Assembly (NCBI RefSeq): GCF_013201625.1
Contig: NZ_CP053839.1
Span: forward strand, 248,001 to 312,000
Length of the DNA stretch: 64,000 bases
Source: Aliarcobacter lanthieri
Lineage (GTDB): Bacteria > Campylobacterota > Campylobacteria > Campylobacterales > Arcobacteraceae
Reading direction: 5' to 3'
The notes beneath the pieces are model-generated. The model searched no databases. It was given only the letters and a program-made list of their open reading frames with translations, and was not told the origin of the DNA. Position 1 is the stretch's first letter, and each line of letters starts with the position of its first letter. The position numbers were made by a program, and so were the translations under genes. Of the stretch, positions 1 to 64,000 are shown in pieces.

Positions 1-81
1 ATTTATAGCAAAAAAAGATATTAAGCTAATAATAAATAGCATAACAATAATGTATAATAGTTTTTTTACAAAGATATTCAT
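1..81 (-). CDS. N-terminus of a probable ABC transporter permease (partial)
   Basis: Only the first 27 codons are in the window. They start at an ATG at 81 and read off the left edge with no stop. The peptide begins MNIFVKKLLY and runs straight into a hydrophobic segment, the usual beginning of DppB/OppB-type dipeptide permeases (short basic amphipathic start, then the first membrane helix). The gene is divergent from acpS with about 30 bp between them. The assignment is an inference from the N-terminus alone; any inner-membrane protein with an early helix would look similar. Confidence 0.4.
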   Translation of the reverse strand, partial: MNIFVKKLLYIIVMLFIISLISFFAIN

Positions 82-110
82 AGGCGAAATTATACAAAAG
101 ATAGGTTTAA

Positions 111-467
111 ATGATAGGTATAGATATAGTAAGTATAGATAGAATAAAAAAGTTATATGAAAAGTTCGGAGATAAGTTCTACGATAGATTTTTAGATAAG
201 AATGAACAAGATTTTGTAAAATCTACTCAAACAGCAGCAGGATTTTGGGCAGCAAAAGAAGCTGCAAGTAAAGCAATAGGAACAGGAATTGGAGAAGTTT
301 GCTCTTTTTATGATATAAAAATAAAAAAGGATAAAAACAATGCTCCTAAAATAAAATATAGCAAAAGTTTAAGAAAAAAGTTTAAAGTTAAGAAATCATC
401 TCTTAGTATTACTCATGATGGTGGATTTGCAATAGCTGTTGTTGTAAATAAACAAAAAAATAGATAA
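111..467 (+). CDS. acpS: Holo-[acyl-carrier-protein] synthase
   Basis: This is a cytoplasmic 4'-phosphopantetheinyl transferase that moves the phosphopantetheine arm of CoA onto the active-site serine of apo-ACP, which starts fatty-acid synthesis. The 118-aa length is typical of AcpS. The signature N-terminus MIGIDIVSI carries the metal-binding Asp, and the second motif FWAAKEAASKAIGTG (about residues 45-59) carries the Glu and Lys expected of the family. The C-terminal SITHDGGFAIAVV is also typical. It stands alone between a divergent transporter gene and the FmdE-like gene. Confidence 0.95.
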   Translation: MIGIDIVSIDRIKKLYEKFGDKFYDRFLDKNEQDFVKSTQTAAGFWAAKEAASKAIGTGIGEVCSFYDIKIKKDKNNAPKIKYSKSLRKKFKVKKSSLSITHDGGFAIAVVVNKQKNR

Positions 468-468
468 T

Positions 469-482
469 TTGATATAAATCAA
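469..482. promoter_or_regulatory. Perfect FNR/CRP-type box upstream of the FmdE-like gene
   Basis: TTGATATAAATCAA matches the FNR consensus TTGAT-N4-ATCAA exactly. It lies just after the acpS stop and about 35-55 bp upstream of plausible -10 elements (TACTAA near 502 or TATAAA near 519) of the FmdE-like gene. It implies oxygen- or redox-responsive activation by an FNR/CRP-family regulator. The spacing to the start site is uncertain because Campylobacterota sigma-70 promoters lack a clear -35. Confidence 0.5.
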
Positions 483-531
483 TGAAAAGTTAAAAAATAT
501 TTACTAAACTTACTTACTCTATAAAAAGAGA

Positions 532-583
532 TTACCAAGTTGGATAACCCCTGACCTCTCCTAACACATATCCATCTTGGTAA
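532..583 (+). promoter_or_regulatory. Long hairpin leader of the FmdE-like gene
   Basis: Two 15-nt arms (532-546 and 569-583) are inverted complements with one mismatch. They enclose a 22-nt C-rich loop (547-568, containing CCCCTGACCTCTCCTAAC). The hairpin ends 17 nt before the preferred ATG at 601 and would bury the alternative TTG at 577. It has no U-tract, so it is not an obvious terminator. It could be an RNA regulatory element, a protein-bound leader or a DNA operator. A metal-cofactor riboswitch is conceivable given the gene downstream, but I do not recognise the consensus. Confidence 0.45.
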
Positions 584-600
584 ATTATGAAAGGTTTCTT

Positions 601-1191
601 ATGCTAAATACAGATTTTTTTAAAGATGTTGAGAAAATAGTTTTAAAAGATCCTCTTGGAGAGTTTTTAGGTGTTGATAAATCTTATACTTTTAGTTTTG
701 AAGATGTTGTAAAACTAAGTGGGCACTCTTGTCCTACTGTTGCAGGTGCATATCTTATGACTTTAGCCTCTTTAAAAAAATTATATAAAAATGAAATACC
801 TATTCGTGGAAATATAAAAGTTGAATTAAGAGATAAAAAATCTTTAGGAACAACTGGAGTTATAGCAAATGTTGCTTCTTTTATAACTGGAGCAAAAGAA
901 GAAGATGGATTTAAAGGTTTACAAGGTAAATATTTTAGGAATGATTTACTTAAATATGAAGTTCCAATAAAAGGTGATATGCGATTTACTAGGATTGATA
1001 ATGGAAAAAGTATTGAAGTGATTTATGATTTATCAGATATTTACTTAAGTGGATTTGATGGAAGTTTAATGCAAAAAGGACTTCAAGGAATAGCAACAAA
1101 AGATGAACTTGAAACTTTTGGTAGAGCTTGGCAAAAAAGAGTTTCAGAGATTTTACTTATACACAAAGATAAAGTTATAAAGTATTTATAA
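601..1191 (+). CDS. FmdE-family protein
   Basis: The frame is open from a TTG at 577. The ATG at 601 has AAAGG about 7 nt upstream and lies outside the leader hairpin, so I prefer it, giving 196 aa. The segment GHSCPTVAGAYLMTLASL, with its Gly-His-x-Cys-Pro motif, is the hallmark of the FmdE family, named for subunit E of the molybdenum formylmethanofuran dehydrogenase operon. In that family the Cys/His pair binds metal. There is no C-terminal zinc ribbon here. Nothing methanogenic is nearby and the gene stands alone, so its substrate is unknown. The upstream FNR-type box suggests use under low oxygen. Confidence 0.65.
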   Translation: MLNTDFFKDVEKIVLKDPLGEFLGVDKSYTFSFEDVVKLSGHSCPTVAGAYLMTLASLKKLYKNEIPIRGNIKVELRDKKSLGTTGVIANVASFITGAKEEDGFKGLQGKYFRNDLLKYEVPIKGDMRFTRIDNGKSIEVIYDLSDIYLSGFDGSLMQKGLQGIATKDELETFGRAWQKRVSEILLIHKDKVIKYL

Positions 1192-1338
1192 TTAGAGTAT
1201 ATTTTATAAAGATATTCTTAAAGACTTAAATTATATTTTATTATATATTTAACATAAATAAATCTTATAAATATTTATTGAAAGCTTAATTAATATTTAG
1301 CTAGTATCATCATTAATTTAATATTTTAAGGAGTTGAT

Positions 1339-2247
1339 ATGATGAAAAAGCTACTACTTTCGTCTTTATTTATAATATTTGGTTTTGGAGCTGATATTCC
1401 AAAAAATCATATAGTTTCTACCGATTGGCTAGAAAAAAATCAAGATAATAAAAATATAGTTGTTATTGATACAAGAACTGAAGCTGAATATAAAAAAGGG
1501 CATATAAAAAATGCATATAACTATTCAAAAGATGACTGGCAGAGAGGAACAACAATAAAGATACCTAAGCTTTATAATACTCCAGGACAAATTGAAGATA
1601 TGATGAGTAAAGCAGGTGTTACAAAAGATTCAATAATTGTTTTTTATAGCTCTGGTAATACAGAATCAGATTATGAATTTGCAGCAATAGGAGTTTGGAG
1701 TTTATACATATATGGTTTTAACAATAGTGTAATTTTAAATGGTGGTTTTGAAAAATGGATAAGTGAGAAAAAAGAGGTAACACAAAATATCCCTAACTCT
1801 AAAGATTCAAATTTTAAAATATCTAAATTTGTAAATGAAGTTGCTACTATAAATGATGTTGTTGAAGCAATATATGATGAAAATATACAACTAGCAGATG
1901 CAAGAGATTCAAAATTTTATTTAGGAGAAGATGATAGAGAAGATTTAGTAAGACATGGAAGAATTCCTACTGCTAAACTTACACCTATGATGAGACAGGT
2001 AAAGAAAGAGAATAATTATTATATTTTCATAGATGAAAAAGATTCAAGAAAATTATTAAATAATGCTGGTTTTGGAATTGAATTAGATAAACCATTGATT
2101 GTATATTGTAATACTGGAGCAAAAGCAAAAGGTCTTTGGTTTGCTGCTAACTTCATAGCAAATATAGAGGACATAAAAGTATATGATGGTTCAATGGTAG
2201 AATATTCTAGAACTAATTTTCCTATGGAAAGTGGTCAAGAATTTTAA
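1339..2247 (+). CDS. Periplasmic two-domain thiosulfate/3-mercaptopyruvate sulfurtransferase
   Basis: This 302-aa protein has a cleavable-type signal peptide (MMKKLLLSSLFIIFGFGA) followed by two rhodanese domains. The N-terminal domain (about 25-155) has VIDTRTEAEYKKGHI but carries Ser in its active-site loop (FYSSGNTES), so it is probably catalytically silent. The C-terminal domain (about 165-300) has the loop YCNTGAKAKG with the sulfur-carrying Cys. This matches SseA/TST enzymes, which move sulfane sulfur from thiosulfate or mercaptopyruvate to a thiophilic acceptor. The signal peptide places it in the periplasm. An AAGGAG Shine-Dalgarno precedes the tandem ATG ATG start. Confidence 0.88.
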   Translation: MMKKLLLSSLFIIFGFGADIPKNHIVSTDWLEKNQDNKNIVVIDTRTEAEYKKGHIKNAYNYSKDDWQRGTTIKIPKLYNTPGQIEDMMSKAGVTKDSIIVFYSSGNTESDYEFAAIGVWSLYIYGFNNSVILNGGFEKWISEKKEVTQNIPNSKDSNFKISKFVNEVATINDVVEAIYDENIQLADARDSKFYLGEDDREDLVRHGRIPTAKLTPMMRQVKKENNYYIFIDEKDSRKLLNNAGFGIELDKPLIVYCNTGAKAKGLWFAANFIANIEDIKVYDGSMVEYSRTNFPMESGQEF

Positions 2248-2284
2248 AACTATTAGGTTTATTATATTTTTATAAATAAGATTA

Positions 2285-2312
2285 AATAAAGGAGTAAAAA
2301 TACTCCTTTATT
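2285..2312. terminator. Bidirectional terminator between sulfurtransferase and gltS
   Basis: A perfect 12-bp stem (AATAAAGGAGTA / TACTCCTTTATT) with an AAAA loop lies between two convergent genes. The A/T-rich arms give U-runs on both strands. Confidence 0.85.
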
Positions 2313-2316
2313 AATA

Positions 2317-3546
2317 TTAAGCAAAAAATTTTAAAATAGTTTGAATAATAGATGCATTTATTAAATCAACAAAAAATGCTCCACAAAGAGGAACTATAAG
2401 AAATGCTTTATGTGAAGGACCATACATATTAGTAATAGCTTGCATATTTGCAACTGCTGTTGGAGTAGCTCCCAGTCCAAAACCACAATGACCAGCAGAT
2501 AAAACACTTGCATCATAGTTTTTACCCATAACTCTAAATGTTACAAAATATGCATATAAAATCATAACAACTACTTGAGAAACTAAAATTATAGTTAAAG
2601 CTCCAGCTAGATTTGAAAGTTGCCAAAGTTTTAATGATAGTAAAGCCATAGCTAAATATAAAGATAGAGAAGCATTTCCAAATACATCTATTGCCCTATC
2701 AAAAATCTCAATTTTGAGAATATTTTCTAGGAAATTTCTTAAAATAACTCCTCCTGCTAATGCCCAAACAAACGTAGGTAATTCAAATGGTGAGCTTTTT
2801 GTGAATCCTGTCATAAAATCAGCAAAAGCTAAACACGCTGCAAAAAGTCCCAAAGTAGTAATTGCACTATTTGTAGTTATTAGTCTTACTGCTTTTGGGT
2901 ATTCAAAAGGAACAAATTCATCGATAACTTTTTCATCTTTTGTATTATTTTGAGTTTTTTCAATACTTGTATTTTTAAGTTTATATCTATTAATTAAAAA
3001 TTTTGCAAGAGGTCCACCAATAATTCCTCCCATTACAAGACCAAAAGTTGCGCCTGCCATACCAAGAGCTGTAGCTCCTTCTATTGCGTATTTTGTTTCA
3101 AGTATTTCTCCCCATGCACCAGCTGTTCCATGTCCACCAGTAAGAGTAATAGAACCAGCAATTAATCCTATTAATGGATCAATACCTAAAATTGTAGCAA
3201 GAGATATCCCAACAAAATTTTGAACGACGATAAAAGTAGATACAACTAATAGAAAAATTATAAGGCTAATTCCACCTTCTTTTAGTTTATAAAAGTTAGC
3301 ACTTAGTCCAATAGATGCAAAAAAGATGAGCATAAAACTCGTTTGTAATTCTAAACTAGTTGTTATACTAAATCCCCACACATTATAAGCTATAGTTGTA
3401 CATATAGCAGCTAGAAGCCCACCTGCAACAGGTTCTGGAATATTATATTTTCTTAAGAATTCTATTTTATTTACTAGGAATTTACCTATAAGTAAGACTA
3501 TAACGGCAGCTATTAAAGTATAATAACTATTAAATACTAGATTCAT
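2317..3546 (-). CDS. gltS: Sodium/glutamate symporter
   Basis: This 409-aa inner-membrane protein of the GltS family couples glutamate uptake to sodium influx. It has two repeats of hydrophobic helices with the family's re-entrant glycine-rich loops: GSITLTGGHGTAGAWG near 130-147 and LSAGHCGFGLGATPTAVANM near 352-371. A hydrophilic linker (about 188-215, lysine/asparagine-rich) separates the halves. The start overlaps the ruvX stop by 4 bp, so it is probably co-transcribed downstream of metF-ruvX. Confidence 0.93.
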   Translation of the reverse strand: MNLVFNSYYTLIAAVIVLLIGKFLVNKIEFLRKYNIPEPVAGGLLAAICTTIAYNVWGFSITTSLELQTSFMLIFFASIGLSANFYKLKEGGISLIIFLLVVSTFIVVQNFVGISLATILGIDPLIGLIAGSITLTGGHGTAGAWGEILETKYAIEGATALGMAGATFGLVMGGIIGGPLAKFLINRYKLKNTSIEKTQNNTKDEKVIDEFVPFEYPKAVRLITTNSAITTLGLFAACLAFADFMTGFTKSSPFELPTFVWALAGGVILRNFLENILKIEIFDRAIDVFGNASLSLYLAMALLSLKLWQLSNLAGALTIILVSQVVVMILYAYFVTFRVMGKNYDASVLSAGHCGFGLGATPTAVANMQAITNMYGPSHKAFLIVPLCGAFFVDLINASIIQTILKFFA

Positions 3547-3938
3547 ATTTTATCCTTTTTATTTTTTAGTAAATATCTTTCAAGAATAATTTTTGCAGCT
3601 ATTGAATCAATTCTTCCATCTCTTTTATATTTGATTTCGCCTTTCATTAAGTCTTCAGCTTCAATAGAGCTCATATTCTCTTCTTGAAATTCATAAGGAA
3701 TTTCTAATTCTAACAAATTTGTAAAGTGTTTTATCCTATTTTGTGTATCTTCATTTGAGCTAGGTATTCCAATAATGAGCTTTTCTATTTCCCATTCTTT
3801 TAAAAAACTATTTACTTCATTTGCTGCTTGATTTCTATTTTTCCTAATAATTGCATTTTGTGGAGTTATAATATCACTAGTAAGACAAATAGCAATTCCT
3901 ATTCTTTTTAATCCAATATCAATAGAAGCTAATTTCAA
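3543..3938 (-). CDS. ruvX: RuvX/YqgF-family nuclease
   Basis: This 131-aa RNase H-fold protein begins MKLASIDIGLKRIGIAI, with the conserved Asp-x-Gly. It has LIIGIPSS in the middle and DSIAAKIILERYL at the C-terminus, which supplies the last acidic residue. Family members act in 16S pre-rRNA 5' processing and were originally called putative Holliday-junction resolvases. It overlaps metF upstream and gltS downstream by 4 bp each, consistent with translational coupling. In Campylobacter this gene sits beside dprA, whereas here it is about 10 kb from the broken dprA 3' part. Confidence 0.9.
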   Translation of the reverse strand: MKLASIDIGLKRIGIAICLTSDIITPQNAIIRKNRNQAANEVNSFLKEWEIEKLIIGIPSSNEDTQNRIKHFTNLLELEIPYEFQEENMSSIEAEDLMKGEIKYKRDGRIDSIAAKIILERYLLKNKKDKI

Positions 3939-4849
3939 CCTATAATCTCACTTGCAACTTCAAATTTATTGTTTGCTGTCATTAAGTGTATTTTGGGATG
4001 AATTTTATTTATTTCATCAAATAAATTTTTACTTAATTTCATTCCTACTTTATATTCTTCATCTTCACTTATACTATGAGCTTTTTCAAGTTCATCTATC
4101 CAAAATTGTGGTACATGAATCCCAGGAACTTGTGCTGATAAAAAAAGTGCTGTTCTAAGTTTTGTTATTGGAAAAAGTCCTAAAATTAATTGAGCTTTCT
4201 TTTTATCCCCTTCAACATTTTCTTTTGCAACTTCAAAACTTTCAAGAAGTTTTTTTACATTTTCAATATCAAAAACAGGTTGAGTTATAACTCCAACAGC
4301 ACCATTTTGAATTTTTAAGTGCATTTTTTTCTCTAAACTTCCAAAGTTTTTAGCATAAGCATTCACTACTGCAAATGGAAAAATATGTTTTGGTTCTATT
4401 TTAAAAGGACGACCAGAAAAATCCATACCATAGTTGAAAGATTTTATCATTTTTAAAAGCATTAAAGAATTTGCTTCAAAAACACCTTTTGTATTTGGTT
4501 GATCACTCATTTTAGCAGGATCTCCTGTTAAAGCTAAGATTGCTCTTATATCAAAATCATTTGCACCTAAAAGATCAGATTGTAAAGCTATTTTATTTTT
4601 ATCTCTCATAGTCATTGTTGCAATTACAGGTTTTTTAAATTCATTTTGAATTTTAAGTGCAGCAAAAAGAGAGTTATATTTTAGTTTCGCTAAAGGGTTG
4701 TCAGTACAAGTAAAACCATCTACTTTTGTATCTATTTTAAATTTTTTGATTTTATCAATAATACTGTTCATTGATGGTTCATGTTGAGGTGTTGTTTCAA
4801 GTGTTAAATATTTATCATCTTGAAGTTTAGAAATAAGTGTTTCAAACAT
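3935..4849 (-). CDS. metF: 5,10-methylenetetrahydrofolate reductase family protein
   Basis: This 304-aa TIM-barrel protein resembles MetF, which reduces 5,10-methylene-THF to 5-methyl-THF for methionine synthesis. Visible family elements are an N-terminal LETTPQHEP (the catalytic Glu region of the family), NPLAKLKYNSLFAA, ILALTGDPAKM, GVITQPVFD and LGLFPI. It diverges from E. coli MetF in several loops (LETTP replaces FEFFP), so a related folate or methyltransferase-associated role is possible. It heads an overlapping metF-ruvX-gltS operon and is divergent from serB with about 80 bp between them. Confidence 0.78.
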   Translation of the reverse strand: MFETLISKLQDDKYLTLETTPQHEPSMNSIIDKIKKFKIDTKVDGFTCTDNPLAKLKYNSLFAALKIQNEFKKPVIATMTMRDKNKIALQSDLLGANDFDIRAILALTGDPAKMSDQPNTKGVFEANSLMLLKMIKSFNYGMDFSGRPFKIEPKHIFPFAVVNAYAKNFGSLEKKMHLKIQNGAVGVITQPVFDIENVKKLLESFEVAKENVEGDKKKAQLILGLFPITKLRTALFLSAQVPGIHVPQFWIDELEKAHSISEDEEYKVGMKLSKNLFDEINKIHPKIHLMTANNKFEVASEIIG

Positions 4850-4930
4850 TTTAAAATATCTTCCTTTTAAACTATTTAGTTAAATTTAGATATTATTATA
4901 TCTTTTAAAGACTAAAATTAGGGAAAATTT

Positions 4931-5557
4931 ATGAAATTAGCAGTTTTTGATTTTGATTCAACACTTATGGATGGAGAGACTATAGATTTTCTTGCAGATG
5001 CCTATAATATTGGAGATGAAGTAAAAAAGATAACAGAAGAAGCTATGAGTGGAAGGCTTGATTTTTTTGAATCTCTTACAACAAGAGTTTCTTTATTAAA
5101 AGGTATGCCTTACAATAAAGTTGTAGAGATTTGTAACAATCTACCTTTGATGAATGGTGCAAAAGAGTTAATAAATGAACTAAAAAAAATGAACTATAAA
5201 GTAGTTTGTTTTAGTGGTGGATTTAGACTTGGAACAACTCCTGCAAAAGTAAAATTAGGACTTGATGCTGATTTTTCAAATATCTTACATGAAAAAGATG
5301 GTTTTTTAACAGGACTTGTTGGTGGTGATATGATGTTCTCTTATTCTAAAGGAGATATGATAGAAAGATTACAATCTCTTTTACAAATAAGCAAAGTTGA
5401 TACTTTAGTTTGTGGTGATGGTGCAAATGATTTATCTATGTTTGCAAAAGCTGATACAAGAGTGGCTTTTTGTGCAAAAGAAGTTTTAAAAAAAGAGGCA
5501 AATATTGTAGTTGATACAAAAGACTTAACAAAAATTTTAGATTATATAAAGGCTTAA
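4931..5557 (+). CDS. serB: Phosphoserine phosphatase (HAD family)
   Basis: This 208-aa enzyme catalyses the last step of serine synthesis, phosphoserine to serine. All four HAD motifs are visible: FDFDSTLMD (nucleophile Asp near the N-terminus), VCFSGGFRL (motif II Ser), a lysine in the YSKGD segment (motif III), and VCGDGANDLSMF (motif IV acidic pair). It lacks the N-terminal ACT-like domain of E. coli SerB, so only the catalytic core remains, as in other Campylobacterota. The stop is 1 bp from the tal start, indicating one transcript. Confidence 0.93.
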   Translation: MKLAVFDFDSTLMDGETIDFLADAYNIGDEVKKITEEAMSGRLDFFESLTTRVSLLKGMPYNKVVEICNNLPLMNGAKELINELKKMNYKVVCFSGGFRLGTTPAKVKLGLDADFSNILHEKDGFLTGLVGGDMMFSYSKGDMIERLQSLLQISKVDTLVCGDGANDLSMFAKADTRVAFCAKEVLKKEANIVVDTKDLTKILDYIKA

Positions 5558-5558
5558 A

Positions 5559-6551
5559 ATGAATTTGAAAGAAGATATAAATTATTCACTTTGGTGTGAT
5601 TTTATTGAAAGAGATTTTTTAGAGAATAGATTTCAAGAGATAATAAAAAATGGAATTATTCATGGTGCAACTTCAAATCCAGCTATTTTTGAGTCATCAA
5701 TAACAAGTTCTGTTGCATACAAACAACAGCTTGATATGCTCCAAGCAAATAATGAAAAAACAATTTATGAAGAATTAGCTTTAACAGATATAAAAAGAGC
5801 AGCTTTTTTATTAGATAATTTAAATAAAAAGAATAGTGATGACGGATTTATATCTATTGAAGTTGATCCACTTTTGTGTGATGACGCTTCAGCTACTATT
5901 GAGGAAGGAATTAGATTATATAAGTCTATAAATGCCGATAATGTTATGATAAAAGTTCCAGCAACACAAGCTGGATATATTGCTATGCGAGAACTTAGTT
6001 CAAGAGGAATTCATATAAATGCAACTTTGATTTTTTCTCCAAAACAAGCAATAAACTGTGCAAAAGCTTTAGATGAGGGAATAAAAGATTCAAATAAAGA
6101 TACAAAAGCAGTAATTTCTGTATTTGTTTCAAGATTTGATAGATTAATGGATAAAGAGTTAAGCCAAAAGGGTTTACAAACTTCAAAATTAGGAATTATG
6201 AATGCTATTAAGTGCTATCATGAAGTAAATAAGTTTGAAAATTCTAATATAAGAACACTTTTTGCAAGTACTGGAGTAAAAGGAAATGAATTAAATCCAA
6301 GTTATTACATAGACAGTTTGATATATCCAAATTCTGTAAATACTGCTCCTTTAGCTACTATTGAAGATTGGTTAAAAGATGGTAAAAAAGAACCATCTCA
6401 AATTGTAACTGAAATAGAATGTGATAAGTATTTTGACACTTTAATTAAACAAAATATTGATATGAAAAAAGTTTATGAAAAACTTTTACAAGATGGTTTA
6501 GAAGCATTTAAAATCTCTTTTAGAGATTTATTGTCAAAACTTAAACACTAA
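5559..6551 (+). CDS. tal: Transaldolase
   Basis: This 330-aa enzyme transfers a dihydroxyacetone unit between sugar phosphates in the non-oxidative pentose phosphate pathway. TSNPAIFESS near residue 40 and NVMIKVPATQAGY near 125-140 carry the Schiff-base Lys. NATLIFSPKQA and SVFVSRFDR follow as expected. The length and the GATSNPAIF start fit the TalB-like/TAL3 type of Campylobacterota. It follows serB directly and probably shares its promoter. Confidence 0.93.
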   Translation: MNLKEDINYSLWCDFIERDFLENRFQEIIKNGIIHGATSNPAIFESSITSSVAYKQQLDMLQANNEKTIYEELALTDIKRAAFLLDNLNKKNSDDGFISIEVDPLLCDDASATIEEGIRLYKSINADNVMIKVPATQAGYIAMRELSSRGIHINATLIFSPKQAINCAKALDEGIKDSNKDTKAVISVFVSRFDRLMDKELSQKGLQTSKLGIMNAIKCYHEVNKFENSNIRTLFASTGVKGNELNPSYYIDSLIYPNSVNTAPLATIEDWLKDGKKEPSQIVTEIECDKYFDTLIKQNIDMKKVYEKLLQDGLEAFKISFRDLLSKLKH

Positions 6552-6607
6552 TTAAGATATATTGGATAAAATTTATCCAATAATAAAATATTAAAAAGGT
6601 AGAGAAT

Positions 6608-7960
6608 ATGAATAATTGGACACCAAATAGCTGGAGAAATTTTCCAATAAAACAACAACCAACATATAATAATCTAGAAGCTTTAAAACAAGTAGAAAAA
6701 GAGATAGCTTCATATCCTCCATTGATTTTTGCAGGAGAGGCTTTAAATTTAAAAAAACAACTTGTAAAAGTTGTAAATGGTGAAGCCTTTTTACTTCAAG
6801 GTGGTGACTGTGCAGAAAGTTTCAATGCTTTTAATGCTACAAATATAAAAGATTTATTTAAAGTTATTATGCAAATGGCAGTAGTACTTACTTTCTCTGG
6901 AGGTTGTCCTATTGTAAAAGTAGGTCGTGTTGCTGGACAATTTGCAAAACCAAGAAGTTCTGATTTTGAAGAGATAAATGGTATAAGTCTTCCATCATAT
7001 AGAGGAGATATTATAAATGATATTGATTTTACAGTTGATGCAAGAGAACCAGATGCCTATAAACTTATAAAAGCATATAATCAAAGTGCAGCTACAATGA
7101 ACCTTTTAAGAGCATTTGCAAGAGGTGGTATGGCTGATTTAAATCAAGTACATTTATGGAATTTAGATTTTGTTAAAGATAATACTTTAGGTTCAAAATA
7201 TGAAGAACTTGCAGATAAAATTTCTCAAAGTTTAGCATTTATGAAAGCATGTGGAATAACAAGTGAAAATACTCCACAATTAAATCAAACTACATTGTTT
7301 ACTTCTCATGAGGCTCTTTTATTGAATTATGAAGAATCTCTTACTAGAAGGGACTCAATTACAGGAGATTGGTTTAACTGTTCTGCACATATGCTTTGGA
7401 TTGGTGATAGAACTAGAGATTTAGATGGAGCACATTTAGAATATTTTAGAGGTATAAAAAATCCTATTGGTTGTAAAGTTGGACCTTCAATGAAAGAAGA
7501 TGAATTAATTAGATTAATAGATGCACTAAATCCTGAAAATGAAGCTGGAAGATTGAACTTAATTGTTAGAATGGGAGCAGAGAAAATAGCTGAACATTTT
7601 CCAAAACTTTTAGAAAAAGTTGAAAAAGAAGGTAAAAAAGTACTTTGGTCAAGTGATCCAATGCATGGAAATACAATTAAAGCAGAAAATGGTTATAAAA
7701 CTAGAGATTTTGAAGCAATTTTAAGTGAAGTAAAACAATTTTTCCAAATACATAAAGCACAAGGTTCTTATGCTGGTGGAATACATTTAGAGATGACAGG
7801 ACAAAATGTTACAGAGTGTACAGGAAGTAAATCAGCTGCTATTACTCAAGCTGGTTTAGCGGATAGATATCATACTCAATGTGATCCAAGATTAAACGCT
7901 GATCAAGCTTTAGAATTATCATTTATGATAGCTGATACTTTAAAAGAAGCTAGAAAATAA
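6608..7960 (+). CDS. 3-deoxy-7-phosphoheptulonate (DAHP) synthase, class II
   Basis: This 450-aa enzyme makes the first committed shikimate intermediate from phosphoenolpyruvate and erythrose 4-phosphate. Class II (plant/mycobacterial type) motifs are clear: [12 protein letters not shown] with the metal-binding Cys, [58 protein letters not shown], and SDPMHGNT. The N-terminal extra segment (residues 1-60) is the usual class II extension. Its own Shine-Dalgarno (AAAAGGTAGAG) lies just upstream. Its stop codon is embedded in the downstream terminator stem. Confidence 0.95.
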
Positions 7961-7986
7961 AAGGAGATAAAAACTCCTTTTATTTT
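7954..7986. terminator. Bidirectional terminator overlapping both stop codons
   Basis: A perfect 13-bp stem (AAAATAAAAGGAG / CTCCTTTTATTTT) with a 7-nt loop contains the stop codons of the DAHP synthase gene and of the convergent ArsC-family gene. Confidence 0.85.
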
Positions 7987-8324
7987 AAAAAAATATTTTT
8001 ATACTCTTCTTCATCCCAAGCAACTATAAGCTTATCACCATATTCAATAACTGGTCTTTTAAAAAGCATAGGTTCTTTACAAAGCCACTCATATTTACCA
8101 TTTTCATCAAGATTTAACTCTTTCAAATTTAAAGTTTTATACTTTGTACCTTTACTATTAAAAAGTATATTTACATCAGCTTTTTTTGTCCAATCTTTGA
8201 TTCTTTCAGCTGTTGGAGATTTTTGTTTAAAATCAAAAAATTCAACTTCAATATTATTGTCTTTAAAGAATTTTAGTGCATTTCTTACACTTCCACAAGT
8301 TTTTATACCATAAACTATAATCAT
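7980..8324 (-). CDS. ArsC/Spx-family thioredoxin-fold protein
   Basis: This 114-aa protein of the ArsC family is closest in look to the YffB/Spx-like group. It starts MIIVYGIKTCGSVRNALKFF, with a single Cys in C-G-S-V (position 10) in place of a CxxC pair. KSPTAERIKDWTKKA and KEPMLFKRPVIE are typical family segments, the latter holding the conserved Arg-Pro. YffB-like proteins are GSH-dependent thiol reductases of unclear substrate. Nothing here indicates arsenate metabolism. It is the third gene of a tgt-gatC-arsC-like minus-strand run. Confidence 0.8.
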   Translation of the reverse strand: MIIVYGIKTCGSVRNALKFFKDNNIEVEFFDFKQKSPTAERIKDWTKKADVNILFNSKGTKYKTLNLKELNLDENGKYEWLCKEPMLFKRPVIEYGDKLIVAWDEEEYKNIFLK

Positions 8325-8333
8325 AGTAAAACC

Positions 8334-8627
8334 TTATTCTATAATTTTTGGAACTATAAAGTAACCATTTTCACTTTTTGGAGCATGATTTAGAATATGA
8401 TTTGAAAGTTCTAAATTTTGAGCTGATATATCTTCTCTTAAAGGTGTTCCACCACTTACAGTACTAAATGTCGCTTCAATATTTGATACATCAATATCAT
8501 TTAAATTTTCAACAAAGTCTAACATTTGAGCTATATCAGATTTCATTTTTTCTTTTTTTGAATCATCAAGTTTTAAACTAGAAAGTTTTTCTAATTTTGC
8601 AATTAGTTTATCATCAACTACTGTCAT
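8334..8627 (-). CDS. gatC: Asp-tRNA(Asn)/Glu-tRNA(Gln) amidotransferase subunit C
   Basis: GatC is a small helical scaffold that locks GatA to GatB in the complex amidating mischarged Glu-tRNA(Gln) and Asp-tRNA(Asn). The protein is 97 aa from the ATG at 8627. The frame also opens at a TTG at 8633, but the AGGA at 8637-8640 is correctly spaced (9 nt) only for the ATG. Family features are LIAKLEKLSSLKLDDSKKE, a middle DMLDFVENLNDIDVSN-like segment, and the C-terminal FIVPKIIE. It lies 9 bp from the next gene downstream. Confidence 0.9.
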   Translation of the reverse strand: MTVVDDKLIAKLEKLSSLKLDDSKKEKMKSDIAQMLDFVENLNDIDVSNIEATFSTVSGGTPLREDISAQNLELSNHILNHAPKSENGYFIVPKIIE

Positions 8628-8675
8628 TTTCAAATTTCCTTAAAATTTTAGTTTTTTATTTTATCAAAAAAGAGA

Positions 8676-9797
8676 TTATTTGCTTCTTTTAGAATAAAAT
8701 TCTTTTTTAAATTCAGACCAATTATCTTTTAAAATAGCATTTCTAGCTTCACTCATTAAATTTAGATAGTAATGAATATTATGAATGGATGCTAGTCTAA
8801 AATATGTAATTTCTGCTGCTCTAAATAAGTGATTTAAATATGCTCTACTAAAGTTTTTACAAGTATAACATTCACAAGTATTATCTATTGGATTTTCATC
8901 ATCTTTAAATTCAGCTTTTTTAATATTTAATTTTCCAAAGTTTGTAAAAAGTGTACCATTTCTAGCATTTCTTGTTGGCATAACACAATCGAACATATCA
9001 ACACCACGTTCAATATTTTCTACTAAATCTTCTGGTGTTCCTACTCCCATAAGGTATCTTGGTTTATCTTTTGGCATAAATTGTGTAGTCCACTCTACCG
9101 TTTCGTACATTTCTTTGTTTGGTTCTCCAACACTAAGTCCACCAATTGCAAAACCATCAAAATCAGTCATTGCACAAAGTTGTTGGGCACTTAATTTCCT
9201 AAATTCTTTAGAAGTCCCTCCTTGTATTATGGCAAATATATTTTGATTTCTTCCTATACCTTTTGTTTTTTGTTCCATATGATATTCTATAGCTTCTTGT
9301 GCCCATTTTGTAGTTCGTTCAATAGACTTTTTTATTCTTTCATCTGTATTTGGAAGAGCTACTAAATCATCTAAAATCATCATAATATCACTATTTAAGT
9401 CATATTGAGTATCTAAAACACTTTTGGGAGTAAAATAGTGTTTACTTCCATCTATGTGTGATTTAAACATTATTCCATTTTCATCTGGTTTAGAATTAGA
9501 ATTTAATGAAAAAGCTTGAAATCCTCCACTATCTGTTAAAAATGAGTTTGGAAATTTAGAAAATCCGTGAAGCCCACCAAATTTTTTTATTAGTTTACTT
9601 CCAGGTCTTAAATACAAATGATAAGTATTTCCTAAAATAATTTTTGCTCCAAGTTCAAGCATATCATTTGCATCAAGAGCTTTTACTGTCCCTTGAGTAC
9701 CAACAGGCATAAAAACAGGAGTTAATATAGTACTATGAGCTGTTTTTATTGTACATGCTCTAGCACCATTTGAAGTTGCGTCAATTTGAAATTCCAT
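8676..9797 (-). CDS. tgt: tRNA-guanine transglycosylase (queuine tRNA-ribosyltransferase)
   Basis: This 373-aa TIM-barrel enzyme swaps the G34 base of GUN-anticodon tRNAs for preQ1 on the way to queuosine. Diagnostic pieces are [12 protein letters not shown] (first catalytic Asp), [22 protein letters not shown], and [15 protein letters not shown] (nucleophile Asp). The C-terminal zinc site is [17 protein letters not shown], with the final His further on. It is divergent from the COG3400 gene and probably leads the tgt-gatC-ArsC-like transcript. Confidence 0.96.
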
Positions 9798-9879
9798 AGT
9801 ATAATATAAACCTTTTTTAAAATAAGATTGTAGTTTATCTAAAATCTACTATTAAACTTTTTAAGATATAATTTCCGCT

Positions 9880-11307
9880 ATGAAAAAAATATTAATTATA
9901 CTAGATGGAATTATTGCAAAGAAGTTATTACAAAGAATTGTTGAAGCAAATACAGGCGATAATAGTTACGATGTAGTTTATATGAATGATGTTATTTTAC
10001 CATCACAAATGCCTTCAAATTTTACTTTTTATAAGTTTGATCCAACTTCAAATTCAAAATTATCTATGGTTTTGAAAAAAAATATACATATAGAAGTTTT
10101 AATGGCACTTAACTCAAAAGATGAGACATTAAGTGTTATAAAAAACCTTAGAGAATATAAAAAAAATCTTCAAATTACTATTTTAGACTATTGGGGAATA
10201 AATATTGAAGATCCTTATTTAAATATCTATAAAGGGATTGAAGTATTAGCAAATGGAATGGTAGAAAGATTACCAAATGTTCCAGTTTTAGCACAAAATA
10301 TTGGGCTTAAACAAGGTGAAATAATGGAAATAAAAATTCCATTTGGAAGTTCATATGCTTATCGTTCAATTGCTTCAATAGAACAAAAACAATGGAGAAT
10401 ATTTGGAGTTTATAGAAACCAAAAAATGATAGATATAAAGCCATTTTTAGTTTTGAAACCAAATGATTTAATTTTAGTTATTGGTAAACCTAGTATTTTG
10501 ATGAATATTTACAATGCAATAGGAAAAACAACAGGACAGTTTCCTATGCCATTTGGAAGTAAAATATATTTATATTTAGATTTATATTTAGAAAATGAAA
10601 AGAGTGTAAAAAAAGCTATTGATGAAGCTAAATTTATGAATAATAAATTAAAAAATTCTTTACTTATTATAAAAGTTACACGTCCAACAACAGTAAAAAT
10701 AATGGATCAAATAAAAGAAGAAGTAAAATATTTTCCTACAATTATTCTAGAAATTGATTATGCAAATAAAAGTTTTCAACAAATTATAAAAGAAGATAGA
10801 AGAAAATATAATATTGGTCTTTTGATGCTTACTTTAGCTATGTTTAAAAATAGAGATAACTTAAGATTTTTACTTGATTTGAAGATACCTATTTTTAAAT
10901 TTGGTAAAGAGAGTTTAAAAGCAGTAAAAAGTGTAAGTGTACTTTTAAACGAAAGTGGATCTTATGAACAAATTTCTCCTATTGTTTTTGATGTTTCTAC
11001 ACAATTAAAAATAAAAACAAAAATATTAGATTTTGATCCAATAGGTGAAAAAGAAGGACAAACAAATCTTATAAATCATTTTGAGAGTCTTGCAAAAATT
11101 TTTAATGAAAAATTAGAAATTATAAGAGGTAGTGAAAATCCTATAAGAGAATTAAAAAAACAAAAAGATATATTACAACTCTTACCATTGAAACAAAAAA
11201 TGTTTAAAAATAGATCTTTTATCAAATTTTTCTATACAAATAGTGATTTAGTAGCATTTGATTTAAATAAATTTAATCAAATTTTAATTCCAGTATCTGA
11301 AGATTAA
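9880..11307 (+). CDS. COG3400-type protein with TrkA-C domain
   Basis: This 475-aa protein, MKKILIILDGIIAKKLLQRI, begins with a Rossmann-like beta-alpha unit resembling the KTN/RCK nucleotide-binding fold. Around residues 135-200 it carries a TrkA-C-like module (GIEVLANGMVERLPNVPVL, then IPFGSSYAYRSIASI). The C-terminal half is less recognisable. Homologues are widespread in Campylobacterota and annotated as putative potassium-channel or TrkA-C proteins without demonstrated function. There are no membrane spans, so a cytosolic ligand-sensing partner of an ion transporter is the reasonable inference. It is followed after 11 bp by an unknown gene and murC. Confidence 0.7.
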   Translation: MKKILIILDGIIAKKLLQRIVEANTGDNSYDVVYMNDVILPSQMPSNFTFYKFDPTSNSKLSMVLKKNIHIEVLMALNSKDETLSVIKNLREYKKNLQITILDYWGINIEDPYLNIYKGIEVLANGMVERLPNVPVLAQNIGLKQGEIMEIKIPFGSSYAYRSIASIEQKQWRIFGVYRNQKMIDIKPFLVLKPNDLILVIGKPSILMNIYNAIGKTTGQFPMPFGSKIYLYLDLYLENEKSVKKAIDEAKFMNNKLKNSLLIIKVTRPTTVKIMDQIKEEVKYFPTIILEIDYANKSFQQIIKEDRRKYNIGLLMLTLAMFKNRDNLRFLLDLKIPIFKFGKESLKAVKSVSVLLNESGSYEQISPIVFDVSTQLKIKTKILDFDPIGEKEGQTNLINHFESLAKIFNEKLEIIRGSENPIRELKKQKDILQLLPLKQKMFKNRSFIKFFYTNSDLVAFDLNKFNQILIPVSED

Positions 11308-11318
11308 AAAGGAATTTT

Positions 11319-11906
11319 ATGACAAATGAAGAGCTTTTTCAAGCTAGAACAAATCCTGATTTTTTAAAATATTTAGAAGAAGCAAGAGTAAATTCAATTA
11401 AGGTAAGAAATATAGCTTTAATGTATGAAACACTTGATTCTATGTTAGTTTTAGATTTAGATGAAGATAAAATAAATGAACTTTATCAAGAGATATTAAA
11501 AACAGCATTTGATAATGTAGAAAAAATAATTGAAAAAAAAGAAAAACTAAATTTAGAAAATGAAAATCTTTTTTATGTTAGAGCATTGTATGAACATTCA
11601 ATTGAAAAGTGGACAAATGAAAATATATCTGGTGCTAAAGAGTTGATTTTTGTAATAGAAAATATTTTAGATGATGAAATTTTAAAAAAGTCTTTGAAAG
11701 TTTTATTGGTTTTTTTATTAAAAAATTTAGACTTTGATACTTTCTACGATAAATATATATTTAGTGATAGTAAAATAGAAGATGAAAAATATGGTTACTT
11801 TATTACAAACTTTAATTTTGATATAGATAATTTTTTAAAACAGAATAAAGATATTTTAGAAGAAGAATATAAAAATTTACAACATCTGATAATGGAGAGA
11901 AAATAG
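11319..11906 (+). CDS. Conserved-looking hypothetical protein upstream of murC
   Basis: This 195-aa protein is acidic and predicted to be almost entirely helical, with no membrane span and no motif I recognise. It has good Campylobacterota codon usage, a GGAATTTT leader before the ATG, and tight packing: its last base is shared with the GTG start of murC. Its place between the COG3400 protein and murC suggests an operon of three. Its function is not inferable from sequence. Confidence 0.8.
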   Translation: MTNEELFQARTNPDFLKYLEEARVNSIKVRNIALMYETLDSMLVLDLDEDKINELYQEILKTAFDNVEKIIEKKEKLNLENENLFYVRALYEHSIEKWTNENISGAKELIFVIENILDDEILKKSLKVLLVFLLKNLDFDTFYDKYIFSDSKIEDEKYGYFITNFNFDIDNFLKQNKDILEEEYKNLQHLIMERK

Positions 11907-13210
11907 TGAGAGTTCATTTTATAGGAATAGGTGGGATAGGTCTTTCAGCATTAGCTAGATTTTTAAATTTTGATGGACATAATGTAAGTGGTTCTGATAT
12001 GAAAAGCTCTTCAATAACAAAAGATTTAGAAAGAGAAGGGATAAAAATATCTTGCCCTCAAGAAGCTTCGAATATCAATGAAGATTTAGATTTAGTTATA
12101 TATTCAGCTGCAGTTACTGATGAAAATCCAGAATTAATAGAAGCAAGACTTAAACAAATTAGAACTTTAAGTAGAAAAGAAGCTTTACCTATAATTTTAG
12201 GAGATAAGAAAAATTACTGTGTTGCTGGAGCACATGGAAAATCTACAACAACAGCTATTTTAGCTACTATTTTACAAAGTAGTGCATTAATAGGTGCTAT
12301 TTCAAAAGAATTTGGATCAAATTTTAGATATATAGATAAAATTGTAGCTTTTGAAGCAGATGAAAGTGATGCTTCTTTTTTACTTTCAAATCCATATTGT
12401 GCAATAGTTACAAATGCAGAGCCTGAACATATGGAATATTATCATTATGATTACAATAAATTTTATGAATCTTATGAAACTTTTTTAAGTTTAGCAAAAA
12501 AAAGAGTAGTAAATGCAGAAGATAAAGATATTCAAAAACTTGATATTGAAGATGCAACTTATCTTTATCCATCAAAAGATATAAAAAACCTTTGTTACAC
12601 AACAAAAGAAGGGCAACCTTGTACAAAATTTGATTTAAAAGATTTTGGAACTTTTGAAGTTTGGGGTTTTGGTTTTCATATAGCTACAAATGCTTCTTTG
12701 GCAATACTTGCAGCTTTAAATGAGCTTGATATTGAAACTATTAGAAAAAATCTTTTAAACTATAAAGGAATAAAAAAGAGATTTGATATTGTTCAATCAA
12801 ATGAGAAATTTGTAGTAATTGATGACTATGCACATCATCCAACAGAGATTGAAGCAACTATGAAATCTATAGAATTATATGATAATCTTACAAATTTTAA
12901 TAATAGAATAGTTCTTTGGCAACCACATAAATACTCAAGAACAAGTGATAATCTTGAAGGATTTAAAAAGTGTTTTAAAAGATGTGATGAACTTATCATC
13001 CTACCTATATGGACAGTTGCTGGAGAAAAGAAAATAGAAATAGATTTTGAAAAAGAGTTTGCTAGTTATAACCCAATATTTGCCGATAGAGTTGTAGCTT
13101 ATAAAGGTAAAATAGAACTAATTAAAGATGATAAAATCATAAAAACTTATGAAGAAGGTATCTTTTTAGGAGTAGGTGCTGGAGATATAACTTATCAGTT
13201 GAGATTTTAA
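11906..13210 (+). CDS. murC: UDP-N-acetylmuramate--L-alanine ligase
   Basis: This 434-aa cytoplasmic Mur ligase adds L-Ala to UDP-MurNAc using ATP. The N-terminal UDP-binding motif is HFIGIGGIGLSALARFL. The ATP loop is GAHGKSTTTAIL near residue 110, and FEADESDASF and VTNAEPEHMEYY follow. The C-terminal domain begins at DDYAHHPTEIEAT. The GTG start overlaps the previous stop (TAGTG), implying translational coupling. Its 3' end faces the dprA remnant across a short hairpin. Confidence 0.95.
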   Translation: MRVHFIGIGGIGLSALARFLNFDGHNVSGSDMKSSSITKDLEREGIKISCPQEASNINEDLDLVIYSAAVTDENPELIEARLKQIRTLSRKEALPIILGDKKNYCVAGAHGKSTTTAILATILQSSALIGAISKEFGSNFRYIDKIVAFEADESDASFLLSNPYCAIVTNAEPEHMEYYHYDYNKFYESYETFLSLAKKRVVNAEDKDIQKLDIEDATYLYPSKDIKNLCYTTKEGQPCTKFDLKDFGTFEVWGFGFHIATNASLAILAALNELDIETIRKNLLNYKGIKKRFDIVQSNEKFVVIDDYAHHPTEIEATMKSIELYDNLTNFNNRIVLWQPHKYSRTSDNLEGFKKCFKRCDELIILPIWTVAGEKKIEIDFEKEFASYNPIFADRVVAYKGKIELIKDDKIIKTYEEGIFLGVGAGDITYQLRF

Positions 13211-13213
13211 TAT

Positions 13214-13243
13214 AATAGTAGTAAATTTTATTTTATTACTATT
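13214..13243. terminator. Probable bidirectional terminator between murC and the dprA remnant
   Basis: Arms AATAGTAGTAA and TTATTACTATT pair over 11 bp with one G-U pair around a short T-rich loop. The hairpin sits between convergent murC and dprA and runs into the dprA 3' end. It is AT-rich, so moderate confidence. Confidence 0.45.
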
Positions 13244-13736
13244 CTTCCATTTTTTATCTCTATCTTTCCTAATAGTTCATATTCAAAAACTTTATCTCCA
13301 TATTTAAAAACAGCTTCATTATATAAAGGATTATTTTTACAATATTCTAAAAATTCATCTTTATTATTTTTCATAACTTGGGTTCCAAAGTTTGATACAA
13401 ACGCATCAATATCATAAATAGCTTTTGCTTTACTTTTTACTAAAAGTTGATTAGTTCCATCACTTTCTCCTAGTCTATGAGGTAAAACATAAATATCTTT
13501 ATTCATTTTAAGTGCATATTCTATACTTCTCATACTTCCTGATTTTAAATCTGCATAGGCAACTATCAAAATATCAGATAACGCAACTATGATTTCATTT
13601 CTAATAGCAAAATTTCTCGGTAATGATGGAGTATTTGGAGCAAATTGGCTTAAAACTAATCCTTGTTGTTCAATCTCCAAAATCATATTTTTATTTATTG
13701 CAGGATATCGAATATCAAGCCCTGTTCCACTAATCA
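13228..13736 (-). pseudogene. dprA: dprA 3' portion, separated from its start by a transposon
   Basis: This is the C-terminal two thirds of DprA, the RecA loader that protects incoming single strands during natural transformation. It holds SGTGLDIRYPAINKN, LPRNFAIRNEIIVALSD and GSMRSIEYALKMNKDIYVLP of the extended Rossmann fold, then a short C-terminal tail. The missing N-terminus lies at 36183-36452. Joining the two pieces with one AATCA copy gives a continuous 257-aa frame. An ATG arises at the transposon junction (13735-13737) but has no Shine-Dalgarno, so this fragment is probably not translated well. It is not a separate gene. Confidence 0.93.
13732..13736. repeat. Left target-site duplication AATCA
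   Basis: AATCA directly abuts the TGT end at 13737 and is repeated at 36183-36187 after the ACA end. Five-base duplications are characteristic of Tn7-like transposition. Confidence 0.93.
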
Positions 13737-13751
13737 TGTAATTTACAATAA
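13737..13751 (+). repeat. Left terminal inverted repeat of the Tn7-like element
   Basis: TGTAATTTACAATAA matches the inward-read right end (36168-36182) at 14 of 15 positions. The 5'-TGT is the expected terminal trinucleotide. Confidence 0.9.
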
Positions 13752-13805
13752 AAAAATTAAATGAATTTTCTATAAAAACGATATTTCGATTAATATTAGT
13801 ATAAT

Positions 13806-13872
13806 AATAAATTTAAATATGGTCAAGAATTAACTTAAATATATTTATAAATACAAAAATAAACTTAAATAC
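13806..13872 (+). repeat. Left-end TnsB-site array (three copies)
   Basis: Three 15-bp copies of a motif close to AATAAAYTTAAATAY lie at 13806-13820 (AATAAATTTAAATAT), 13828-13842 (AATTAACTTAAATAT) and 13858-13872 (AATAAACTTAAATAC). They all face inward and are spaced 22 and 30 bp apart. The right end carries two copies in mirror orientation. Position and multiplicity match TnsB-binding sites of Tn7-like ends. The last copy lies only 30 bp before the tnsA start, so TnsB binding could also repress the operon. Confidence 0.8.
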
Positions 13873-13901
13873 ATTTATATCTTGAATAATTTAAAAAAGA
13901 G

Positions 13902-14572
13902 ATGTATAATGTTTACATGAGTGTTAGAAAAATTAAAAAAAGTTATATTTCATCGACTGGATATTTTAAGAGTTTTAAGAACGATAAACAAATTGCGTAT
14001 GAATCAATTCTTGAAAGAGATTTCTATATGACATTGGAATTTAATAGTAATGTTCTGAGCTATGAAGAGCAACCTTTAAGAATTTATTATGAATATAAGG
14101 ATGGAATTCGTTATAGATATACTCCTGATTGTTTGGTGACTTACCAGAATAATATACAAAAATATTTTGAAGTTAAATATTTAAGTGATATAAAAAAGGA
14201 ACTGAACTAAAAGAAAAACTTGACTTTTTGATTATATATTTCCCTAAGTACGTACATATAGAGTTAGAAGTAGTAACTAATGAAAATATTTATAATGGAA
14301 CTTTAGATAATTTAAAATTTTTATATAATTTTGCATACCTTAAAGAAGATAGAGAAAAGTTTTTATTTATAGAAAATACACTTAAAAAACTAAATGATGT
14401 TATTACTGTTGAGCAATTATTAGAAAAATTAGCTAATAACAAAAGAGAACAGTTACTTTATCTACCTTATGTATGGAATTATATATTTAATAACACACAT
14501 CTTATAAAGCTTTATGATAAATTAACCAATAAGACTGTAATTAAAATTGGAAGTGATATATGGGAAAAATAA
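13902..14572 (+). CDS. tnsA: TnsA endonuclease, split by a -1 frame change
   Basis: TnsA cuts the 5' ends of the transposon and so allows cut-and-paste rather than copy-in movement. Frame one (13902-14210, possible later start 13917) contains the restriction-like core: AYESILERDF (Glu 34/38), YTPDCL (Asp 76) and YFEVKYL (Glu 90, Lys 92). It stops four codons after an A_AAA_AAG heptamer at 14192-14198. A -1 slip there continues as GTELKEKLDFLIIYFP and reads to 14572, giving about 223 aa, a normal TnsA length. The second part corresponds to the TnsC-contacting C-terminal domain and overlaps the tnsB start by 13 bp. Whether the frame change is programmed, a mutation or a sequencing error cannot be decided here. 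Confidence 0.82.
14192..14198 (+). promoter_or_regulatory. Candidate -1 ribosomal frameshift slippery heptamer in tnsA
   Basis: A_AAA_AAG is in the correct phase (codons atA-AAA-AAG of frame zero). It is the same heptamer used by E. coli dnaX. The -1 product continues directly into the tnsA 3' frame, while the zero frame ends at TAA 14208-14210. Downstream pairing is weak (AAAAG with CTTTT), so any stimulator is unclear. Confidence 0.5.
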
Positions 14573-16431
14573 ATTTAAAACCAGGAACAATCATTAATTA
14601 CATGGGAGAACAATGGAGAATATTAAAAACAATAAATATTAAAAATCTAGAAATTCAAAATTTATTGTCTAATGAAATAGTAACTATTTTATTAGATGAT
14701 TTACAATCAAATAATATAAATAATCATAAAAGTAGACATATTGATAGTTATTCTACTGAAGAATGGGCAGAGGCATTAAGGAGAGAAGAAATTATTAAGG
14801 ATTTGGTTTTTGTAAGTAGAACAAAGTATGATGTTGAATTAGTAGCAAAAGAGCATGGATATAGCTATGTTACTTTATATAATTGGATTAAACTTTATGA
14901 AAAAACTGGAGAAATTAGTTCTCTTGTACCAGCAACTTCAAAAAGGGGGAAAAAAGGAAATAGGTTAGATTCAAGAGTTAATGAAATTATTAGTGATATT
15001 ATAGAAAATATTTATTTAAATAAACAAAGATATAGTTTCAATAGAGTATATAATAAGATTTATCTTGCTTGCAAACATGAAAGTCTAAAAATTCCACACA
15101 GAAATACTATTAGATATAGAATATCACAAATAGAACCTAAAAAAGTAATAAAACGAAGATATGGTTATAAAAGAGCAAAAGAAGAATTTGATAATGCTGA
15201 TGGGAAATTTCCTGAAGGGAAGTTCCCTTTTGATTTTATTCAAATAGATCATACACCATTGGATATAATATTAGTTGATAGTGTATATCGTAAAGCACTA
15301 GGAAGACCAATTTTAACAATGGCAATAGATGTTTATTCTCGAATGATCGTTGGTATATATGTATCTTTTCTTGGTCCAGCTTTTTATAATGTATCTCAGT
15401 GTATGTTCAGTATTTTTAATAAAAAAGATAATTTATTAAAAAAATATGGTGTTGAAGGAGAGTGGAATGCATATGGAATTCCACGTATAATTGGTGTAGA
15501 TAATGGTCCCGATTTAGTCTGTGAGGATATGCAAAGAGTATGCGATGAATATGGAATATCTCTTCAAAAAAGACCTGTTGCAAGACCTCAATTTGGACCA
15601 CATATAGAAAGAGCATTTAAAACTCATAATGAAAGTATTCATAATCTTCCAGGAACTACATTTGGAGATATTGTCGAAAAAGGTGACTACAATTCTAATA
15701 AAAATGCAACATATACAATAGAAGAATTTACAACTTGGTTATTGCAATATATTGTAAATATTTATCATAAAAAGTATCATAGTGAAATATTTATGACTCC
15801 TGAACAAAAATATCTAGAAGGGGTTATGGGTAATGATGAAAATCCAGGAGTTGGCTTAGCTCCCGTTTTAGATAATATTGATAATGTAAGAATATCTTTA
15901 TTACCGACTGAAATTAGAACAATACAAAAAGATGGAATAACAATAGATGGGGTAACATATTATTCTGATGTTTTAAGACATTGGATAGGAATAAAAGATG
16001 ATAAAAATAAAAGGGTGAATCATAAAATAAAAAGAGACCCTTTAAATATACAGATGATTTATTTTTATGATCCAGAATTAAAAGAATATTTTGAGATACC
16101 ATACAGAAAACTTTCAGCACCAGCAATGACTTTATGGGATTTATATGCAGTAAAAAAATATTTGAAAAATCAAAAAATTAAGAATTATAATGAAGATGAT
16201 ATTTTCAAAGCTTATGAAAAATTGTATGAAATTGAATCTGAAATTGAGAAAAAACACAAAACATATGTTAAAGATCAAAGAAAAAGAACAGTAAAAATAA
16301 AGGAAACAGTTGCAGAAAAAAGAGAAAAACTTTATGATAATTATACTGAAGTAAATCCTGAACATTTTGATGGATTATTTGAAAATATTGAAATTTTTGA
16401 TGTAAAAACAGATAAGAAAAAAAATGGCTAG
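14560..16431 (+). CDS. tnsB: TnsB/TniA-family DDE transposase
   Basis: This 623-aa integrase-fold transposase binds the end repeats and performs 3'-end cleavage and strand transfer. Helix-turn-helix segments lie near residues 85-130 (VAKEHGYSYVTLYNWIKLY). The catalytic core has Asp 230 (FIQIDHTPLD), Asp 314 (GVDNGPDL) and Glu 350 (FGPHIERAFK). A Mu-type C-terminal beta domain follows, then a charged coiled tail likely to contact TnsC. The start lies inside the tnsA 3' end, and its last 8 bp overlap tnsC. All key residues are intact. Confidence 0.95.
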   Translation: MGKINLKPGTIINYMGEQWRILKTINIKNLEIQNLLSNEIVTILLDDLQSNNINNHKSRHIDSYSTEEWAEALRREEIIKDLVFVSRTKYDVELVAKEHGYSYVTLYNWIKLYEKTGEISSLVPATSKRGKKGNRLDSRVNEIISDIIENIYLNKQRYSFNRVYNKIYLACKHESLKIPHRNTIRYRISQIEPKKVIKRRYGYKRAKEEFDNADGKFPEGKFPFDFIQIDHTPLDIILVDSVYRKALGRPILTMAIDVYSRMIVGIYVSFLGPAFYNVSQCMFSIFNKKDNLLKKYGVEGEWNAYGIPRIIGVDNGPDLVCEDMQRVCDEYGISLQKRPVARPQFGPHIERAFKTHNESIHNLPGTTFGDIVEKGDYNSNKNATYTIEEFTTWLLQYIVNIYHKKYHSEIFMTPEQKYLEGVMGNDENPGVGLAPVLDNIDNVRISLLPTEIRTIQKDGITIDGVTYYSDVLRHWIGIKDDKNKRVNHKIKRDPLNIQMIYFYDPELKEYFEIPYRKLSAPAMTLWDLYAVKKYLKNQKIKNYNEDDIFKAYEKLYEIESEIEKKHKTYVKDQRKRTVKIKETVAEKREKLYDNYTEVNPEHFDGLFENIEIFDVKTDKKKNG

Positions 16432-17359
16432 AATAACTTTAACAATAGAAGCTGAATCTTTTTTGACAGAAAATGATAATGAAAGAATAAAATATATTAC
16501 AAAAAAAAGATGGATAAATTATCCAAAGGCACAGGATATATTCAATATTTTAGAAGATTTAAAGAAATATGAAAAAGATAAAAGTAGAATTTCAAGTATT
16601 TTATTAGTTGGTGCATCAACTAATGGTAAAACATCTCTATTAGAAGAATTTATTAACAAATATCCTCCATATGATAACTTTGTAAAAACTGATCAAAACA
16701 TTTCAGAGGAATTTTTAAATGATTATTATACTATGGGTATACCAATTCTTTATATAATTGCTCCTTCTGAACCTAGTGAAACAAGGTTATATAGCCAAAT
16801 ATTACATACGCTTAGTGCACCATTTAATGAAAGTATGTCCCTTTCTAAAAAGCAATACTTAGTAGAGCATTATTTAAAGGTACTCCATGTGGAAATGTTA
16901 ATTATAGATGAAATACATAATGTATTAAGTGGATCTGTTTCAAGACAAAAACAAATAATGAATGCAATTAAAAATTTAAGTAATACACTTAAAATTCCAA
17001 TTGTATTATCTGGGATAAAAGATGCATTAAGAACTATTAGTACAGATTCACAAATTATGAGTAGATTTAGGCCAGTTTTTTTACCTAAATGGAAAATGGA
17101 TAAGGAATATGTTTCTTTAATATCAACTTTTATTGCATCTTTTCCGTTAAAACAAGAGAATATTATAACTCAAGAGTTAGCTCAAGAAATTTTAAATATC
17201 TCACAAGGTTACATAGGTGATATGGCAGATTTATTAAAAGAATCAGCTATTTATGCAATAAAAACTAAAAGTGAAAGGATAACATTATCTGAAATAAAGA
17301 ACTGCAGATTTAGATCTATGAATCAATCAGAAAAAGATAGTAAATTATTTAGAGAATGA
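16424..17359 (+). CDS. tnsC: TnsC/TniB-family AAA+ ATPase
   Basis: This 311-aa AAA+ regulator forms ATP-dependent filaments on target DNA and activates the transposase at sites chosen by a TniQ protein. Walker A is GASTNGKT (63-70), Walker B is MLIIDEIHNV (Asp 162, Glu 163), and a sensor-like LSGIKDALR follows. It is short, like TniB of Tn5053/Tn6022-type elements rather than the 555-aa TnsC of Tn7. It overlaps tnsB and tniQ by a few bases, so the operon is translationally coupled. Confidence 0.95.
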   Translation: MARITLTIEAESFLTENDNERIKYITKKRWINYPKAQDIFNILEDLKKYEKDKSRISSILLVGASTNGKTSLLEEFINKYPPYDNFVKTDQNISEEFLNDYYTMGIPILYIIAPSEPSETRLYSQILHTLSAPFNESMSLSKKQYLVEHYLKVLHVEMLIIDEIHNVLSGSVSRQKQIMNAIKNLSNTLKIPIVLSGIKDALRTISTDSQIMSRFRPVFLPKWKMDKEYVSLISTFIASFPLKQENIITQELAQEILNISQGYIGDMADLLKESAIYAIKTKSERITLSEIKNCRFRSMNQSEKDSKLFRE

Positions 17360-18489
17360 TTACTAAAAATTTAAAACCAGGAAATTTAAAAAACAAACTA
17401 TTTTTAATTATTTTAAAACCTCTTGAAGATGAAAGTTTTTTATCATGGTTTGCAAGAACATCATATATTCATTATACACATCCTCAAACATTTTTAAATA
17501 CTCATTTCGGATTAGAAAATAGAGATATATTAAAACGTGATTTAGATGTTGCATTAAGTGATAAATTTATAAAAATATTTACTAAAAAAACAAAAAATAA
17601 AGTTGATATTTTATCTTTAACATTAAAAAAATATACAGGGTATTTATATGAAGATGAAATAATGAATGCTAATAATAAAGTTTTTATTTCAAATATGAAA
17701 TTTTGCCCAATATGTCTCGGAAAAGACAATATCCCTTATTTTAGACAATATTGGAAATTCATTTTTATTACTACTTGTGTTAAACACAATTGTTATTTAT
17801 ATGATGCATGCCCTAAATGTAATAGTAAAATCTCCATTATTAAAATGTATCAAGATTCAAAAAGTTATATATATTGTCATAAATGTGGACTTGATTTAAG
17901 AAAATCAAAAAAACAAACTATAAAAGCAAATGTAATCTATGGAATTAAAGCTCAAGAAAAATTAATGTATATTTTAAAAAAAGGATATATTCGATTTAAA
18001 GATAAATGGTTATACCCTTTCGTATTTTTTATAACCATAATACAAATCACAAAATTAATATTTTTAAGAAAACATACATATTTTATAAACCAAAATCCGT
18101 TATTTAAGATGTTAAAAGATAAGTTAGCTGAACATATTAAACTATCACCACCAGTTTTTAATCGATTAAATGTTCAAGAACTTTTTTCTTTGTTTGGACT
18201 CATAGTATATATTTTTGATAATTATCCTAATAATTTTAGAAATTTTATGAAGAAAAATCAATTAACTTATTGGGATATGGTAAAAGAAATCAAATATTTA
18301 TCATTTTGGTATGACAATTTAGTTAATGATGTATCTCCTAGATATTTAGCATTTGGAGATATGATTACAAATGAAGAGATTGAAAATGCTAAAAAATATT
18401 TAAAAAAAAATGATATGGATATTATAAAAGCAAATTTACAAAGATTATTTGGTACTTATAGTTACTTTTTTAAATTAACAAGTTTATAA
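17356..18489 (+). CDS. tniQ: TniQ/TnsD-family target-selection protein
   Basis: This 377-aa protein starts with the TniQ motif PLEDESFLSWFART, followed by a zinc-binding module: FCPICLGKD (Cys 117, 120), Cys 141/His 144, CPKC (152, 155) and YCHKCG (174, 177). TniQ proteins connect TnsC to the chosen target, and longer TnsD members bind a specific DNA site. The C-terminal 190 residues could provide such binding, so this is the first candidate for recognising the dprA sequence. No CRISPR effector accompanies it. It is the last gene of the tnsABC-tniQ operon. Confidence 0.92.
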   Translation: MITKNLKPGNLKNKLFLIILKPLEDESFLSWFARTSYIHYTHPQTFLNTHFGLENRDILKRDLDVALSDKFIKIFTKKTKNKVDILSLTLKKYTGYLYEDEIMNANNKVFISNMKFCPICLGKDNIPYFRQYWKFIFITTCVKHNCYLYDACPKCNSKISIIKMYQDSKSYIYCHKCGLDLRKSKKQTIKANVIYGIKAQEKLMYILKKGYIRFKDKWLYPFVFFITIIQITKLIFLRKHTYFINQNPLFKMLKDKLAEHIKLSPPVFNRLNVQELFSLFGLIVYIFDNYPNNFRNFMKKNQLTYWDMVKEIKYLSFWYDNLVNDVSPRYLAFGDMITNEEIENAKKYLKKNDMDIIKANLQRLFGTYSYFFKLTSL

Positions 18490-18554
18490 AAATAAAATTT
18501 ACCTTTTTCACAAAATTCACGTTTGTATAATAAATTTTTTAAAATGATTTAATA

Positions 18555-19139
18555 CTAAAACCCTTTTATTCCTAAAGCATTTAAAGTATCAATTCCTAAA
18601 TAACTTTCACTTTTTATATTATGTATTTTTTTAAAACTATCTATAGCTTTTCTTGTAGAATCTCCAATAATACCATCTATTGGACCATTATATAATCCTT
18701 CTAATAATAAAACGGTTTGAACCTGTCTTACTATTTTTTCTCTTTTATCTTTATCAACAGTATTATCACTTTTTATTTCTGTAGATCTATTAGTAGTAGT
18801 TTGCTTTTTAATAGAGGTAGTATTGTCAATCAATTTAGGTGCTTGATATGGTGTGTATGTCGATGAGTTCTTACTTGTACCATATGAATAATTTGAATAT
18901 CCCCCACTTGAAGAAGATCTATGAGAGCTATGACTTCTATGAGAACTATGGCTTCTATGAGCAGCTAAAATATCTGAAACATGTGAATTTAAAATAGATG
19001 CTTTTTCTGTATTATTGTCTAAAGAATTCAACATAAAATTTGCATTTGATATATCATCAGTTATATTTGATTGATAAGAGGCTTGTGCACTAAAAGATAT
19101 TCCAAGTAATCCAGCTAAAGCTTTTAAATTTTGTTTCAT
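18555..19139 (-). CDS. hxsA: His-Xaa-Ser repeat peptide HxsA with peptidoglycan-binding domain
   Basis: This 194-aa protein has three parts. The first is an N-terminal signal-like hydrophobic stretch (residues 1-22, ending in an Ala-rich SAQAS). The second is a tract of tandem His-Arg-Ser / His-Ser-Ser units at about 61-76, followed by Ser/Gly/Tyr-rich sequence. The third is a C-terminal PG_binding_1-type domain (about 130-192, VQTVLLLEGLYNGPIDG and GDSTRKAIDSFKKIH). This is the layout of HxsA, the presumed substrate of the radical-SAM enzymes encoded upstream. It overlaps hxsC by 4 bp. The modification and function of the mature product are unknown. It faces tniQ convergently. Confidence 0.88.
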   Translation of the reverse strand: MKQNLKALAGLLGISFSAQASYQSNITDDISNANFMLNSLDNNTEKASILNSHVSDILAAHRSHSSHRSHSSHRSSSSGGYSNYSYGTSKNSSTYTPYQAPKLIDNTTSIKKQTTTNRSTEIKSDNTVDKDKREKIVRQVQTVLLLEGLYNGPIDGIIGDSTRKAIDSFKKIHNIKSESYLGIDTLNALGIKGF

Positions 19140-20239
19140 ATTATATTTACCTTTTCTATATATTTATCTGTTGCAGAAGTAAAAAACCCACAACAATCAT
19201 TTCTTCTACTACAAAATTTACAATCTTCTAAATAATAATTCTTCCAATCTGAAATAGATTTTATTGAAAAATCTCTTATTTCTTCAGATAATAAACATAA
19301 TGGATAATTATATAAAAATATTTTAAAATTATATAATCTAGCTTTATAGATAGCTCTTTCTATATATTTATTTTGTTCTTTAACTTTTAAATATAATTTA
19401 TCATAATTTTTTCTTGCATAACCTATTGGTTCTATATTCATTATAGAAATACTATTAATCATTTTAAAAGTAGAAAAAATATAATCTATGATATTTTCTA
19501 AATATTTAATATTTAACTTATTTGGAATAATTCTAATTTCAATATTTTGTCCAAATTCTAATAAATTAATTATCCCTTTTGTTGTTTTATTAAAAGAATT
19601 TTTACTGCCAACTATTGTATCATGAATTTTTGAATTAAATCCATATAGTGGAATAGCCCAAACTAAATCTCTTAAAGATTCTTTACAAATTTTCTTTGTA
19701 AACTCATAATCTTCAAATGATTTTCCATTAGTTAAAATATGCAAAGAGTTAGTATTCCCACTACAATTTAATTTATTTAAAAATTCATGAAATACTTCCT
19801 TATTATAAGTTGGTTCTCCACCTGAAATTCCAATAAATTTATTTGTTTCAAAATTTATAATTGCCTTATATGCTTCATCAAATAAATATTCATCATTTTT
19901 TGTTTTAGGGGGTTGGCAACAAAATAAACATTTGCTGTTACATCTTTCAGTAACTAAGATGGTATTTTCATTTGAAAAATTTGTTAAATAAGTAGATATT
20001 TTTTTATTGTTTTGATGAAAAATCAATATATCTCCATCAACAACATTTTCTCTTAGATTATCACTCGAAAATAGTATTTTCTCATCATTAAATTGTATAC
20101 TATATTGATTATTTCCAATATAAGATATTTCTGATAAATTATCATATGTTTGTATAGATTTTTTATTAAAAATAAACATACCGTTAATTAAATTATCAGA
20201 TTTATAATTAAATGTATCTATTCTTATTGGTTTTTCCAC
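19136..20239 (-). CDS. hxsC: Radical SAM maturase HxsC
   Basis: This 367-aa radical SAM protein has its iron-sulfur motif C-x3-C-x2-C at Cys 100, 104 and 107 (RCNSKCLFCCQPP). FIGISGGEPTYNKE supplies the GGEP SAM-contact motif. A Cys-rich C-terminus (DCKFCSRRNDCCGFF) probably binds a further cluster. With HxsB and HxsD it forms the recognised His-Xaa-Ser maturation set. It is expected to act on the repeat tract of HxsA in the cytoplasm before export. It overlaps hxsB by 16 bp and hxsA by 4 bp. Confidence 0.9.
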   Translation of the reverse strand: MEKPIRIDTFNYKSDNLINGMFIFNKKSIQTYDNLSEISYIGNNQYSIQFNDEKILFSSDNLRENVVDGDILIFHQNNKKISTYLTNFSNENTILVTERCNSKCLFCCQPPKTKNDEYLFDEAYKAIINFETNKFIGISGGEPTYNKEVFHEFLNKLNCSGNTNSLHILTNGKSFEDYEFTKKICKESLRDLVWAIPLYGFNSKIHDTIVGSKNSFNKTTKGIINLLEFGQNIEIRIIPNKLNIKYLENIIDYIFSTFKMINSISIMNIEPIGYARKNYDKLYLKVKEQNKYIERAIYKARLYNFKIFLYNYPLCLLSEEIRDFSIKSISDWKNYYLEDCKFCSRRNDCCGFFTSATDKYIEKVNII

Positions 20240-21630
20240 TTTAAATATATCTCCATAATATCTTTTCTATTAATTAATGAGTCAAATATATAATCAAAAA
20301 TCATAGTATGTAATTTACAAAAAAAAGAAATTGATTTATCACCTATTATATCTCCTTGAGTTGATAAATGATGAAAAACATCTACGCCACAATATTCTTT
20401 ATAGCTACAATCTTCACATCCTGGCATTGTTTCAATAAATGAATTACTCAATACAGTAATATTATTCTTATCTAAAAAATTATATTCTTTAGTAGTAATA
20501 TCACCCAATTCTAGTTCTTTAAATTTAGTCATTTTCCATAACATTCTTGCTTCATCAGAACCAAATATTTTTCCATCATAGTTAAATACTAATGCTCCCA
20601 TCATATATGAAGATGGAGATTGCAAATCTAAATAATTATTTTCAAAAGGAGAAAATATTTTTGATAAATAAATAAGTAAATTTTCTTCAATAAAAACTTT
20701 TTCTTTATTAATATCAAAAATATATTCTAAACAGTTTTTATAAAACTCAAAAAAATCTTCAGCAGAATAAATTTTATTATCATTAAATGCATATCCTAAA
20801 AACGTCAAAGGTCTTATAGAAATAGTTGTAAATTCATTATCTAAATAACCTTGAATAAATTTTTTATAATCTTTTAAAGTTTCTTTTGTAACAGTTGAGA
20901 GTGCACTTATATTATTTTTACCTAATATTTTCCTTGATTCTTTTAATTTAGCAGTAAATCTATCATAACTGTTATAGTATCTAGAAGGCCTATTAGAATT
21001 ATGTATATCTTTGTTACCATCCAAAGAAGTTGATAAAAAAATATTGTTATTCTTACAAAAATTTAAAATTTCATCATTTATATTATTCAAAGTACTACAA
21101 ATTACAAATGAAATATTTTTATTAGTAATTACTTCTTTTATTTTTTTGACAAAAGTTTCTATAAAATTAAAATTTAATAATGGTTCACCACCTTGAAACT
21201 CAATTTTAAAGCTTTTATCTGAAACAAGATTTATAACTTTTATAATTTCATCTATATATTTAATATCTAAATCATAACCTTGTTTATTTATATTTACTCT
21301 ACTTACTTGACAATAATTACAATCTAAATCACATCTTAATGTAGGAATTATTAAAAATAAACTTGGTTTATTTAAATTAGAGTAAATTTTTGTAGATAAA
21401 TTTGTCAAATATATATTTAATTTTATTTTATAATCTTTTTCAATATAGATAAAATTATTTGCTTCAAGGTTATTCAATAGCTTTTCTTCTAAATTTTCAT
21501 ATTTATGATAAATTAAATTTTTTAAATCATCTCTTGAATTGATAATTCCAAAGCTACCTGTACTATTAGTTAAAATATATTTTTGAGAAGGTAATTGTCT
21601 AAAATTAAATGGAAAATATTTATAATTCAC
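20224..21630 (-). CDS. hxsB: Radical SAM maturase HxsB (SPASM type)
   Basis: This 468-aa radical SAM enzyme has Cys 100, 104 and 107 in TLRCDLDCNYCQVSR, GGEP-type KIEFQGGEPLLNFN, and a C-terminal SPASM-like set (Cys 405, 408, 414 and 438: MPGCEDCSYKEYCG...FFCKLH) for auxiliary clusters. SPASM proteins commonly modify ribosomal peptides. The first 90 residues may form a peptide-recognition region. It overlaps hxsD by 11 bp, so hxsD-B-C-A is one minus-strand transcript. The whole unit has transposon-like AT content and is cargo. Confidence 0.9.
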   Translation of the reverse strand: MNYKYFPFNFRQLPSQKYILTNSTGSFGIINSRDDLKNLIYHKYENLEEKLLNNLEANNFIYIEKDYKIKLNIYLTNLSTKIYSNLNKPSLFLIIPTLRCDLDCNYCQVSRVNINKQGYDLDIKYIDEIIKVINLVSDKSFKIEFQGGEPLLNFNFIETFVKKIKEVITNKNISFVICSTLNNINDEILNFCKNNNIFLSTSLDGNKDIHNSNRPSRYYNSYDRFTAKLKESRKILGKNNISALSTVTKETLKDYKKFIQGYLDNEFTTISIRPLTFLGYAFNDNKIYSAEDFFEFYKNCLEYIFDINKEKVFIEENLLIYLSKIFSPFENNYLDLQSPSSYMMGALVFNYDGKIFGSDEARMLWKMTKFKELELGDITTKEYNFLDKNNITVLSNSFIETMPGCEDCSYKEYCGVDVFHHLSTQGDIIGDKSISFFCKLHTMIFDYIFDSLINRKDIMEIYLKWKNQ

Positions 21631-21895
21631 TATAAATCTTTTCTAAAGATTTTTTTATAATTTGCTCCCTTAAAAAAAGAGTATTTTTATCAATTTCATA
21701 TCTCAATAAATTGTCATTTAAATATCTATTAAAAATATTTTTATTTTTTTCTAAATTTTCATCGTTTATTATATAAATAATCCAATTCTCAATATCTTCT
21801 TCAAGCCTCCACTCGGTAAATCTTGAAAATTGATATAATGTTTTTCTAATTATTATTTCAGGGTAGTTATTTTTAAAAAAAGCCATTCTATACAT
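21620..21895 (-). CDS. hxsD: His-Xaa-Ser system protein HxsD
   Basis: This small 91-aa protein heads the hxs operon. The pattern KTLYQFSRFTEWRLE followed by FNRYLNDNLLRYEIDKNT and LREQIIKKSLEKIY fits HxsD, which is always found with hxsB and hxsC and is presumed to help deliver substrate or assemble the enzyme complex. No catalytic motif is visible. The identification rests on pattern and context. The promoter should lie in the AT-rich 21896-22139 gap shared with the divergent restriction gene. Confidence 0.82.
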   Translation of the reverse strand: MYRMAFFKNNYPEIIIRKTLYQFSRFTEWRLEEDIENWIIYIINDENLEKNKNIFNRYLNDNLLRYEIDKNTLFLREQIIKKSLEKIYSEL

Positions 21896-22139
21896 ATATC
21901 AACCTAAAATAAATTATATTTTTAATACTAAAATTATTATATCAAGATTATTTATTAAATTCTAAATTATACAAAATTTTATATCTATTATTCATATTTC
22001 ATCTTGTATATTTGTAACTTTTATTACTGATTTATTTTATAAAAAAATATTTAGCTTCCGTCAGGTATTCTACATTTGATAAAATGATTATGGTATACTT
22101 CAATATTAAATAATAAAGAATTATGGGATATACAATTAA
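21896..22139. promoter_or_regulatory. Divergent promoter region between hxsD and the RM gene
   Basis: This 244-bp gap separates two divergent transcription units. An extended -10 element TGGTATACT lies at 22091-22099 on the plus strand, about 40 bp before the RM start. The hxs promoter on the other strand is not clear among many A/T runs. A less AT-rich stretch (CTTCCGTCAGGTATTC near 22054) stands out as a possible regulator site. Confidence 0.4.
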
Positions 22140-25007
22140 ATGAAAATAATAAATAAATTAGCAGTTATAACAGAACAGGAATCAATCAAATATTTAACTG
22201 ATTATTTTGTAAGTTATATAGAAGATATTAATATAAATGAGAAAAATGTTGATTCTTATGTTCATTCAATTCTAAAAAATAAATTATCTTATACTTCGAA
22301 AGAAGCAGAACTTGCAGTAACTAAACTTAGAAATAGTGAAATTAAAATTCCAAGTAAGACTAAACTAGCAAGCGGAACAGGTGAAATTGATTGTGGAATA
22401 TTTATAAATGATAAGTTAAAAATAATTATAGAAGATAAAGAACCCAAAGAATCAGTAGAACTTGCGTTAAGTGAAGCAATTATTTATGCAGATGGCTTAA
22501 ATTCAAAAGGTGAAGACATAAGGATAGTTATTGGATTTACAGGAATAGATATACTTTTGAGAGTATTAGACCATACATCTAATAGATGGGTTCCATTTTA
22601 TATTAATGGTCAAGAGTTAAAAGCATTTCCTGGAAAATATATTTTAAATATAATATATTCTCAAAAAGATATTCATGGATTTATAGTTGAGAATATTAAA
22701 GAAGATATAAATATTAGAGATATAATATACAGTTTAAAAAATATTTATCGGACTACTGATCTCCAAAATGATAATCAAAAAACTATTGACTTTACAATTG
22801 CTTTTATTGGTTTGAAATCAATACTAGAAAAATATAAAGACCAGGGTATTAGAGGTCTTAAAAATTGGAATAGCCTAAATAACAAAAATAATCCGAAAGA
22901 TAATAATTCAGAAGATGATGAAGACTTAAGAGATAATTTAACATCTACCATTGATAAAATATTTGAAAAAATGTTAACAAAGGATATTTCCGAAGACTAT
23001 ACAGATCTATTTATAATAAAAGATAGTGAAAATACAGAAACTTTCAATTTTAAAAGAACACTTGAAACATTTCAAACGGACTATCATTTATTAAGTCTAA
23101 GAAAAATTTATACTGAAATAACTAAATTGCATGATTTGCACGACTCAAAAATTGATCTATTTGGTGAAGTATATGAATCATTAGGAGAAAAAGATTTTAG
23201 GAAATCTTTTGGACAATTTTTTACAAGACGACATATTATTAAAACTTTAATAGAACTAATGGAAATAAATGCTTATGATTTTATTGGAGAATTATATGAA
23301 GGAGTAGAAAATAAACAAGTAGTATCTAAGCCAAAATCTCCTAAAAATATTTGCGATCCTGCTTGTGGTACAGGTGGTTTCCTAACAGAATTTTTTAAAT
23401 ATATTAAAGATGAAGCTCAAAAGCATAAAAACTATAAAACTATAGATTTATCAAAATTAGCTTCAAGCTCTTTCTATGGATACGATATATATACGGCAAA
23501 TGTTACGAGAACAAAGATCAATATGTATTTATCTGGAGATGGATTTTCAGAAATTAGAAAGGCAGATACTTTACAGGATAAAAATATAAATAACAATAAA
23601 TTTAATTATATAATTACAAATCCACCTTATGGGAAAGGAACATATACTGTAAATTATTCTTTTCAAGAAGGAACTGAAACTGTAATAAAGCCTGTAATAA
23701 ATAATCAAAGGTTAGAAGTCAATTTTCTTGTAAAAATAGTTGATATGTTATTACCAAAAGGAAGAGCTATGGCTATTATCCCTGATGGGATATTAGAAGC
23801 TACAACGTTATCACCATTAAGAGTTTGGTTGTTAAAATACTGTAAAATTGAAAAGATAGTAAGTCTTCCTAAACATGCTTTCGCACCATACACACATGAG
23901 AAAACATATGCAATATTCTTTGAAAAAAGATTGATTCCCTTGAAAGATATTAATCAAATAGAAAATGACCCTGATATTTGGAGTTATATTGTAGATAATG
24001 ACGGTTTCGCAAATTCTGATAAAAGATTTAGAACAGATAGAATGGATGAAAATGGTAAATATTTACATGACGAGTTTAGTCAGTGGAGAGGAATCGACGG
24101 AAGTACAAATGATTCTTTAATAATTGAAAGATATAAAAGAAAAACTCAATTAAAAGGTGAAGAATTTTACAACGAATGGGAGGAAAAAATTGAAGGATTA
24201 AAGTATGGGTATATCTCATTAAAAGAAATCTTAAAAGATGAATTTATTACTTATCAAACTGTATCTGTAGAAGAAGTTTTAAGAAGACTGAATAGAGAAG
24301 TTGAAGAGAAAATTAATATAGAAAAGATTATTGAAAATATTGATACTTTAAATGATGAAGAAATTAGAGCAAAAGAAAAAATATTTGAAATTCTACAAAA
24401 AGATCATGAACTAATATTTGATAGTAAAAAAGGAATTTTTAGAGATAATACGAAAACTATTGAACCAAAAGCTTTAACTGTTAAAGATATAGTTGAAATT
24501 GTAAATAACAATATACCTAGTAAAAATCTAAAAATCAAGCACCCAAAAGATCTAACAATAAATAAAGAGGGAAAGTATACTTTAAAGAAATGTTATGCAC
24601 AGATTTTAGAAATTGCTGGAATAAATTATAACTTTAACAATAAGAATCCTAAATACTGGCTAAAAATTGAAGAGAATTTTAAACCATTAACTTCAGTTCA
24701 ACAATCTACTAAAATTAAAAAAATTTTTCAAAAAATTTATTTATTAAACTCGATAGAAGACATTATTGATTTAGAAGAAAAAGAAATAAAAGAATCTTAC
24801 ATTGAACAAATTGAAAATTATGGTTTAGAATATGATTCTTTTAGGAGTAGTTTTATCGATAAATTAAATCCTATAATTAGAAAAACATTGATATGTACTC
24901 CAGAAAAATATTTTAGAGAAGCTAAAACACAATCTTTAATTCTTGAAGACTTTGAGAAAGAAAATAAAGAATTAATTTTAGAGATTAAAAAGTTATTTGG
25001 AGAATAG
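22140..25007 (+). CDS. Fused restriction-modification subunit (nuclease + N6-adenine methyltransferase)
   Basis: This 955-aa protein has a PD-(D/E)xK-like nuclease domain at the N-terminus (GTGEIDCGIF with Asp 84, then KIIIEDKEPKE with Glu 98 and Lys 100). Next comes a HsdM-type helical region ending in SFGQFFTRRHIIKTLIEL and the methyltransferase core (DPACGTGGF at 406-414, NPPYGKG at 494-500). A long helical C-terminus follows. Nuclease and methylase in one chain with a separate S protein is the BcgI (type IIB) architecture, though type I-related systems also vary this way. No HsdR helicase is present. The S gene follows after 1 bp. Confidence 0.85.
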   Translation: MKIINKLAVITEQESIKYLTDYFVSYIEDININEKNVDSYVHSILKNKLSYTSKEAELAVTKLRNSEIKIPSKTKLASGTGEIDCGIFINDKLKIIIEDKEPKESVELALSEAIIYADGLNSKGEDIRIVIGFTGIDILLRVLDHTSNRWVPFYINGQELKAFPGKYILNIIYSQKDIHGFIVENIKEDINIRDIIYSLKNIYRTTDLQNDNQKTIDFTIAFIGLKSILEKYKDQGIRGLKNWNSLNNKNNPKDNNSEDDEDLRDNLTSTIDKIFEKMLTKDISEDYTDLFIIKDSENTETFNFKRTLETFQTDYHLLSLRKIYTEITKLHDLHDSKIDLFGEVYESLGEKDFRKSFGQFFTRRHIIKTLIELMEINAYDFIGELYEGVENKQVVSKPKSPKNICDPACGTGGFLTEFFKYIKDEAQKHKNYKTIDLSKLASSSFYGYDIYTANVTRTKINMYLSGDGFSEIRKADTLQDKNINNNKFNYIITNPPYGKGTYTVNYSFQEGTETVIKPVINNQRLEVNFLVKIVDMLLPKGRAMAIIPDGILEATTLSPLRVWLLKYCKIEKIVSLPKHAFAPYTHEKTYAIFFEKRLIPLKDINQIENDPDIWSYIVDNDGFANSDKRFRTDRMDENGKYLHDEFSQWRGIDGSTNDSLIIERYKRKTQLKGEEFYNEWEEKIEGLKYGYISLKEILKDEFITYQTVSVEEVLRRLNREVEEKINIEKIIENIDTLNDEEIRAKEKIFEILQKDHELIFDSKKGIFRDNTKTIEPKALTVKDIVEIVNNNIPSKNLKIKHPKDLTINKEGKYTLKKCYAQILEIAGINYNFNNKNPKYWLKIEENFKPLTSVQQSTKIKKIFQKIYLLNSIEDIIDLEEKEIKESYIEQIENYGLEYDSFRSSFIDKLNPIIRKTLICTPEKYFREAKTQSLILEDFEKENKELILEIKKLFGE

Positions 25008-25008
25008 T

Positions 25009-26088
25009 ATGAAAGCTTTACTAAGTGAAATAGCTTATACAGTTAGAGGAGAGGTTATTTCAGAAGAAAATATTTATTATAATTATAATAAAAATGGAAT
25101 TCCTGTGTATTCATCGAATACAAAAAACCAAGGATTGATTGGAACTGTAAATATGTCATTTTACAATGACTCTAATGCAAAAGGAGAAGCAGGTGAAATA
25201 ACATGGACTACGGATGGTAATGCTGGTAATTTTATTTTAAGACATGAGCCTTTTCTTTTCACTAATGTATGTGGAAAAATTATAATAAAGAAGAAATATC
25301 AAAGAATTATTTCTCCTCAATGGTTGGCTTTATATCTTAATTTAGAATCTAAAAAATATGTTACTTCTAAAGGTGGAAATTCTAAATTAATGAAAGAACA
25401 AGTTGATAATATTGAAGTTAATATTATTAATATAAATTTACAAAACAAACTAGTTAAAGAATTTGATATAAGAATAAATAAACTTAATTTATTAATTAGT
25501 ATTCTAAAAAAACTTAATAATCAAATTAGTAAAAAAATTATTTCAAAAAGTAAAATCTTTTTAATGAAAGAACTATTTGATATTACATCTGGTCGTAGAA
25601 TTACACAAAATGATATATACAATAATTCTGGTGATTTTCCAGCTGTAACTTCTCAAACAAAGAATGAAGGTATAGCTTGGTATGGAGATAGAAAATGGCT
25701 TACAAGCATAGAAAAAAATTCAAAAAAAGTTTATGTTAGTAAGGAATGTTTAACCTGGACTAAAGATGGGGCTAAATGTGGAACTATATTTTATAGAGAT
25801 TATGAGTTTTATCCCAATGACCATTGTGGAGTTTTAATTCCAAAGTTTGAATTGAATTTGGAATGGGTAAGACAACAAATACAACCAATACTTTATAATC
25901 AGGTAATAGCAAAAGATGCTCAAGGTATGTTATATGAAGAACAAATGGCTAATATAGAAGTTTATATTCCAGTTGATGATAATGGTGAGATTGATTTAGC
26001 AATTCAAAATAAAATATATTCAGAGTATCATAAATTGATACAAATAAAAAAGAATTTAGAAAATATTTTAGAAAAGTACTCTATATAA
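25009..26088 (+). CDS. Restriction-modification specificity (S) subunit
   Basis: This 359-aa protein starts at the ATG at 25009, preceded by GGAG. The frame is also open from a TTG at 24997, inside the upstream gene. It holds two target-recognition domains: residues 1-130 (SEIAYTVRGEVISEENI...WTTDGNAGNFILR) and 185-310 (ELFDITSGRRITQNDI...WTKDGAKCGTIFYR). Each is followed by a helical spacer (LQNKLVKEFDIRINKL; IQNKIYSEYHKLIQIKKNL). These half-site readers would define a bipartite DNA target for the upstream fused subunit. Confidence 0.88.
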   Translation: MKALLSEIAYTVRGEVISEENIYYNYNKNGIPVYSSNTKNQGLIGTVNMSFYNDSNAKGEAGEITWTTDGNAGNFILRHEPFLFTNVCGKIIIKKKYQRIISPQWLALYLNLESKKYVTSKGGNSKLMKEQVDNIEVNIININLQNKLVKEFDIRINKLNLLISILKKLNNQISKKIISKSKIFLMKELFDITSGRRITQNDIYNNSGDFPAVTSQTKNEGIAWYGDRKWLTSIEKNSKKVYVSKECLTWTKDGAKCGTIFYRDYEFYPNDHCGVLIPKFELNLEWVRQQIQPILYNQVIAKDAQGMLYEEQMANIEVYIPVDDNGEIDLAIQNKIYSEYHKLIQIKKNLENILEKYSI

Positions 26089-26168
26089 TTCTTTATTATC
26101 ATGTATTAGAAAGAAATTTTAAGTTTAAAGTAAATTTAGGCATAATCGAATAAATTAATTAATAATGG

Positions 26169-26184
26169 ATAATAGGATATTATA
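26169..26184 (+). repeat. 16-bp element, copy 1, upstream of the two-TM protein
   Basis: ATAATAGGATATTATA ends 4 bp before the ATG at 26189. It is repeated perfectly in inverted orientation at 27723-27738, directly before the start of the methyltransferase gene. Each copy has a small internal dyad (TAATA-N3-TATTA) and an AGGA that can act as a Shine-Dalgarno sequence. Confidence 0.7.
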
Positions 26185-26188
26185 GTTT

Positions 26189-26938
26189 ATGAAAAAAACT
26201 GATTACTCTAAATGGTTTGACTATTCTTTTGGTCCAGTGATAGCTATCGTAGTGTTTTTATTTACGTATTGGCTCGATCCTTTGGGATATGGACCAAAGC
26301 AAGTTGCAACAGCTATACCTGCCTTTTTGTTTTCTATTATTATTTTGTTTATAGAGCATGGAAGAATTGTAAGTAAAGAAGCTAAGAAATCTTCTGATTT
26401 GTCTGATAGAGTTTATGATGCCGTAAAGAATTATTTGCATGTAATAAGAATTGGTTCACCTGAAAAAGCTATGGAATATATCAACACTAGAATTTCTACC
26501 CTTGGTGAAATAAAAAATACTTCATTTAACACGATTCAAGAAATTGAACGATCAAATGAAAAATTTTATTCAATGGAAGAGTATAATAAATTTCAAAAAG
26601 AAATAGCTAGATATATTGCTAAACCTTTATTGTGTAAGGAAATTGGAGATAAACATGCATTACAAAGATTTAGAAATACTTTTAACTTAACTAAAAAAAG
26701 TGATAAATATAAATATAGATTAATATCTCATTCAGAACCTCAAATAAATTTCATAATTTTAGAATATAAAGATGGTAAAAAAGAGGTCTTATTTAATTGG
26801 GATTTTAGAGGATTAGGACAAGACCCTATTGTGCTATTATCACGAGACGATAAGATAATAGAAATGTTTTATATTCATTTTAACAATTTGTGGGAAAGTG
26901 CTTCTCCTGACTACGATACAACTAGCGAGAAAGAATAG
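26189..26938 (+). CDS. Unknown two-transmembrane protein
   Basis: This 249-aa protein starts with two hydrophobic spans (about 14-31, FGPVIAIVVFLFTYWL, and 40-56, AIPAFLFSIIILFIEHG). A soluble C-terminal part of about 190 residues follows, with a helical segment and a beta-rich end (FIILEYKDGKKEVLFNWDF). The closing IEMFYIHFNNLWESASP resembles the tail of many bacterial signalling or PLD-like proteins, a weak clue. Such two-TM-plus-sensor layouts are common among defence effectors, but no catalytic motif is seen. It is convergent with, and overlaps by 17 bp, the methyltransferase gene that shares its upstream 16-bp element. Confidence 0.75.
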   Translation: MKKTDYSKWFDYSFGPVIAIVVFLFTYWLDPLGYGPKQVATAIPAFLFSIIILFIEHGRIVSKEAKKSSDLSDRVYDAVKNYLHVIRIGSPEKAMEYINTRISTLGEIKNTSFNTIQEIERSNEKFYSMEEYNKFQKEIARYIAKPLLCKEIGDKHALQRFRNTFNLTKKSDKYKYRLISHSEPQINFIILEYKDGKKEVLFNWDFRGLGQDPIVLLSRDDKIIEMFYIHFNNLWESASPDYDTTSEKE

Positions 26939-27722
26939 AAATTAAATCAACTTCATAAAAATATGATGAGTTATTTTCAATTAAATGCTTATTATACCAA
27001 TGCTTTAACTCTTTTGACATATTCTCATTTAGATAATTTATAGTCCATTTAATAGTATTGCTATAGTATTTATAAAAATCTTGAGGATATGGAGAATTTC
27101 TTTTAAAAAGTTCAAAATTTATTTCTTTATGCTCAAAAGTTGAATTTTCAATCCCTTCAAAAACCCTATCTAAATCATAATGTTTAAAAGATTGACTATA
27201 ATTTACAGAATTAAAAAGTACATTTTCAATATTTATTCTTAATTCATGACTCATAGGACCAAATCTGATTGCCGCACCATCATATTGTCTTATAACTAAT
27301 TTGCCATTTTGAGATAATTTATCTTTTATACCATCTATAAAACATGAAGGGGATCTCATATATGAAAAAACATTAAATGCCAAGTATAAATCAGCTTCTG
27401 GTAAATCTTGAATATTCATAAAATCACTTTCAATATAAGTGACTTTTTTATTCCATTTAGCAGATCTTTTTTGGGCTTCTTCAAGTGCAAGTTTATCTGA
27501 ATCAATACCAATAAGTTCACAATCAAAATCAATTGTGTTATTTATTAATTCTAACCATAAACCCGTACCACAACCAATATCAACAATTCTATTTGGTTTA
27601 AAATTAGAGAAAAGATTTTTAATAAAATTAGTTCTTTCTGGCAATTTTGCAATATGATGCTCATATAACCAATCCGATGAACTTAGTGGTTGTCCTGATA
27701 AATTATTCCATTTCTTTTGCAA
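26922..27722 (-). CDS. Class I SAM-dependent methyltransferase of unknown substrate
   Basis: This 266-aa protein starts at a TTG (27722) with AGGA just upstream. Motif I is RIVDIGCGTGLWLEL, and the acidic end of beta 2 is ELIGIDSDKLALEEA. ADLYLAFNVFSYM stands at motif IV, and GKLVIRQYDG at post-motif. No DNA-methylase NPPY is present, so a small-molecule, tRNA or protein target is likely. It shares an identical upstream 16-bp element with the convergent membrane-protein gene, suggesting joint regulation or a two-gene cassette. Confidence 0.82.
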   Translation of the reverse strand: MQKKWNNLSGQPLSSSDWLYEHHIAKLPERTNFIKNLFSNFKPNRIVDIGCGTGLWLELINNTIDFDCELIGIDSDKLALEEAQKRSAKWNKKVTYIESDFMNIQDLPEADLYLAFNVFSYMRSPSCFIDGIKDKLSQNGKLVIRQYDGAAIRFGPMSHELRINIENVLFNSVNYSQSFKHYDLDRVFEGIENSTFEHKEINFELFKRNSPYPQDFYKYYSNTIKWTINYLNENMSKELKHWYNKHLIENNSSYFYEVDLISILSR

Positions 27723-27738
27723 TATAATATCCTATTAT
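27723..27738 (-). repeat. 16-bp element, copy 2, upstream of the methyltransferase
   Basis: This is a perfect inverted copy of 26169-26184. It also forms a hairpin with a third partial copy, TAATAGGATATT at 27752-27763 (12-bp arms, 14-nt loop). That hairpin lies just beyond the end of the recombinase gene and may serve as its terminator. Confidence 0.7.
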
Positions 27739-27768
27739 TATATATTTATTTTAATAGGATATTTTCTG

Positions 27769-28707
27769 TTAAGAGAGAAACTGAAAGTTTCTTCTTGGAT
27801 GTTTTGTTGATAAAAGTTTTCTTTGTTGCTTCATATTTACTTGAGTATAAATTTGAGTTGTAGAAATTGATGCATGACCTAGCATTCCTTGAATATATCT
27901 AATGTCAACGCCTTCTTCAAGAAGCATAGTTGCAAAACTGTGTCGAAACATATGTGGAGTTAAATGTTGTTGTATATTTGCTTTTGTTTGATATTTTTTT
28001 ATCATATTTGCAATAGAATATTCTGTAAATTTATTACTTAATCTATTGATAAAAAACCACTCTTTTTTAAGTATCTCATCTTTAAATAGTGATAAGTATT
28101 CTTTTAAGGCTATTTTAACTTCTTGATCACAAATTTGAATAGTTCTTTCTTTCCCACCTTTACCTAAAACTTTTATGTTTCCAGTACTTAAATTAATATC
28201 GTGATATTTGATATTACTTACTTCTGATACTCTAAGTCCTGTTGCAAATAATAGTTCCAATATGGCAATATCTCTTGTCAGTGCTTTATATGAATATTTT
28301 TCTATCTTGTTAAAGTCTGATTTTATTTTATAAACATATTTAAAAAGCTTTCTTATATTTTGAATTTCAATTATTTTTGGTAGTATTTTATGCTCTTTTA
28401 TTGAAATTCTCATTTTTCTAAATGGGCTTATAGTAATAATTTCTTCAAATTCAAGATGGGTAAAAAAAGCTTTTAATGTGGCTAATTTTCTTTTAATTGA
28501 TTTTGGTTTTAGTTCTAAAGTATATAAATGCTGAATATATTCTTTCAATATATCTTTATCAACTTCATTAATACACATAGATTGAATATCTTTAAATGTT
28601 TTAAATTGCTCTATATCCATAGTATAAGCAACAATTGTTTTTGGATTTAGATTTTTCTCAAATTTGCAATGAAATAAAAAATCTTGTAGTAACTTGTCTA
28701 TTTTCAT
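27769..28707 (-). CDS. Tyrosine recombinase (XerC/D-like)
   Basis: This 312-aa site-specific recombinase has an N-terminal SAM-like core-binding domain (LLQDFLFHCKFEKNLNPKTI). The catalytic domain contains LLFATGLRVSEVSNIKY (first Arg), a Lys in KVLGKGGKERTI, HMFRHSFAT (His-x-x-Arg), LGHASISTTQIYTQ (His and nucleophile Tyr). All catalytic residues are present. As transposon cargo it may be a passenger integrase of a nested element, or resolve dimers. AT-rich inverted repeat 28773-28803 upstream could be its site or simply a composition effect. Confidence 0.9.
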   Translation of the reverse strand: MKIDKLLQDFLFHCKFEKNLNPKTIVAYTMDIEQFKTFKDIQSMCINEVDKDILKEYIQHLYTLELKPKSIKRKLATLKAFFTHLEFEEIITISPFRKMRISIKEHKILPKIIEIQNIRKLFKYVYKIKSDFNKIEKYSYKALTRDIAILELLFATGLRVSEVSNIKYHDINLSTGNIKVLGKGGKERTIQICDQEVKIALKEYLSLFKDEILKKEWFFINRLSNKFTEYSIANMIKKYQTKANIQQHLTPHMFRHSFATMLLEEGVDIRYIQGMLGHASISTTQIYTQVNMKQQRKLLSTKHPRRNFQFLS

Positions 28708-29022
28708 ATTTTCTCCTAAAATTGGTTTAGGTATTATCTTATAATGAATATAAGGGAATAGAGTATTCTTTACTAATTAAAATAATATATTTAATTTAAT
28801 TAGAATATTTTAGTAAGAAACTATATAAAGATTTTAATCTAAAAGTTATATTTATTCTTAAATAGATATTAAACAATGTCAAACTTTTTATTTATATAAG
28901 TTCAAAACTTTATCTTTTAATAAGGAACTTTTTCATATTATTAGACTAATAAGCTCTATGTTCACTCTGAATAGGGATTGCCTCTCTCGTTTTATCGATG
29001 ATGATTCCTTGAGTACTGCTTT

Positions 29023-29040
29023 TTCTGATATATATCAGAA
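29023..29040. repeat. Perfect 18-bp palindrome
   Basis: TTCTGATATATATCAGAA is fully self-complementary. It may be a dimeric regulator operator or a small hairpin. There is no adjacent gene to assign it to. Confidence 0.5.
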
Positions 29041-29381
29041 TGTTTTTTACTTTTCTTCTTTTATGTTATATTTTTTAGAAAATAAATTATTAATCTGAAT
29101 ACTACTTGAAAAATTTTAACATTTGACTATTAATAAAATGTGTTAAGAGTCTTTTAATATTTAAAGATATAAATAATACACTATGTGTCGTTAATTATTA
29201 AAGAATAGCGTATCTTAACGAGTTAAAATAATATTTAATTTAAGTTTAAATCTATAATTTTGTTAAAAATTCATCTTTAAGTATCTAAAAATAATCATTG
29301 TTAGATTTAAGCTAATTGCGAACACTATTAAGATTATATTAAGTATTGGGAAGTTTTACAATAATTTTCTAAACTATTTTT

Positions 29382-29549
29382 TTATTCTAATTTTAAAATT
29401 TGATATTCTTTTCCATTTCTTTCTAGAAATTGACTGGAACTACCTCTAAGTATTTCTTAAATTGTTTATCGTCATTACAATTTAATTTCTCCCATAATTT
29501 CTTTAATTGATCTATATTATTTTGCAGTAATTGTATATCTTGATGGCAT
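29382..29549 (-). pseudogene. Frame-shifted small gene remnant
   Basis: Downstream of AGGAATAAAA and an ATG at 29549, protein-like sequence is spread over three frames. One frame reads HQDIQLLQNNIDQLKKLW, and after a further shift another reads ILRGSSSQFLERNGKEYQ and ends at a stop at 29382-29384. Amphipathic helix character and codon use suggest a real but broken gene of about 55 codons. I do not recognise the family. It lies just past the 3' end of the HEPN/Toprim-type gene, which is also on the minus strand. Confidence 0.35.
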
Positions 29550-29582
29550 TTTTATTCCTATAAAATTTTAACTGTGATAAAA

Positions 29583-30863
29583 TTATTTTCTCTCAGCTAT
29601 ACTAACACAATTTTTTATAATACAATTAATCACTGATTGTAACTTATCAACAGAATAAGATCCATTAAGAATTGTTTTTCTTGTTTGTTTAAAAAATTCT
29701 TTTTGATAAGATTCTTTATACTCTAGAACACCATGATATGTTTTTATTTTTTCTTTATAATTAGTCCAAATTATTTTTGGAGAAGGATAGTTTTTGACAT
29801 TTAAATCAAGATAACATTCAATTGCTGCAGCACGACCATTAATATTTGCGGAAAATAATCCTTCTGGACCTTGAGTTTGAAAATTATTAAACTCTTCTAA
29901 GTCAGGTAATACAATAACTTGCATATTTGAAGGTATATTTAAAGAATTAACTTTATTAAATGCTTCAATACCTTCTGCATCATTATCAAATACAAATAAT
30001 ATGTTATTTAGAGTATCAATTTTTATAAGTCCTTCTGCAAATTTTACTAAACTTCCAGTACCCGAAAAAGGGTGTCTTTCTGTTACGTCAATAAAGTAAA
30101 AAAAATCTTCTATTTCTGGTTTTAATATTGAAAAAGCATGTTTTAGAATATGTACATCTGAACTTCCTTCTGTAGCAATTAAAAAACGATGTTCACGTTT
30201 TACATTTGCCTTAAAATCTTCTTCTTTTGCCCATCCTGCTTCTACTAAAGGACCATATTGCCATATAACTTTTTCAGATAAGTTTGAAGAACATTCAGCA
30301 AGTATACGTAGAAGAGAATAAGGATGAAGAAAAGAAATTAGACCCTCAAAGTAATTTAACTCTGAATATGCATCTTTTTCAATAAAATCTTCATATGGTA
30401 AACATTTTATAGTTGGGATATATTCAAATCTTTTTCTAATTTTTTTTATATCATTATAATCATAAGATGTATATGTATTATCTAAATTTTTAATTGGATA
30501 CTTCTTAATAAATAAACAAAATTCATCAAAGCTCATAACATTTAATTTTCGACCTTCTTCTTCAAGAAACTGGTATTCTTCTTTCCAATTTTTTACTAAG
30601 TCATTATATTCTTTTTTTATAGATTTTAAAGTAAACCCTAAAAGTTCTAATCTAGGGACAATAGTTTTTAGTTCTATAGAAAATGCCATTTCTATAGAAG
30701 TTAGATTTTGATTTTGTTCTTTATCGTAGTCGTAATTAATATAATCTGATTTTACAGGTATTCTGTTTTCTTCTTGGAAAATTACACCATGGTCTATGCC
30801 CATTGAATTTTTACTCCAACTAACTGATAATTCACCTATGTTTAAAGATATTTCTGTTCCCAT
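29583..30863 (-). CDS. HEPN/Toprim-type probable defence protein
   Basis: This 426-aa protein has an N-terminal domain (about 1-215) with the MGTEISLNIGELSVSWSKN start typical of the HEPN/Toprim N-terminal family. A Toprim-like nuclease fold follows: the Glu motif LIATEGSSDVHIL (Glu 232) and the acidic LFVFDNDAEG (Asp 293, 295, Glu 297). Proteins of this type occur in bacterial conflict loci and are presumed metal-dependent nucleases. It is divergent from gajA with 85 bp between them, so a shared promoter region is likely. Whether it works with Gabija or independently is unknown. Confidence 0.75.
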   Translation of the reverse strand: MGTEISLNIGELSVSWSKNSMGIDHGVIFQEENRIPVKSDYINYDYDKEQNQNLTSIEMAFSIELKTIVPRLELLGFTLKSIKKEYNDLVKNWKEEYQFLEEEGRKLNVMSFDEFCLFIKKYPIKNLDNTYTSYDYNDIKKIRKRFEYIPTIKCLPYEDFIEKDAYSELNYFEGLISFLHPYSLLRILAECSSNLSEKVIWQYGPLVEAGWAKEEDFKANVKREHRFLIATEGSSDVHILKHAFSILKPEIEDFFYFIDVTERHPFSGTGSLVKFAEGLIKIDTLNNILFVFDNDAEGIEAFNKVNSLNIPSNMQVIVLPDLEEFNNFQTQGPEGLFSANINGRAAAIECYLDLNVKNYPSPKIIWTNYKEKIKTYHGVLEYKESYQKEFFKQTRKTILNGSYSVDKLQSVINCIIKNCVSIAERK

Positions 30864-30948
30864 ACTTATTCTTTTTATGAATTTAAAATAATTGCTCTAC
30901 TTAATTATATTATAATATAATACAACATAATTTATAAGTAGGTCTATT

Positions 30949-33006
30949 ATGTATATATCAAAAGTTAAAATAACTAATTTTAGGAATTTCAAAAGTGAAG
31001 AAATATTATTCAATGATGGAATTAATGTCATTATTGGACAAAATAATGCAGGGAAATCAAACTTAATTAAAGCATTATCTTTAGTATTAGATGGTGAAAG
31101 AATTAAACGACTTGATATAGATGATTTTAATAAATCATTGACTTTTAATGATTTAAAAGATAATCCACCAAAGATAACCATTTCTGTATCAATTAGTAAG
31201 GGGAAAGATGAAACCCCAGATGACCTTCCCACAATTTCAAATTGGTTAACAAAGCTTGATGCTTCATATGAATCGATGTTAACATATGAGTTTTTTTTAC
31301 CTGAAAAAAAACATGAAGAATATATAAGTACAATAACTTCATTACCTGAAGGAGATGATAGAACTGAAAAAACATGGAAAATTGTAAAAAATGATTTTTT
31401 AAGATTCTATACATATAAAATCTGGGGTGGAGATTTGATAAATCAAGCTCAAGCAGATTCTGAATCATTAAAAAAAATAGATTTCCAATTTCTAGATGCA
31501 ATTAGAGATGTAGAAAGGGATATGTTAACAGGAAGAAATACACTATTAAGAGAAGTTTTTGATTTTTTTATGGACTATGAAATAAAAATAGATGAAACAA
31601 AATCACCTGAAACAAAGTTTTCCGAAATAAAAGATAGACAAATGGAATTTTCAGAGAAGGCTGATATCCTAATACAAGAGCTTACTGCTAGAATTGCATC
31701 AGGGAAAGAAGAAATTCTATCTTATGCAAAAAATACTGGAGCTTCTTTTAATAAAGCAAACCCTAACTTTGAGGGTACTTTTTCAGAAACAGAAATGTAT
31801 TCTGTATTAAAATTAATTGTAGAATATGAATCAGGTATTAAGATACCTGCAACACACAATGGATTGGGTTACAATAATCTAATATTTATGTCTTTACTTC
31901 TTGCTAAAATGCAAGTGAATGCAGATGTAAACTATCTAGATAATAATGCAAAAGTTTTTACTACATTAGTAATTGAAGAACCTGAAGCACATCTTCATCC
32001 TGCTATGCAATATAAATTTTTAAAGTTTCTAAATGAGAATAGAAAAGAAAAAAAAGTTCGTCAAGTATTTGTTTCAACACATTCAACACATATTACTTCT
32101 GCTGTTTCTTTAGATGAAATAATTTGTTTACATAATGAAAATGGCATAAGTAAAATTGCTTATCCAAAAAAAGTATTTTCAGACAGAGAGGAAAAAAGTA
32201 AAAAGTACATACAAAGGTTTCTTGATTCAACAAAGTCAGATATGCTTTTTGCACAAAAGGTTTTATTTGTGGAAGGTATTGCAGAACAACTTTTAATGTC
32301 AATTTTTGCAAATTATCTAGATAAATCATTAGAAGATAACCATGTTGCTATAATCAATGTAGGAGGCAGATTTTTTGATCATTTCTTATATTTATTTGAT
32401 TCAACAAAACCTTTTACCATCAACAAAAAAATAGTTTGTTTAACAGATAGAGATCCTGAAAGAAAAGAGAAGCCTAATGGAAAATTTAAAAAGTGTTATC
32501 CCTTTGAATATAATATTGATTTAGCTAATTATGAATATAGAACAAATGTACATGCTGGTAAATATCTTGAAGACGAACATCCTAATATTACTTTTTTTAG
32601 TCAACCTATTGAATATGGAAAAACATTTGAATATGAACTTTTACTTGCAAATCCAACATTAAAAATTTTACTAACGGACTCAATTAGTAATAAAGAAGAA
32701 TTAGAAGATTTAATGGACTTATATAATGAAAGTGGCAAAACATATCAAGATTTACTAAGTAGATTAAGTACAAGTGCTGAGAACCAAAGAATTAAAGATG
32801 GTCTTAATTGTAGTACATTAAATGAAGAAGAAAAGAAAAAGTCCATAATTGCTTCAAGATATCTAAACTCTGTTGGAAAAGGTGAAAATGCACTTGAACT
32901 TTCATATGTTTTGCAAGAGAATTTAAATAAAAAAGGAACAGCTGAGTACAAAGATTTCATTGTACCAAGTTATATTAAAGAAGCGATAGATAAATTATGT
33001 CAGTAA
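30949..33006 (+). CDS. gajA: Gabija protein GajA (OLD-like ATPase/Toprim endonuclease)
   Basis: This 685-aa OLD-family protein has an ABC-type ATPase with Walker A IIGQNNAGKSNLIKAL (30-37), Walker B TLVIEEPEAHLHP (about 337-349) and FVSTHSTHIT. A Toprim domain follows with VLFVEGIAEQLLM (Glu near 441) and VCLTDRDPE (near 495-503). GajA nicks DNA and is kept off by nucleotides until phage depletes them. The adjacent overlapping UvrD-like helicase gene is the diagnostic partner. It is longer than the studied B. cereus GajA (578 aa), but motif order is unchanged. Confidence 0.9.
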   Translation: MYISKVKITNFRNFKSEEILFNDGINVIIGQNNAGKSNLIKALSLVLDGERIKRLDIDDFNKSLTFNDLKDNPPKITISVSISKGKDETPDDLPTISNWLTKLDASYESMLTYEFFLPEKKHEEYISTITSLPEGDDRTEKTWKIVKNDFLRFYTYKIWGGDLINQAQADSESLKKIDFQFLDAIRDVERDMLTGRNTLLREVFDFFMDYEIKIDETKSPETKFSEIKDRQMEFSEKADILIQELTARIASGKEEILSYAKNTGASFNKANPNFEGTFSETEMYSVLKLIVEYESGIKIPATHNGLGYNNLIFMSLLLAKMQVNADVNYLDNNAKVFTTLVIEEPEAHLHPAMQYKFLKFLNENRKEKKVRQVFVSTHSTHITSAVSLDEIICLHNENGISKIAYPKKVFSDREEKSKKYIQRFLDSTKSDMLFAQKVLFVEGIAEQLLMSIFANYLDKSLEDNHVAIINVGGRFFDHFLYLFDSTKPFTINKKIVCLTDRDPERKEKPNGKFKKCYPFEYNIDLANYEYRTNVHAGKYLEDEHPNITFFSQPIEYGKTFEYELLLANPTLKILLTDSISNKEELEDLMDLYNESGKTYQDLLSRLSTSAENQRIKDGLNCSTLNEEEKKKSIIASRYLNSVGKGENALELSYVLQENLNKKGTAEYKDFIVPSYIKEAIDKLCQ

Positions 33007-34694
33007 TAACAATAAATTCTAGTGATATTATTCCTGATATAGAAAGTCATTTTAAAATACTTGCTGGTCCAGGAGCAGGGAAAACATACTGGTTAACAAA
33101 TCATATAAAAAATGTACTTCATAATTCAGAGAAACTATATAAAACGAAAAAAATAGCTTGTATCACTTATACAAATACCGCAACAGAAACTATTCTAAAA
33201 AGGTTAGGAACATCAATAGATAGAGTAGAGGTTCAAACAATTCATAGTTTTTTATATAAAAATATTGTTAAACCTTATTTATCGACAATTGCACAGGAAT
33301 ACAACTTCAATGTAAAAGAAATGAATGGGCATGATGACATTGTGTTATCTAATTACAGCTTTATGAATGAATGGAAAATAAGAACAGGCCAGCGAAGAAT
33401 CAGAGATGATAATGCAGTAATTCAAGCATTTAAAAATCTTAAATGGAAATTTGATAATGGTGAGTTAAAAGTAAAAACAGATTATCCTTTTAGAGCAGAT
33501 GGATATATAATTAAAAACGATTCTTATATAGAATATAAAAAAATGACTTGGGAAAAAGGTTTACTTCATCACGATGATGTTCTTTTTTTTAGTTATGAGA
33601 TTTTGAAAAGTAAGCCTTTTTTAGGAAAACTTTTAGTTTCAAAATTTCCCTATATTTTTATTGATGAATTTCAGGATAGCAACCCTATTCAGGTTAAGAT
33701 ATTCAAAATATTAGGAAATGAAGAATCAACAATAGGTATTATAGGAGATATTTCTCAGTCTATTTATAAGTTTCAAGGTGCTGATCCCAGTCAATTTAGA
33801 CTATTTGATTTAAGAAATATAAAAGAGTATTGTCTTTTAGAGAATCATAGAAGCTGTAATGAAATTATAGATGTATTAAATATGGTTAGATGTGATATTT
33901 CTCAAATTAAAGTAAGAAATATTTCTAATGAGAAACCTACAATATTTATTGGAAATATGGTTAATGCTTTGCAGAAAGCAAAAGAAATATGTTCAGGAGA
34001 GCTAGTTCATACACTTTCAAGAAATAATATTACTTCAAATGCTATGAAAGCTGAAATAAATGGTTCGTGCCTAAATAATAAGCTATTAGAAGAGATTATA
34101 ATAATTGATAAACCTTCTTCGAGCAATAAATATAGAAGTAAACTAATCTCTTCTTGTATTAAAACTGTATCATATGCAAGAGAAAAAAAATTTGGAGATG
34201 CTATTAAAGAACTAGAAAAATTTTTTAGCTTTAAAGATAAAGAAAAAGGTAAGAGAAAATCTTTATGTTATATTTCATTTCTCTTAAAACATTATGAAGT
34301 ATATAAAGATTTAAATCTTATATGTTTTACGCAATTTGTAAGAGATAATTTAGTTAATGATTTATCAAATTTTAGGGAAGGAACAGCTAAAAGTTTCTAT
34401 GAAACACACACTTTTGAAGAATTAAGCCTATGTGTATCTATTCCTGAAGATAAAAGTTTGCATAAGACTATACATAAGTCAAAAGGTGATGAATTTGATA
34501 ATGTATTATTAGTGTTAAGGGAAGAGAATGATTTAGAGTTTCTTCTCAACCCCAATTTAAGTGATGATGAAGAACATAGAATTAATTATGTTGCAATTAG
34601 TAGAGCAAAAAATAATTTATTTATTTCTATTCCTGCAGTAAGTAGTGATAAAAGAAATATTTTAGAACAGTATTTTAATATTGAAGAATTATAA
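32997..34694 (+). CDS. gajB: Gabija protein GajB (UvrD-like helicase)
   Basis: This 565-aa superfamily 1A helicase contains LAGPGAGKTYWLT (Walker A, 24-30), ITYTNTATETIL (motif Ia), FIDEFQDSNP (motif II), IIGDISQSIYKFQG (motif III), HKSKGDEFDNVLLVL (motif V) and YVAISRAKNNLFI (motif VI). In Gabija, GajB associates with the GajA tetramer and is proposed to sense or process DNA ends. Its ATG overlaps the gajA stop by 10 bp, so expression is coupled. All helicase motifs are intact. Confidence 0.9.
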   Translation: MSVITINSSDIIPDIESHFKILAGPGAGKTYWLTNHIKNVLHNSEKLYKTKKIACITYTNTATETILKRLGTSIDRVEVQTIHSFLYKNIVKPYLSTIAQEYNFNVKEMNGHDDIVLSNYSFMNEWKIRTGQRRIRDDNAVIQAFKNLKWKFDNGELKVKTDYPFRADGYIIKNDSYIEYKKMTWEKGLLHHDDVLFFSYEILKSKPFLGKLLVSKFPYIFIDEFQDSNPIQVKIFKILGNEESTIGIIGDISQSIYKFQGADPSQFRLFDLRNIKEYCLLENHRSCNEIIDVLNMVRCDISQIKVRNISNEKPTIFIGNMVNALQKAKEICSGELVHTLSRNNITSNAMKAEINGSCLNNKLLEEIIIIDKPSSSNKYRSKLISSCIKTVSYAREKKFGDAIKELEKFFSFKDKEKGKRKSLCYISFLLKHYEVYKDLNLICFTQFVRDNLVNDLSNFREGTAKSFYETHTFEELSLCVSIPEDKSLHKTIHKSKGDEFDNVLLVLREENDLEFLLNPNLSDDEEHRINYVAISRAKNNLFISIPAVSSDKRNILEQYFNIEEL

Positions 34695-34831
34695 GGGTTC
34701 AGAAGATTTAAAGATAATTAAAATAAGATATTTTTTAGTGTGATATGGGGCATTCCATATAGGTTAATCATACTTTTTTTAAGAAATTAGTAACTAAGAG
34801 ACAATGTAAAGATTTTAATGTAAATGATAGT

Positions 34832-36097
34832 TTATATAAAATACCTAACTGGTTCATTATTAAGTTTCATCATTCTACGCATATTTCTAGTTGTTCGTTT
34901 TCGTTGATTTATTTTTAGATATTTATTATCAAATTGTTTGTTGTAATATGCAACTAAATTAAAAAGTGCTATTTCTATAATTTCTTTTATATTTAGATTT
35001 TCATATTTTTTAGTATTAATTTTTGGAAAAGCCTCGTATTTATTTATTAATTGAAAATTTAAACGATACTTTTTACAAAATAAATTAATATTTATTTTTT
35101 CTATTGACATGTAAATATAATTAAAAATATTTTTTAAAAATTTATCAATATTAAAAATATCTTTATGAAAGTTCTCAAATAACCAAATATGATTTAATTC
35201 ATTTTTATCAAAAAAAATAAGTAAATAATTTTTAAATTTAAAATTAAATGCTAAATAGTAAAAACAATAGTTATAAATAGTTGATTTATCATAATTATTA
35301 AAATTATCAACATATTCATGTAGATATTTAATTGAACTTAAATATGTAATTTTACACCCCAAATTAGTTAAATAAGTATTTAATGATAGATATATAGTAT
35401 TAAAATATGATTTATATAAGAAATAGGTTTCATCTGATTTATAATAAATTCTATTAGGATCTATATTAATATCAATTAAAGCTGAGAATTCCTTTTTGAT
35501 TTTTTGATTTTTTATATAGTCAAAATATATTACATCATCGAATGGTCCTTTTAAGTTTGTATAAGGTGAAAATGATTCAAGAACATAAGTGTCTTTTTTT
35601 AATTTATCAATAATTTTTGTGAAACTTCCATCAATTTCTATATTACCAAATGTAGGGAAGAAACTCCTAATTTTATTTAAGTTTTGACTCTTTGTAGTAG
35701 AAAGTTGAAAAAAATGATAATAGAATATGTTCTCAATACGCTTGTCAAAAAGTATTCTTGCTACAAATAATGCAGAAATACTAGAACATTGTCTCACATT
35801 ATCTATTACCATATTAGATGACTCAAATGAAGAATTATAAAAAAGGTGATTTATATTTCCACTAAGTAGAGCTTTTTCTAGAGTTTTATTTTTTAAATAA
35901 AAGTGTTTAATAATAAATTTGCAAGGTATAATTAATCTACAATTGCTATAAATAAAAACATATGCCCATTCATCTTTATCAAGATCTTTAATTTTATAAA
36001 TTTCATTTTCTAATAAGATATTTTTTATTTGGTATAGTTTTTGTTTATATTTAGAGATTATATTAAAAGTTTTTGTTTCATTATGAATGACTTCCAT
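34832..36097 (-). CDS. Unknown 421-aa protein at the right transposon end
   Basis: The coding sequence starts 85 bp inside the right end and points inward. The protein is rich in Tyr, Asn, Phe and Lys, with no signal peptide and no clear membrane helix. Its very basic C-terminus (NQRKRTTRNMRRMMK) could bind nucleic acid. No motif of TnsE, TniQ or Cas proteins was found, and I do not recognise a family. Its promoter must lie within the right-end repeats, so TnsB could regulate it. Being next to an end, away from other cargo, is compatible with a transposition accessory or target factor, but it may equally be cargo such as a single-gene defence. Confidence 0.7.
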   Translation of the reverse strand: MEVIHNETKTFNIISKYKQKLYQIKNILLENEIYKIKDLDKDEWAYVFIYSNCRLIIPCKFIIKHFYLKNKTLEKALLSGNINHLFYNSSFESSNMVIDNVRQCSSISALFVARILFDKRIENIFYYHFFQLSTTKSQNLNKIRSFFPTFGNIEIDGSFTKIIDKLKKDTYVLESFSPYTNLKGPFDDVIYFDYIKNQKIKKEFSALIDINIDPNRIYYKSDETYFLYKSYFNTIYLSLNTYLTNLGCKITYLSSIKYLHEYVDNFNNYDKSTIYNYCFYYLAFNFKFKNYLLIFFDKNELNHIWLFENFHKDIFNIDKFLKNIFNYIYMSIEKININLFCKKYRLNFQLINKYEAFPKINTKKYENLNIKEIIEIALFNLVAYYNKQFDNKYLKINQRKRTTRNMRRMMKLNNEPVRYFI

Positions 36098-36134
36098 ATG
36101 ATATTTTTCTTTTTTATATTTTGATTACACTAGT

Positions 36135-36169
36135 ATATTTAAATTTATTGTTGTATATTTAAGTTTATT
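36135..36169 (-). repeat. Right-end TnsB-site pair
   Basis: Two 15-bp copies, read inward on the minus strand as AATAAACTTAAATAT (36155-36169) and AATAAATTTAAATAT (36135-36149), lie 20 bp apart. They mirror the three left-end copies. An unequal number of sites at the two ends is typical of Tn7-like elements and sets end polarity. Confidence 0.8.
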
Positions 36170-36182
36170 ATTGTAAATGACA
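36168..36182 (-). repeat. Right terminal inverted repeat of the Tn7-like element
   Basis: Read inward on the minus strand this is TGTCATTTACAATAA, one mismatch from the left end at 13737-13751. On the plus strand it finishes with the expected ACA. Confidence 0.9.
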
Positions 36183-36187
36183 AATCA
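36183..36187. repeat. Right target-site duplication AATCA
   Basis: This direct copy of 13732-13736 immediately follows the ACA terminus. It belongs to dprA codons TGATT on the minus strand. Confidence 0.93.
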
Positions 36188-36452
36188 TAATAGTATTTGA
36201 ATAACCTGCTGATTTATGTGCAATTGTATCTATCCCTATTGCTCCTCCACTTACAATTATATTATTAGCTTCGGATAATAAGTTTACAATCCTTTGAGTC
36301 ACATTTATAGAATATTGTGATGGATGACGGCTTCCAATAACTCCTATTTTCTTCTTTTTTAATAGTTCAAGGTTCCCTATATAATATAAATTCTTTGGGT
36401 ATTGACTCATTTGTTCTAGTTCTTTAATTTTAAAGTCAATATGATTTATCAT
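36183..36452 (-). pseudogene. dprA: dprA 5' portion, truncated by the transposon
   Basis: This holds the first 90 codons of DprA: YPKNLYYIGNLELLKKKKIG, VIGSRHPSQYS, and IIVSGGAIGIDTIAHKSA, the DNA-processing Rossmann signature. Translation then runs into the element, adding four foreign residues (CHLQ) before a stop near 36168. The rest of the gene lies at 13228-13736. The start has only 8 bp separation from the deacetylase-like gene upstream, as in the ilvC-deacetylase-dprA order of Campylobacter. The truncated peptide lacks most of the DNA-binding fold and the RecA-contact region, so it should be inactive. Confidence 0.93.
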
Positions 36453-36460
36453 AAGATTTC

Positions 36461-37630
36461 CTAAAGATAGGGAAGCTGATTTATAAATATTGGTTCAATA
36501 TCATTTAATAGATGTTTTGACTCTTTTAGAACTTTAAATGTAATCTCATAAGGATGCCCAATAGCTATTGCATATCCTTGTTTTTTTGCTATTTTTACAG
36601 CTGATTTTAATTGATTTTGAATAGAAGCAAAATTTCTATCATTATCTAAAAAAGTATCTCTTACTATATATGGGATTTCATATTTTACTGTTAGTTCTTT
36701 TGCTACTGAATTTACAGAAGTTTTACTATCTACAAAAATAAAATTATATTTTTTTAAAGCTTTAAAAAGATTATCCATTGCTTTATAATTTTCAGTAAAT
36801 ACTGAACCTGTATGATTATTTGTATAAATTGCTTTTGGATACCACTCTCGAAGTTGTTTTACTCTTTTTTCTATTACTTCATAAGAATCTGTAATATTTA
36901 AAGTATTATCTTCAAAATTTTTAAATCCACTTGAAGCTTGTAATGGAAAATGTATCATATATAAAGGTAAATTTTGTGCAATTTTTGCAGAATTAGGATG
37001 CCCTTTTGTAGGAGGTAATAAAGACATTGTTATAGGGTATCCTATATTTAATATTTTTTCTTTTTGAGTTTTTGTTACTACATCATCTATAATAATTACA
37101 AGTTTTGGTTTATCATTTAAATTGTGTTTATATTTATCTTTTTTTGTTGTAATTGTTGTATTAATTTCTTTTTTTTGATTATTTTCTTTGATTATTTCTT
37201 CTTTAATTTCAGGATTAGGTTCTTCTTGAGTTTCTATATATTTTTGTTGTTCTTTAGATTCTTTTTTTTCTATTTCTTCAACTTTTTTGAATATATCATC
37301 TTTTATATCTTTTTTTAAGTTTTCTTCATATTCTTCTTTTTCATCTAATTTTTTTATAGTATCTATTAAAACTTGTTTTTTAGGTAGGTTTATATTTGAT
37401 AAAACTTCTTCCATCACCTCTTGATTTGAATATGTTTTTTGTTCTTTTAATATATTGTCATTTTTTTCAATTCTTATTTCTTTCATATCTTTATCAAAAA
37501 AGAAATAACCAACAGCTAAAAATGATAAAACGAATAGTAGTATAATGATAAAGTTTTTAGCTAAGTTCTTTTTTCTAAGAACTCTTCTTATTGGGGATAT
37601 CTTTCTTTTTTTTCTAATTTTTTTAGTCAT
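36461..37630 (-). CDS. Divergent polysaccharide deacetylase-family protein
   Basis: This 389-aa protein has a basic N-terminus, one membrane anchor (about 25-47, FIIILLFVLSFLAVGYFFF), and a long Glu/Lys-rich linker (50-175). The periplasmic catalytic-like domain has KPKLVIIIDDVVTKTQ, YMIHFPLQ, YTNNHTGSVFTEN and YAIAIGHPYE. This is the YibQ/DUF610 divergent polysaccharide deacetylase family, probably acting on envelope glycans, with no firmly established substrate. It sits between ilvC and dprA, the order also found in Campylobacter. Confidence 0.85.
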   Translation of the reverse strand: MTKKIRKKRKISPIRRVLRKKNLAKNFIIILLFVLSFLAVGYFFFDKDMKEIRIEKNDNILKEQKTYSNQEVMEEVLSNINLPKKQVLIDTIKKLDEKEEYEENLKKDIKDDIFKKVEEIEKKESKEQQKYIETQEEPNPEIKEEIIKENNQKKEINTTITTKKDKYKHNLNDKPKLVIIIDDVVTKTQKEKILNIGYPITMSLLPPTKGHPNSAKIAQNLPLYMIHFPLQASSGFKNFEDNTLNITDSYEVIEKRVKQLREWYPKAIYTNNHTGSVFTENYKAMDNLFKALKKYNFIFVDSKTSVNSVAKELTVKYEIPYIVRDTFLDNDRNFASIQNQLKSAVKIAKKQGYAIAIGHPYEITFKVLKESKHLLNDIEPIFINQLPYL

Positions 37631-37643
37631 AAATTAAAAGTAC

Positions 37644-37669
37644 ATTTTAAGAGCAAAGGCTCTTAAAAT
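37644..37669 (-). terminator. Terminator after ilvC
   Basis: A perfect 11-bp stem (ATTTTAAGAGC / GCTCTTAAAAT) with a 4-nt loop lies just beyond the ilvC stop. The downstream minus-strand sequence is T-rich. Confidence 0.75.
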
Positions 37670-37671
37670 AT

Positions 37672-38697
<1,026 letters not shown>

Positions 38698-38800
38698 TTA
38701 TCCTCTATTTTTTGAAAAATTTAAAAAGATTATACAAAAAGCTAACTAAATATAAGATTTAAACTACTACAATATAAACAAATATAAAAAGGATATAAAA

Positions 38801-40648
38801 TTGTTAAAAGATTTATTTATAAAAATACAAACAAATATTAGTAATTTTTCAAATAATGAAAAAAAAGAGTTAGAAAAATTTATAAAAGATGAAATTGTAA
38901 TAAAAGTAGATGAACATTATGAAATAAACTCTAAATATAAAATAGCAACTTTAAAAATTGAAAAAAACTTTGCTGTTTTAGAAGATTTAATAAGCCCATT
39001 AAAGAATGTAAAAATTGAATTAAATAAGCTAAATGGGGCATTTGATAACGATTTGGTTTTAGCAAAAAGGATTTTTAATCCAAGAAGTAAAACAAAAGCA
39101 AAAATAGTAAAAATTCTTGAAGGTAAAAAAACTGAAATTTTAGTTTATGTATCAAATAAAAATTTTTATACACTAAAAGAGCATATAGAATTAAAAAGTA
39201 ATAAAGCAATAAATTACAAAGATAATGATGTAGTAATAATAGATAATAAAGAGTTTGAAGAAATTAAATTTATTGGGAATTTAGATGAGCCTAAAATAGA
39301 TGAATTTATCTCTTTATATTTAAATGGTGAGAATTACAGAGATGAAATAAAAATTGAACCAGAAGCTTTTATGAATGATGAAAAACAAAGAGTAGATTTA
39401 ACAACTTTACCATTTTGTACTATTGATCCAAATAGTGCAAAAGATCATGATGATGCAATATATTATGATGTTGAAAATGCAACTTTATATGTAGCAATAG
39501 CTGATGTTTCATTTTTTGTAAAAGAAAATAGTGATTTAGATAAATTAGCATATAGAAAATCTTCAACTATATATTTAGCTTCGAGAACTTTACCAATGTT
39601 ACCTCCAATTTTAAGTGAAAATCTTTGTTCACTGAAAGAACAAGAAACTAGATATGCTTTTGTTTTTAAATTAGTATTAGATTTAAAAAATTTAAGTGTT
39701 AAAAAATCCGAACTTTTTGAAGCTATTATAAAATCTCATAGAAATTTCTCCTATGGAAGAATTGATAGAGTTATTGATGGATACTTTGATACTTATACAA
39801 ATTTAGAAAAAGAGATTTTTGATTATTTATTACCACTTTATGAGGTTACCAAAACATTTAGACAAAAAAGATTAAAAAAAGGTTTTGATTTTAGAACACA
39901 AGAGAATAGGTTAAAACTTAAAAACCATCTTCTACAAAGTGTAGAAGTTGAAACTTCAACCGCTTCTCATCAATTAGTAGAGGAATGTATGTTACAAGCA
40001 AATATTGAAGCTAGTAGAAAAGTTGGAAATATTGGAATTTTTAGAATTCATGAAGAACCATCTTTTAAAAATATTTCAAAATTAGTTGATGATGTAAATA
40101 TTTTAGGGGTGAAAGCAAAACTTCAAGATAGTGTTAATAGCACAATTTTACATATTCAAGAAGAGGCAAAAAAAGTACTTTTGAGTAATGAAGTAGATGA
40201 ACTTATAATCCAAAGTTTAACTCAAGCAAAATATTCTTCAAAGAATTTAGGACATTTTGGTTTAGGATTTTCTTCATATGCTCATTTCACAAGTCCTATC
40301 CGAAGGTATTCTGATTTAGTTCTTCATCGTATATTAAAGTCAAAACAAATTCCAAAAGATATAGATGATATATGTTTACATATTTCTAATCAAGAGAGAA
40401 AAATAGATCAAATAGTTTGGGATTTTGAGGATAGAAAATATGCAAGATGGGCAAATAATAATATTGGAATAGAGCTAAAAGTAAAAATAGTAGATACACA
40501 AAGAGCTAAAGCAGTTTGTTATGACAAAATGGTTGGGCTAAAAGTAGTTTTAGAAAATTATAAAGCACAGAAACTATTTTCAAAAATAAAGGTGAAAATA
40601 ATTTCTGCTAATATTGCAACTAAAGTGATTGTTGCAACTATTTTATAA
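38801..40648 (+). CDS. rnr: Ribonuclease R (RNB family)
   Basis: This 615-aa 3'-5' exoribonuclease starts at TTG 38801 with AAGGAT correctly spaced. The RNB domain carries CTIDPNSAKDHDDAIYYDV with the catalytic Asp cluster, TLPMLPPILSENLCSLKEQE, and GHFGLGFSSYAHFTSPIRRYSDLVLHR as expected. It is shorter than E. coli RNase R (813 aa), with reduced cold-shock domains and a truncated S1/basic tail, as in other Campylobacterota. It degrades structured RNA. The end overlaps fliW by 6 bp in convergent orientation. Confidence 0.92.
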   Translation: MLKDLFIKIQTNISNFSNNEKKELEKFIKDEIVIKVDEHYEINSKYKIATLKIEKNFAVLEDLISPLKNVKIELNKLNGAFDNDLVLAKRIFNPRSKTKAKIVKILEGKKTEILVYVSNKNFYTLKEHIELKSNKAINYKDNDVVIIDNKEFEEIKFIGNLDEPKIDEFISLYLNGENYRDEIKIEPEAFMNDEKQRVDLTTLPFCTIDPNSAKDHDDAIYYDVENATLYVAIADVSFFVKENSDLDKLAYRKSSTIYLASRTLPMLPPILSENLCSLKEQETRYAFVFKLVLDLKNLSVKKSELFEAIIKSHRNFSYGRIDRVIDGYFDTYTNLEKEIFDYLLPLYEVTKTFRQKRLKKGFDFRTQENRLKLKNHLLQSVEVETSTASHQLVEECMLQANIEASRKVGNIGIFRIHEEPSFKNISKLVDDVNILGVKAKLQDSVNSTILHIQEEAKKVLLSNEVDELIIQSLTQAKYSSKNLGHFGLGFSSYAHFTSPIRRYSDLVLHRILKSKQIPKDIDDICLHISNQERKIDQIVWDFEDRKYARWANNNIGIELKVKIVDTQRAKAVCYDKMVGLKVVLENYKAQKLFSKIKVKIISANIATKVIVATIL

Positions 40649-41017
40649 ATGTACGCATTTATTTAAAGAAGCTAAATATGGCTCAACTTGTTCACTTGTA
40701 ACATATTGTCCAACTAGTTTTTCTTTTTCATTTATAAAAATTGGAGCAACTAAGTTTACAATTGAATGTTCTACTGGGTCTTGAGAAACAACTATAAAAT
40801 AAGTGTCAAAATCATCTTTTGAACTTATTTTTAATTTTTCTAAACTAGATTGATCTATAATAAAATCAAATGATACTTTATTTAAAGCTTTAATATTTAT
40901 GATAGATATCTTCGTGTTTCCATCTAATTTTAAAAATGAGAAAAACTCATCAACTTTTTCAACTTCTAAGCTTGAAACATTTTCAAAACCTAAGATAGGA
41001 AGAACTATTTTGTACAT
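40643..41017 (-). CDS. fliW: Flagellar assembly factor FliW
   Basis: This 124-aa protein matches FliW: MYKIVLPILGFENVSSLEVEKVDEFF at the start, a central YFIVVSQDP, and the signature HSIVNLVAPIFIN. FliW binds flagellin and antagonises CsrA, coupling flagellin translation to filament assembly. No csrA is adjacent here. It is convergent with rnr and divergent from holA. Confidence 0.85.
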   Translation of the reverse strand: MYKIVLPILGFENVSSLEVEKVDEFFSFLKLDGNTKISIINIKALNKVSFDFIIDQSSLEKLKISSKDDFDTYFIVVSQDPVEHSIVNLVAPIFINEKEKLVGQYVTSEQVEPYLASLNKCVHL

Positions 41018-41081
41018 AAAAACCCCTTAATTAAAAATAATAAAATTATAATAAAAGAAAACTTAGGATAATATTTTATTT

Positions 41082-42062
41082 ATGTATAAAAATGAATTTG
41101 ATAAATATCTAAAACAAAATAAAAAATTTGATGCATATATGTTTTATGGGCAATCTACATTTCTAATTGAACAATACTCATCTTTAGTTGCACAACTTGT
41201 TGCTAATGGTGATGAGATAGAAAAATTATATTTCGAAGAGTATAATTTTAAATATTCAAAAGATAGATTGTTACAATCATCACTATTTACTACAAATAAT
41301 GTATTATTAATAAAAATAGATAAAAAAATACCAAAAAAAGAGCTTGATTCATTAGTTGAAGCTTGTAATACAAATAAAGATAGTACTTTAATTCTTGCTT
41401 GTATGGGAGATAGTGAATTTAAATCTATGGAGAGTAGTTTTAGTTTAAAAAACAATGCTTGTTCTATTAGATTTTTTGCATTAAATAATAGTGAAGCTAT
41501 AGGTTTTTTACAAAATGAAGCAAGAAGATTGAAAGTAGATTATGAAGAAGGAGCTTTAAGTCATTTATATTTTATGCATAGACAAGATTTAAGTTTAAGT
41601 GCAAATGATTTAAATAAATTAGCTATTCTTGATGAAAAGATTACTATAAAAACTGTTGATTTGCATTGTTTTGGTGTTGGAAGTGTAAATTTTGATGAGT
41701 TTTTACAAAATTTACTTAGTTTCAAAGATATTAGTGAAGATATAGCAAGACTACTAGAAGAGGGAATGAATGAGATTTTTATTTTAAATCAAATTGCATC
41801 TTTTATTCAACAACTATTTATGATTAGTTCTAATGCAAGACTTTATGCTGTTGTAAATCCAGTTGAAATTTTGGGTTATAATCCACCAAAACATATTTGG
41901 GAAGCTAAATCAAAACTAGCAATAAACATAAAACCAAAACAGTTTTTAAAGATGTTAGAGTTTATTTTAAATTTAGAATTAGAGATGAAAACTTCAAAAA
42001 TAGATAATATTAATCTATATTTACAAGCAAGTTTAAGAAAATTTATAGTTTTATTTAGATAA
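41082..42062 (+). CDS. holA: DNA polymerase III subunit delta
   Basis: This 326-aa clamp-loader subunit opens the beta clamp. The N-terminus FDAYMFYGQSTFLIEQYSS matches HolA (degenerate AAA+ fold without Walker A). ILACMGDSEFKSM and the HRQDLSLSANDLNKLAIL helical region follow, and the C-terminal collar helices are ILNLELEMKTSKIDNI. It lies downstream of rnr, as in Campylobacter, and upstream of the rpsF operon. Confidence 0.88.
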   Translation: MYKNEFDKYLKQNKKFDAYMFYGQSTFLIEQYSSLVAQLVANGDEIEKLYFEEYNFKYSKDRLLQSSLFTTNNVLLIKIDKKIPKKELDSLVEACNTNKDSTLILACMGDSEFKSMESSFSLKNNACSIRFFALNNSEAIGFLQNEARRLKVDYEEGALSHLYFMHRQDLSLSANDLNKLAILDEKITIKTVDLHCFGVGSVNFDEFLQNLLSFKDISEDIARLLEEGMNEIFILNQIASFIQQLFMISSNARLYAVVNPVEILGYNPPKHIWEAKSKLAINIKPKQFLKMLEFILNLELEMKTSKIDNINLYLQASLRKFIVLFR

Positions 42063-42071
42063 AATCACAAA

Positions 42072-42118
42072 CTTTACAAAAAAATTAATCCTTGCTGATA
42101 GGTCTAGGAAATGTAAAG
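42072..42118 (+). promoter_or_regulatory. Structured leader of rpsF-ssb-rpsR
   Basis: CTTTACA (42072-42078) pairs perfectly with TGTAAAG (42112-42118), with an inner TCCT/AGGA pairing. This lies between holA and the rpsF start. Many bacteria regulate this operon by S6:S18 binding to such a leader. I cannot match the conserved CCG bulge with certainty, so autoregulation is an inference from position. Confidence 0.3.
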
Positions 42119-42147
42119 AAAATCGGCACAATCTATAAGGAGAACGA

Positions 42148-42504
42148 ATGTCTAAATTAAAACATTATGAAACAATGTTTATTTTAAAGCCTACATTAAC
42201 TGAAGAAGAAACTGTAGCACAACTTGAAGGTGTTAAAGCACTATTTGAAAAAAATGGAGCTGAAATTGTTGCAACTGATAATATTGGAATTAGAGAGTTA
42301 GCATACGAAATTGAAAGATGTAAAAGAGGTTACTATTATGTAATCTATTTTAAAGCACCAGCAGCTTCAATTGCTGAAATTGAAAGAAATTATAGAAATA
42401 ATGAAGAATTAATCAGATTTATTTTCATTAAATATGAAACTAAAAAAGAGATTGCTTCTTGGACAAAAATGAGTGATGAGGCTTTAAAAAAAGCTGCAAA
42501 GTAA
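42148..42504 (+). CDS. rpsF: 30S ribosomal protein S6
   Basis: This 118-aa primary rRNA-binding protein of the small-subunit platform pairs with S18. [17 protein letters not shown], the beta-alpha-beta fold and [21 protein letters not shown] match S6. A TAAGGAGAAC Shine-Dalgarno precedes the ATG. It is first gene of rpsF-ssb-rpsR. Confidence 0.97.
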
Positions 42505-42526
42505 CACTTTAATAAGGAGCCTTTAA

Positions 42527-43018
42527 ATGTATAATAAAGTAATTATGGTTGGAAACTTAACTAGAGATATAGAATTGAGATATTTACCATCTGGTTCAGC
42601 TTTAGCGAAAAGTGCTATTGCAACATCTTTTAGATTTAAATCACAAACTGGTGAACAAAAAGAAGAAGTTTGTTTTTTAGATTTTAATATGTTTGGAAGA
42701 GCAGCTGAGGTTGCTAATCAATACTTAAAAAAAGGTTCTAAAGTTTTATTAGAAGGAAGACTTGTATTTGAGCAATGGACTGCACAAGATGGAACTACAA
42801 GAAGTAGACACTCTTTGAGAGTTGATGAGATGAAAATGCTTGATTCAAAAGGTACATCAGAGCAAGGAAGTAGTTATAATCAACCTATGCAAAATCAGTA
42901 CAATGAACCTAATCCTTCATATAACAATGAATATAATGGTGCAGGAAGAGAACAACAAAAACCAAGAGTTGTGCAAAATATTCCTGAAATTGATATCGAT
43001 GACGAAATACCGTTTTAG
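42527..43018 (+). CDS. ssb: Single-stranded DNA-binding protein
   Basis: This 163-aa tetrameric SSB protects single strands and recruits repair and replication factors. The OB fold begins MYNKVIMVGNLTRDIELRYL, with VCFLDFNMFGRAAEVANQYL and GSKVLLEGRL. A disordered Gln/Asn-rich linker follows, with the acidic tip IDIDDEIPF that binds partner proteins. The conserved rpsF-ssb-rpsR order supports it. This is the housekeeping SSB. Confidence 0.97.
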   Translation: MYNKVIMVGNLTRDIELRYLPSGSALAKSAIATSFRFKSQTGEQKEEVCFLDFNMFGRAAEVANQYLKKGSKVLLEGRLVFEQWTAQDGTTRSRHSLRVDEMKMLDSKGTSEQGSSYNQPMQNQYNEPNPSYNNEYNGAGREQQKPRVVQNIPEIDIDDEIPF

Positions 43019-43036
43019 AAATAAAGGGAGATAATT

Positions 43037-43303
43037 ATGGCAGAAAGAAGAAAATACGGAAAAAAATCTTGTAAATATACAGAGATGAAAGTTGAGTTTA
43101 TTGACTATAAAAATACTGAATTATTAAAAATTTCAATGAGTGAAAGAGGTAAAATTATGCCTAGAAGACTTACTGGAAATTCTAAAAATGCTCAAGAGAT
43201 GGTAGAAAAAGCTATTAAAAGAGCAAGACATATGGCATTAGTTCCATATATTGTTGATACAAAAAATATCACAGATACTGCTTACGCAAGAACATTCTTA
43301 TAA
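43037..43303 (+). CDS. rpsR: 30S ribosomal protein S18
   Basis: This 88-aa basic ribosomal protein partners S6 on the 30S platform. [53 protein letters not shown] is split here as the family signature, with PRRLTG and [14 protein letters not shown] most diagnostic. A GGGAG Shine-Dalgarno precedes it. It is the last gene of the operon, followed by a strong terminator. Confidence 0.96.
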
Positions 43304-43321
43304 TAATTTATAAGGATATAT

Positions 43322-43352
43322 AAAGGGAAGAAGATTTAATCTTCTTCCCTTT
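43322..43352 (+). terminator. Terminator of the rpsF-ssb-rpsR operon
   Basis: A perfect 14-bp stem (AAAGGGAAGAAGAT / ATCTTCTTCCCTTT) with a TTA loop is followed by a T-run (43350-43355). It starts 18 bp after the rpsR stop. Confidence 0.93.
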
Positions 43353-43374
43353 TTTCATTTAAATAGGTTTAATA

Positions 43375-43575
43375 TTGAAAGACAAACTGACAACGGCTTT
43401 AAAATTGCGTTTTGAATACTATAATATATATGAAGATAAAGAAGAAAGTTGGCATAAAAAGTATAAATATCATAAATTATATAAAGTAGTAGTAAAAAGT
43501 TTTGAATATGATTTTAAAGATATTGCTAAGATAATGCCAAAATTACTTCTAGAAGAGTTTAAAGAAAAACTATAG
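43375..43575 (+). CDS. Small hypothetical protein
   Basis: This is a 66-aa frame from a TTG at 43375, after the operon terminator. It is rich in Lys, Tyr and Glu, with a predicted helix pair (VVKSFEYDFKDIAKIMPKLLLEEFKEK). Codon use resembles neighbours, and it runs up to the cysS 3' end, overlapping by 6 bp. No good Shine-Dalgarno is seen (AGG at about 8 nt) and no family recognised, so it may or may not be expressed. Confidence 0.45.
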   Translation: MKDKLTTALKLRFEYYNIYEDKEESWHKKYKYHKLYKVVVKSFEYDFKDIAKIMPKLLLEEFKEKL

Positions 43576-44973
43576 TTTTTCCCAAACTGTTCCATTAATT
43601 GTATCCATTAAAGAAATCCCAAGTTTTGACAACTCATTTCTAATGCTATCTGCTTTTATAAAATCTCTTTGTTTTTTAGCTTCATCTCTTTGAATAATCA
43701 ACTCTTCTATATTAGTTTTAGTTTTGTCATCTATTCCAAATTGAAAATATGAGTAAGCATCACTTCCACCAACTCCTAAAACATATTCAATAAACTCTAT
43801 ATTTGAAACTAATTCTTTTTTTAAGTTTTTATCTTTTTGATTTAAATCTAATTTATCATTTCCATTGTTTATCATTTCATCAATTAAAGAAAGTACAATA
43901 GAAGTATTTAAGTCATCATTTAAAGCATTTAAGATGTTTGATTCAAAATCTTTATTTATATTTGAACCATCAATGGCATAAACTCTTTTTTTTAGTCTAT
44001 AAAGCTTATCAAGTCTTTTTTTTGAAGCTATCAAATCTTCTTCATTAAAGTTTAAATTTGCTCGATAGTGAGTAGAAAGTAGATAAAATCTTATAACTTC
44101 ACCACTATAAGAATTTAAAACATCTTTTAAAAAAAATGAGTTTCCCAATGATTTACTCATTTTTTCACCATTTATATTTACAAAACCATTATGCATCCAA
44201 TATTTTGCTAAATGTTGTTTTGTTGCACATCTTGTTTGACTAGCTTCATTCTCATGATGAGGAAATAGTAAATCAGCTCCACCAGCATGAATGTCTATTT
44301 GAAAAGTTTCATTCTTATAAGCTAAATGTTTATCAATCATCGCACTACATTCAATATGCCATCCTGGACGACCTCTTCCAAAATTTGAATCAAAACTTAC
44401 ATCATCTATCTTTTCAAATTTCCATAGAGCAAAATCAGCATTATTCCTTTTTTCTTTGTTTATTTCAACTCTTGCAATTGTATTTTCATCATTTACTTTT
44501 TTTGATAAAGTTCCATACTCTTTATCTTTTGAGATATCAAAATAAATACTATCACTTGTTTTATATGCAATATCTTTTGAAAGTAAATTTTCTATCATCT
44601 CTTTCATAGCTTCAAGATTTTCAGTTGCTTTTGGTTCTATAGAATTTGGTAAAATATTTAAAGAGTTCATATCATTTTTATAAGCATTTATATAAAAGTT
44701 TGTAATTTCTTTTAATGTTTTACCACTTTCATTCATTTTTTTTATAATTTTATCATCAATATCAGTAAAATTTTTTGTCATAATAACTTCATAAGAGTTT
44801 GCTTTTAAAACTCTGTGAAGTAAATCAAAAGCAATAGCACTTCTTGCATGTCCTAAGTGTGAATCATCATAAACAGTTGGTCCACAAACATATATTTTTG
44901 CAATATTAGGTTTTATTGAATGAAATTCTACTTTTTCTTTTTTTGATGAATCATAAATATAAATCTTTTTCAT
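43570..44973 (-). CDS. cysS: Cysteinyl-tRNA synthetase
   Basis: This 467-aa class I synthetase charges tRNA(Cys). The HIGH-type motif is YDDSHLGHARSAIAFD, preceded by the zinc Cys in IYVCGPTVY. The zinc set continues at WHIECSAM and HHENEASQ. KMSKSLGNSF is the KMSKS loop, and the helical anticodon domain follows. Length is normal. It starts 1 bp after nusA on the same strand, so they are likely co-transcribed. Confidence 0.97.
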   Translation of the reverse strand: MKKIYIYDSSKKEKVEFHSIKPNIAKIYVCGPTVYDDSHLGHARSAIAFDLLHRVLKANSYEVIMTKNFTDIDDKIIKKMNESGKTLKEITNFYINAYKNDMNSLNILPNSIEPKATENLEAMKEMIENLLSKDIAYKTSDSIYFDISKDKEYGTLSKKVNDENTIARVEINKEKRNNADFALWKFEKIDDVSFDSNFGRGRPGWHIECSAMIDKHLAYKNETFQIDIHAGGADLLFPHHENEASQTRCATKQHLAKYWMHNGFVNINGEKMSKSLGNSFFLKDVLNSYSGEVIRFYLLSTHYRANLNFNEEDLIASKKRLDKLYRLKKRVYAIDGSNINKDFESNILNALNDDLNTSIVLSLIDEMINNGNDKLDLNQKDKNLKKELVSNIEFIEYVLGVGGSDAYSYFQFGIDDKTKTNIEELIIQRDEAKKQRDFIKADSIRNELSKLGISLMDTINGTVWEKL

Positions 44974-44974
44974 T

Positions 44975-46147
44975 TTACTTAAATAGTGCCTCTAATGATG
45001 AAGCATCACTTGATTTTACTTCATTCTCAATATTATTTACATTTGAAATATCTTTTTTAGATTCAATTTCAATTAACTCTATATCATATTTTGTAAGCAT
45101 AGAAGCAAGTCTAATATTAAGCCCAGCTTTTCCTATAGCTTTTGATTTTTGATCACTAAATATTGTAACAACAGCTTTTCCTTTATCATTTCCTTTTGGG
45201 GCAAATTCTATTTTTACACTATTTACTATTGCTGGAGATAATGCTCTTGCTATAAACATTTCTGGAATACTTGAATATTCAATACAATCTATGCTTTCAT
45301 TATTTAATTGGCTTGAAACAGAGTTTATTCTTACTCCTTTTACTCCTACAATTGCTCCAATTGCATCTATTTGAGGACTTGTAGTCGTAAGAGCAATTTT
45401 TGATCTAGTTCCTGGTATTCTAGCACTTGCTTCAATAATGATTTTTTCATCTTTTAATTCTGGAACTTCTAATGTTAAAAGGTTTTCTAAAAATTTAGGA
45501 CTTGTTCTTGATAATTCAACAATAAGTCCTAAAGTTTTATCTATATTTACAGATTTTACAACTGCATTTAAAGTATCTCCAACTTTAAAGTTTTCACCTT
45601 TAATTCTATTTTTTCTTTGCAATACACCTTTAATTTCACCAATTTCAATATATGTACTATCATTTTTATCAATTCTTGTTACAACTCCTGAAACAGTTTT
45701 CCCTATTTTTTCTTTATATTTTGATAAAACATTTTCTTCAACAAATCTTTGAAGTCTATATTCAAAGTTGCTAGATAAAATAGTTGCAGCATTTCTTCCC
45801 ATATTTTCAAACTCTAATTCATAACTTACAAAATCACCTATATCTAAATCAGCATTTATATTTTTTGCATCATCAATATTTATGAAATTTTCTTTATTTA
45901 TAAGATTACCTTCTTTATCTTTTGTATCTTCATTTAATCTAATATCATCATTTGATACAACTTCAATTTTTTGAAGAAGAATTAGCTTTTTATTTGTTCT
46001 ATCAATAGTTGCATCAAATATTAAAGAATAGTCAACCATCTTTTGTGCAGTTTTTATTAAAGCTTCTTTTAATGCATTTTCAACATCAGTAATTTTAAGC
46101 CCTTTTTCATAAGCAATAGAGTCTAAAATATCTATTATTTTATCCAT
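44975..46147 (-). CDS. nusA: Transcription elongation/termination factor NusA
   Basis: This 390-aa NusA runs from ATG 46147, which begins MDKIIDILDSIAYEKGLK and has GGGAAAA upstream. The frame stays open for 25 more codons upstream without family similarity. Order: N-terminal RNA-polymerase-binding domain, S1 domain (VSGVVTRIDKNDSTYIEIG), and KH1/KH2 (ASARIPGTRSKIAL; IGAIVGVKGVRINSV; AIGKAGLNIRLASML). The acidic repeats of E. coli NusA are absent, as usual in Campylobacterota. It modulates pausing, termination and rRNA antitermination. Confidence 0.95.
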   Translation of the reverse strand: MDKIIDILDSIAYEKGLKITDVENALKEALIKTAQKMVDYSLIFDATIDRTNKKLILLQKIEVVSNDDIRLNEDTKDKEGNLINKENFINIDDAKNINADLDIGDFVSYELEFENMGRNAATILSSNFEYRLQRFVEENVLSKYKEKIGKTVSGVVTRIDKNDSTYIEIGEIKGVLQRKNRIKGENFKVGDTLNAVVKSVNIDKTLGLIVELSRTSPKFLENLLTLEVPELKDEKIIIEASARIPGTRSKIALTTTSPQIDAIGAIVGVKGVRINSVSSQLNNESIDCIEYSSIPEMFIARALSPAIVNSVKIEFAPKGNDKGKAVVTIFSDQKSKAIGKAGLNIRLASMLTKYDIELIEIESKKDISNVNNIENEVKSSDASSLEALFK

Positions 46148-46296
46148 AATAATTTTCCCTTTTTTAACATTGAAATGATAATTGTGATTTTTCAATGCGA
46201 GTTTATGACAATAGTATATCAAAAATACCTTTTATACAAATTAAAGCAATTTTTGAATAAAATGTCCGATTAATTATCAATAAAAAGGTTTAATAA

Positions 46297-46539
46297 ATGG
46301 AATTATTACTTGCTAGAAATGAGTTAAATGAAAAACCAAAAAAAGTACAGTTAGAGAAGATAAAAGAGGAATTAGCTAAAGATAAGCAAAAAATTTTCTA
46401 TTTTGATAAAGATAACTCTCATAAAGATATGATGGCATTGGTTGAGGCATTAGAAAAAGAGGGATACAACATCTATTTTAGAGAAATAAAATATGGTTTA
46501 GCTGATGACGAGTATATGTATGAGGTTCATGCACTTTAA
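46297..46539 (+). CDS. HP0268-family small nuclease
   Basis: This 80-aa protein matches H. pylori HP0268 in pattern: MELLLARNELNEKPKKVQLE, then IFYFDKDNSHKDMMALVEAL and YGLADDEYMYEVHAL. HP0268 was reported to nick DNA and cleave RNA using acidic and Lys residues of a small alpha/beta fold. As in Helicobacter, it lies directly upstream of miaB (HP0269). The physiological role is unclear. Confidence 0.85.
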   Translation: MELLLARNELNEKPKKVQLEKIKEELAKDKQKIFYFDKDNSHKDMMALVEALEKEGYNIYFREIKYGLADDEYMYEVHAL

Positions 46540-46558
46540 TTATTAAGTGTTAAAAAAT

Positions 46559-47863
46559 ATGAGTAAAAAACTATTTATACAGACTTTGGGTTGTCAGATG
46601 AATGACACAGATAGTCAACATATTCAAGCAGAACTTGAAAAACATAAAGGCTATATAAAAACTGATAAACTAGAAGATGCAGATTTAATTATTATAAATA
46701 CTTGCTCAGTAAGAGAAAAACCTGTTCAAAAACTATTTTCTGAAATAGGGCAATTTAATAAAAAGAAAAAAGATGGTGCAAAAATTGGAGTTTGTGGATG
46801 TACAGCTTCACATTTAGGACAAGATATTATAAAAAGAGCACCTTACGTTGATTTTGTTTTAGGAGCTAGAAATATCTCAAAAATAAAAGATGTTGTTGAT
46901 ATAAAAGGTTCAGTTGAAGTTGCTATAACAAATGATGATTCACAATATGAGTTTGCAACTGCAAAGTCAAATCAATATAGAACAAGTGTTAATATATCAG
47001 TTGGCTGTGATAAAGAGTGTACATACTGCATTGTTCCAAGCACTAGAGGAGAAGAAATATCAATTCCTCCTGAAATGATAGTTTCTCAAATAAAAAAAGC
47101 AGTTAATCAAGGTGCTGTTGAAGTAATGCTTTTAGGACAAAATGTAAACTCTTATGGAAGAAGGTTTAGTGATAAGCGAGGAAAATATAGTTTCACTAAA
47201 CTTTTACAAGATATATCAAAAATTGATGGTTTAAAAAGAATAAGATTTACATCTCCTCATCCACTTCATATGGATGATGAATTCATTGAAGAATTTGCTA
47301 GAAATGATAAAATATCAAAATGTATTCATATGCCACTTCAAAGTGGCTCTACTACCATTTTAAAAGCTATGAGAAGAGGTTATACTAAAGAATGGTTTTT
47401 AAATAGAGCATCTAAACTTAGAAATTTAGTCCCAGATTTAAGAATTACAACAGATATTATTGTTGCTTTTCCAGGAGAAACTCAAGAGGATTTTCTTGAT
47501 ACTTTAGATGTTGTAAATCAAGTTAAATTTGATCAAATTTTTAATTTTAAATATTCTCCAAGACCAGGTACAAAAGCTTTAGAGTTTAAAGATAAAGAGA
47601 TAGATGATGAAATTGGAAGTTCAAGATTAACGCAACTTATAGATATTCATAAGAGATATTTGGAAGAGTCAATGCCAAAACTTGTTGGACAAACACTTAA
47701 TGTTTTAGTAGAGAGTCTTAAACCAAATGGCGAAGTAACAGGTTATACAGATAATTATTACCAAGTTTTTGCAAAAGGTAGTGATGAGTTATTAGGTAAA
47801 TTTGTAGATATTAAAATTACAAGTGCAACAAGAACAGCATTAAAAGGCGAAGTTGTAGAATAA
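46559..47863 (+). CDS. miaB: tRNA-2-methylthio-N6-dimethylallyladenosine synthase
   Basis: This 434-aa radical SAM methylthiotransferase modifies A37 of tRNAs reading UNN codons. The N-terminal UPF0004 domain carries three cluster Cys (GCQMND, NTCSVRE, GVCGCTAS). The radical SAM motif is GCDKECTYCIVPSTRG, and the C-terminal TRAM domain begins near LVGQTLNVLVES. I prefer ATG 46559 (MSKKLF); a GTG at 46547 is also in frame. It shares its last base with the next gene. Confidence 0.95.
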   Translation: MSKKLFIQTLGCQMNDTDSQHIQAELEKHKGYIKTDKLEDADLIIINTCSVREKPVQKLFSEIGQFNKKKKDGAKIGVCGCTASHLGQDIIKRAPYVDFVLGARNISKIKDVVDIKGSVEVAITNDDSQYEFATAKSNQYRTSVNISVGCDKECTYCIVPSTRGEEISIPPEMIVSQIKKAVNQGAVEVMLLGQNVNSYGRRFSDKRGKYSFTKLLQDISKIDGLKRIRFTSPHPLHMDDEFIEEFARNDKISKCIHMPLQSGSTTILKAMRRGYTKEWFLNRASKLRNLVPDLRITTDIIVAFPGETQEDFLDTLDVVNQVKFDQIFNFKYSPRPGTKALEFKDKEIDDEIGSSRLTQLIDIHKRYLEESMPKLVGQTLNVLVESLKPNGEVTGYTDNYYQVFAKGSDELLGKFVDIKITSATRTALKGEVVE

Positions 47864-48474
47864 TGTGGAAATCATTTAAAAAGAAGTTTGCACCATATTT
47901 ACTTTATTTGGTAGTAAAAATTATATATGCTACAAATAAAAAAACTTATCACCATCCAAAAGATAATAACGAACCTTTTGTACTTTGTATGTGGCATGGA
48001 GATTTACTTTCACAAATTTTTAATTACCATCAATTTAGAAACTATGGTAATGTAAGAGCAATGATTAGTGAAAATAGAGATGGAGAAATAATTGCTAAAA
48101 TAGCATCTTTATTTAATTGTGGGGCTATTAGAGGTTCTAGTTCTAAAGGTGCTACAAAAGTGTTTATAAATGCTTTGAAAGAGTTGAAATTGGGTAATGA
48201 TGTAGCAATAACTCCAGATGGTCCACGAGGTCCAAGATATAGTATTGCAGATGGAGTTGTATTAATTTCACAAAAGAGTGGAAAAGATATAAGATGTTTT
48301 AATGCCATTCCTACAAAATACTGGCAGTTTAAATCTTGGGATAAATTTGTTTTACCAAAACCATTTGGTAAAATAGATTTCTATGTAAGTGAATCTTTTA
48401 GTGTAGAAGGTTTAGAAGTAGAAGAGGCAAAAAATGTAATCAAGCAAAGAATGTTAGTTCATTCTTTAAAATAA
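47863..48474 (+). CDS. DUF374-family lysophospholipid acyltransferase-like protein
   Basis: This 203-aa protein has CMWHGDLLSQIF in the position of the HX4D acyltransferase motif, GAIRGSSSKGATKVF, and the strongly conserved VAITPDGPRGPRY. This is the DUF374/LPLAT-like family, thought to acylate lipid A precursors or lysophospholipids at the inner membrane. An N-terminal hydrophobic helix (YLLYLVVKIIYA) anchors it. It is coupled to miaB by a 1-bp overlap. Confidence 0.87.
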   Translation: MWKSFKKKFAPYLLYLVVKIIYATNKKTYHHPKDNNEPFVLCMWHGDLLSQIFNYHQFRNYGNVRAMISENRDGEIIAKIASLFNCGAIRGSSSKGATKVFINALKELKLGNDVAITPDGPRGPRYSIADGVVLISQKSGKDIRCFNAIPTKYWQFKSWDKFVLPKPFGKIDFYVSESFSVEGLEVEEAKNVIKQRMLVHSLK

Positions 48475-48486
48475 TTAGGGATGCTT

Positions 48487-50061
48487 ATGTTTAAAAAAGA
48501 GACTTTTTTTATCAATGCTGTAAAGCAAAATAATCAGCTAAAAATTGAATACAAAAAATACTTAAATTCAAAAGAACAAAGTAGTGATAATTCTACTTTT
48601 TTAATTGAAGGAGATATATTACCTGATAATATTGTTCAAAAATTAAATACTTGGCAAAGAGATAATGATTTTAGTTATATTTCAACAATTCTTTTAAGTG
48701 ATACTACTAAACTTGTTCCTAAGGCAGTGTCTTCTAAAATAAAAGATTGTGAAATTGTAAATTTTAATGATTTATATGATATTGCTGTTTTAAAAACAAC
48801 ATTATTTGAAACTCAAAATTATTTTGCTAAAACGGGAATAGATTTTATTTATTCAGCTTTTCATATTATAAATTTACATATACAAAAGCATAAATCTAAA
48901 AATGAGCTATTGTTTTTTATATATCATAATAGAGCATATATTTTAATTGTAGATAAAAATAGTGTTATAGTTTATAATGAAGTTGTTGATTTACTAACTT
49001 TTGATGCTGTGAGAAGAAGCCATTTTTATCAAGATGATTTAGAAGGGCAAAAGCTTTATGATGAACTTTATTATTTAGAACTCATTGAACTCTTACAAAA
49101 AATATTAAAAGATTTTCATCAAAAACATAAGGATGTTTTTGTACAAAAAGTATCAATACTTTTTAATTTACGTAATCTAACAAAAGAGCAGTTATCTAGT
49201 ATTAGTCAAGAATTAATGTTAAAAGTTGATGATTATACTATTGATATAGATGAAGAGTTATTTAAACTTTCACAAGATAATTTAAATCAAAAAAGTTTTA
49301 TAAAACCTAGAAAAAAGAAAAAAAGAAGAGATCCTAGATATATATTTTTAGTAATTTTATTTGCATTATTATTTTTTGGTGCATATAAAATATATAGTAT
49401 GATTGATTTTAAAAATATTGCTTTAAAACTAAATTTGATTGAGGCAAAAAAAGAGATAATTTTAGACAAACTTCCTGATCATATTTTAAATAATAGTAAG
49501 AAAGAGTTGAGAATAGAATCTATTTTTAAATCAATTCCAAATAATTTGATGATAAATAAACTTACTTTGAACTCAAATGATTTAGAGTTAAAAGTTCTTG
49601 CAAAAGATGATGAAAGCTTAAAGCTTTTAAACTTAGCTTTAAATTCTATATATGCAAACGTAGATTCAAAAAAAGTTGATGAAAAACAACAAAATGATTT
49701 TGAAGCAGTTGTTATTGCTAAGAATGAATTAGAATTAAAAGATGTTACATATAAAGTATTTACAAAAGACTATTTACAAGATGAAGAATTTGATGTTGAA
49801 AGTATAAATGAACAGCTCAAAATACTACTTCCAGAACACTCAATAATAAAAATTATTGATAGATATGATGCTTCAAAAGTTTATGTTTTTGCTTTTAGTG
49901 TAAATACAATAATAAAAGAACCTAAAGATTTTTTTGATTTATTAACAGCAATAAATAGTGAGTTATATTCTATAACTTTAGCAAATCCAATAGTTATGAA
50001 AAATACAGATTTAGGAATAGAAGTAGAGTTTGTTTTAGAGTTTAATCAGCTAAAAAACTAA
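48487..50061 (+). CDS. Conserved single-span membrane protein
   Basis: This 524-aa protein starts at ATG 48487 with AGGG about 7 nt away; an in-frame ATG at 48481 lies too close to it. A cytoplasmic region of about 275 residues includes an actin-like-looking segment (ELLFFIYHNRAYILIVDKNS). A basic stop-transfer stretch (KPRKKKKRRDPR) and one membrane helix (about 283-303) precede a periplasmic domain of about 220 residues. This layout resembles pilus or secretion assembly proteins of the PilM/PilN kind, but no other such genes are near. Function unknown. It follows the DUF374 gene closely. Confidence 0.7.
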   Translation: MFKKETFFINAVKQNNQLKIEYKKYLNSKEQSSDNSTFLIEGDILPDNIVQKLNTWQRDNDFSYISTILLSDTTKLVPKAVSSKIKDCEIVNFNDLYDIAVLKTTLFETQNYFAKTGIDFIYSAFHIINLHIQKHKSKNELLFFIYHNRAYILIVDKNSVIVYNEVVDLLTFDAVRRSHFYQDDLEGQKLYDELYYLELIELLQKILKDFHQKHKDVFVQKVSILFNLRNLTKEQLSSISQELMLKVDDYTIDIDEELFKLSQDNLNQKSFIKPRKKKKRRDPRYIFLVILFALLFFGAYKIYSMIDFKNIALKLNLIEAKKEIILDKLPDHILNNSKKELRIESIFKSIPNNLMINKLTLNSNDLELKVLAKDDESLKLLNLALNSIYANVDSKKVDEKQQNDFEAVVIAKNELELKDVTYKVFTKDYLQDEEFDVESINEQLKILLPEHSIIKIIDRYDASKVYVFAFSVNTIIKEPKDFFDLLTAINSELYSITLANPIVMKNTDLGIEVEFVLEFNQLKN

Positions 50062-50083
50062 AAGTTTTACCAAACTTTTAGTT
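50056..50083. terminator. Bidirectional terminator between the membrane-protein gene and mqnE
   Basis: A perfect 12-bp stem (AACTAAAAGTTT / AAACTTTTAGTT) with a TACC loop overlaps the ends of both convergent genes. Confidence 0.85.
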
Positions 50084-51128
50084 CATTATAAATACTATCT
50101 CTTTCAACTGGAATAAATCCAGAGTTTCTTATAAGCTCTATAAACTCATTTTGCATAATTCCTTTAGAACTAGCAGCTCCAGCGGCACTTTGAATAGATT
50201 CTTTTTCTATTGTTCCATCTACATCATTTGCTCCAAATTCTTGAGCAATTAAAGCTAGTTTTACCGTTGAAGTTGCCCAATATGCTTTTATATTTGGAAT
50301 ATTATCAAGCATAATTCTTGCTATTGCATAAGTTTTTAATATCTCATGAGCAGTTACAGGTTCTTTTACTTTTAAATAATTATTTTGAGTTTGAAAGACA
50401 AGTGGAATAAAAGCATTAAATCCATTTGTAATATCTTGTAAATTTCTAAGTCTTAACATATGATCAATTCTATGTTCTCTTGTTTCAATATGACCAAAAA
50501 GCATCGTTGCATTACTTTTTTTTCCTTTTTCATGCCAAAGCTTATGAATTTCTATCCATTGATCAGAACTAACTTTCCCTCCACAAATTCTTTTTCTTAC
50601 TTTTTCATCAAATATTTCAGCTCCACCACCTGGCATTGAATCTACACCATAGTTAATCATTGTATTTATGATATCTTCATAGTTCAAATTATATTGTTTA
50701 CTTAAAAAATGAATCTCAGCAGCTGTTAGAGCCTTTATATGAATATGAGGAAAATTTGTTTTTATTTTTTGAAAAATTTCCATATACCATTGAAGTCCAG
50801 TGTGTGGATTATGTGCAGATACTATATGAACTTCTTTTATATCATTTTTTGAAGAGTTTTTTACAATATCTAAAATCTCTTCATGAGTCAAAGTATATTG
50901 ATTTGGATTTTTTCTACTTGCACTATATGCACAAAATTGGCAAACATCTTTACAGATATTTGTTGGATTTATATGGCGGTTTATATTAAAGTATGTTTTC
51001 TTTTGATGTTTCTCTTCTCTAATTCTATTTGCATATTTACCCAAAGTTATTAGATCAAAATCATAAAGTTTTATACCATCTTCATAAGATAATCGTTCAT
51101 TACTTTCAAGTTTATTTAAAATATCCAT
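50067..51128 (-). CDS. mqnE: Aminofutalosine synthase
   Basis: This 353-aa radical SAM enzyme of the futalosine menaquinone pathway joins 3-[(1-carboxyvinyl)oxy]benzoate to SAM to make 6-amino-6-deoxyfutalosine. NPTNICKDVCQFCAYSASR supplies C-x3-C-x2-C. HIVSAHNPHTGLQWY, DSMPGGGAEIFDEKVR and GHIETREHRIDHMLRLR are typical of the MqnE/MqnC group. Menaquinone is the respiratory quinone of Campylobacterota, which use this pathway instead of MenF-MenA. Confidence 0.92.
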   Translation of the reverse strand: MDILNKLESNERLSYEDGIKLYDFDLITLGKYANRIREEKHQKKTYFNINRHINPTNICKDVCQFCAYSASRKNPNQYTLTHEEILDIVKNSSKNDIKEVHIVSAHNPHTGLQWYMEIFQKIKTNFPHIHIKALTAAEIHFLSKQYNLNYEDIINTMINYGVDSMPGGGAEIFDEKVRKRICGGKVSSDQWIEIHKLWHEKGKKSNATMLFGHIETREHRIDHMLRLRNLQDITNGFNAFIPLVFQTQNNYLKVKEPVTAHEILKTYAIARIMLDNIPNIKAYWATSTVKLALIAQEFGANDVDGTIEKESIQSAAGAASSKGIMQNEFIELIRNSGFIPVERDSIYNELKVW

Positions 51129-51134
51129 ACCTTC

Positions 51135-51452
51135 CTACTTACAATCAAAATCTTTTGTATATGAGTTATCTTTTTCATGATGAACAAATCCCATACACTT
51201 TTTTTGCATATCTTTGTCATAAAAAACTATTTTGTATACACTACTTTTTATTCTTGTCTGAATATCTTCTACATTTAGTTTATTTACAACTTTTAAATTT
51301 TCTATATTTTTATGTCCTAAAGTAACTAAAATCTCACTCATCTTTTGTGTTTTTAATGTTTGTAAAATAAAAAATATTCCAAATGATAAAATTATAATAA
51401 TAGAGATTATAACAACTGTCTTTTTAGGTAATTTTCTTACTTCATAATTCAT
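51135..51452 (-). CDS. Small single-span hypothetical protein
   Basis: This 105-aa protein has one N-terminal membrane helix (about 12-32, VVIISIIIILSFGIFFIL), so most of it faces the periplasm. The soluble part contains two Cys (KKCMGF and the C-terminal DFDCK) that could form a disulphide. I do not recognise a family. It overlaps the carbonic anhydrase stop by 4 bp and precedes mqnE by 6 bp, so it is in a bioF-CA-this-mqnE minus-strand run. Confidence 0.7.
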   Translation of the reverse strand: MNYEVRKLPKKTVVIISIIIILSFGIFFILQTLKTQKMSEILVTLGHKNIENLKVVNKLNVEDIQTRIKSSVYKIVFYDKDMQKKCMGFVHHEKDNSYTKDFDCK

Positions 51453-52096
51453 TTTTTATAATCTTCTAAAGGTTTAAATGTACAGTCAATACCATCATAA
51501 TAATCTATTGTTCCATCTTCAATTTTGTAATACCAACCATGAATTTGAAGCTCACTATTTTTAATTTTTTCTACAATATAAGGAAAACTCAAAAGATTTT
51601 CCATTTGATATACAATCGATACTTTTTCAGTTGTTCTATAAATATGTTCTTTATCTTCTTTATTTGGTGCTGCTAACAAAGTATATTCTTTTGCTTTTTT
51701 ACCTAGTTCTAACCATTTTTTTACATTTGTTAGTTCAGGAGAATTTTCTAAATCTTGATATAAACTTTTACAAGCTCCGCAATGTGAATGCCCACATACT
51801 ATTATATGTTTTACATTCAAAACATTTACAGCATATTCAATAGCAGCTGAAGTTCCATGGTAGTCATTGTCAGGGTTGTATGGAGGTACAAAATTTCCAA
51901 CATTTCTTAATATAAATAAATCTCCTGGTTTTGTATCTAACATTAAATCTGGAGTTACTCTACTATCACTACAACCTATAAATAAAACTTCTGGTTTTTG
52001 ACCAGTTTTTACTAATTGTTTTAAATCTGTTTCATATTCTGAAAATCTTGCTTCTCTAAATTTCTTATTTCCTTTTATTAAATCATTTATTTGCAT
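51449..52096 (-). CDS. Beta-class carbonic anhydrase
   Basis: This 215-aa zinc enzyme interconverts CO2 and bicarbonate, supplying carboxylases and buffering. Zinc ligands are visible in LFIGCSDSRVTPDL (Cys, Asp-Arg dyad) and IIVCGHSHCGACKSL (His, Cys). The NFVPPYNPDNDYHGTSAAIEYAV region is typical of the family. No signal peptide, so cytoplasmic. The start overlaps bioF by 14 bp. Confidence 0.93.
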   Translation of the reverse strand: MQINDLIKGNKKFREARFSEYETDLKQLVKTGQKPEVLFIGCSDSRVTPDLMLDTKPGDLFILRNVGNFVPPYNPDNDYHGTSAAIEYAVNVLNVKHIIVCGHSHCGACKSLYQDLENSPELTNVKKWLELGKKAKEYTLLAAPNKEDKEHIYRTTEKVSIVYQMENLLSFPYIVEKIKNSELQIHGWYYKIEDGTIDYYDGIDCTFKPLEDYKK

Positions 52097-53186
52097 TGAG
52101 TTCCTTTATTGCATTGCATACTTGAATTAAGTCACTATTTGACACATCAATTTTTGCTATAAGTCTAATTATTGCATTTTTTACTGTTGGTTGCCTAATT
52201 GCTCCAACTAAAAAGCCTTTTTGTTTTAAAGATTTTTGTATCTCCAACACTTTTTTATTGTCATTTACTAAAATTGGAATAATTAGTGATTTTGAGTTTA
52301 TTCCTAAATAGCTTTGAATTATAGTTAATTTTTGTTTAATTTTTTGACTTAATTGTTTTTTATTTTTTTGAATATATTTTAGACTTTCAAGTCCTAATGC
52401 CGTATCAAAAAGTGATGGGGCTGTTGAATATATAATGGGTTTTGCTCTATTTTGTAAGAATTTTATAATATTTTTTGAAGCAAGAATATAAGCTCCATAA
52501 GAACCATAAGCTTTTCCTAAAGTTCCCATTTTAATATGATTATTTGTTGGTTTTATATTATAATAATCAAAGATACCTAAAAGATTTTTACCTAAAACTC
52601 CAGAGCTATGAGCTTCATCAACTATTAAAAGAGTATTATATTTATCTGCAATATCAAAAATTTCTTTTTTTGCTAAATCTCCACCCATAGAGTAAACACC
52701 TTCTATGGCTATTATTTTTCTTCCAGTCCTTGTACAAGTATTGATTTTTTCTTCTAAATCTTTTTCATCATTATGATTAAAAATAATAACTTGAGAATGA
52801 TGTAAAAGTTTTGTAGCTAAGATACCACTTGCATGATATTCTTCATCAATAAAGAGTGTATCACTTTTTCGTGTTAATGCTTCAATCATAGAAATATTTG
52901 CTAAAAATCCACTTCCTACTATTATTGCATCTTCAAAATTATTAAATAAAGATAATTTGTTTTCAAACTCTTTATGTATTTTGGAGTATCCATTTACAAG
53001 CATTGATGCTTTTGGACTAAAATAATGATTATTTAGAACTCTTTTATAAGCTTTTTTAAAAAGCTTTTTATTTGTAGAAAGTCCTAAATAGTCATTTGAT
53101 GCTAAATCAATCAAATTATTTTCAAAAACTATTCTATTTCTTAGACGATTTGATTTTTCTATAGATTCTAACTCTTTTTCGTACAA
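52083..53186 (-). CDS. bioF: 8-amino-7-oxononanoate synthase-type aminotransferase-fold enzyme
   Basis: This 367-aa PLP-dependent alpha-oxoamine synthase starts at TTG 53186 with AAGGA 6-7 nt upstream. BioF condenses pimeloyl-ACP with alanine in biotin synthesis. ASNDYLGLS, DEEYHASG, EGVYSMGGDLA, LLIVDEAHSSGVLG (PLP Asp/His) and KMGTLGKAYGSYGAY (Schiff-base Lys) are all present. The related Kbl (2-amino-3-ketobutyrate ligase) is the main alternative, but length and context favour BioF. No other bio genes are in the window. Confidence 0.87.
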   Translation of the reverse strand: MYEKELESIEKSNRLRNRIVFENNLIDLASNDYLGLSTNKKLFKKAYKRVLNNHYFSPKASMLVNGYSKIHKEFENKLSLFNNFEDAIIVGSGFLANISMIEALTRKSDTLFIDEEYHASGILATKLLHHSQVIIFNHNDEKDLEEKINTCTRTGRKIIAIEGVYSMGGDLAKKEIFDIADKYNTLLIVDEAHSSGVLGKNLLGIFDYYNIKPTNNHIKMGTLGKAYGSYGAYILASKNIIKFLQNRAKPIIYSTAPSLFDTALGLESLKYIQKNKKQLSQKIKQKLTIIQSYLGINSKSLIIPILVNDNKKVLEIQKSLKQKGFLVGAIRQPTVKNAIIRLIAKIDVSNSDLIQVCNAIKELNANK

Positions 53187-53338
53187 AAATATTCCTTAGA
53201 TAAAGTTATAATGTTATCTAAAAACTAATATTAGGAAGATTAAATAAAGAATTTTAAAATTTTAGAAAAATGCTAGATTGTTGCTATTAAAATAAATTAT
53301 AATTCTTATCTACTAATTAAAAATAGTTAGGGAGAGAG

Positions 53339-53372
53339 ACCAAAGGTGTTTATTGCGACCTTCACCTTTGGT
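53339..53372. other. Conspicuous hairpin between yraN and bioF
   Basis: ACCAAAGGTG (53339-53348) pairs perfectly with CACCTTTGGT (53363-53372) around TTTATTGCGACCTT. It sits in a 190-bp gap and is notably less AT-rich than its surroundings. There is no T-run on either side. It could terminate thiS-yraN on the minus strand. On the plus strand it could be the 3' hairpin of a small RNA, with a TATAAT at 53298-53303 upstream. Confidence 0.4.
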
Positions 53373-53376
53373 TATT

Positions 53377-53715
53377 CTATATAGTTATATTTTCAATCAT
53401 ATTTATTTTATTTTCTGTTACTATGATAGCATTAATACAAAAAGCATAATTAATATTTTTTATTTGTATATAATATTCAACACTTTTTTTTATTCTTGAT
53501 AGTTTTTGTTTTGTTAAGTTTAATATTGCAGTTTCGAAGTCTAAAGCAGATTTTACTTCAAAGAAGTAATAAATATCATCTTTAATTGAAATAATATCTA
53601 TTTCACCCATTTTCTTTGCATAAAAATTTGTTTCTATTATTTCAAATTTATTATTCTTTAAAAAGAGAATAGCTTCTTTTTCAGCTTTATCTCCTTTTAA
53701 TTTACTCATATTCAT
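53377..53715 (-). CDS. YraN/UPF0102 family endonuclease-like protein
   Basis: This 112-aa protein belongs to the YraN family: KGDKAEKEAILFLKNNKFEI then KKMGEIDIISIKDDIYYFFEVKSA, which gives the PD-(D/E)xK-like D...ExK core. The family is nearly universal and its role is not settled, though it is often beside genes for DNA or RNA processing. Both ATGs at the start (MNM) are possible. It overlaps thiS by 4 bp. Confidence 0.88.
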   Translation of the reverse strand: MNMSKLKGDKAEKEAILFLKNNKFEIIETNFYAKKMGEIDIISIKDDIYYFFEVKSALDFETAILNLTKQKLSRIKKSVEYYIQIKNINYAFCINAIIVTENKINMIENITI

Positions 53716-53912
53716 CCCCCACCAACAAAATTTAAAAGCTCTATAGCATCATTTTCTTTTGGTTTAAATGTATTCCAATTGTCTTTTTTTACAATATCCA
53801 TATTAACTGCAGCTGCCATAACTTTATCTGTAATTTGTAAATTATCAATAATTTCTTGTAGTGTCAAATTTTCTATAAACTCTTTTGATTGACCATTTAT
53901 AATAAGTTTCAT
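53712..53912 (-). CDS. thiS: Sulfur carrier protein ThiS
   Basis: This 66-aa ubiquitin-like protein carries sulfur as a C-terminal thiocarboxylate to build the thiazole ring of thiamine. MKLIINGQSKEF, LQEIIDNL, AAAVNMDIV and the terminal NFVGGG show the beta-grasp fold and the Gly-Gly tail (with an extra Gly). No thiF/G/H are adjacent. It is coupled to yraN. Confidence 0.9.
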   Translation of the reverse strand: MKLIINGQSKEFIENLTLQEIIDNLQITDKVMAAAVNMDIVKKDNWNTFKPKENDAIELLNFVGGG

Positions 53913-54091
53913 AAACTAACCTTTAATATATTTTAAAAGTCTAAATTATACAAAGACTTGCCTTATTTTACTTAGTATTGGTTTTATAATCAATTTTTTA
54001 TATATTTTAATTAAGTAATAGTCATTTTATATGTAATTATAAAGTAATCAATAATGTAATATAATTTTAAAATAGTAAAAAAGGAGACTTT

Positions 54092-55582
54092 ATGGAAAAA
54101 AAGACAAAAATTTTAGCAACTTTAGGGCCAGCAAGTAATAGTTTAGAAATGATTGAAAAGTTAATTGATGCTGGGGCAAATATGTTTAGATTAAACTTCT
54201 CTCATGGAAGTCATGAATATCACTTAGAAACTTTAAATAATATTAGACAAGCTATGAAAAATAAAAAAAGAGCAGTTGGTATTTTACAAGATATTTCTGG
54301 ACCAAAGGTAAGAGTAGGAGATTTAAAAGAGCCATTTCTACTAGAAAAAGACGATATTGTAATTTTTGAAAAAAGTGAAATAATAGGATATAAAAAAGCT
54401 GATAAAGAATATGTTGTAAGTATAAACTATCCAGATATTTTAGGAAAAATAAAAGTTGATGAATATATATATCTTTATGATGGAACAATAAGAGCTAGAG
54501 TAATAGAAACAAAACCAAAAGTAAAAGCACAAATTGAAAATAATGGAACACTTTCTAGTAGAAAAGGTGTTAATTTTCCAAATACTGTTATTGATATTGA
54601 AGTTATTACAAAAAAAGATGAAGTTGATATTGCTTGGGGTGTGGAAAATAAAGTTGATTATTTTGCAATATCATTTGTACAAAATGCAAAAGATATGCTA
54701 AGAGCTAGAAAACTTCTAGGAGATTATAAAGGGAAATTAATTGCAAAGATAGAGAAGTTTGATGCAGTATCAAATATTGATGAAATCATAGATGCAAGTG
54801 ATGGAATAATGGTAGCAAGAGGAGATTTAGGAATAGAGGTTCCTTATTATGATGTTCCAACAATTCAAAAAATGCTTATTAAAAAGTCAAATGCAAAAGG
54901 AATACCAGTAATCACTGCAACTCAAATGCTTCTATCAATGACACAAAATGAAAGAGCAACAAGAGCAGAGATTTCTGATGTTGCAAATGCTGTTTTAGAT
55001 GGAACTGATATTGTAATGTTAAGTGAAGAAAGTGCAGTTGGAGAAAATCCAGAAAATGTTGTTGAAACAATGCATAATATTATTTCACAAACTGAAAAAA
55101 TATATAATCATGATAAAAGGTATAATTTTTCATATTTAGATGAGTTTGATGTAATTCAAGCAACAGTTACAAAATTAGCTGATGATTTAGGAGCAGATGG
55201 AATTTTATCTCTTACAAGTAGTGGAACTTCAGCTAGAAAAATGTCAAGATATAGACCAAAAACTCCTATATATACATTTACTCATGATAAAGCAACACTA
55301 AATTCTTTAACTGCACTTTGGGGAGTTGAACCTGTAGGTACACTAAAAGAAGCACAAGCTTCTAAAATGATACAAAAAATGTTAAGAATGCTAGAAAAAA
55401 AAGAAGTTTTAAAAAAAGAGGGACTTTATATAGCAACAGTTGGTTATCCAGTTGGAATACCTGGAAGTACAAATACTATTAAAATTTTAACTTCTGGTGA
55501 AATAGAATACTATATGAATTTTAAAGAAAATAGAGAAAAATATAAAAAAGAAAAAAAAGCAACAAATGCTAAAGAAGAATAA
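54092..55582 (+). CDS. pyk: Pyruvate kinase
   Basis: This 496-aa glycolytic enzyme converts PEP and ADP to pyruvate and ATP. KTKILATLGPASNSLEMIEKL, MFRLNFSHGSHEYH, KRAVGILQDISGPKVRVG, the active-site KLIAKIEKFDAVSNIDEI and DGIMVARGDLGIEVP, and VITATQMLLSM are all in order. The C-terminal allosteric domain is complete. It has its own AAAGGAGA Shine-Dalgarno and a downstream terminator. Pyk is present only in some Campylobacterota that otherwise favour gluconeogenesis. Confidence 0.96.
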   Translation: MEKKTKILATLGPASNSLEMIEKLIDAGANMFRLNFSHGSHEYHLETLNNIRQAMKNKKRAVGILQDISGPKVRVGDLKEPFLLEKDDIVIFEKSEIIGYKKADKEYVVSINYPDILGKIKVDEYIYLYDGTIRARVIETKPKVKAQIENNGTLSSRKGVNFPNTVIDIEVITKKDEVDIAWGVENKVDYFAISFVQNAKDMLRARKLLGDYKGKLIAKIEKFDAVSNIDEIIDASDGIMVARGDLGIEVPYYDVPTIQKMLIKKSNAKGIPVITATQMLLSMTQNERATRAEISDVANAVLDGTDIVMLSEESAVGENPENVVETMHNIISQTEKIYNHDKRYNFSYLDEFDVIQATVTKLADDLGADGILSLTSSGTSARKMSRYRPKTPIYTFTHDKATLNSLTALWGVEPVGTLKEAQASKMIQKMLRMLEKKEVLKKEGLYIATVGYPVGIPGSTNTIKILTSGEIEYYMNFKENREKYKKEKKATNAKEE

Positions 55583-55583
55583 A

Positions 55584-55604
55584 AAAGAGAGTTTAAAACT
55601 CTCT
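55584..55604. terminator. Terminator shared by pyk and the response regulator
   Basis: An 8-bp stem (AAGAGAGT / ACTCTCTT) with flanking A/T-runs lies between convergent genes and overlaps the regulator stop. Confidence 0.75.
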
Positions 55605-56239
55605 TATTTTATAAAATATCCTTCATCTGTATTATTAAAAATAAGTTCTTTTGGAAGTTTTTTTCTTAGCCTTTTTATTAGACTTCTAATAGCATCTAAA
55701 CTTGTACATTCTCCATCATAAACAAAATTTTCTATTAGACTATAATCAACAGTTTTACCACAGTTATTTATAAGAAGCAATAAAAAGTTTTTTTCATTTT
55801 TTGTAAGTTTGATCTCTTTATTTTTACATAAGAGTTTTTTAAATTTTTTATCAAATATAATATCTTCATCAAATTTAAAAATATCACTATCTTTTTTAAA
55901 TTTTGTAAGTTTAAAAAGTAATTCTTGTATATTAAAAGGTTTTTTAATATAGTCATCACAACCTTTTAAATAAGCATCTTTAATTGTAGAAATATCTATA
56001 TTTGCACTCATTATTATCACAATTGATTCTGGATTTACTTTTTTTATTTTTTCTAAAAGTAAAATACCATTTAGATTTGGTACAAATATATCTAATATAA
56101 AAAGGTCATAACCATTTATAATATTTTCAAGTGCAACTTTCCCATCATAAAAAGAATCTACATCAAAATCTTCTGTTTCTAGCATATCTTTAATAGACTC
56201 ATTTAGAGCAAAATCATCTTCAAGTAAAAATATTTTCAT
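55604..56239 (-). CDS. OmpR-type response regulator
   Basis: This 211-aa protein has a receiver domain (KIFLLEDDFALNESIKDML; phospho-acceptor Asp in YDLFILDIFVPNLNG; Lys in YIKKPFNIQEL) and a winged-helix output domain (KLTKNEKNFLLLLINN; SLDAIRSLIKRLRKKLP; TDEGYFI). It pairs with the kinase encoded 25 bp upstream on the same strand. Its targets are unknown. Confidence 0.92.
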   Translation of the reverse strand: MKIFLLEDDFALNESIKDMLETEDFDVDSFYDGKVALENIINGYDLFILDIFVPNLNGILLLEKIKKVNPESIVIIMSANIDISTIKDAYLKGCDDYIKKPFNIQELLFKLTKFKKDSDIFKFDEDIIFDKKFKKLLCKNKEIKLTKNEKNFLLLLINNCGKTVDYSLIENFVYDGECTSLDAIRSLIKRLRKKLPKELIFNNTDEGYFIK

Positions 56240-56264
56240 AAAAATCCCCTATATTAAAATGAAA

Positions 56265-57842
56265 TTAAGATAATATATATCTAAATGTATTGATTGAGTT
56301 TTGGCTTTCAACTTCAATTTGAAAGTTATATTTTTTACAAATATCACTAACTATTGCGAGTCCTAAACCATGACCACCAGTATTCTTGTCTTCTCTTTTA
56401 TATCTTTTGAAAATTCCTTTAGGATTATGTATTTTTTGCCCATTTGAATGAAATTCTAAAATATTATCTTTTAATACAATATTTATTGTTGAACCTATAT
56501 ATGAATATTTTATAGCATTTGATATATTGTTATCTACTAATCTATTTAATTCAATTTTTCCCATTTTCACAAAATAATTATTCGCAATATCTAATTTTAT
56601 AATTCTATTTTGTGTTTGTGCAATGGTATCAAAATATTTAACACGATTTTCTAAAGCTTTTTTTAGATTAATATCTATTATTTCATATTCAATTTTATCT
56701 TTAGTATGTAAGAAAGTCATATCTTCATAAGAATTTTCTAAAGTTCTTATTGCCCCTTCTATTTTATTTGTAAATTTATCACTTCCAAATAATTTTTCTC
56801 TTAGTTGAGTATTTATACTTATTATTGAGAGGGGAGTTTTTATTTCATGGATTGAATGTGCAATAAATTTATCTTTATAATTTAATAAAAGCTCAATAGT
56901 TCTTAATTTATATATTAAAAATATTGTTAATGCTCCAATTATAAACATAAATATAGATAATAATCGAATACTTAGGATATCTCTTTGGTATGCATTTTCA
57001 TTAAAGGTTATTCCAAATATTAATTTTACTTTATCAAATATAGGACTATTTTGTATAGAATAAATCATATGAAGATAATCTTTACCAGCTTTTTCATCAT
57101 AAGATTGGTACGTATAATCTTGTAAAATATTTAGCATTCTTTCTGCTTTTTGGAATTTTATTTTCATATCATCATTATTGGATTCAGATGATTTTGTTCC
57201 TTTAAATGTAAAATTCCCAATATAATCATCAAAGTATATAAAAGATTCATAAGCTTGAATATTTGAATTACTGTTTAGAAAATTTTGAAGTTCTTTTAAT
57301 TCTTCTCCTACATCATTATAACTAAATGAAAGTTGTAGAATTTTATTTGAATTTGGAATATAGGTATTAATGTAACTTGCAAATTTTTGAAATTTATCCA
57401 TATACTCTGGAACTGAAACTTCCAATGGAAAAGTTTTATAAATATTTTTTAAGTAACTTAAATCTAAACAAATATCAGAAGATATTGAACTATTTTCAAC
57501 CATCATATTTTCATTTAAAATATGTAAATCAAAAGGTTTATCTTTAAATTCTTTATTTAATTCATAATGAATTGTATCTAAACTAAAACCACTTTTTATA
57601 AGTTCTATAGCAAGTGAATTTTTTTCTAAAATAGTATCTTTTATCAAAGAGTATTTATACAATACTTGAGTTAGTAATACACTACTTTTCTCTTTGATTT
57701 GATAAAATACAACTTCTTGGTTTTTTGATTTATTAAGACTTATATTTTTATATAATAAAACATATACAAAGATTGTAAATATTAAAAGAATAAAAATATT
57801 AATAAATAAAATTGTTGATGATTTTGGTAGTCTTATTTCCAA
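56265..57842 (-). CDS. Membrane sensor histidine kinase
   Basis: This 525-aa protein runs from TTG 57842, which has AGGAG 5 nt upstream. The frame is open to 57959, but there is no Shine-Dalgarno there. Two membrane helices (about 14-35 and 293-313) flank a periplasmic sensor of about 255 residues without a recognised fold. Next is a HisKA domain with FIAHSIHEIKTPLSIISI, then a HATPase with ISNAIKYS and GGHGLGLAIVSDICKKY. It should autophosphorylate and pass phosphate to the adjacent regulator. Signal unknown. Confidence 0.9.
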   Translation of the reverse strand: MEIRLPKSSTILFINIFILLIFTIFVYVLLYKNISLNKSKNQEVVFYQIKEKSSVLLTQVLYKYSLIKDTILEKNSLAIELIKSGFSLDTIHYELNKEFKDKPFDLHILNENMMVENSSISSDICLDLSYLKNIYKTFPLEVSVPEYMDKFQKFASYINTYIPNSNKILQLSFSYNDVGEELKELQNFLNSNSNIQAYESFIYFDDYIGNFTFKGTKSSESNNDDMKIKFQKAERMLNILQDYTYQSYDEKAGKDYLHMIYSIQNSPIFDKVKLIFGITFNENAYQRDILSIRLLSIFMFIIGALTIFLIYKLRTIELLLNYKDKFIAHSIHEIKTPLSIISINTQLREKLFGSDKFTNKIEGAIRTLENSYEDMTFLHTKDKIEYEIIDINLKKALENRVKYFDTIAQTQNRIIKLDIANNYFVKMGKIELNRLVDNNISNAIKYSYIGSTINIVLKDNILEFHSNGQKIHNPKGIFKRYKREDKNTGGHGLGLAIVSDICKKYNFQIEVESQNSINTFRYILS

Positions 57843-57990
57843 TTCTTCTCCTAAAAAAAGAGATTTTAGGCAAAAAATACTTAAAATATCTAAAATATAA
57901 AAAAAATTATTTTTTGCCATTCCATTGACATTTTCATTTTGTATAATTCTTTTAGCCAATAGGTTAATAAGAACATGACAAGGAAAGCTA

Positions 57991-58137
57991 GTGAATAATT
58001 CAAAAGTTTTAAATAGTGTTTTTATAGTACGAGTATCATCTTATCAGGGGCTAGTGTTAGGGGTTAAAACTTTTCTTAATGATCATATTGATGAAGAGTT
58101 TGAAGAAGATGATGATCAGAATTGGATAAAATTATAA
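57991..58137 (+). CDS. Small 48-aa protein with acidic tail
   Basis: A GTG start at 57991 is preceded by AAGGA with 6-7 nt spacing. The protein has a hydrophobic first half (VFIVRVSSYQGLVLGVKTFL) and an acidic end (DEEFEEDDDQNWIKL). A hairpin terminator follows at 58198-58227. It is divergent from the sensor kinase gene. No family is recognised. The start signals and terminator support it as a real gene despite its length. Confidence 0.5.
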   Translation: MNNSKVLNSVFIVRVSSYQGLVLGVKTFLNDHIDEEFEEDDDQNWIKL

Positions 58138-58197
58138 ATATAGTTTTTATTAATTTAGAAGGCTAACCTCATTCTATATTCATTTAATTAAAATGGA

Positions 58198-58227
58198 AGT
58201 TAAAAAGAGTATATTCTCTTTTTAGCT
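58198..58227. terminator. Terminator after the 48-aa gene
   Basis: A stem of 12 bp including one G-U pair (AGTTAAAAAGAG / CTCTTTTTAGCT), with a 6-nt loop, lies between the small plus-strand ORF and the convergent 330-aa gene. Confidence 0.7.
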
Positions 58228-58242
58228 CTAACTTAAAATATT

Positions 58243-59235
58243 TTAGAAATTATCTATAATTCTTTTTTTTTCTAAAGTTTGAGTAGTTTTTAATTTTTCT
58301 TGATATTCATTAGATATTTTGTAAAGTTCATCAATTATTGGCTTATATTGTTCTTTTAACTCTAGCTTAGCTTCATTTAAAGCTTCTATAATTTCTTCTT
58401 TAAAATCTTCTTTATTTATATATTCATCAACATTTATAACAATAGCATCTGTTCCAAACCAAGCAATTGTTCCAAAAGCAATACCACAAATTGGTGCTGC
58501 AAATCCACAAGCTATTCCTCCACTTGCAGCTGTTGTACTAGTTGTTAGTTTAGCAGCTGTTTTACCAGCAGATTTTAGTGCAATTTTTGCTGATATTTTT
58601 GATGTTATTGCAATTGTTAATTTAGTAGCTATTGCACCAGCTATAACTGTTGCTTTCATATCTATAAGATTTGTTTTTAGGTTATTTTCTATATTTAATT
58701 TTAGATTATCTAAGCTATTTTTATTTAATTCTAAATCTATGTCTTTTGTTGCAAGTTTTTGTGTATTCTTTAAATGCTCCTCTATTTTTAAATAAGAACT
58801 ATTTACTATATCAATTGAAAGTTGATTTATATTCTTTTCAAAATCTTTACCTAAAAGCTTTTCATTTATAATTTTATTTATATCACCAAAAGCAAAGGCA
58901 AAAAGTTGTGTGTATTCTCCTAGAATACTATAATGAAAATCTAAATATTTATCTAAATTATTTTCTATTAGGTTATCAAAAACTCTATTTATATTTTTAT
59001 CAATATTTTCATCTATATTAACTTTTATTATTTCAAGATTTTCTAAAATTTCATTTTGATATTTTTCAATATTTTGTTTTATTGTATCAGTTAGAATTTC
59101 TTGAAATCTTTCTGTAATAGGAGTTTTTTGAATAAAGTTTTTTTTAGTTTTTTCTTGATTTATCAAAGCAAATATAAGAATTACTAAACTAATAAAAGCT
59201 AAAACTATTATTGTATTCCAAAAGTATTTACTCAT
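58243..59235 (-). CDS. Membrane-anchored coiled-coil protein of unknown function
   Basis: This 330-aa protein has an N-terminal membrane helix (about 7-26, TIIVLAFISLVILIFALI), then a long helical, probably coiled-coil region (35-190) rich in Glu, Asn, Ile and Lys. A Gly/Ala-rich hydrophobic stretch (about 200-275, TAASGGIACGFAAPICGIAF) could insert in or span the membrane. A charged helical tail closes it. No family is recognised. It is separated by 2 bp from the next unknown membrane-protein gene, so they probably form a pair. Confidence 0.7.
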   Translation of the reverse strand: MSKYFWNTIIVLAFISLVILIFALINQEKTKKNFIQKTPITERFQEILTDTIKQNIEKYQNEILENLEIIKVNIDENIDKNINRVFDNLIENNLDKYLDFHYSILGEYTQLFAFAFGDINKIINEKLLGKDFEKNINQLSIDIVNSSYLKIEEHLKNTQKLATKDIDLELNKNSLDNLKLNIENNLKTNLIDMKATVIAGAIATKLTIAITSKISAKIALKSAGKTAAKLTTSTTAASGGIACGFAAPICGIAFGTIAWFGTDAIVINVDEYINKEDFKEEIIEALNEAKLELKEQYKPIIDELYKISNEYQEKLKTTQTLEKKRIIDNF

Positions 59236-59237
59236 AC

Positions 59238-60014
59238 TTATTCCTTTATCTTTTTGCTAAAACTTATTATCTGTACAAAAAATCGGTTTATTCCTATGAT
59301 AGATAAAGTATTTATAAATATAAATAAAATCCAAATAGTAGTTTTTAAATAAGAGTTATCTATGATTTGTGAACCATACTTTGTAAAATACCAAAAGTAT
59401 GTATCCAGTTCTATTTTTAATCTGAGAATAAAATCTAAATATTGACAATTTGAAGCTAGAGTATTTGTTGCTAGTTGTAAACTCTCTTCTAAGTTATTAC
59501 TTAGATAACTTGGTTCAAAACTATTGAGAGTATAAAATAAAAATATTATAAACAGAATAAAAGATGATATTTTTATTGTTATTTCTTTTATAAATATATC
59601 TAAATATTCTTCTTTTACAATATTTGAAAATAATGAACTTAATTTATTGTATAGAAAAAATAAAAATATTATAAAAATTACTAAAAAAATATAAAAATAC
59701 CATTTAAATGATAATACGCTATAAATTATAGTAATAGTATAAATACACGATAACAATATATAAAAAATGAAAGTTAGATATGGACTTATTACTATGTTGG
59801 CTAAAAAAGTATTGTCTTTAAAATAACAGTTTTTGAAGCAATGTTTTTCTCTCATTCGTTTTTGAAAGAAACTGTAAGTTAAAAATAAAGTAATAAAAAT
59901 AGGTATTAATAAGAAATAACAACTGTAACTGTATGTAAGTTTTATAAGTAATAAAATAGATATGGGAAAAGATATAGAAAAAATAAGTTGTTTAAAAAGA
60001 TAAAGTGTTTTCAC
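59238..60014 (-). CDS. Multi-span membrane protein of unknown function
   Basis: This 258-aa protein has about five hydrophobic segments and very high Phe, Ile, Leu and Tyr content. It contains a short Cys-bearing loop (KHCFKNCYFKD) and a soluble loop between the fourth and fifth spans. I see no transporter or enzyme motif. It overlaps argD upstream by 4 bp and leads directly into the coiled-coil gene, making an argD-this-coiled-coil run. Confidence 0.7.
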   Translation of the reverse strand: MKTLYLFKQLIFSISFPISILLLIKLTYSYSCYFLLIPIFITLFLTYSFFQKRMREKHCFKNCYFKDNTFLANIVISPYLTFIFYILLSCIYTITIIYSVLSFKWYFYIFLVIFIIFLFFLYNKLSSLFSNIVKEEYLDIFIKEITIKISSFILFIIFLFYTLNSFEPSYLSNNLEESLQLATNTLASNCQYLDFILRLKIELDTYFWYFTKYGSQIIDNSYLKTTIWILFIFINTLSIIGINRFFVQIISFSKKIKE

Positions 60015-61198
60015 TTTATCTTTTCAACTGCTTTTTGAAGTCTTTCAAATCCTTCATCTATTTCAGCTTTTGAAATAGTTAAAGCTGGTAAAAATCTTAG
60101 AGTGTTATTTCCAGATTTTAATACCATAACTCCAGAATCAAATGCCGCTTTAATTAAATTAGCTAAAGTATCACTATCTTTTACTCTTAATCCTCTCATA
60201 AGTCCTAAACCAACATGAGTTACAAATATATCTTTATTTTGTTCAAAGAGTTCATCTAGCTTTTTAGTAAAATAGATAATTGTTTCATCTAATTTTCCAC
60301 TATCTTTTAATTCCTCTAAAATATCTAAAACTTCTAAACCTGTAGCAGTTACAAGATAATTCCCACCAAAAGTACTTCCATGATCACCAGCACCCCAAAT
60401 GTCTTTTAATGTTGTAATTACAGCACCTATTGGTACTCCTCCACCTAAACCTTTAGCTAAAGTTATAATATCTGGTTCAATTTCATAAAGGTTCGAAGCT
60501 AAAAACTCTCCTGTTCTAAAAACTCCTGTTTGAACTTCATCAACTATAAGTAAAATATTGTTCTTTTTCAAAAATTTAGCTAATTCTTGAATTTTGTCTT
60601 TTGGAAATGGGAAAACTCCTCCTTCTCCTTGAACAAGTTCTATCATAACTGCAACTGTTTCATCATCAATTGCATTATAAACATCATCAATCGCATTAAA
60701 AGAAAAACCTTCTGGATAAGGTGCAAATTTACTTTGTTGAAAAGCACTTTGTCCTGTTGCTTTTACTGTTGTTATAGTTCTTCCATGAAAAGAGTTTTCT
60801 AAAGTGATTATTTTATATTTTTTATTTTTAAATTGTGTTTCACCATAAGTTCTAGCTATTTTAATTGCACCTTCATTTGCTTCTGCTCCACTGTTTGCAA
60901 AAAATGTTCTTACATCATATCCACTTAGCTCATTTACTTTTTTTGCTAAAAGTGCTTGAGGTTCTATTGCATAAATATTTGATGTATGTAATAAGTTAGA
61001 AGCTTGTTCAAAAATTCTTTGTGCAACTTTTTTATTTCCATGACCTACACTTGTCACTCCAATTCCTGAAGTGAAATCTATATAATCTTTGTCATCTTTA
61101 TCAAATAAAGTTGCATTGATTCCTTTTTTAAAATGTACGTAATTTCGTGCATAAGTATGCAGTACATACTCTTTATCTAATTTTTCAATTTCATTCAT
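60011..61198 (-). CDS. argD: Acetylornithine aminotransferase
   Basis: This 395-aa class III PLP aminotransferase acts in arginine synthesis and may double as succinyldiaminopimelate transaminase. FTSGIGVTSVGHGN, FFANSGAEANEGAIKIAR, ENSFHGRTI, LIVDEVQTGVFRTG and ITLAKGLGGGVPIGAV (Schiff-base Lys) are all present. Its start is about 50 bp after the cti stop. The two downstream membrane-protein genes overlap or abut it. Confidence 0.94.
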   Translation of the reverse strand: MNEIEKLDKEYVLHTYARNYVHFKKGINATLFDKDDKDYIDFTSGIGVTSVGHGNKKVAQRIFEQASNLLHTSNIYAIEPQALLAKKVNELSGYDVRTFFANSGAEANEGAIKIARTYGETQFKNKKYKIITLENSFHGRTITTVKATGQSAFQQSKFAPYPEGFSFNAIDDVYNAIDDETVAVMIELVQGEGGVFPFPKDKIQELAKFLKKNNILLIVDEVQTGVFRTGEFLASNLYEIEPDIITLAKGLGGGVPIGAVITTLKDIWGAGDHGSTFGGNYLVTATGLEVLDILEELKDSGKLDETIIYFTKKLDELFEQNKDIFVTHVGLGLMRGLRVKDSDTLANLIKAAFDSGVMVLKSGNNTLRFLPALTISKAEIDEGFERLQKAVEKIK

Positions 61199-61248
61199 TT
61201 TATTTCCTATAAAATTTTTGCAAATTATAGCTATAAATGGTTAAATAT

Positions 61249-63579
61249 TTAGTCAATTTCTTCATTTATAGCTGTTGAGTAGTATCTATTTAAATCAAAT
61301 AAACCATATTCTAAAGGATTTGATTTTTTAAACTCATTACTAAACCAATCAAAGTGTTTCCAAAAATCTGGATTGGCTCTATTAATTGCATAATCTTTAA
61401 TTTCTTTTTTTTGTTCTATTTTATTGTCATAGTTTTTTATTAAGTCAAAAAAATCTTTTAAATCTTCTTGCTTTAAAACTACAAAAATACTAGGATATGA
61501 ACTTACAAATCCTTCAACAAAATCTATATCATCTTTAGCTGGATTGAGTCTTGATTCTTCATCAAACATTAATGCAACATTATCATGCCATCTATTTATA
61601 ACCATTGAATAAATAAGATTTTCTCCATTATCTAAAATAATCCTAATCAAAATAACATTTGCATCTCTATCTGTAAAGTATTTTGTAATAGCAACACTAC
61701 TTGGCATAGCAAGAGCTTTTAAAGCTTTTTCAATATCCTCTTTTGTACTATAAGAATCTTCTATGGGCGTTGGTGTGTACCATTTTTCTATAAAATTTAT
61801 TTTATCTCTTTTTGTATTTGTATAATCAAGTACCATATTTGTAAATTCATATTTGTAATCATTTGAATAATATTTTATTCCTGTTTCATTATTAGATGGT
61901 TTATAAATAGTTAAATATTGTGCTAACCATCCAATGTACCAGCTATTAAAATAATCAATTCTTGATTTTTTTGGTAAAAATTCTAAGAAATTACTTTCTC
62001 CTTCAACTCTTAATCTATCCATATGAGTACGTACTAATAATTGATGAGCCGTATTTCCAAATACATCAAAGCCTGCAACAAGTGAGTAGTAAATTCTCTC
62101 TAAAAGAGGAAAGTCAATAACCCATAATGTTTTAGGAACTCCACCTAATGCTCCATAGTGAAGTGATGCTGAATCAAAATGCCTATAAATAGTTAAAATA
62201 GAATCATTCTTTTCACTTTTTCTGATATATTCTAGTTTCATTCCCTCTGGATAATACTTTTGATATATATTTGCCCTATCTTCTTGATATTTTTTTGTTT
62301 CTTTTTCATGCCCTAAGTTTTTAAATGTTTGATATAAAGACGGATCTTCTCCCAATTGATTTGGTACTTTCAAGTATTCAAAATTATTTTTTAAAAAGTT
62401 TCTATCAATTACACTTAAATCATATTTTGGATCTAAAAACATAACCCAAAAATGATCTTGAATAACATTTAGTGCTATCTGACCTTTACAAACAGGACCT
62501 TTAATAAAAGTATTTACAAAAAAGTATATATCTTCTAGTAAAAATTTATATCTACTATTTGCTGGAATTTGTTCAAAAACTTCTAAAGCATTTGGAGCAA
62601 TTTTCATATCATAAGATGGCATATAAGGCTCTTTCATCCAAAGAGGTTTTATAAAAATATCATTATAAAATTTTAATTTATTATCATCAATTTTATAAAC
62701 CATATGAGTTTTATGTACTATAGTTCCTTCAACTTTTTGTAATCTATAATAAAATGGTTCTTTTATTTCATCATAAGGAAATCTTGTTGCTATTATATTT
62801 GGTTTTTGTCCTGTTGGTGTACTTGAACGAATAAGTTCAAAAAAGTTTTCACTATTTTCATCAAAGTATATATGAGACAAAAATAGATGTTCATATATAT
62901 ATCTTGCAGTTACTTTATGTTTTATTTCATCCTTATTTAAAAAATCTTCAAATTTTTTTATTTGTTGTTTTTCAAAATCTGTTGAAAAAGATTTTTTCGT
63001 ATCATCAATTGCACCATTATCAAGCCAAGTCATAAGAAGATTATATTCATCTTTAGATAATGCTGGAAAACCATAAGGCATAGCTTTATGTGGATTATCA
63101 TCTAAAAAGTCTTCTAACTCTTCTTTATTTTTAACACAAGATAGTTTATCTGTTTCAGGTGAGTATTCACCTATATTTACTGGATTCCTATCTTTTTCAA
63201 AAAGATATTGCATCATAATAGAAGCATTTGATTCTTCCATTTTATCAGTCATAGAAGAAAATCCTTTTTTTCTCCAATCATTTGTGTTTAAAGCATCTAC
63301 AAAAAGCCTAGTAGGATTCGCAGCACTTAATCTTGTAGCATAAACAGAATCTTTTGAGCTTCCTCTATCAAGACCATCAAAAGAACCTAGATTAAGTTGG
63401 CAAGGTGAGTTATAACATGAGTGACAAGATACACATCTTGAATCTAAAATTGGTTTGATATCTTTTTCAAAAGATATATCTTTATCTATTTTTTGAAATT
63501 CAACTGGATCTAAAGGTTTTGAAGAACAGCCAAAAAATATAGAAGATAGTAAAATTAAGATAAATAATTGAAATTTCAT
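61249..63579 (-). CDS. cti: Fatty acid cis/trans isomerase
   Basis: This 776-aa periplasmic lipoprotein converts cis-unsaturated membrane acyl chains to trans, stiffening the membrane under solvent or temperature stress. The lipobox is IFFGC (Cys 18). A cytochrome c-type heme motif CVSCH (49-53) follows in FEKDIKPILDSRCVSCHS, where CTI enzymes carry it. Further family pieces are DEYNLLMTWLDNGA, HLFLSHIYFDE, HYGALGGVPKTLWVIDFPLLERIYY and THMDRLRVEGESNFL. The enzyme needs no ATP and works on phospholipids in place. It is divergent from pyrB. Confidence 0.9.
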   Translation of the reverse strand: MKFQLFILILLSSIFFGCSSKPLDPVEFQKIDKDISFEKDIKPILDSRCVSCHSCYNSPCQLNLGSFDGLDRGSSKDSVYATRLSAANPTRLFVDALNTNDWRKKGFSSMTDKMEESNASIMMQYLFEKDRNPVNIGEYSPETDKLSCVKNKEELEDFLDDNPHKAMPYGFPALSKDEYNLLMTWLDNGAIDDTKKSFSTDFEKQQIKKFEDFLNKDEIKHKVTARYIYEHLFLSHIYFDENSENFFELIRSSTPTGQKPNIIATRFPYDEIKEPFYYRLQKVEGTIVHKTHMVYKIDDNKLKFYNDIFIKPLWMKEPYMPSYDMKIAPNALEVFEQIPANSRYKFLLEDIYFFVNTFIKGPVCKGQIALNVIQDHFWVMFLDPKYDLSVIDRNFLKNNFEYLKVPNQLGEDPSLYQTFKNLGHEKETKKYQEDRANIYQKYYPEGMKLEYIRKSEKNDSILTIYRHFDSASLHYGALGGVPKTLWVIDFPLLERIYYSLVAGFDVFGNTAHQLLVRTHMDRLRVEGESNFLEFLPKKSRIDYFNSWYIGWLAQYLTIYKPSNNETGIKYYSNDYKYEFTNMVLDYTNTKRDKINFIEKWYTPTPIEDSYSTKEDIEKALKALAMPSSVAITKYFTDRDANVILIRIILDNGENLIYSMVINRWHDNVALMFDEESRLNPAKDDIDFVEGFVSSYPSIFVVLKQEDLKDFFDLIKNYDNKIEQKKEIKDYAINRANPDFWKHFDWFSNEFKKSNPLEYGLFDLNRYYSTAINEEID

Positions 63580-63673
63580 TTTGTCCCTTATATAAATTAT
63601 ATATACATTATAGTAAAAGTTTATTTTTAAAGTGCTTTTTGCTAAAATCTCAAACTAAAATAAAAGGAAAGAA

Positions 63674-64000
63674 ATGCAACATCTTATTAGAACTTCTGAT
63701 TTTACAAAAGAGGAAATTTTAGATATTTTTAGCGATGCAAGAGAGTTTTTAAGTTTTAAGCCTTGTGATATTTTAAAAGGCAAGATAATTGTAACTTTAT
63801 TTTTTGAAAACTCTACAAGAACGAGAAGTTCTTTTGAAATAGCAGCAAAAAGATTAGGAGCTGAGGTTGTAAATCTTGACGTTGGGACATCTTCTACAAA
63901 AAAGGGTGAAACAATGTACGATACTGTTGCAAATATCAATGCAATGAAACCAGATGCTATTATTATTAGACATAGTGAATGTGGATTACCTGAAAGTTTA
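63674..64000 (+). CDS. pyrB: Aspartate carbamoyltransferase catalytic chain (partial)
   Basis: The first 109 codons run off the right edge. MQHLIRTSDFTKEEILDIF is followed by TLFFENSTRTRSSFEIAAKRLGA, which contains the carbamoyl-phosphate-binding S-T-R-T-R motif. TSSTKKGETMYDTVANI holds the mobile loop Ser/Lys. PyrB makes carbamoyl-aspartate in pyrimidine synthesis. AAAGGAAAG precedes the ATG. The opposite-strand frame in this region is a shadow. Confidence 0.94.
   Translation, partial: MQHLIRTSDFTKEEILDIFSDAREFLSFKPCDILKGKIIVTLFFENSTRTRSSFEIAAKRLGAEVVNLDVGTSSTKKGETMYDTVANINAMKPDAIIIRHSECGLPESL

Follow-up and report, generated by a model that had tools for sequence, protein, structure and literature searches.

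A Tn7-like element inside dprA

The window that we analyzed, 64,000 nucleotides from Aliarcobacter lanthieri (genome G000, a single 2.28-Mb contig), contains a genuine Tn7-like transposon of 22,446 bp (positions 13737 to 36182) inside the host dprA gene. Both parts of dprA are on the minus strand, with the 3′ part (codons ∼90 to 257, frame open) at 13228 to 13736 and the 5′ part (codons 1 to ∼90) at 36183 to 36452. Flanking the element are the left (13732 to 13736) and right (36183 to 36187) copies of a 5-bp target duplication, AATCA. The terminal 15-nt repeats (TGTAATTTACAATAA at 13737 versus TGTCATTTACAATAA, read as the reverse complement at 36182) agree at 14 of 15 positions, and together with the duplication this confirms the precise bounds, TGT...ACA ends, and single repeat mismatch described in an initial annotation of the locus. 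The mirrored repeat arrays described there were also recovered. Using the 18-mer AATAATAAACTTAAATAT and allowing up to two mismatches, we found six matches in the 64 kb, five of which are TnsB-type repeats in mirrored arrays at the element ends: on the plus strand at 13803, 13825, and 13855 in the left (tnsA-side) end (13737 to 13901) and on the minus strand at 36135 and 36155 in the right (tnsE-side) end (36098 to 36182). Only 0.38 matches are expected by chance, and none of the shuffled sequences reached six. Multiple TnsB sites, TGT...ACA ends, and a 5-bp duplication are all characteristic of Tn7-like transposons.

In silico excision leaving one AATCA restores an uninterrupted 257-codon DprA frame, as the initial annotation had predicted. 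It had also proposed a search for the empty site in related genomes; the rejoined gene aligns gap-free over the junction with the intact dprA genes of the two closest genomes in our comparison set (G030, 81% amino acid identity; G012, 75%). The host genome carries one copy of the element.

The transposition genes are on the plus strand: tnsA (13902 to 14572; Pfam TnsA-N), in which a −1 frameshift leaves 102 amino acids (aa) followed by 114 aa in another frame; tnsB (14560 to 16431), encoding a 623-aa DDE transposase (Mu-transpos_C/rve); tnsC (16424 to 17359), encoding a 311-aa AAA ATPase of the TniB family (4.2e-60); and tniQ (17356 to 18489), whose 377-aa product has TniQ as its sole Pfam match above the cutoff (9.1e-20). 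These matches to TnsA-N, a Mu-type TnsB, TniB/TnsC, and TniQ agree with the Tn7-like identity assigned earlier, and the joint encoding of TnsB, TnsC, and TniQ is likewise typical of such transposons. The accompanying description of the element as intact holds for the ends, tnsB, tnsC, and tniQ but fails for the frameshifted tnsA and for the TnsE-like protein at the right end, which is short and diverged. The initial annotation had itself left tnsA out of its list of intact motifs.

The cargo comprises a minus-strand His-Xaa-Ser RiPP cassette, hxsD-hxsB-hxsC-hxsA (18555 to 21895; TIGR03976 to TIGR03979, at or above the cutoff); a plus-strand N6-methylase with a large N-terminal extension and a type I-like specificity subunit (22140 to 26088); a stretch (26189 to 28707) with a putative membrane protein (plus strand), an S-adenosylmethionine (SAM) methyltransferase (minus strand), and an XerC/XerD-like tyrosine recombinase (27769 to 28707, minus strand); a candidate defense protein with a HEPN/Toprim N-terminal domain (29583 to 30863, minus strand; PF18871, 4.7e-58); and Gabija gajA and gajB (30949 to 34694, plus strand). 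The two defense systems recognized earlier, the methylase with its S subunit and GajA/GajB, are thus both backed by PADLOC and Pfam. By eye, the methylase extension (EIDCG...EDKEPK) resembles a PD-(D/E)XK nuclease; it had no HMM match. Defense cargo varies between related elements, with a different Gabija in G007 and RADAR-like genes plus DndC in G539 (G numbers denote compared genomes and their elements).

The tnsA frameshift and the TnsE-like gene

Relative to its homologues, tnsA shifts frame in an A6 run (14192 to 14197; A AAA AAG at 14192 to 14198). The gene is open in a single frame in every other member of the dprA and argJ clades (described below) that we examined. An intact TnsA endonuclease, a common feature of Tn7-like transposons that is absent in some branches as well, is therefore missing from the window copy, which may not be mobile by cut-and-paste transposition because of the frameshift. 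The recent movement suggested in the initial annotation is plausible for this copy, given its perfect duplication and the two open halves of dprA; direct proof of mobility comes only from a relative, G403. There is close to an even chance that tnsA has suffered no real loss and that the shift reflects a homopolymer sequencing error or −1 slippage, in line with the A6 run, a downstream frame that is open throughout, and a classic slippery heptamer. The heptamer, however, arises automatically when a longer A run contracts by one base and is therefore no independent evidence of programmed frameshifting; no strong stem-loop was found downstream of the run either, and we dropped the motif as a sign of such a mechanism.

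It is unlikely that the frameshift instead signals a change to replicative transposition in which the XerC/XerD-like protein serves as the resolvase. Such a switch would resemble the reported pattern of tnsA loss with tnsR (Benler et al. 2021, PMC8649781), and one element does hold both the lesion and a complete-looking tyrosine recombinase. But the recombinase is not conserved across the family, and the repeats near it (28600 to 29700) yielded no convincing resolution site. Moreover, the downstream 114-aa part of tnsA is still 65% identical to the TnsA of the G035 element, which suggests that the lesion is young or that the product is perhaps still made.

The right-end gene (34832 to 36097, minus strand) encodes a 421-aa protein without a match in Pfam or PADLOC and without a significant match in the PDB by phmmer or profile search. 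Almost all of the other elements in the comparison have a homologue close to or at their right end, typically in a longer form of ∼550 to 600 aa. Against the Pfam family TnsE_C (PF18623), these full-length relatives give a weak match that falls under the cutoff (0.0029). We predicted the structure of the full-length relative in G403 (mean pLDDT, 67.7), and its seven best matches among solved structures were all TnsE C-terminal domains (5d17, 9d5l, and 5d16); the match to 5d17 had a probability of 1.00 and a TMt of 0.62 (TM-score by target, about 0.6). Since the AlphaFold model of the window's own protein is poor beyond residue ∼180 (mean pLDDT, 54), the fold assignment rests on the full-length relatives. 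On this basis, the right-end gene is a short, diverged member of a TnsE-like family, a form that the window element has in common with G007 and G035. The protein probably supplies a second, less site-specific pathway, assuming that it acts like TnsE.

Insertion sites and the proposed role of TniQ

Within the host's family (104 genomes searched), dprA is interrupted by an element of this transposon family in five genomes, which are also the five with the closest TnsB proteins (100, 77, 60, 50, and 50% identity). We widened the census to 397 genomes of the phylum (Campylobacterota) and three further families. The TnsB/TniQ clade then contained 13 dprA insertions (the window element included, clade member G496 left out), all in the same orientation, with the tnsA end facing the 3′ part of dprA. 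Eight of them (G007, G013, G085, G453, G494, G533, G539, and G758) occupy the same nucleotide at codon ∼57, designated here site A. The other five lie at codon ∼91 (site B), where G035, G340, G360, and G331 share one nucleotide and the window element is inserted 2 bp upstream. Such a recurrent, site-specific target is itself typical of Tn7-like transposons. Matching 5-bp duplications were present on both sides in 11 of the 13 (AATCA, ACAAC, TTGGA, TTAGA, AGTAT, GCCAC, TTTTT in an ambiguous T run, GCAAA, TTCTT, TATGG read across contigs, and GAAAC), and for G533 and G758, the duplication was read from the left side only. A scan of genome contigs matched only one relative, Sulfurospirillum sp. 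UBA2217, which carries the G331 element. Three candidates were set aside: the apparently split dprA genes of G023 and G095, which reflect a contig overlap and an N gap, and G063, where the element that splits dprA near codon 134 is unrelated and encodes a tyrosine recombinase.

Members of the clade also use targets other than dprA; four lie at argJ (G403b, G652, G566, and G555), one in flhF (G403a), and one elsewhere (G375). In all four argJ insertions, the argJ stop codon falls inside the target duplication, with argJ on the tnsE side and the ArgJ sequence complete, an arrangement that suggests recognition on the side of the tnsE end. The two copies in G403 are 17,627 bp long, 100% identical, and flanked by different duplications, which shows directly that this relative is mobile; its argJ copy lies next to an older element, on the latter's right-end side.

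We considered whether selection could mimic targeting, with elements inserting widely and those in dprA surviving because the loss of transformation prevents their being recombined out. The underlying idea of chromosomal curing is established (Croucher et al. 2016, PMC4774983; PMC12637031), and the unrelated G063 element also interrupts dprA. By itself, however, selection for knockouts predicts insertions scattered along the 770 bp of the gene, whereas the observed ones are nucleotide identical in 8/8 cases at site A and 4/5 at site B, constant in orientation, and split by TniQ clade, and the argJ clade is just as exact in position. In G453, G533, and G539, the tnsB genes differ by a dS of 0.53 to 0.58, compared with >3 (saturated) for the interrupted native dprA genes, which indicates that one element lineage entered the same nucleotide independently in three diverged species. 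Selection as the sole explanation is highly improbable. It could still be an added force beside targeting. Judged from these insertion positions, targeting of dprA is well supported.

The insertion site follows the TniQ tree and not the TnsB tree. The site B elements form a single clade in the TniQ tree (support, 100/99), as do the argJ elements (100/100). The TnsB tree joins the site A element G007 to the window element and G035 from site B (100/99). Approximately unbiased (AU) tests rejected this grouping for TniQ (P = 0.006) and a single clade of site B elements for TnsB (P = 0.0004). The core genes found to be common to the compared elements are only tnsA, tnsB, tnsC, tniQ, and the tnsE-like gene, and because the site tracks the TniQ tree, TniQ is the strongest candidate for the protein that chooses the site.

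It is very unlikely, if slightly less so than selection alone, that dprA is chosen by another protein, such as the TnsE-like protein, a TnsF-like tyrosine recombinase, or a cargo gene product. There is a precedent in Tn6022, where TnsF acts together with TniQ in comM targeting (PMC10293859), and the window element does encode a tyrosine recombinase. We rejected this protein as a TnsF, as it is XerC/XerD-like, is not near tniQ, and has no homologue in the other elements compared. Likewise, G007 resembles the window element and G035 in its short TnsE-like form and its TnsB affinity yet occupies site A, and it is by TniQ alone that it falls outside their group. One observation complicates placing the sequence that TniQ would read: the argJ elements point to the tnsE-end side, but the best-conserved 30 nt of dprA (codons 66 to 75) fall between the two sites and so lie on opposite sides of them. 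Overall, we assign a probability of about 0.88 to the reading that a Tn7-like family in Campylobacterota homes to dprA under the guidance of TniQ, with the window element as one member.

For such homing, we propose that TnsB would pair the TGT...ACA ends through its repeated sites, that TnsA and TnsB would cut, and that TnsC would connect this complex to the 370- to 380-aa TniQ. TniQ, if it binds DNA as we infer, would read conserved dprA codons and direct insertion to either of two fixed nucleotides. Site choice would then be a property of the TniQ lineage, with a sister lineage directing elements to the argJ stop codon.

Expected host consequences and replacement dprA genes

DprA loads RecA onto incoming single strands, and its loss stops the processing of imported single strands. 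The genome of the window's host encodes a ComEC-family protein and has no intact dprA elsewhere; as the element brings no cargo dprA, the host is left without one. Since the insertion disables the gene for a RecA loader, natural transformation is expected to be lost or strongly lowered. The element would presumably benefit, as it would become harder to remove by recombination with empty-site DNA. This reasoning follows the framework in which transformation cures cells of mobile elements (PMC4774983), and comM offers a precedent for a transformation gene disrupted by elements (PMC11472951, PMC10293859).

A second, intact dprA is carried as cargo by 5 of the 13 dprA elements (G340, G453, G533, G539, and G758). 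It lies between the two element ends in G340, G453, and G539 and on a separate contig in G758 and G533, the latter being linked to its element by similarity only. Neither the G340 nor the G758 cargo dprA is sister to its own host's gene, and the G453, G533, and G539 copies group in a single clade, so that the cargo genes come from two or more sources, probably three. By these phylogenies, the cargo genes are partly foreign. They might be ordinary horizontally acquired cargo with no tie to the interrupted target, given the diversity of element cargo and how widespread dprA is. We find this reading unlikely, because the gene is present in 5 of 13 elements, is full length, and directly follows tnsE in two unrelated elements (G340 and G758). 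In addition, the G453, G533, and G539 copies show a dS of 0.42 to 0.60, like that of tnsB, with a dN of about 0.05 (dN/dS, about 0.1), pointing to purifying selection and joint travel with the element. A functional tie between the cargo dprA and the broken target is thus likely, and hosts of these elements may stay transformable if the cargo gene rescues the function.

We tentatively propose, at somewhat less than even odds, two strategies within the family: most members abolish transformation through dprA and are thereby protected from being recombined out, and others enter at the same nucleotides but bring a substitute dprA coupled to tnsE, with retargeting inside the gene achieved by exchange of tniQ alone. 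If true, hosts of the substitute-carrying members would remain transformable while their native dprA is replaced. The initial annotation had missed the replacement dprA in relatives, as well as dprA as a recurrent specific target, the link between site and TniQ, and the TnsE-like nature of the right-end reading frame.

Comparison with known systems

In the literature searched, we found no paper describing Tn7-like homing to dprA, and dprA goes unmentioned in PMC10293859 and PMC8649781. The new findings are dprA homing to two precise positions, retargeting that tracks tniQ alone, and replacement of the target gene by cargo. CRISPR-associated transposons carry cas genes and a CRISPR array; the window element does not belong with them, as no Cas family matched the scanned element proteins, and Rfam gave no match at 13000 to 37000. 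With Tn7, which uses TnsD (glmS) and TnsE pathways, the family shares TnsABC, the 5-bp duplication, TGT...ACA ends with arrays of TnsB sites, a fixed orientation at conserved coding sequence, and the TnsE C-terminal fold. Unlike Tn7, which inserts downstream of glmS (attTn7, TnsD), it inserts inside a gene, has a ∼377-aa TniQ in place of the longer TnsD, and carries tnsE at the opposite end and not in the operon. The argJ elements have the same TnsB and TniQ clades, the same ends, and a right-end TnsE-like gene (seen in G403) but differ in a TniQ subclade that leads to the argJ stop codon and leaves the ArgJ sequence complete. The three targets reached through tniQ (site A, site B, and argJ) amount to a natural swap experiment on how TniQ reads DNA, and a TniQ that does so without TnsF, TnsD, or CRISPR would be useful for engineered insertion systems.

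The closest parallels are found at comM. Tsy elements, which are tyrosine-recombinase transposons in comM (PMC10293859), lack TnsB, TnsC, and TniQ and have converged on a transformation gene, and the unrelated G063 element in dprA parallels them. Tn6022/AbaR-type elements in comM have the same TnsABC-TniQ operon, likewise home to conserved codons of a transformation gene that they interrupt, and carry defense or resistance cargo (PMC10293859). In Tn6022-like elements, Faure et al. (2023) described remote homologues of TnsE that lie far from the core genes and on the opposite strand, and the window element has its TnsE-like gene in the same place. In Tn6022, TnsF, an inactive tyrosine recombinase, is encoded in an operon with tniQ, whereas in the window, hxsA on the other strand follows tniQ and the only recombinase is XerC/XerD-like and 9 kb away. 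The family further differs from Tn6022 in its target, dprA, in using two sites in one gene according to TniQ lineage, and in the replacement target gene of some members. With exact, independent insertions in several genera, the idea of a conflict between elements and transformation can be tested directly, and an internal control is built in, since some elements break dprA and others both break and replace it. So far, comM has been the well-studied transformation gene for Tn7-like homing, and dprA adds a second competence gene.

Further genes in the cargo

Among the cargo of the Tn7-like transposon is a His-Xaa-Ser radical-SAM peptide cassette that is complete (hxsD, hxsB, hxsC and hxsA; window 18555-21895); we found no established function for cassettes of this kind. 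Divergent from gajA lies a candidate additional defence gene (29583-30863), which encodes a HEPN/Toprim-domain protein for which PADLOC returned no match. The tyrosine recombinase encoded at 27769-28707 is XerC/XerD-like but scores under the NCBIfam equivalog cut-offs; the ~875 bp that follow its gene contain no annotated gene, and repeats near it (28600-29700) showed no clear resolution site.

Other Tn7-like elements of the phylum

In the genome G403, which carries two identical copies of a 17.6-kb family element (L108-L111), one copy lies next to argJ, directly against another element's right end. This arrangement is a tandem insertion, which suggests that target immunity is weak. Among more distant Tn7-like elements, tnsA, tnsB or tniQ has decayed, by frameshift or stop codons, in L013 (G043), L022 (G080) and L114 (G173), and these decay events are independent. 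G007, one of the genomes with a family insertion in dprA, has a second, more distant Tn7-like element outside that gene (L039-L040, C1:1406500-1445900; TnsB 43% identical).

An unrelated element in dprA

An unrelated element of ~22.7 kb also splits dprA, near codon 134, in the genome G063 (L146-L147, C8:80000-112000); it encodes a tyrosine recombinase (432 aa) adjacent to proteins of 193 aa and 950 aa. This element and the Tn7-like family have converged on one gene, dprA.

Follow-up and report, generated by a model that had tools for sequence, protein, structure and literature searches.

A His-Xaa-Ser maturation operon on a Tn7-like transposon inserted in dprA of Aliarcobacter lanthieri, with a possible role in envelope-level defence

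The His-Xaa-Ser (Hxs) locus described here is accessory cargo of a Tn7-like transposon lodged in dprA, and we tentatively propose, giving the idea rather less than an even chance, that its substrate HxsA, cross-linked, exported and held at the peptidoglycan, gives a mobile defence island an additional layer at the envelope. Throughout, the window is the whole stretch of 64,000 nucleotides of Aliarcobacter lanthieri DNA that was analysed. A complete hxsD-hxsB-hxsC-hxsA set was found on the minus strand at 18555-21895 by open reading frame calls and NCBIfam profile search:

21620..21895, minus strand: hxsD, 91 aa, small partner protein (TIGR03976, 50.1 bits, cut-off 50)
20224..21630, minus strand: hxsB, GTG start, 468 aa, radical SAM/SPASM maturase (TIGR03978, 464 bits, cut-off 370)
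19136..20239, minus strand: hxsC, GTG start, 367 aa, second radical SAM maturase (TIGR03977, 329.2 bits, cut-off 267.9; PF04055)
18555..19139, minus strand: hxsA, 194 aa, substrate with a signal-like N-terminus, an HRS/HSS tract and a C-terminal PG_binding_1 domain (TIGR03979, 138.7 bits, cut-off 121.65)

Each of the four products exceeds its curated NCBIfam cut-off, HxsD only barely, and their genes lie side by side in one orientation, one of them encoding an HxS repeat protein, the arrangement that marks HxsABCD systems. The initial annotation had described genes overlapping end to end, and this was borne out, with overlaps of 11 bp (hxsD/hxsB), 16 bp (hxsB/hxsC) and 4 bp (hxsC/hxsA); because of these overlaps of 4-16 bp, we infer that the cluster is one operon. 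A promoter scan gave 52 sites vs. 43.4 in shuffles (sd 5.8), which is no excess, and no terminator-like site was found in the same scan. The two radical SAM motifs also proved complete, as had been claimed, with CX3CX2C present in HxsB (C100/C104/C107) and CNSKCLFC in HxsC, and the announced repeat tract and peptidoglycan-binding domain are both there in HxsA, which contains AAHRSHSSHRSHSSHRSS with its five HxS units, has the HxS tract HRSHSSHRSHSSHRS, begins with the signal-like MKQNLKALAGLLGISFSAQA and carries Pfam PG_binding_1 (PF01471, E 1.4e-7). With such a start and such a domain, HxsA plausibly sits at the envelope. In related loci, a reading frame with HxS repeats lies near hxsB in 98 of 101 cases, and the tract is therefore not a chance feature; over these 98 HxsA proteins, 596 HxS units were tallied (all H-x-S by construction), the commonest being HSS, HRS and HAS, and 59 of the 98 have signal-like N-termini by a crude test. 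HxsA comes in a short form of about 80-110 aa, whose gene is usually ahead of hxsD, and in a long form with a C-terminal peptidoglycan-binding or other domain, found with the D-B-C-A order in Pseudomonadota.

The transposon, the interrupted gene and the remaining cargo are arranged as follows:

13228..13736, minus strand: dprA, 3' part, interrupted (TIGR00732)
13732..13736: target-site duplication AATCA, left copy, 5 bp
13737..36182: Tn7-like transposon, 22,446 bp, carrying the hxs operon, with ends TGTAATTTACAATAA / TGTCATTTACAATAA
13902..14210, plus strand: tnsA, first part (PF08722, E 2e-11), with a frame change near 14200
14228..14572, plus strand: tnsA, second part, in another frame (tblastn to relatives)
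14560..16431, plus strand: tnsB transposase (PF09299, PF00665)
16424..17359, plus strand: tnsC / TniB, AAA ATPase (PF05621, E 4e-60)
17356..18489, plus strand: tniQ, target selector (PF06527, E 9e-20)
22140..26088, plus strand: N6 DNA methylase (955 aa) and type I specificity subunit (PF02384, PF01420)
26922..27722, minus strand: class I SAM methyltransferase (PF13847)
27769..28707, minus strand: tyrosine recombinase (PF00589, E 3e-42)
29583..30863, minus strand: HEPN/Toprim protein (PF18871, E 5e-58)
30949..34694, plus strand: Gabija gajA (685 aa) and gajB (565 aa) (PADLOC, E 9e-300 and 8e-220)
34832..36097, minus strand: 421-aa protein at the right end, with no Pfam match (tblastn, 27-29% identity to distant relatives in sister elements)
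36183..36187: target-site duplication AATCA, right copy, 5 bp
36183..36452, minus strand: dprA, 5' part, interrupted, about 90 codons, restored by joining the flanks

The placement of hxs inside a Tn7-like element, already proposed from the sequence, is confirmed by the ends, the duplication and the restored empty site. The left end, TGTAATTTACAATAA at 13737, and the right end, which reads TGTCATTTACAATAA inward from 36182, are of the TGT..ACA type, with repeated binding sites (30-bp repeats at 13824-13883), a 5-bp duplication and the full TnsA, TnsB, TnsC/TniB and TniQ set, although tnsA, a single frame in relatives, is split by a frame change in the window. Joining the flanks with a single AATCA yields an intact 257-aa DprA, and the insertion therefore interrupted dprA at a point some 90 codons in. 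The initial annotation also placed hxs amid defence genes, and Gabija is indeed within the same element, with an OLD-type GajA covering 685 of 687 profile positions and an adjoining UvrD-type GajB covering 564 of 565, though it lies some 9 kb from hxsD.

Elements of this kind are known. Tn7-like transposons with defence cargo (PMC8649781) likewise have TnsABC and TniQ, terminal repeats, a 5-bp duplication, and Gabija and restriction cargo, whereas ours is inserted inside dprA, and the text of that survey makes no mention of hxs as cargo. Tn6022 and other comM-targeting elements (PMC10293859) resemble it in their recurrent insertion into a DNA-transformation gene, but they use a tyrosine-recombinase-like TnsF, in contrast to the TniQ selector and dprA target of the window, and dprA is not mentioned in the text of that paper. 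In the genus, a TnsB relative was found in 12 of 31 genomes, and in two of them, G198 (TnsB 60% identical) and G336 (50%), an element is likewise inserted in dprA, at about codon 57 instead of 90; dprA, hit in three species of the genus, joins comM as a second transformation gene into which such elements insert repeatedly. A second element of G198, outside dprA, has methylase and specificity genes 97% and a recombinase 93% identical to those of the window, from which we take it that cargo moves between elements.

The Hxs system itself is not new either. PMC9062424 attributes the HxsABCD His-Xaa-Ser system (TIGR03976-03979) to Haft and Basu, and the window copy has the same four components, gene overlap, HxS tract and two radical SAM enzymes, with no structural difference; what sets it apart is its location, since the carrier is a Tn7-like element inserted in dprA and 12 other genomes of the genus are without hxs. 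The literature searched on HxsA-D comprised genome and enzymology papers, none on function, and no description of hxs on a Tn7-like element in dprA; as far as that literature shows, what is new is the setting on a transposon, together with the excess of defence matches and the 3' slot, both described below.

Within the carrier family and the host order, hxs is rare. None was found in the dprA-inserted elements of G198 and G336, which rules out Hxs as standard cargo of this transposon family, and of 299 genomes in the order only 2, one of them the source of the window, passed the curated HxsB cut-off; none of 12 genus relatives did. Only this cut-off was used for counting in the order; a loose E-value gave HxsB in 276 of the 299 genomes, a figure set aside because radical SAM proteins in general cross-match. 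Given the dprA relatives without hxs and the 2 of 299 genomes, we regard hxs as facultative cargo that spreads horizontally.

As to the chemistry, C100/C104/C107 and C405/C408/C414 of HxsB are invariant in 57 relatives, and its AlphaFold2 model (pLDDT 93) has the fold of RiPP SPASM maturases, the nearest solved folds being CteB 5wgg, anSME 4k38 and ChlB 9gm3, with which the sequence search agrees. The additional N-terminal region of about 85 aa could serve in RiPP recognition. That role had also been considered for HxsD, as a PqqD-like recognition element, and was rejected, since its predicted fold (pLDDT 96), a beta-alpha-beta-beta arrangement followed by a long 43-residue helix, lacks the winged-helix three strands and three helices; the model had no PDB match at E<=0.001. 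Three-residue cyclophane-forming enzymes (3-CyFEs) join residues i and i+2, His C2 being the donor in HaaB and YhhB and the Ser C-beta the acceptor in MscB (PMC11002830), so that His and Ser are each known at those motif positions, in separate enzymes. HxsB and HxS together supply the SPASM radical SAM enzyme and i/i+2 substrate motif of this class, and secondary profile matches of HxsB include such cyclophane formers; however, at 67.8 bits for YhhB (cut-off 445) and 44.4 bits for GrrM/OscB (cut-off 310), HxsB is below the cut-offs of the characterised 3-CyFE subfamilies, and it is a family of its own that may work like a 3-CyFE without being filed as one. Because the HxS spacing fits the i/i+2 geometry, our best conjecture for the product is a three-residue ring between His and Ser. 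Most likely, then, HxsB and HxsC, with HxsD as partner, would act on HxsA so that every HxS unit has its His(i) cross-linked to its Ser(i+2) and the tract becomes a series of three-residue rings; HxsC may catalyse a further reaction or divide the tract with HxsB, and HxsA would be exported and anchored at the peptidoglycan through its C-terminal domain. The likeness to triceptides (PMC11002830) lies in the SPASM radical SAM fold, the repeated three-residue motif, the aromatic residue at i and the C-beta donor at i+2; Hxs differs in its long, exported, peptidoglycan-binding substrate instead of a short cleaved peptide, in the second radical SAM enzyme and in HxsD; the Hxs product is a predicted one.

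Beyond the window, HxsB relatives were found by tblastn in 415 plasmid records, 318 of them from Klebsiella, and also in a Leptospira phage, and the scans gave 80 hxs loci in genomes and 16 on viral contigs. In E. coli, 154 of 5,426 genomes matched, every one on the chromosome, including mobilizable islands at the ssrA site with a relaxase, three recombinases and ABC-three-component genes, a P2-type prophage, a tRNA-Thr island and other sites. The neighbours of hxs, whose tabulation across genomes had been suggested, were compared in 28 genomes, with five genes per genome adjoining hxs set against five drawn from a 15-kb stretch picked at random on the same contig (139 genes per set); the loci were taken as the closest to seven HxsB queries and are not a random sample. 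At E<=1e-15, 84 PADLOC families matched near hxs vs. 26 in the control, where PADLOC reports system names with best E-values and several helicase families may match one protein. Near hxs the best E-value was 0 and about ten system names were under 1e-60, led by PDC-S28 (0), DpdF (1e-234), GajB (6e-234), PDC-S02 (4e-125), AbiLi (7e-102) and ZorB2 (3e-95), with PDC-S18, PDC-S51, PDC-S20, AbiEi, PsyrT, SngC and MkoC all below 1e-64; the control had none below 2.5e-57, its best being SspA (2.5e-57), DndA (5e-55) and generic matches to UvrD helicases (4e-34), which probably reflect housekeeping relatives. Thus hxs is neither exclusively chromosomal nor without linkage to mobile and defence genes, as plasmids, islands, prophage and this excess all attest, and the excess suggests, short of proof, a defence role. 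The same linkage is also expected of any passenger of mobile islands, and an obvious defence neighbour is absent at many hxs loci, namely those of the short-HxsA type and most in Pseudomonas.

The genes 3' of hxs are exchangeable. In Enterobacterales, near-identical hxsDBCA sets are followed by Gabija, QatABCD, DUF6119, IS or prophage genes. Among D-B-C-A loci, the co-directional next genes are GajA-GajB in L117 (GajA 750 bits) and, by similarity and clustering, in L125 and L129; QatA is directly 3' of hxsA and co-directional in L109 (836 bits), a co-directional NACHT protein is next in L116, a PDC-S28 helicase and then Lamassu genes follow in L045, and a DUF6119 protein is next in L053, L054, L056, L119 and L140 (the literature searched on DUF6119/TIGR04141 held nothing useful). 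Over 20 Enterobacterales loci, pairs with unlike downstream genes lose homology within a few bases of the hxsA stop codon, a few extending about 80 bp beyond it (e.g., L143 vs. L042/L142), and with an hxsA plus DUF6119 query, which matched 154 E. coli genomes, the partial matches among those listed end at the end of hxsA. In parallel, SNase-like or Endonuclease_NS genes occur at 11 hxs loci, some directly 3' of hxsC, and at none of the control stretches; these non-specific nucleases belong to about six lineages, their hosts being Nostoc, Methylococcaceae, Planctomycetota, Melainabacteria, Bacteroidota, an alphaproteobacterium, a gammaproteobacterium and a viral contig, and several have a signal-like start, observed directly in L040 and L061. 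A wider proposal, which we consider unlikely, would make Hxs the conserved core of a modular envelope defence, with modified HxsA as cross-linked wall barrier or docking platform and the slot 3' of hxsA (of hxsC in short-HxsA types) taking interchangeable effectors such as Gabija, Qat, DUF6119 or exported nucleases.

Pure hitch-hiking, with the operon entering recombination hot spots by chance and functionally untied to the defence genes, is quite unlikely in our estimation. It fits the prophage and plasmid contexts and the modest integrase excess, a listed tyrosine recombinase lying within 20 kb at 7 of 31 hxs loci vs. 1.3 expected (P ~4e-4), or vs. 2.4 if every recombinase match is counted (P ~0.01), but it does not sit well with co-directional defence genes beginning 20-70 bp past hxsA in unrelated cases, nor with a 3' border that is the hxsA stop codon across different replacements. 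A passenger with another job, in which modified, His-rich, exported HxsA binds metal or carries a redox centre for stress, metal or electron transfer and is collected by mobile islands, seems rather doubtful but deserves more weight. His at every third residue is a natural array of metal ligands; in L046, L102 and L120, hxsDBCA is followed by an overlapping or abutting small membrane protein and a MauG-type di-haem peroxidase (PF03150), of a class that makes protein-derived redox cofactors; and hxs on Klebsiella plasmids adjoins resistance genes and IS elements instead of defence genes. This reading alone, however, leaves the defence-match excess and the recurrent nuclease neighbours unexplained, and no metal transporter or sensor family recurs among the hxs neighbours.

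Antagonism, in which neighbours would be attacked with HxsA or its tract, released or displayed in the manner of a bacteriocin, we hold to be very improbable: radical SAM/SPASM enzymes do produce antibacterial peptides such as darobactin (PMC9055067), and many HxsA proteins have the signal-like N-terminus noted above, but an export ABC transporter, a leader peptidase and an immunity gene do not recur near hxs, and the peptidoglycan-binding or PEGA-like C-terminus of HxsA suggests a retained protein. As for the defence reading, further observations count against it, namely that HxsD barely clears its cut-off, that in the window the gene 3' of hxsA is the convergent tniQ (gap 66 bp) with Gabija 9 kb off, that no exported nuclease was found in the window element, and that Gabija-like genes occur, unaccompanied by hxs, in related elements inserted in dprA. 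Protection against phage and killing of competitors by Hxs itself, the roles first suggested, are candidates, gene linkage pointing to defence, and modified HxsA would most likely add its envelope layer against phage or incoming DNA, beside intracellular systems such as Gabija. The role of Hxs now becomes a testable question with a clear prediction, in which a modified protein bound at the wall accompanies anti-phage genes and is often encoded in line with them, and if the defence reading is true, radical-SAM protein modification at the envelope joins bacterial immunity.

The window HxsB falls within an 18-row D-B-C-A clade (100/97), its nearest relatives being from two gammaproteobacteria at 40% identity. 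A recent arrival from a gammaproteobacterium was considered and set aside, because the hxs genes have a GC of 21.6% and a host-like GC3 and the closest HxsB is 40% identical; the transfer was thus not recent, or its donor is unsampled.

Cargo has been exchanged recently between Tn7-like elements: the methylase and specificity genes of L165 (G198:C1:1402000-1421000), a different Tn7-like element in another species, are 97% identical to those within 22140-28707 of the window, and the recombinase is 93% identical. The methylase and specificity genes lie in this part of the window:

22140-26938, N6 methylase and specificity subunit

No restriction subunit could be recognised with this pair, and the 249-aa neighbour of the two genes has no Pfam match.

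The insertion target of the window's element is dprA, whose interrupted parts are:

13228-13736 and 36183-36452, dprA

We found dprA broken by Tn7-like elements of the same group in three species of the genus (the window; L161/L162 of genome G198; L163/L164 of genome G336), at two different codons, and this target goes without mention in the Tn7 surveys PMC8649781 and PMC10293859. Loss of natural transformation is the effect to be expected from this interruption. In the element itself, tnsA is divided between two frames exactly at A AAA AAG (14188-14208), a classic slippery heptamer for -1 shifts that has a stop after it; translated in the -1 frame, the gene is again as long as in relatives. 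Two causes come into question: programmed frameshifting, or a homopolymer that has changed by one base.

Elsewhere, hxs loci of other genomes carry further genes on their 3' side. In three of them, a small membrane protein gene and a MauG-type di-haem peroxidase gene, overlapping or abutting, follow hxsDBCA, possibly for one more maturation step:

L046, 6057-8867
L102, 12428-15740
L120, 12494-14677

In many loci of E. coli and related bacteria, a DUF6119/TIGR04141 protein, of a family labelled "sporadically distributed", is encoded directly after hxsA, as in:

L141, 15473-17116
L144, 15426-17033

Separately, a class I methyltransferase gene lies directly or nearly directly 3' of hxsC in six loci spanning several phyla (L060, L061, L072, L079, L084, and L090).
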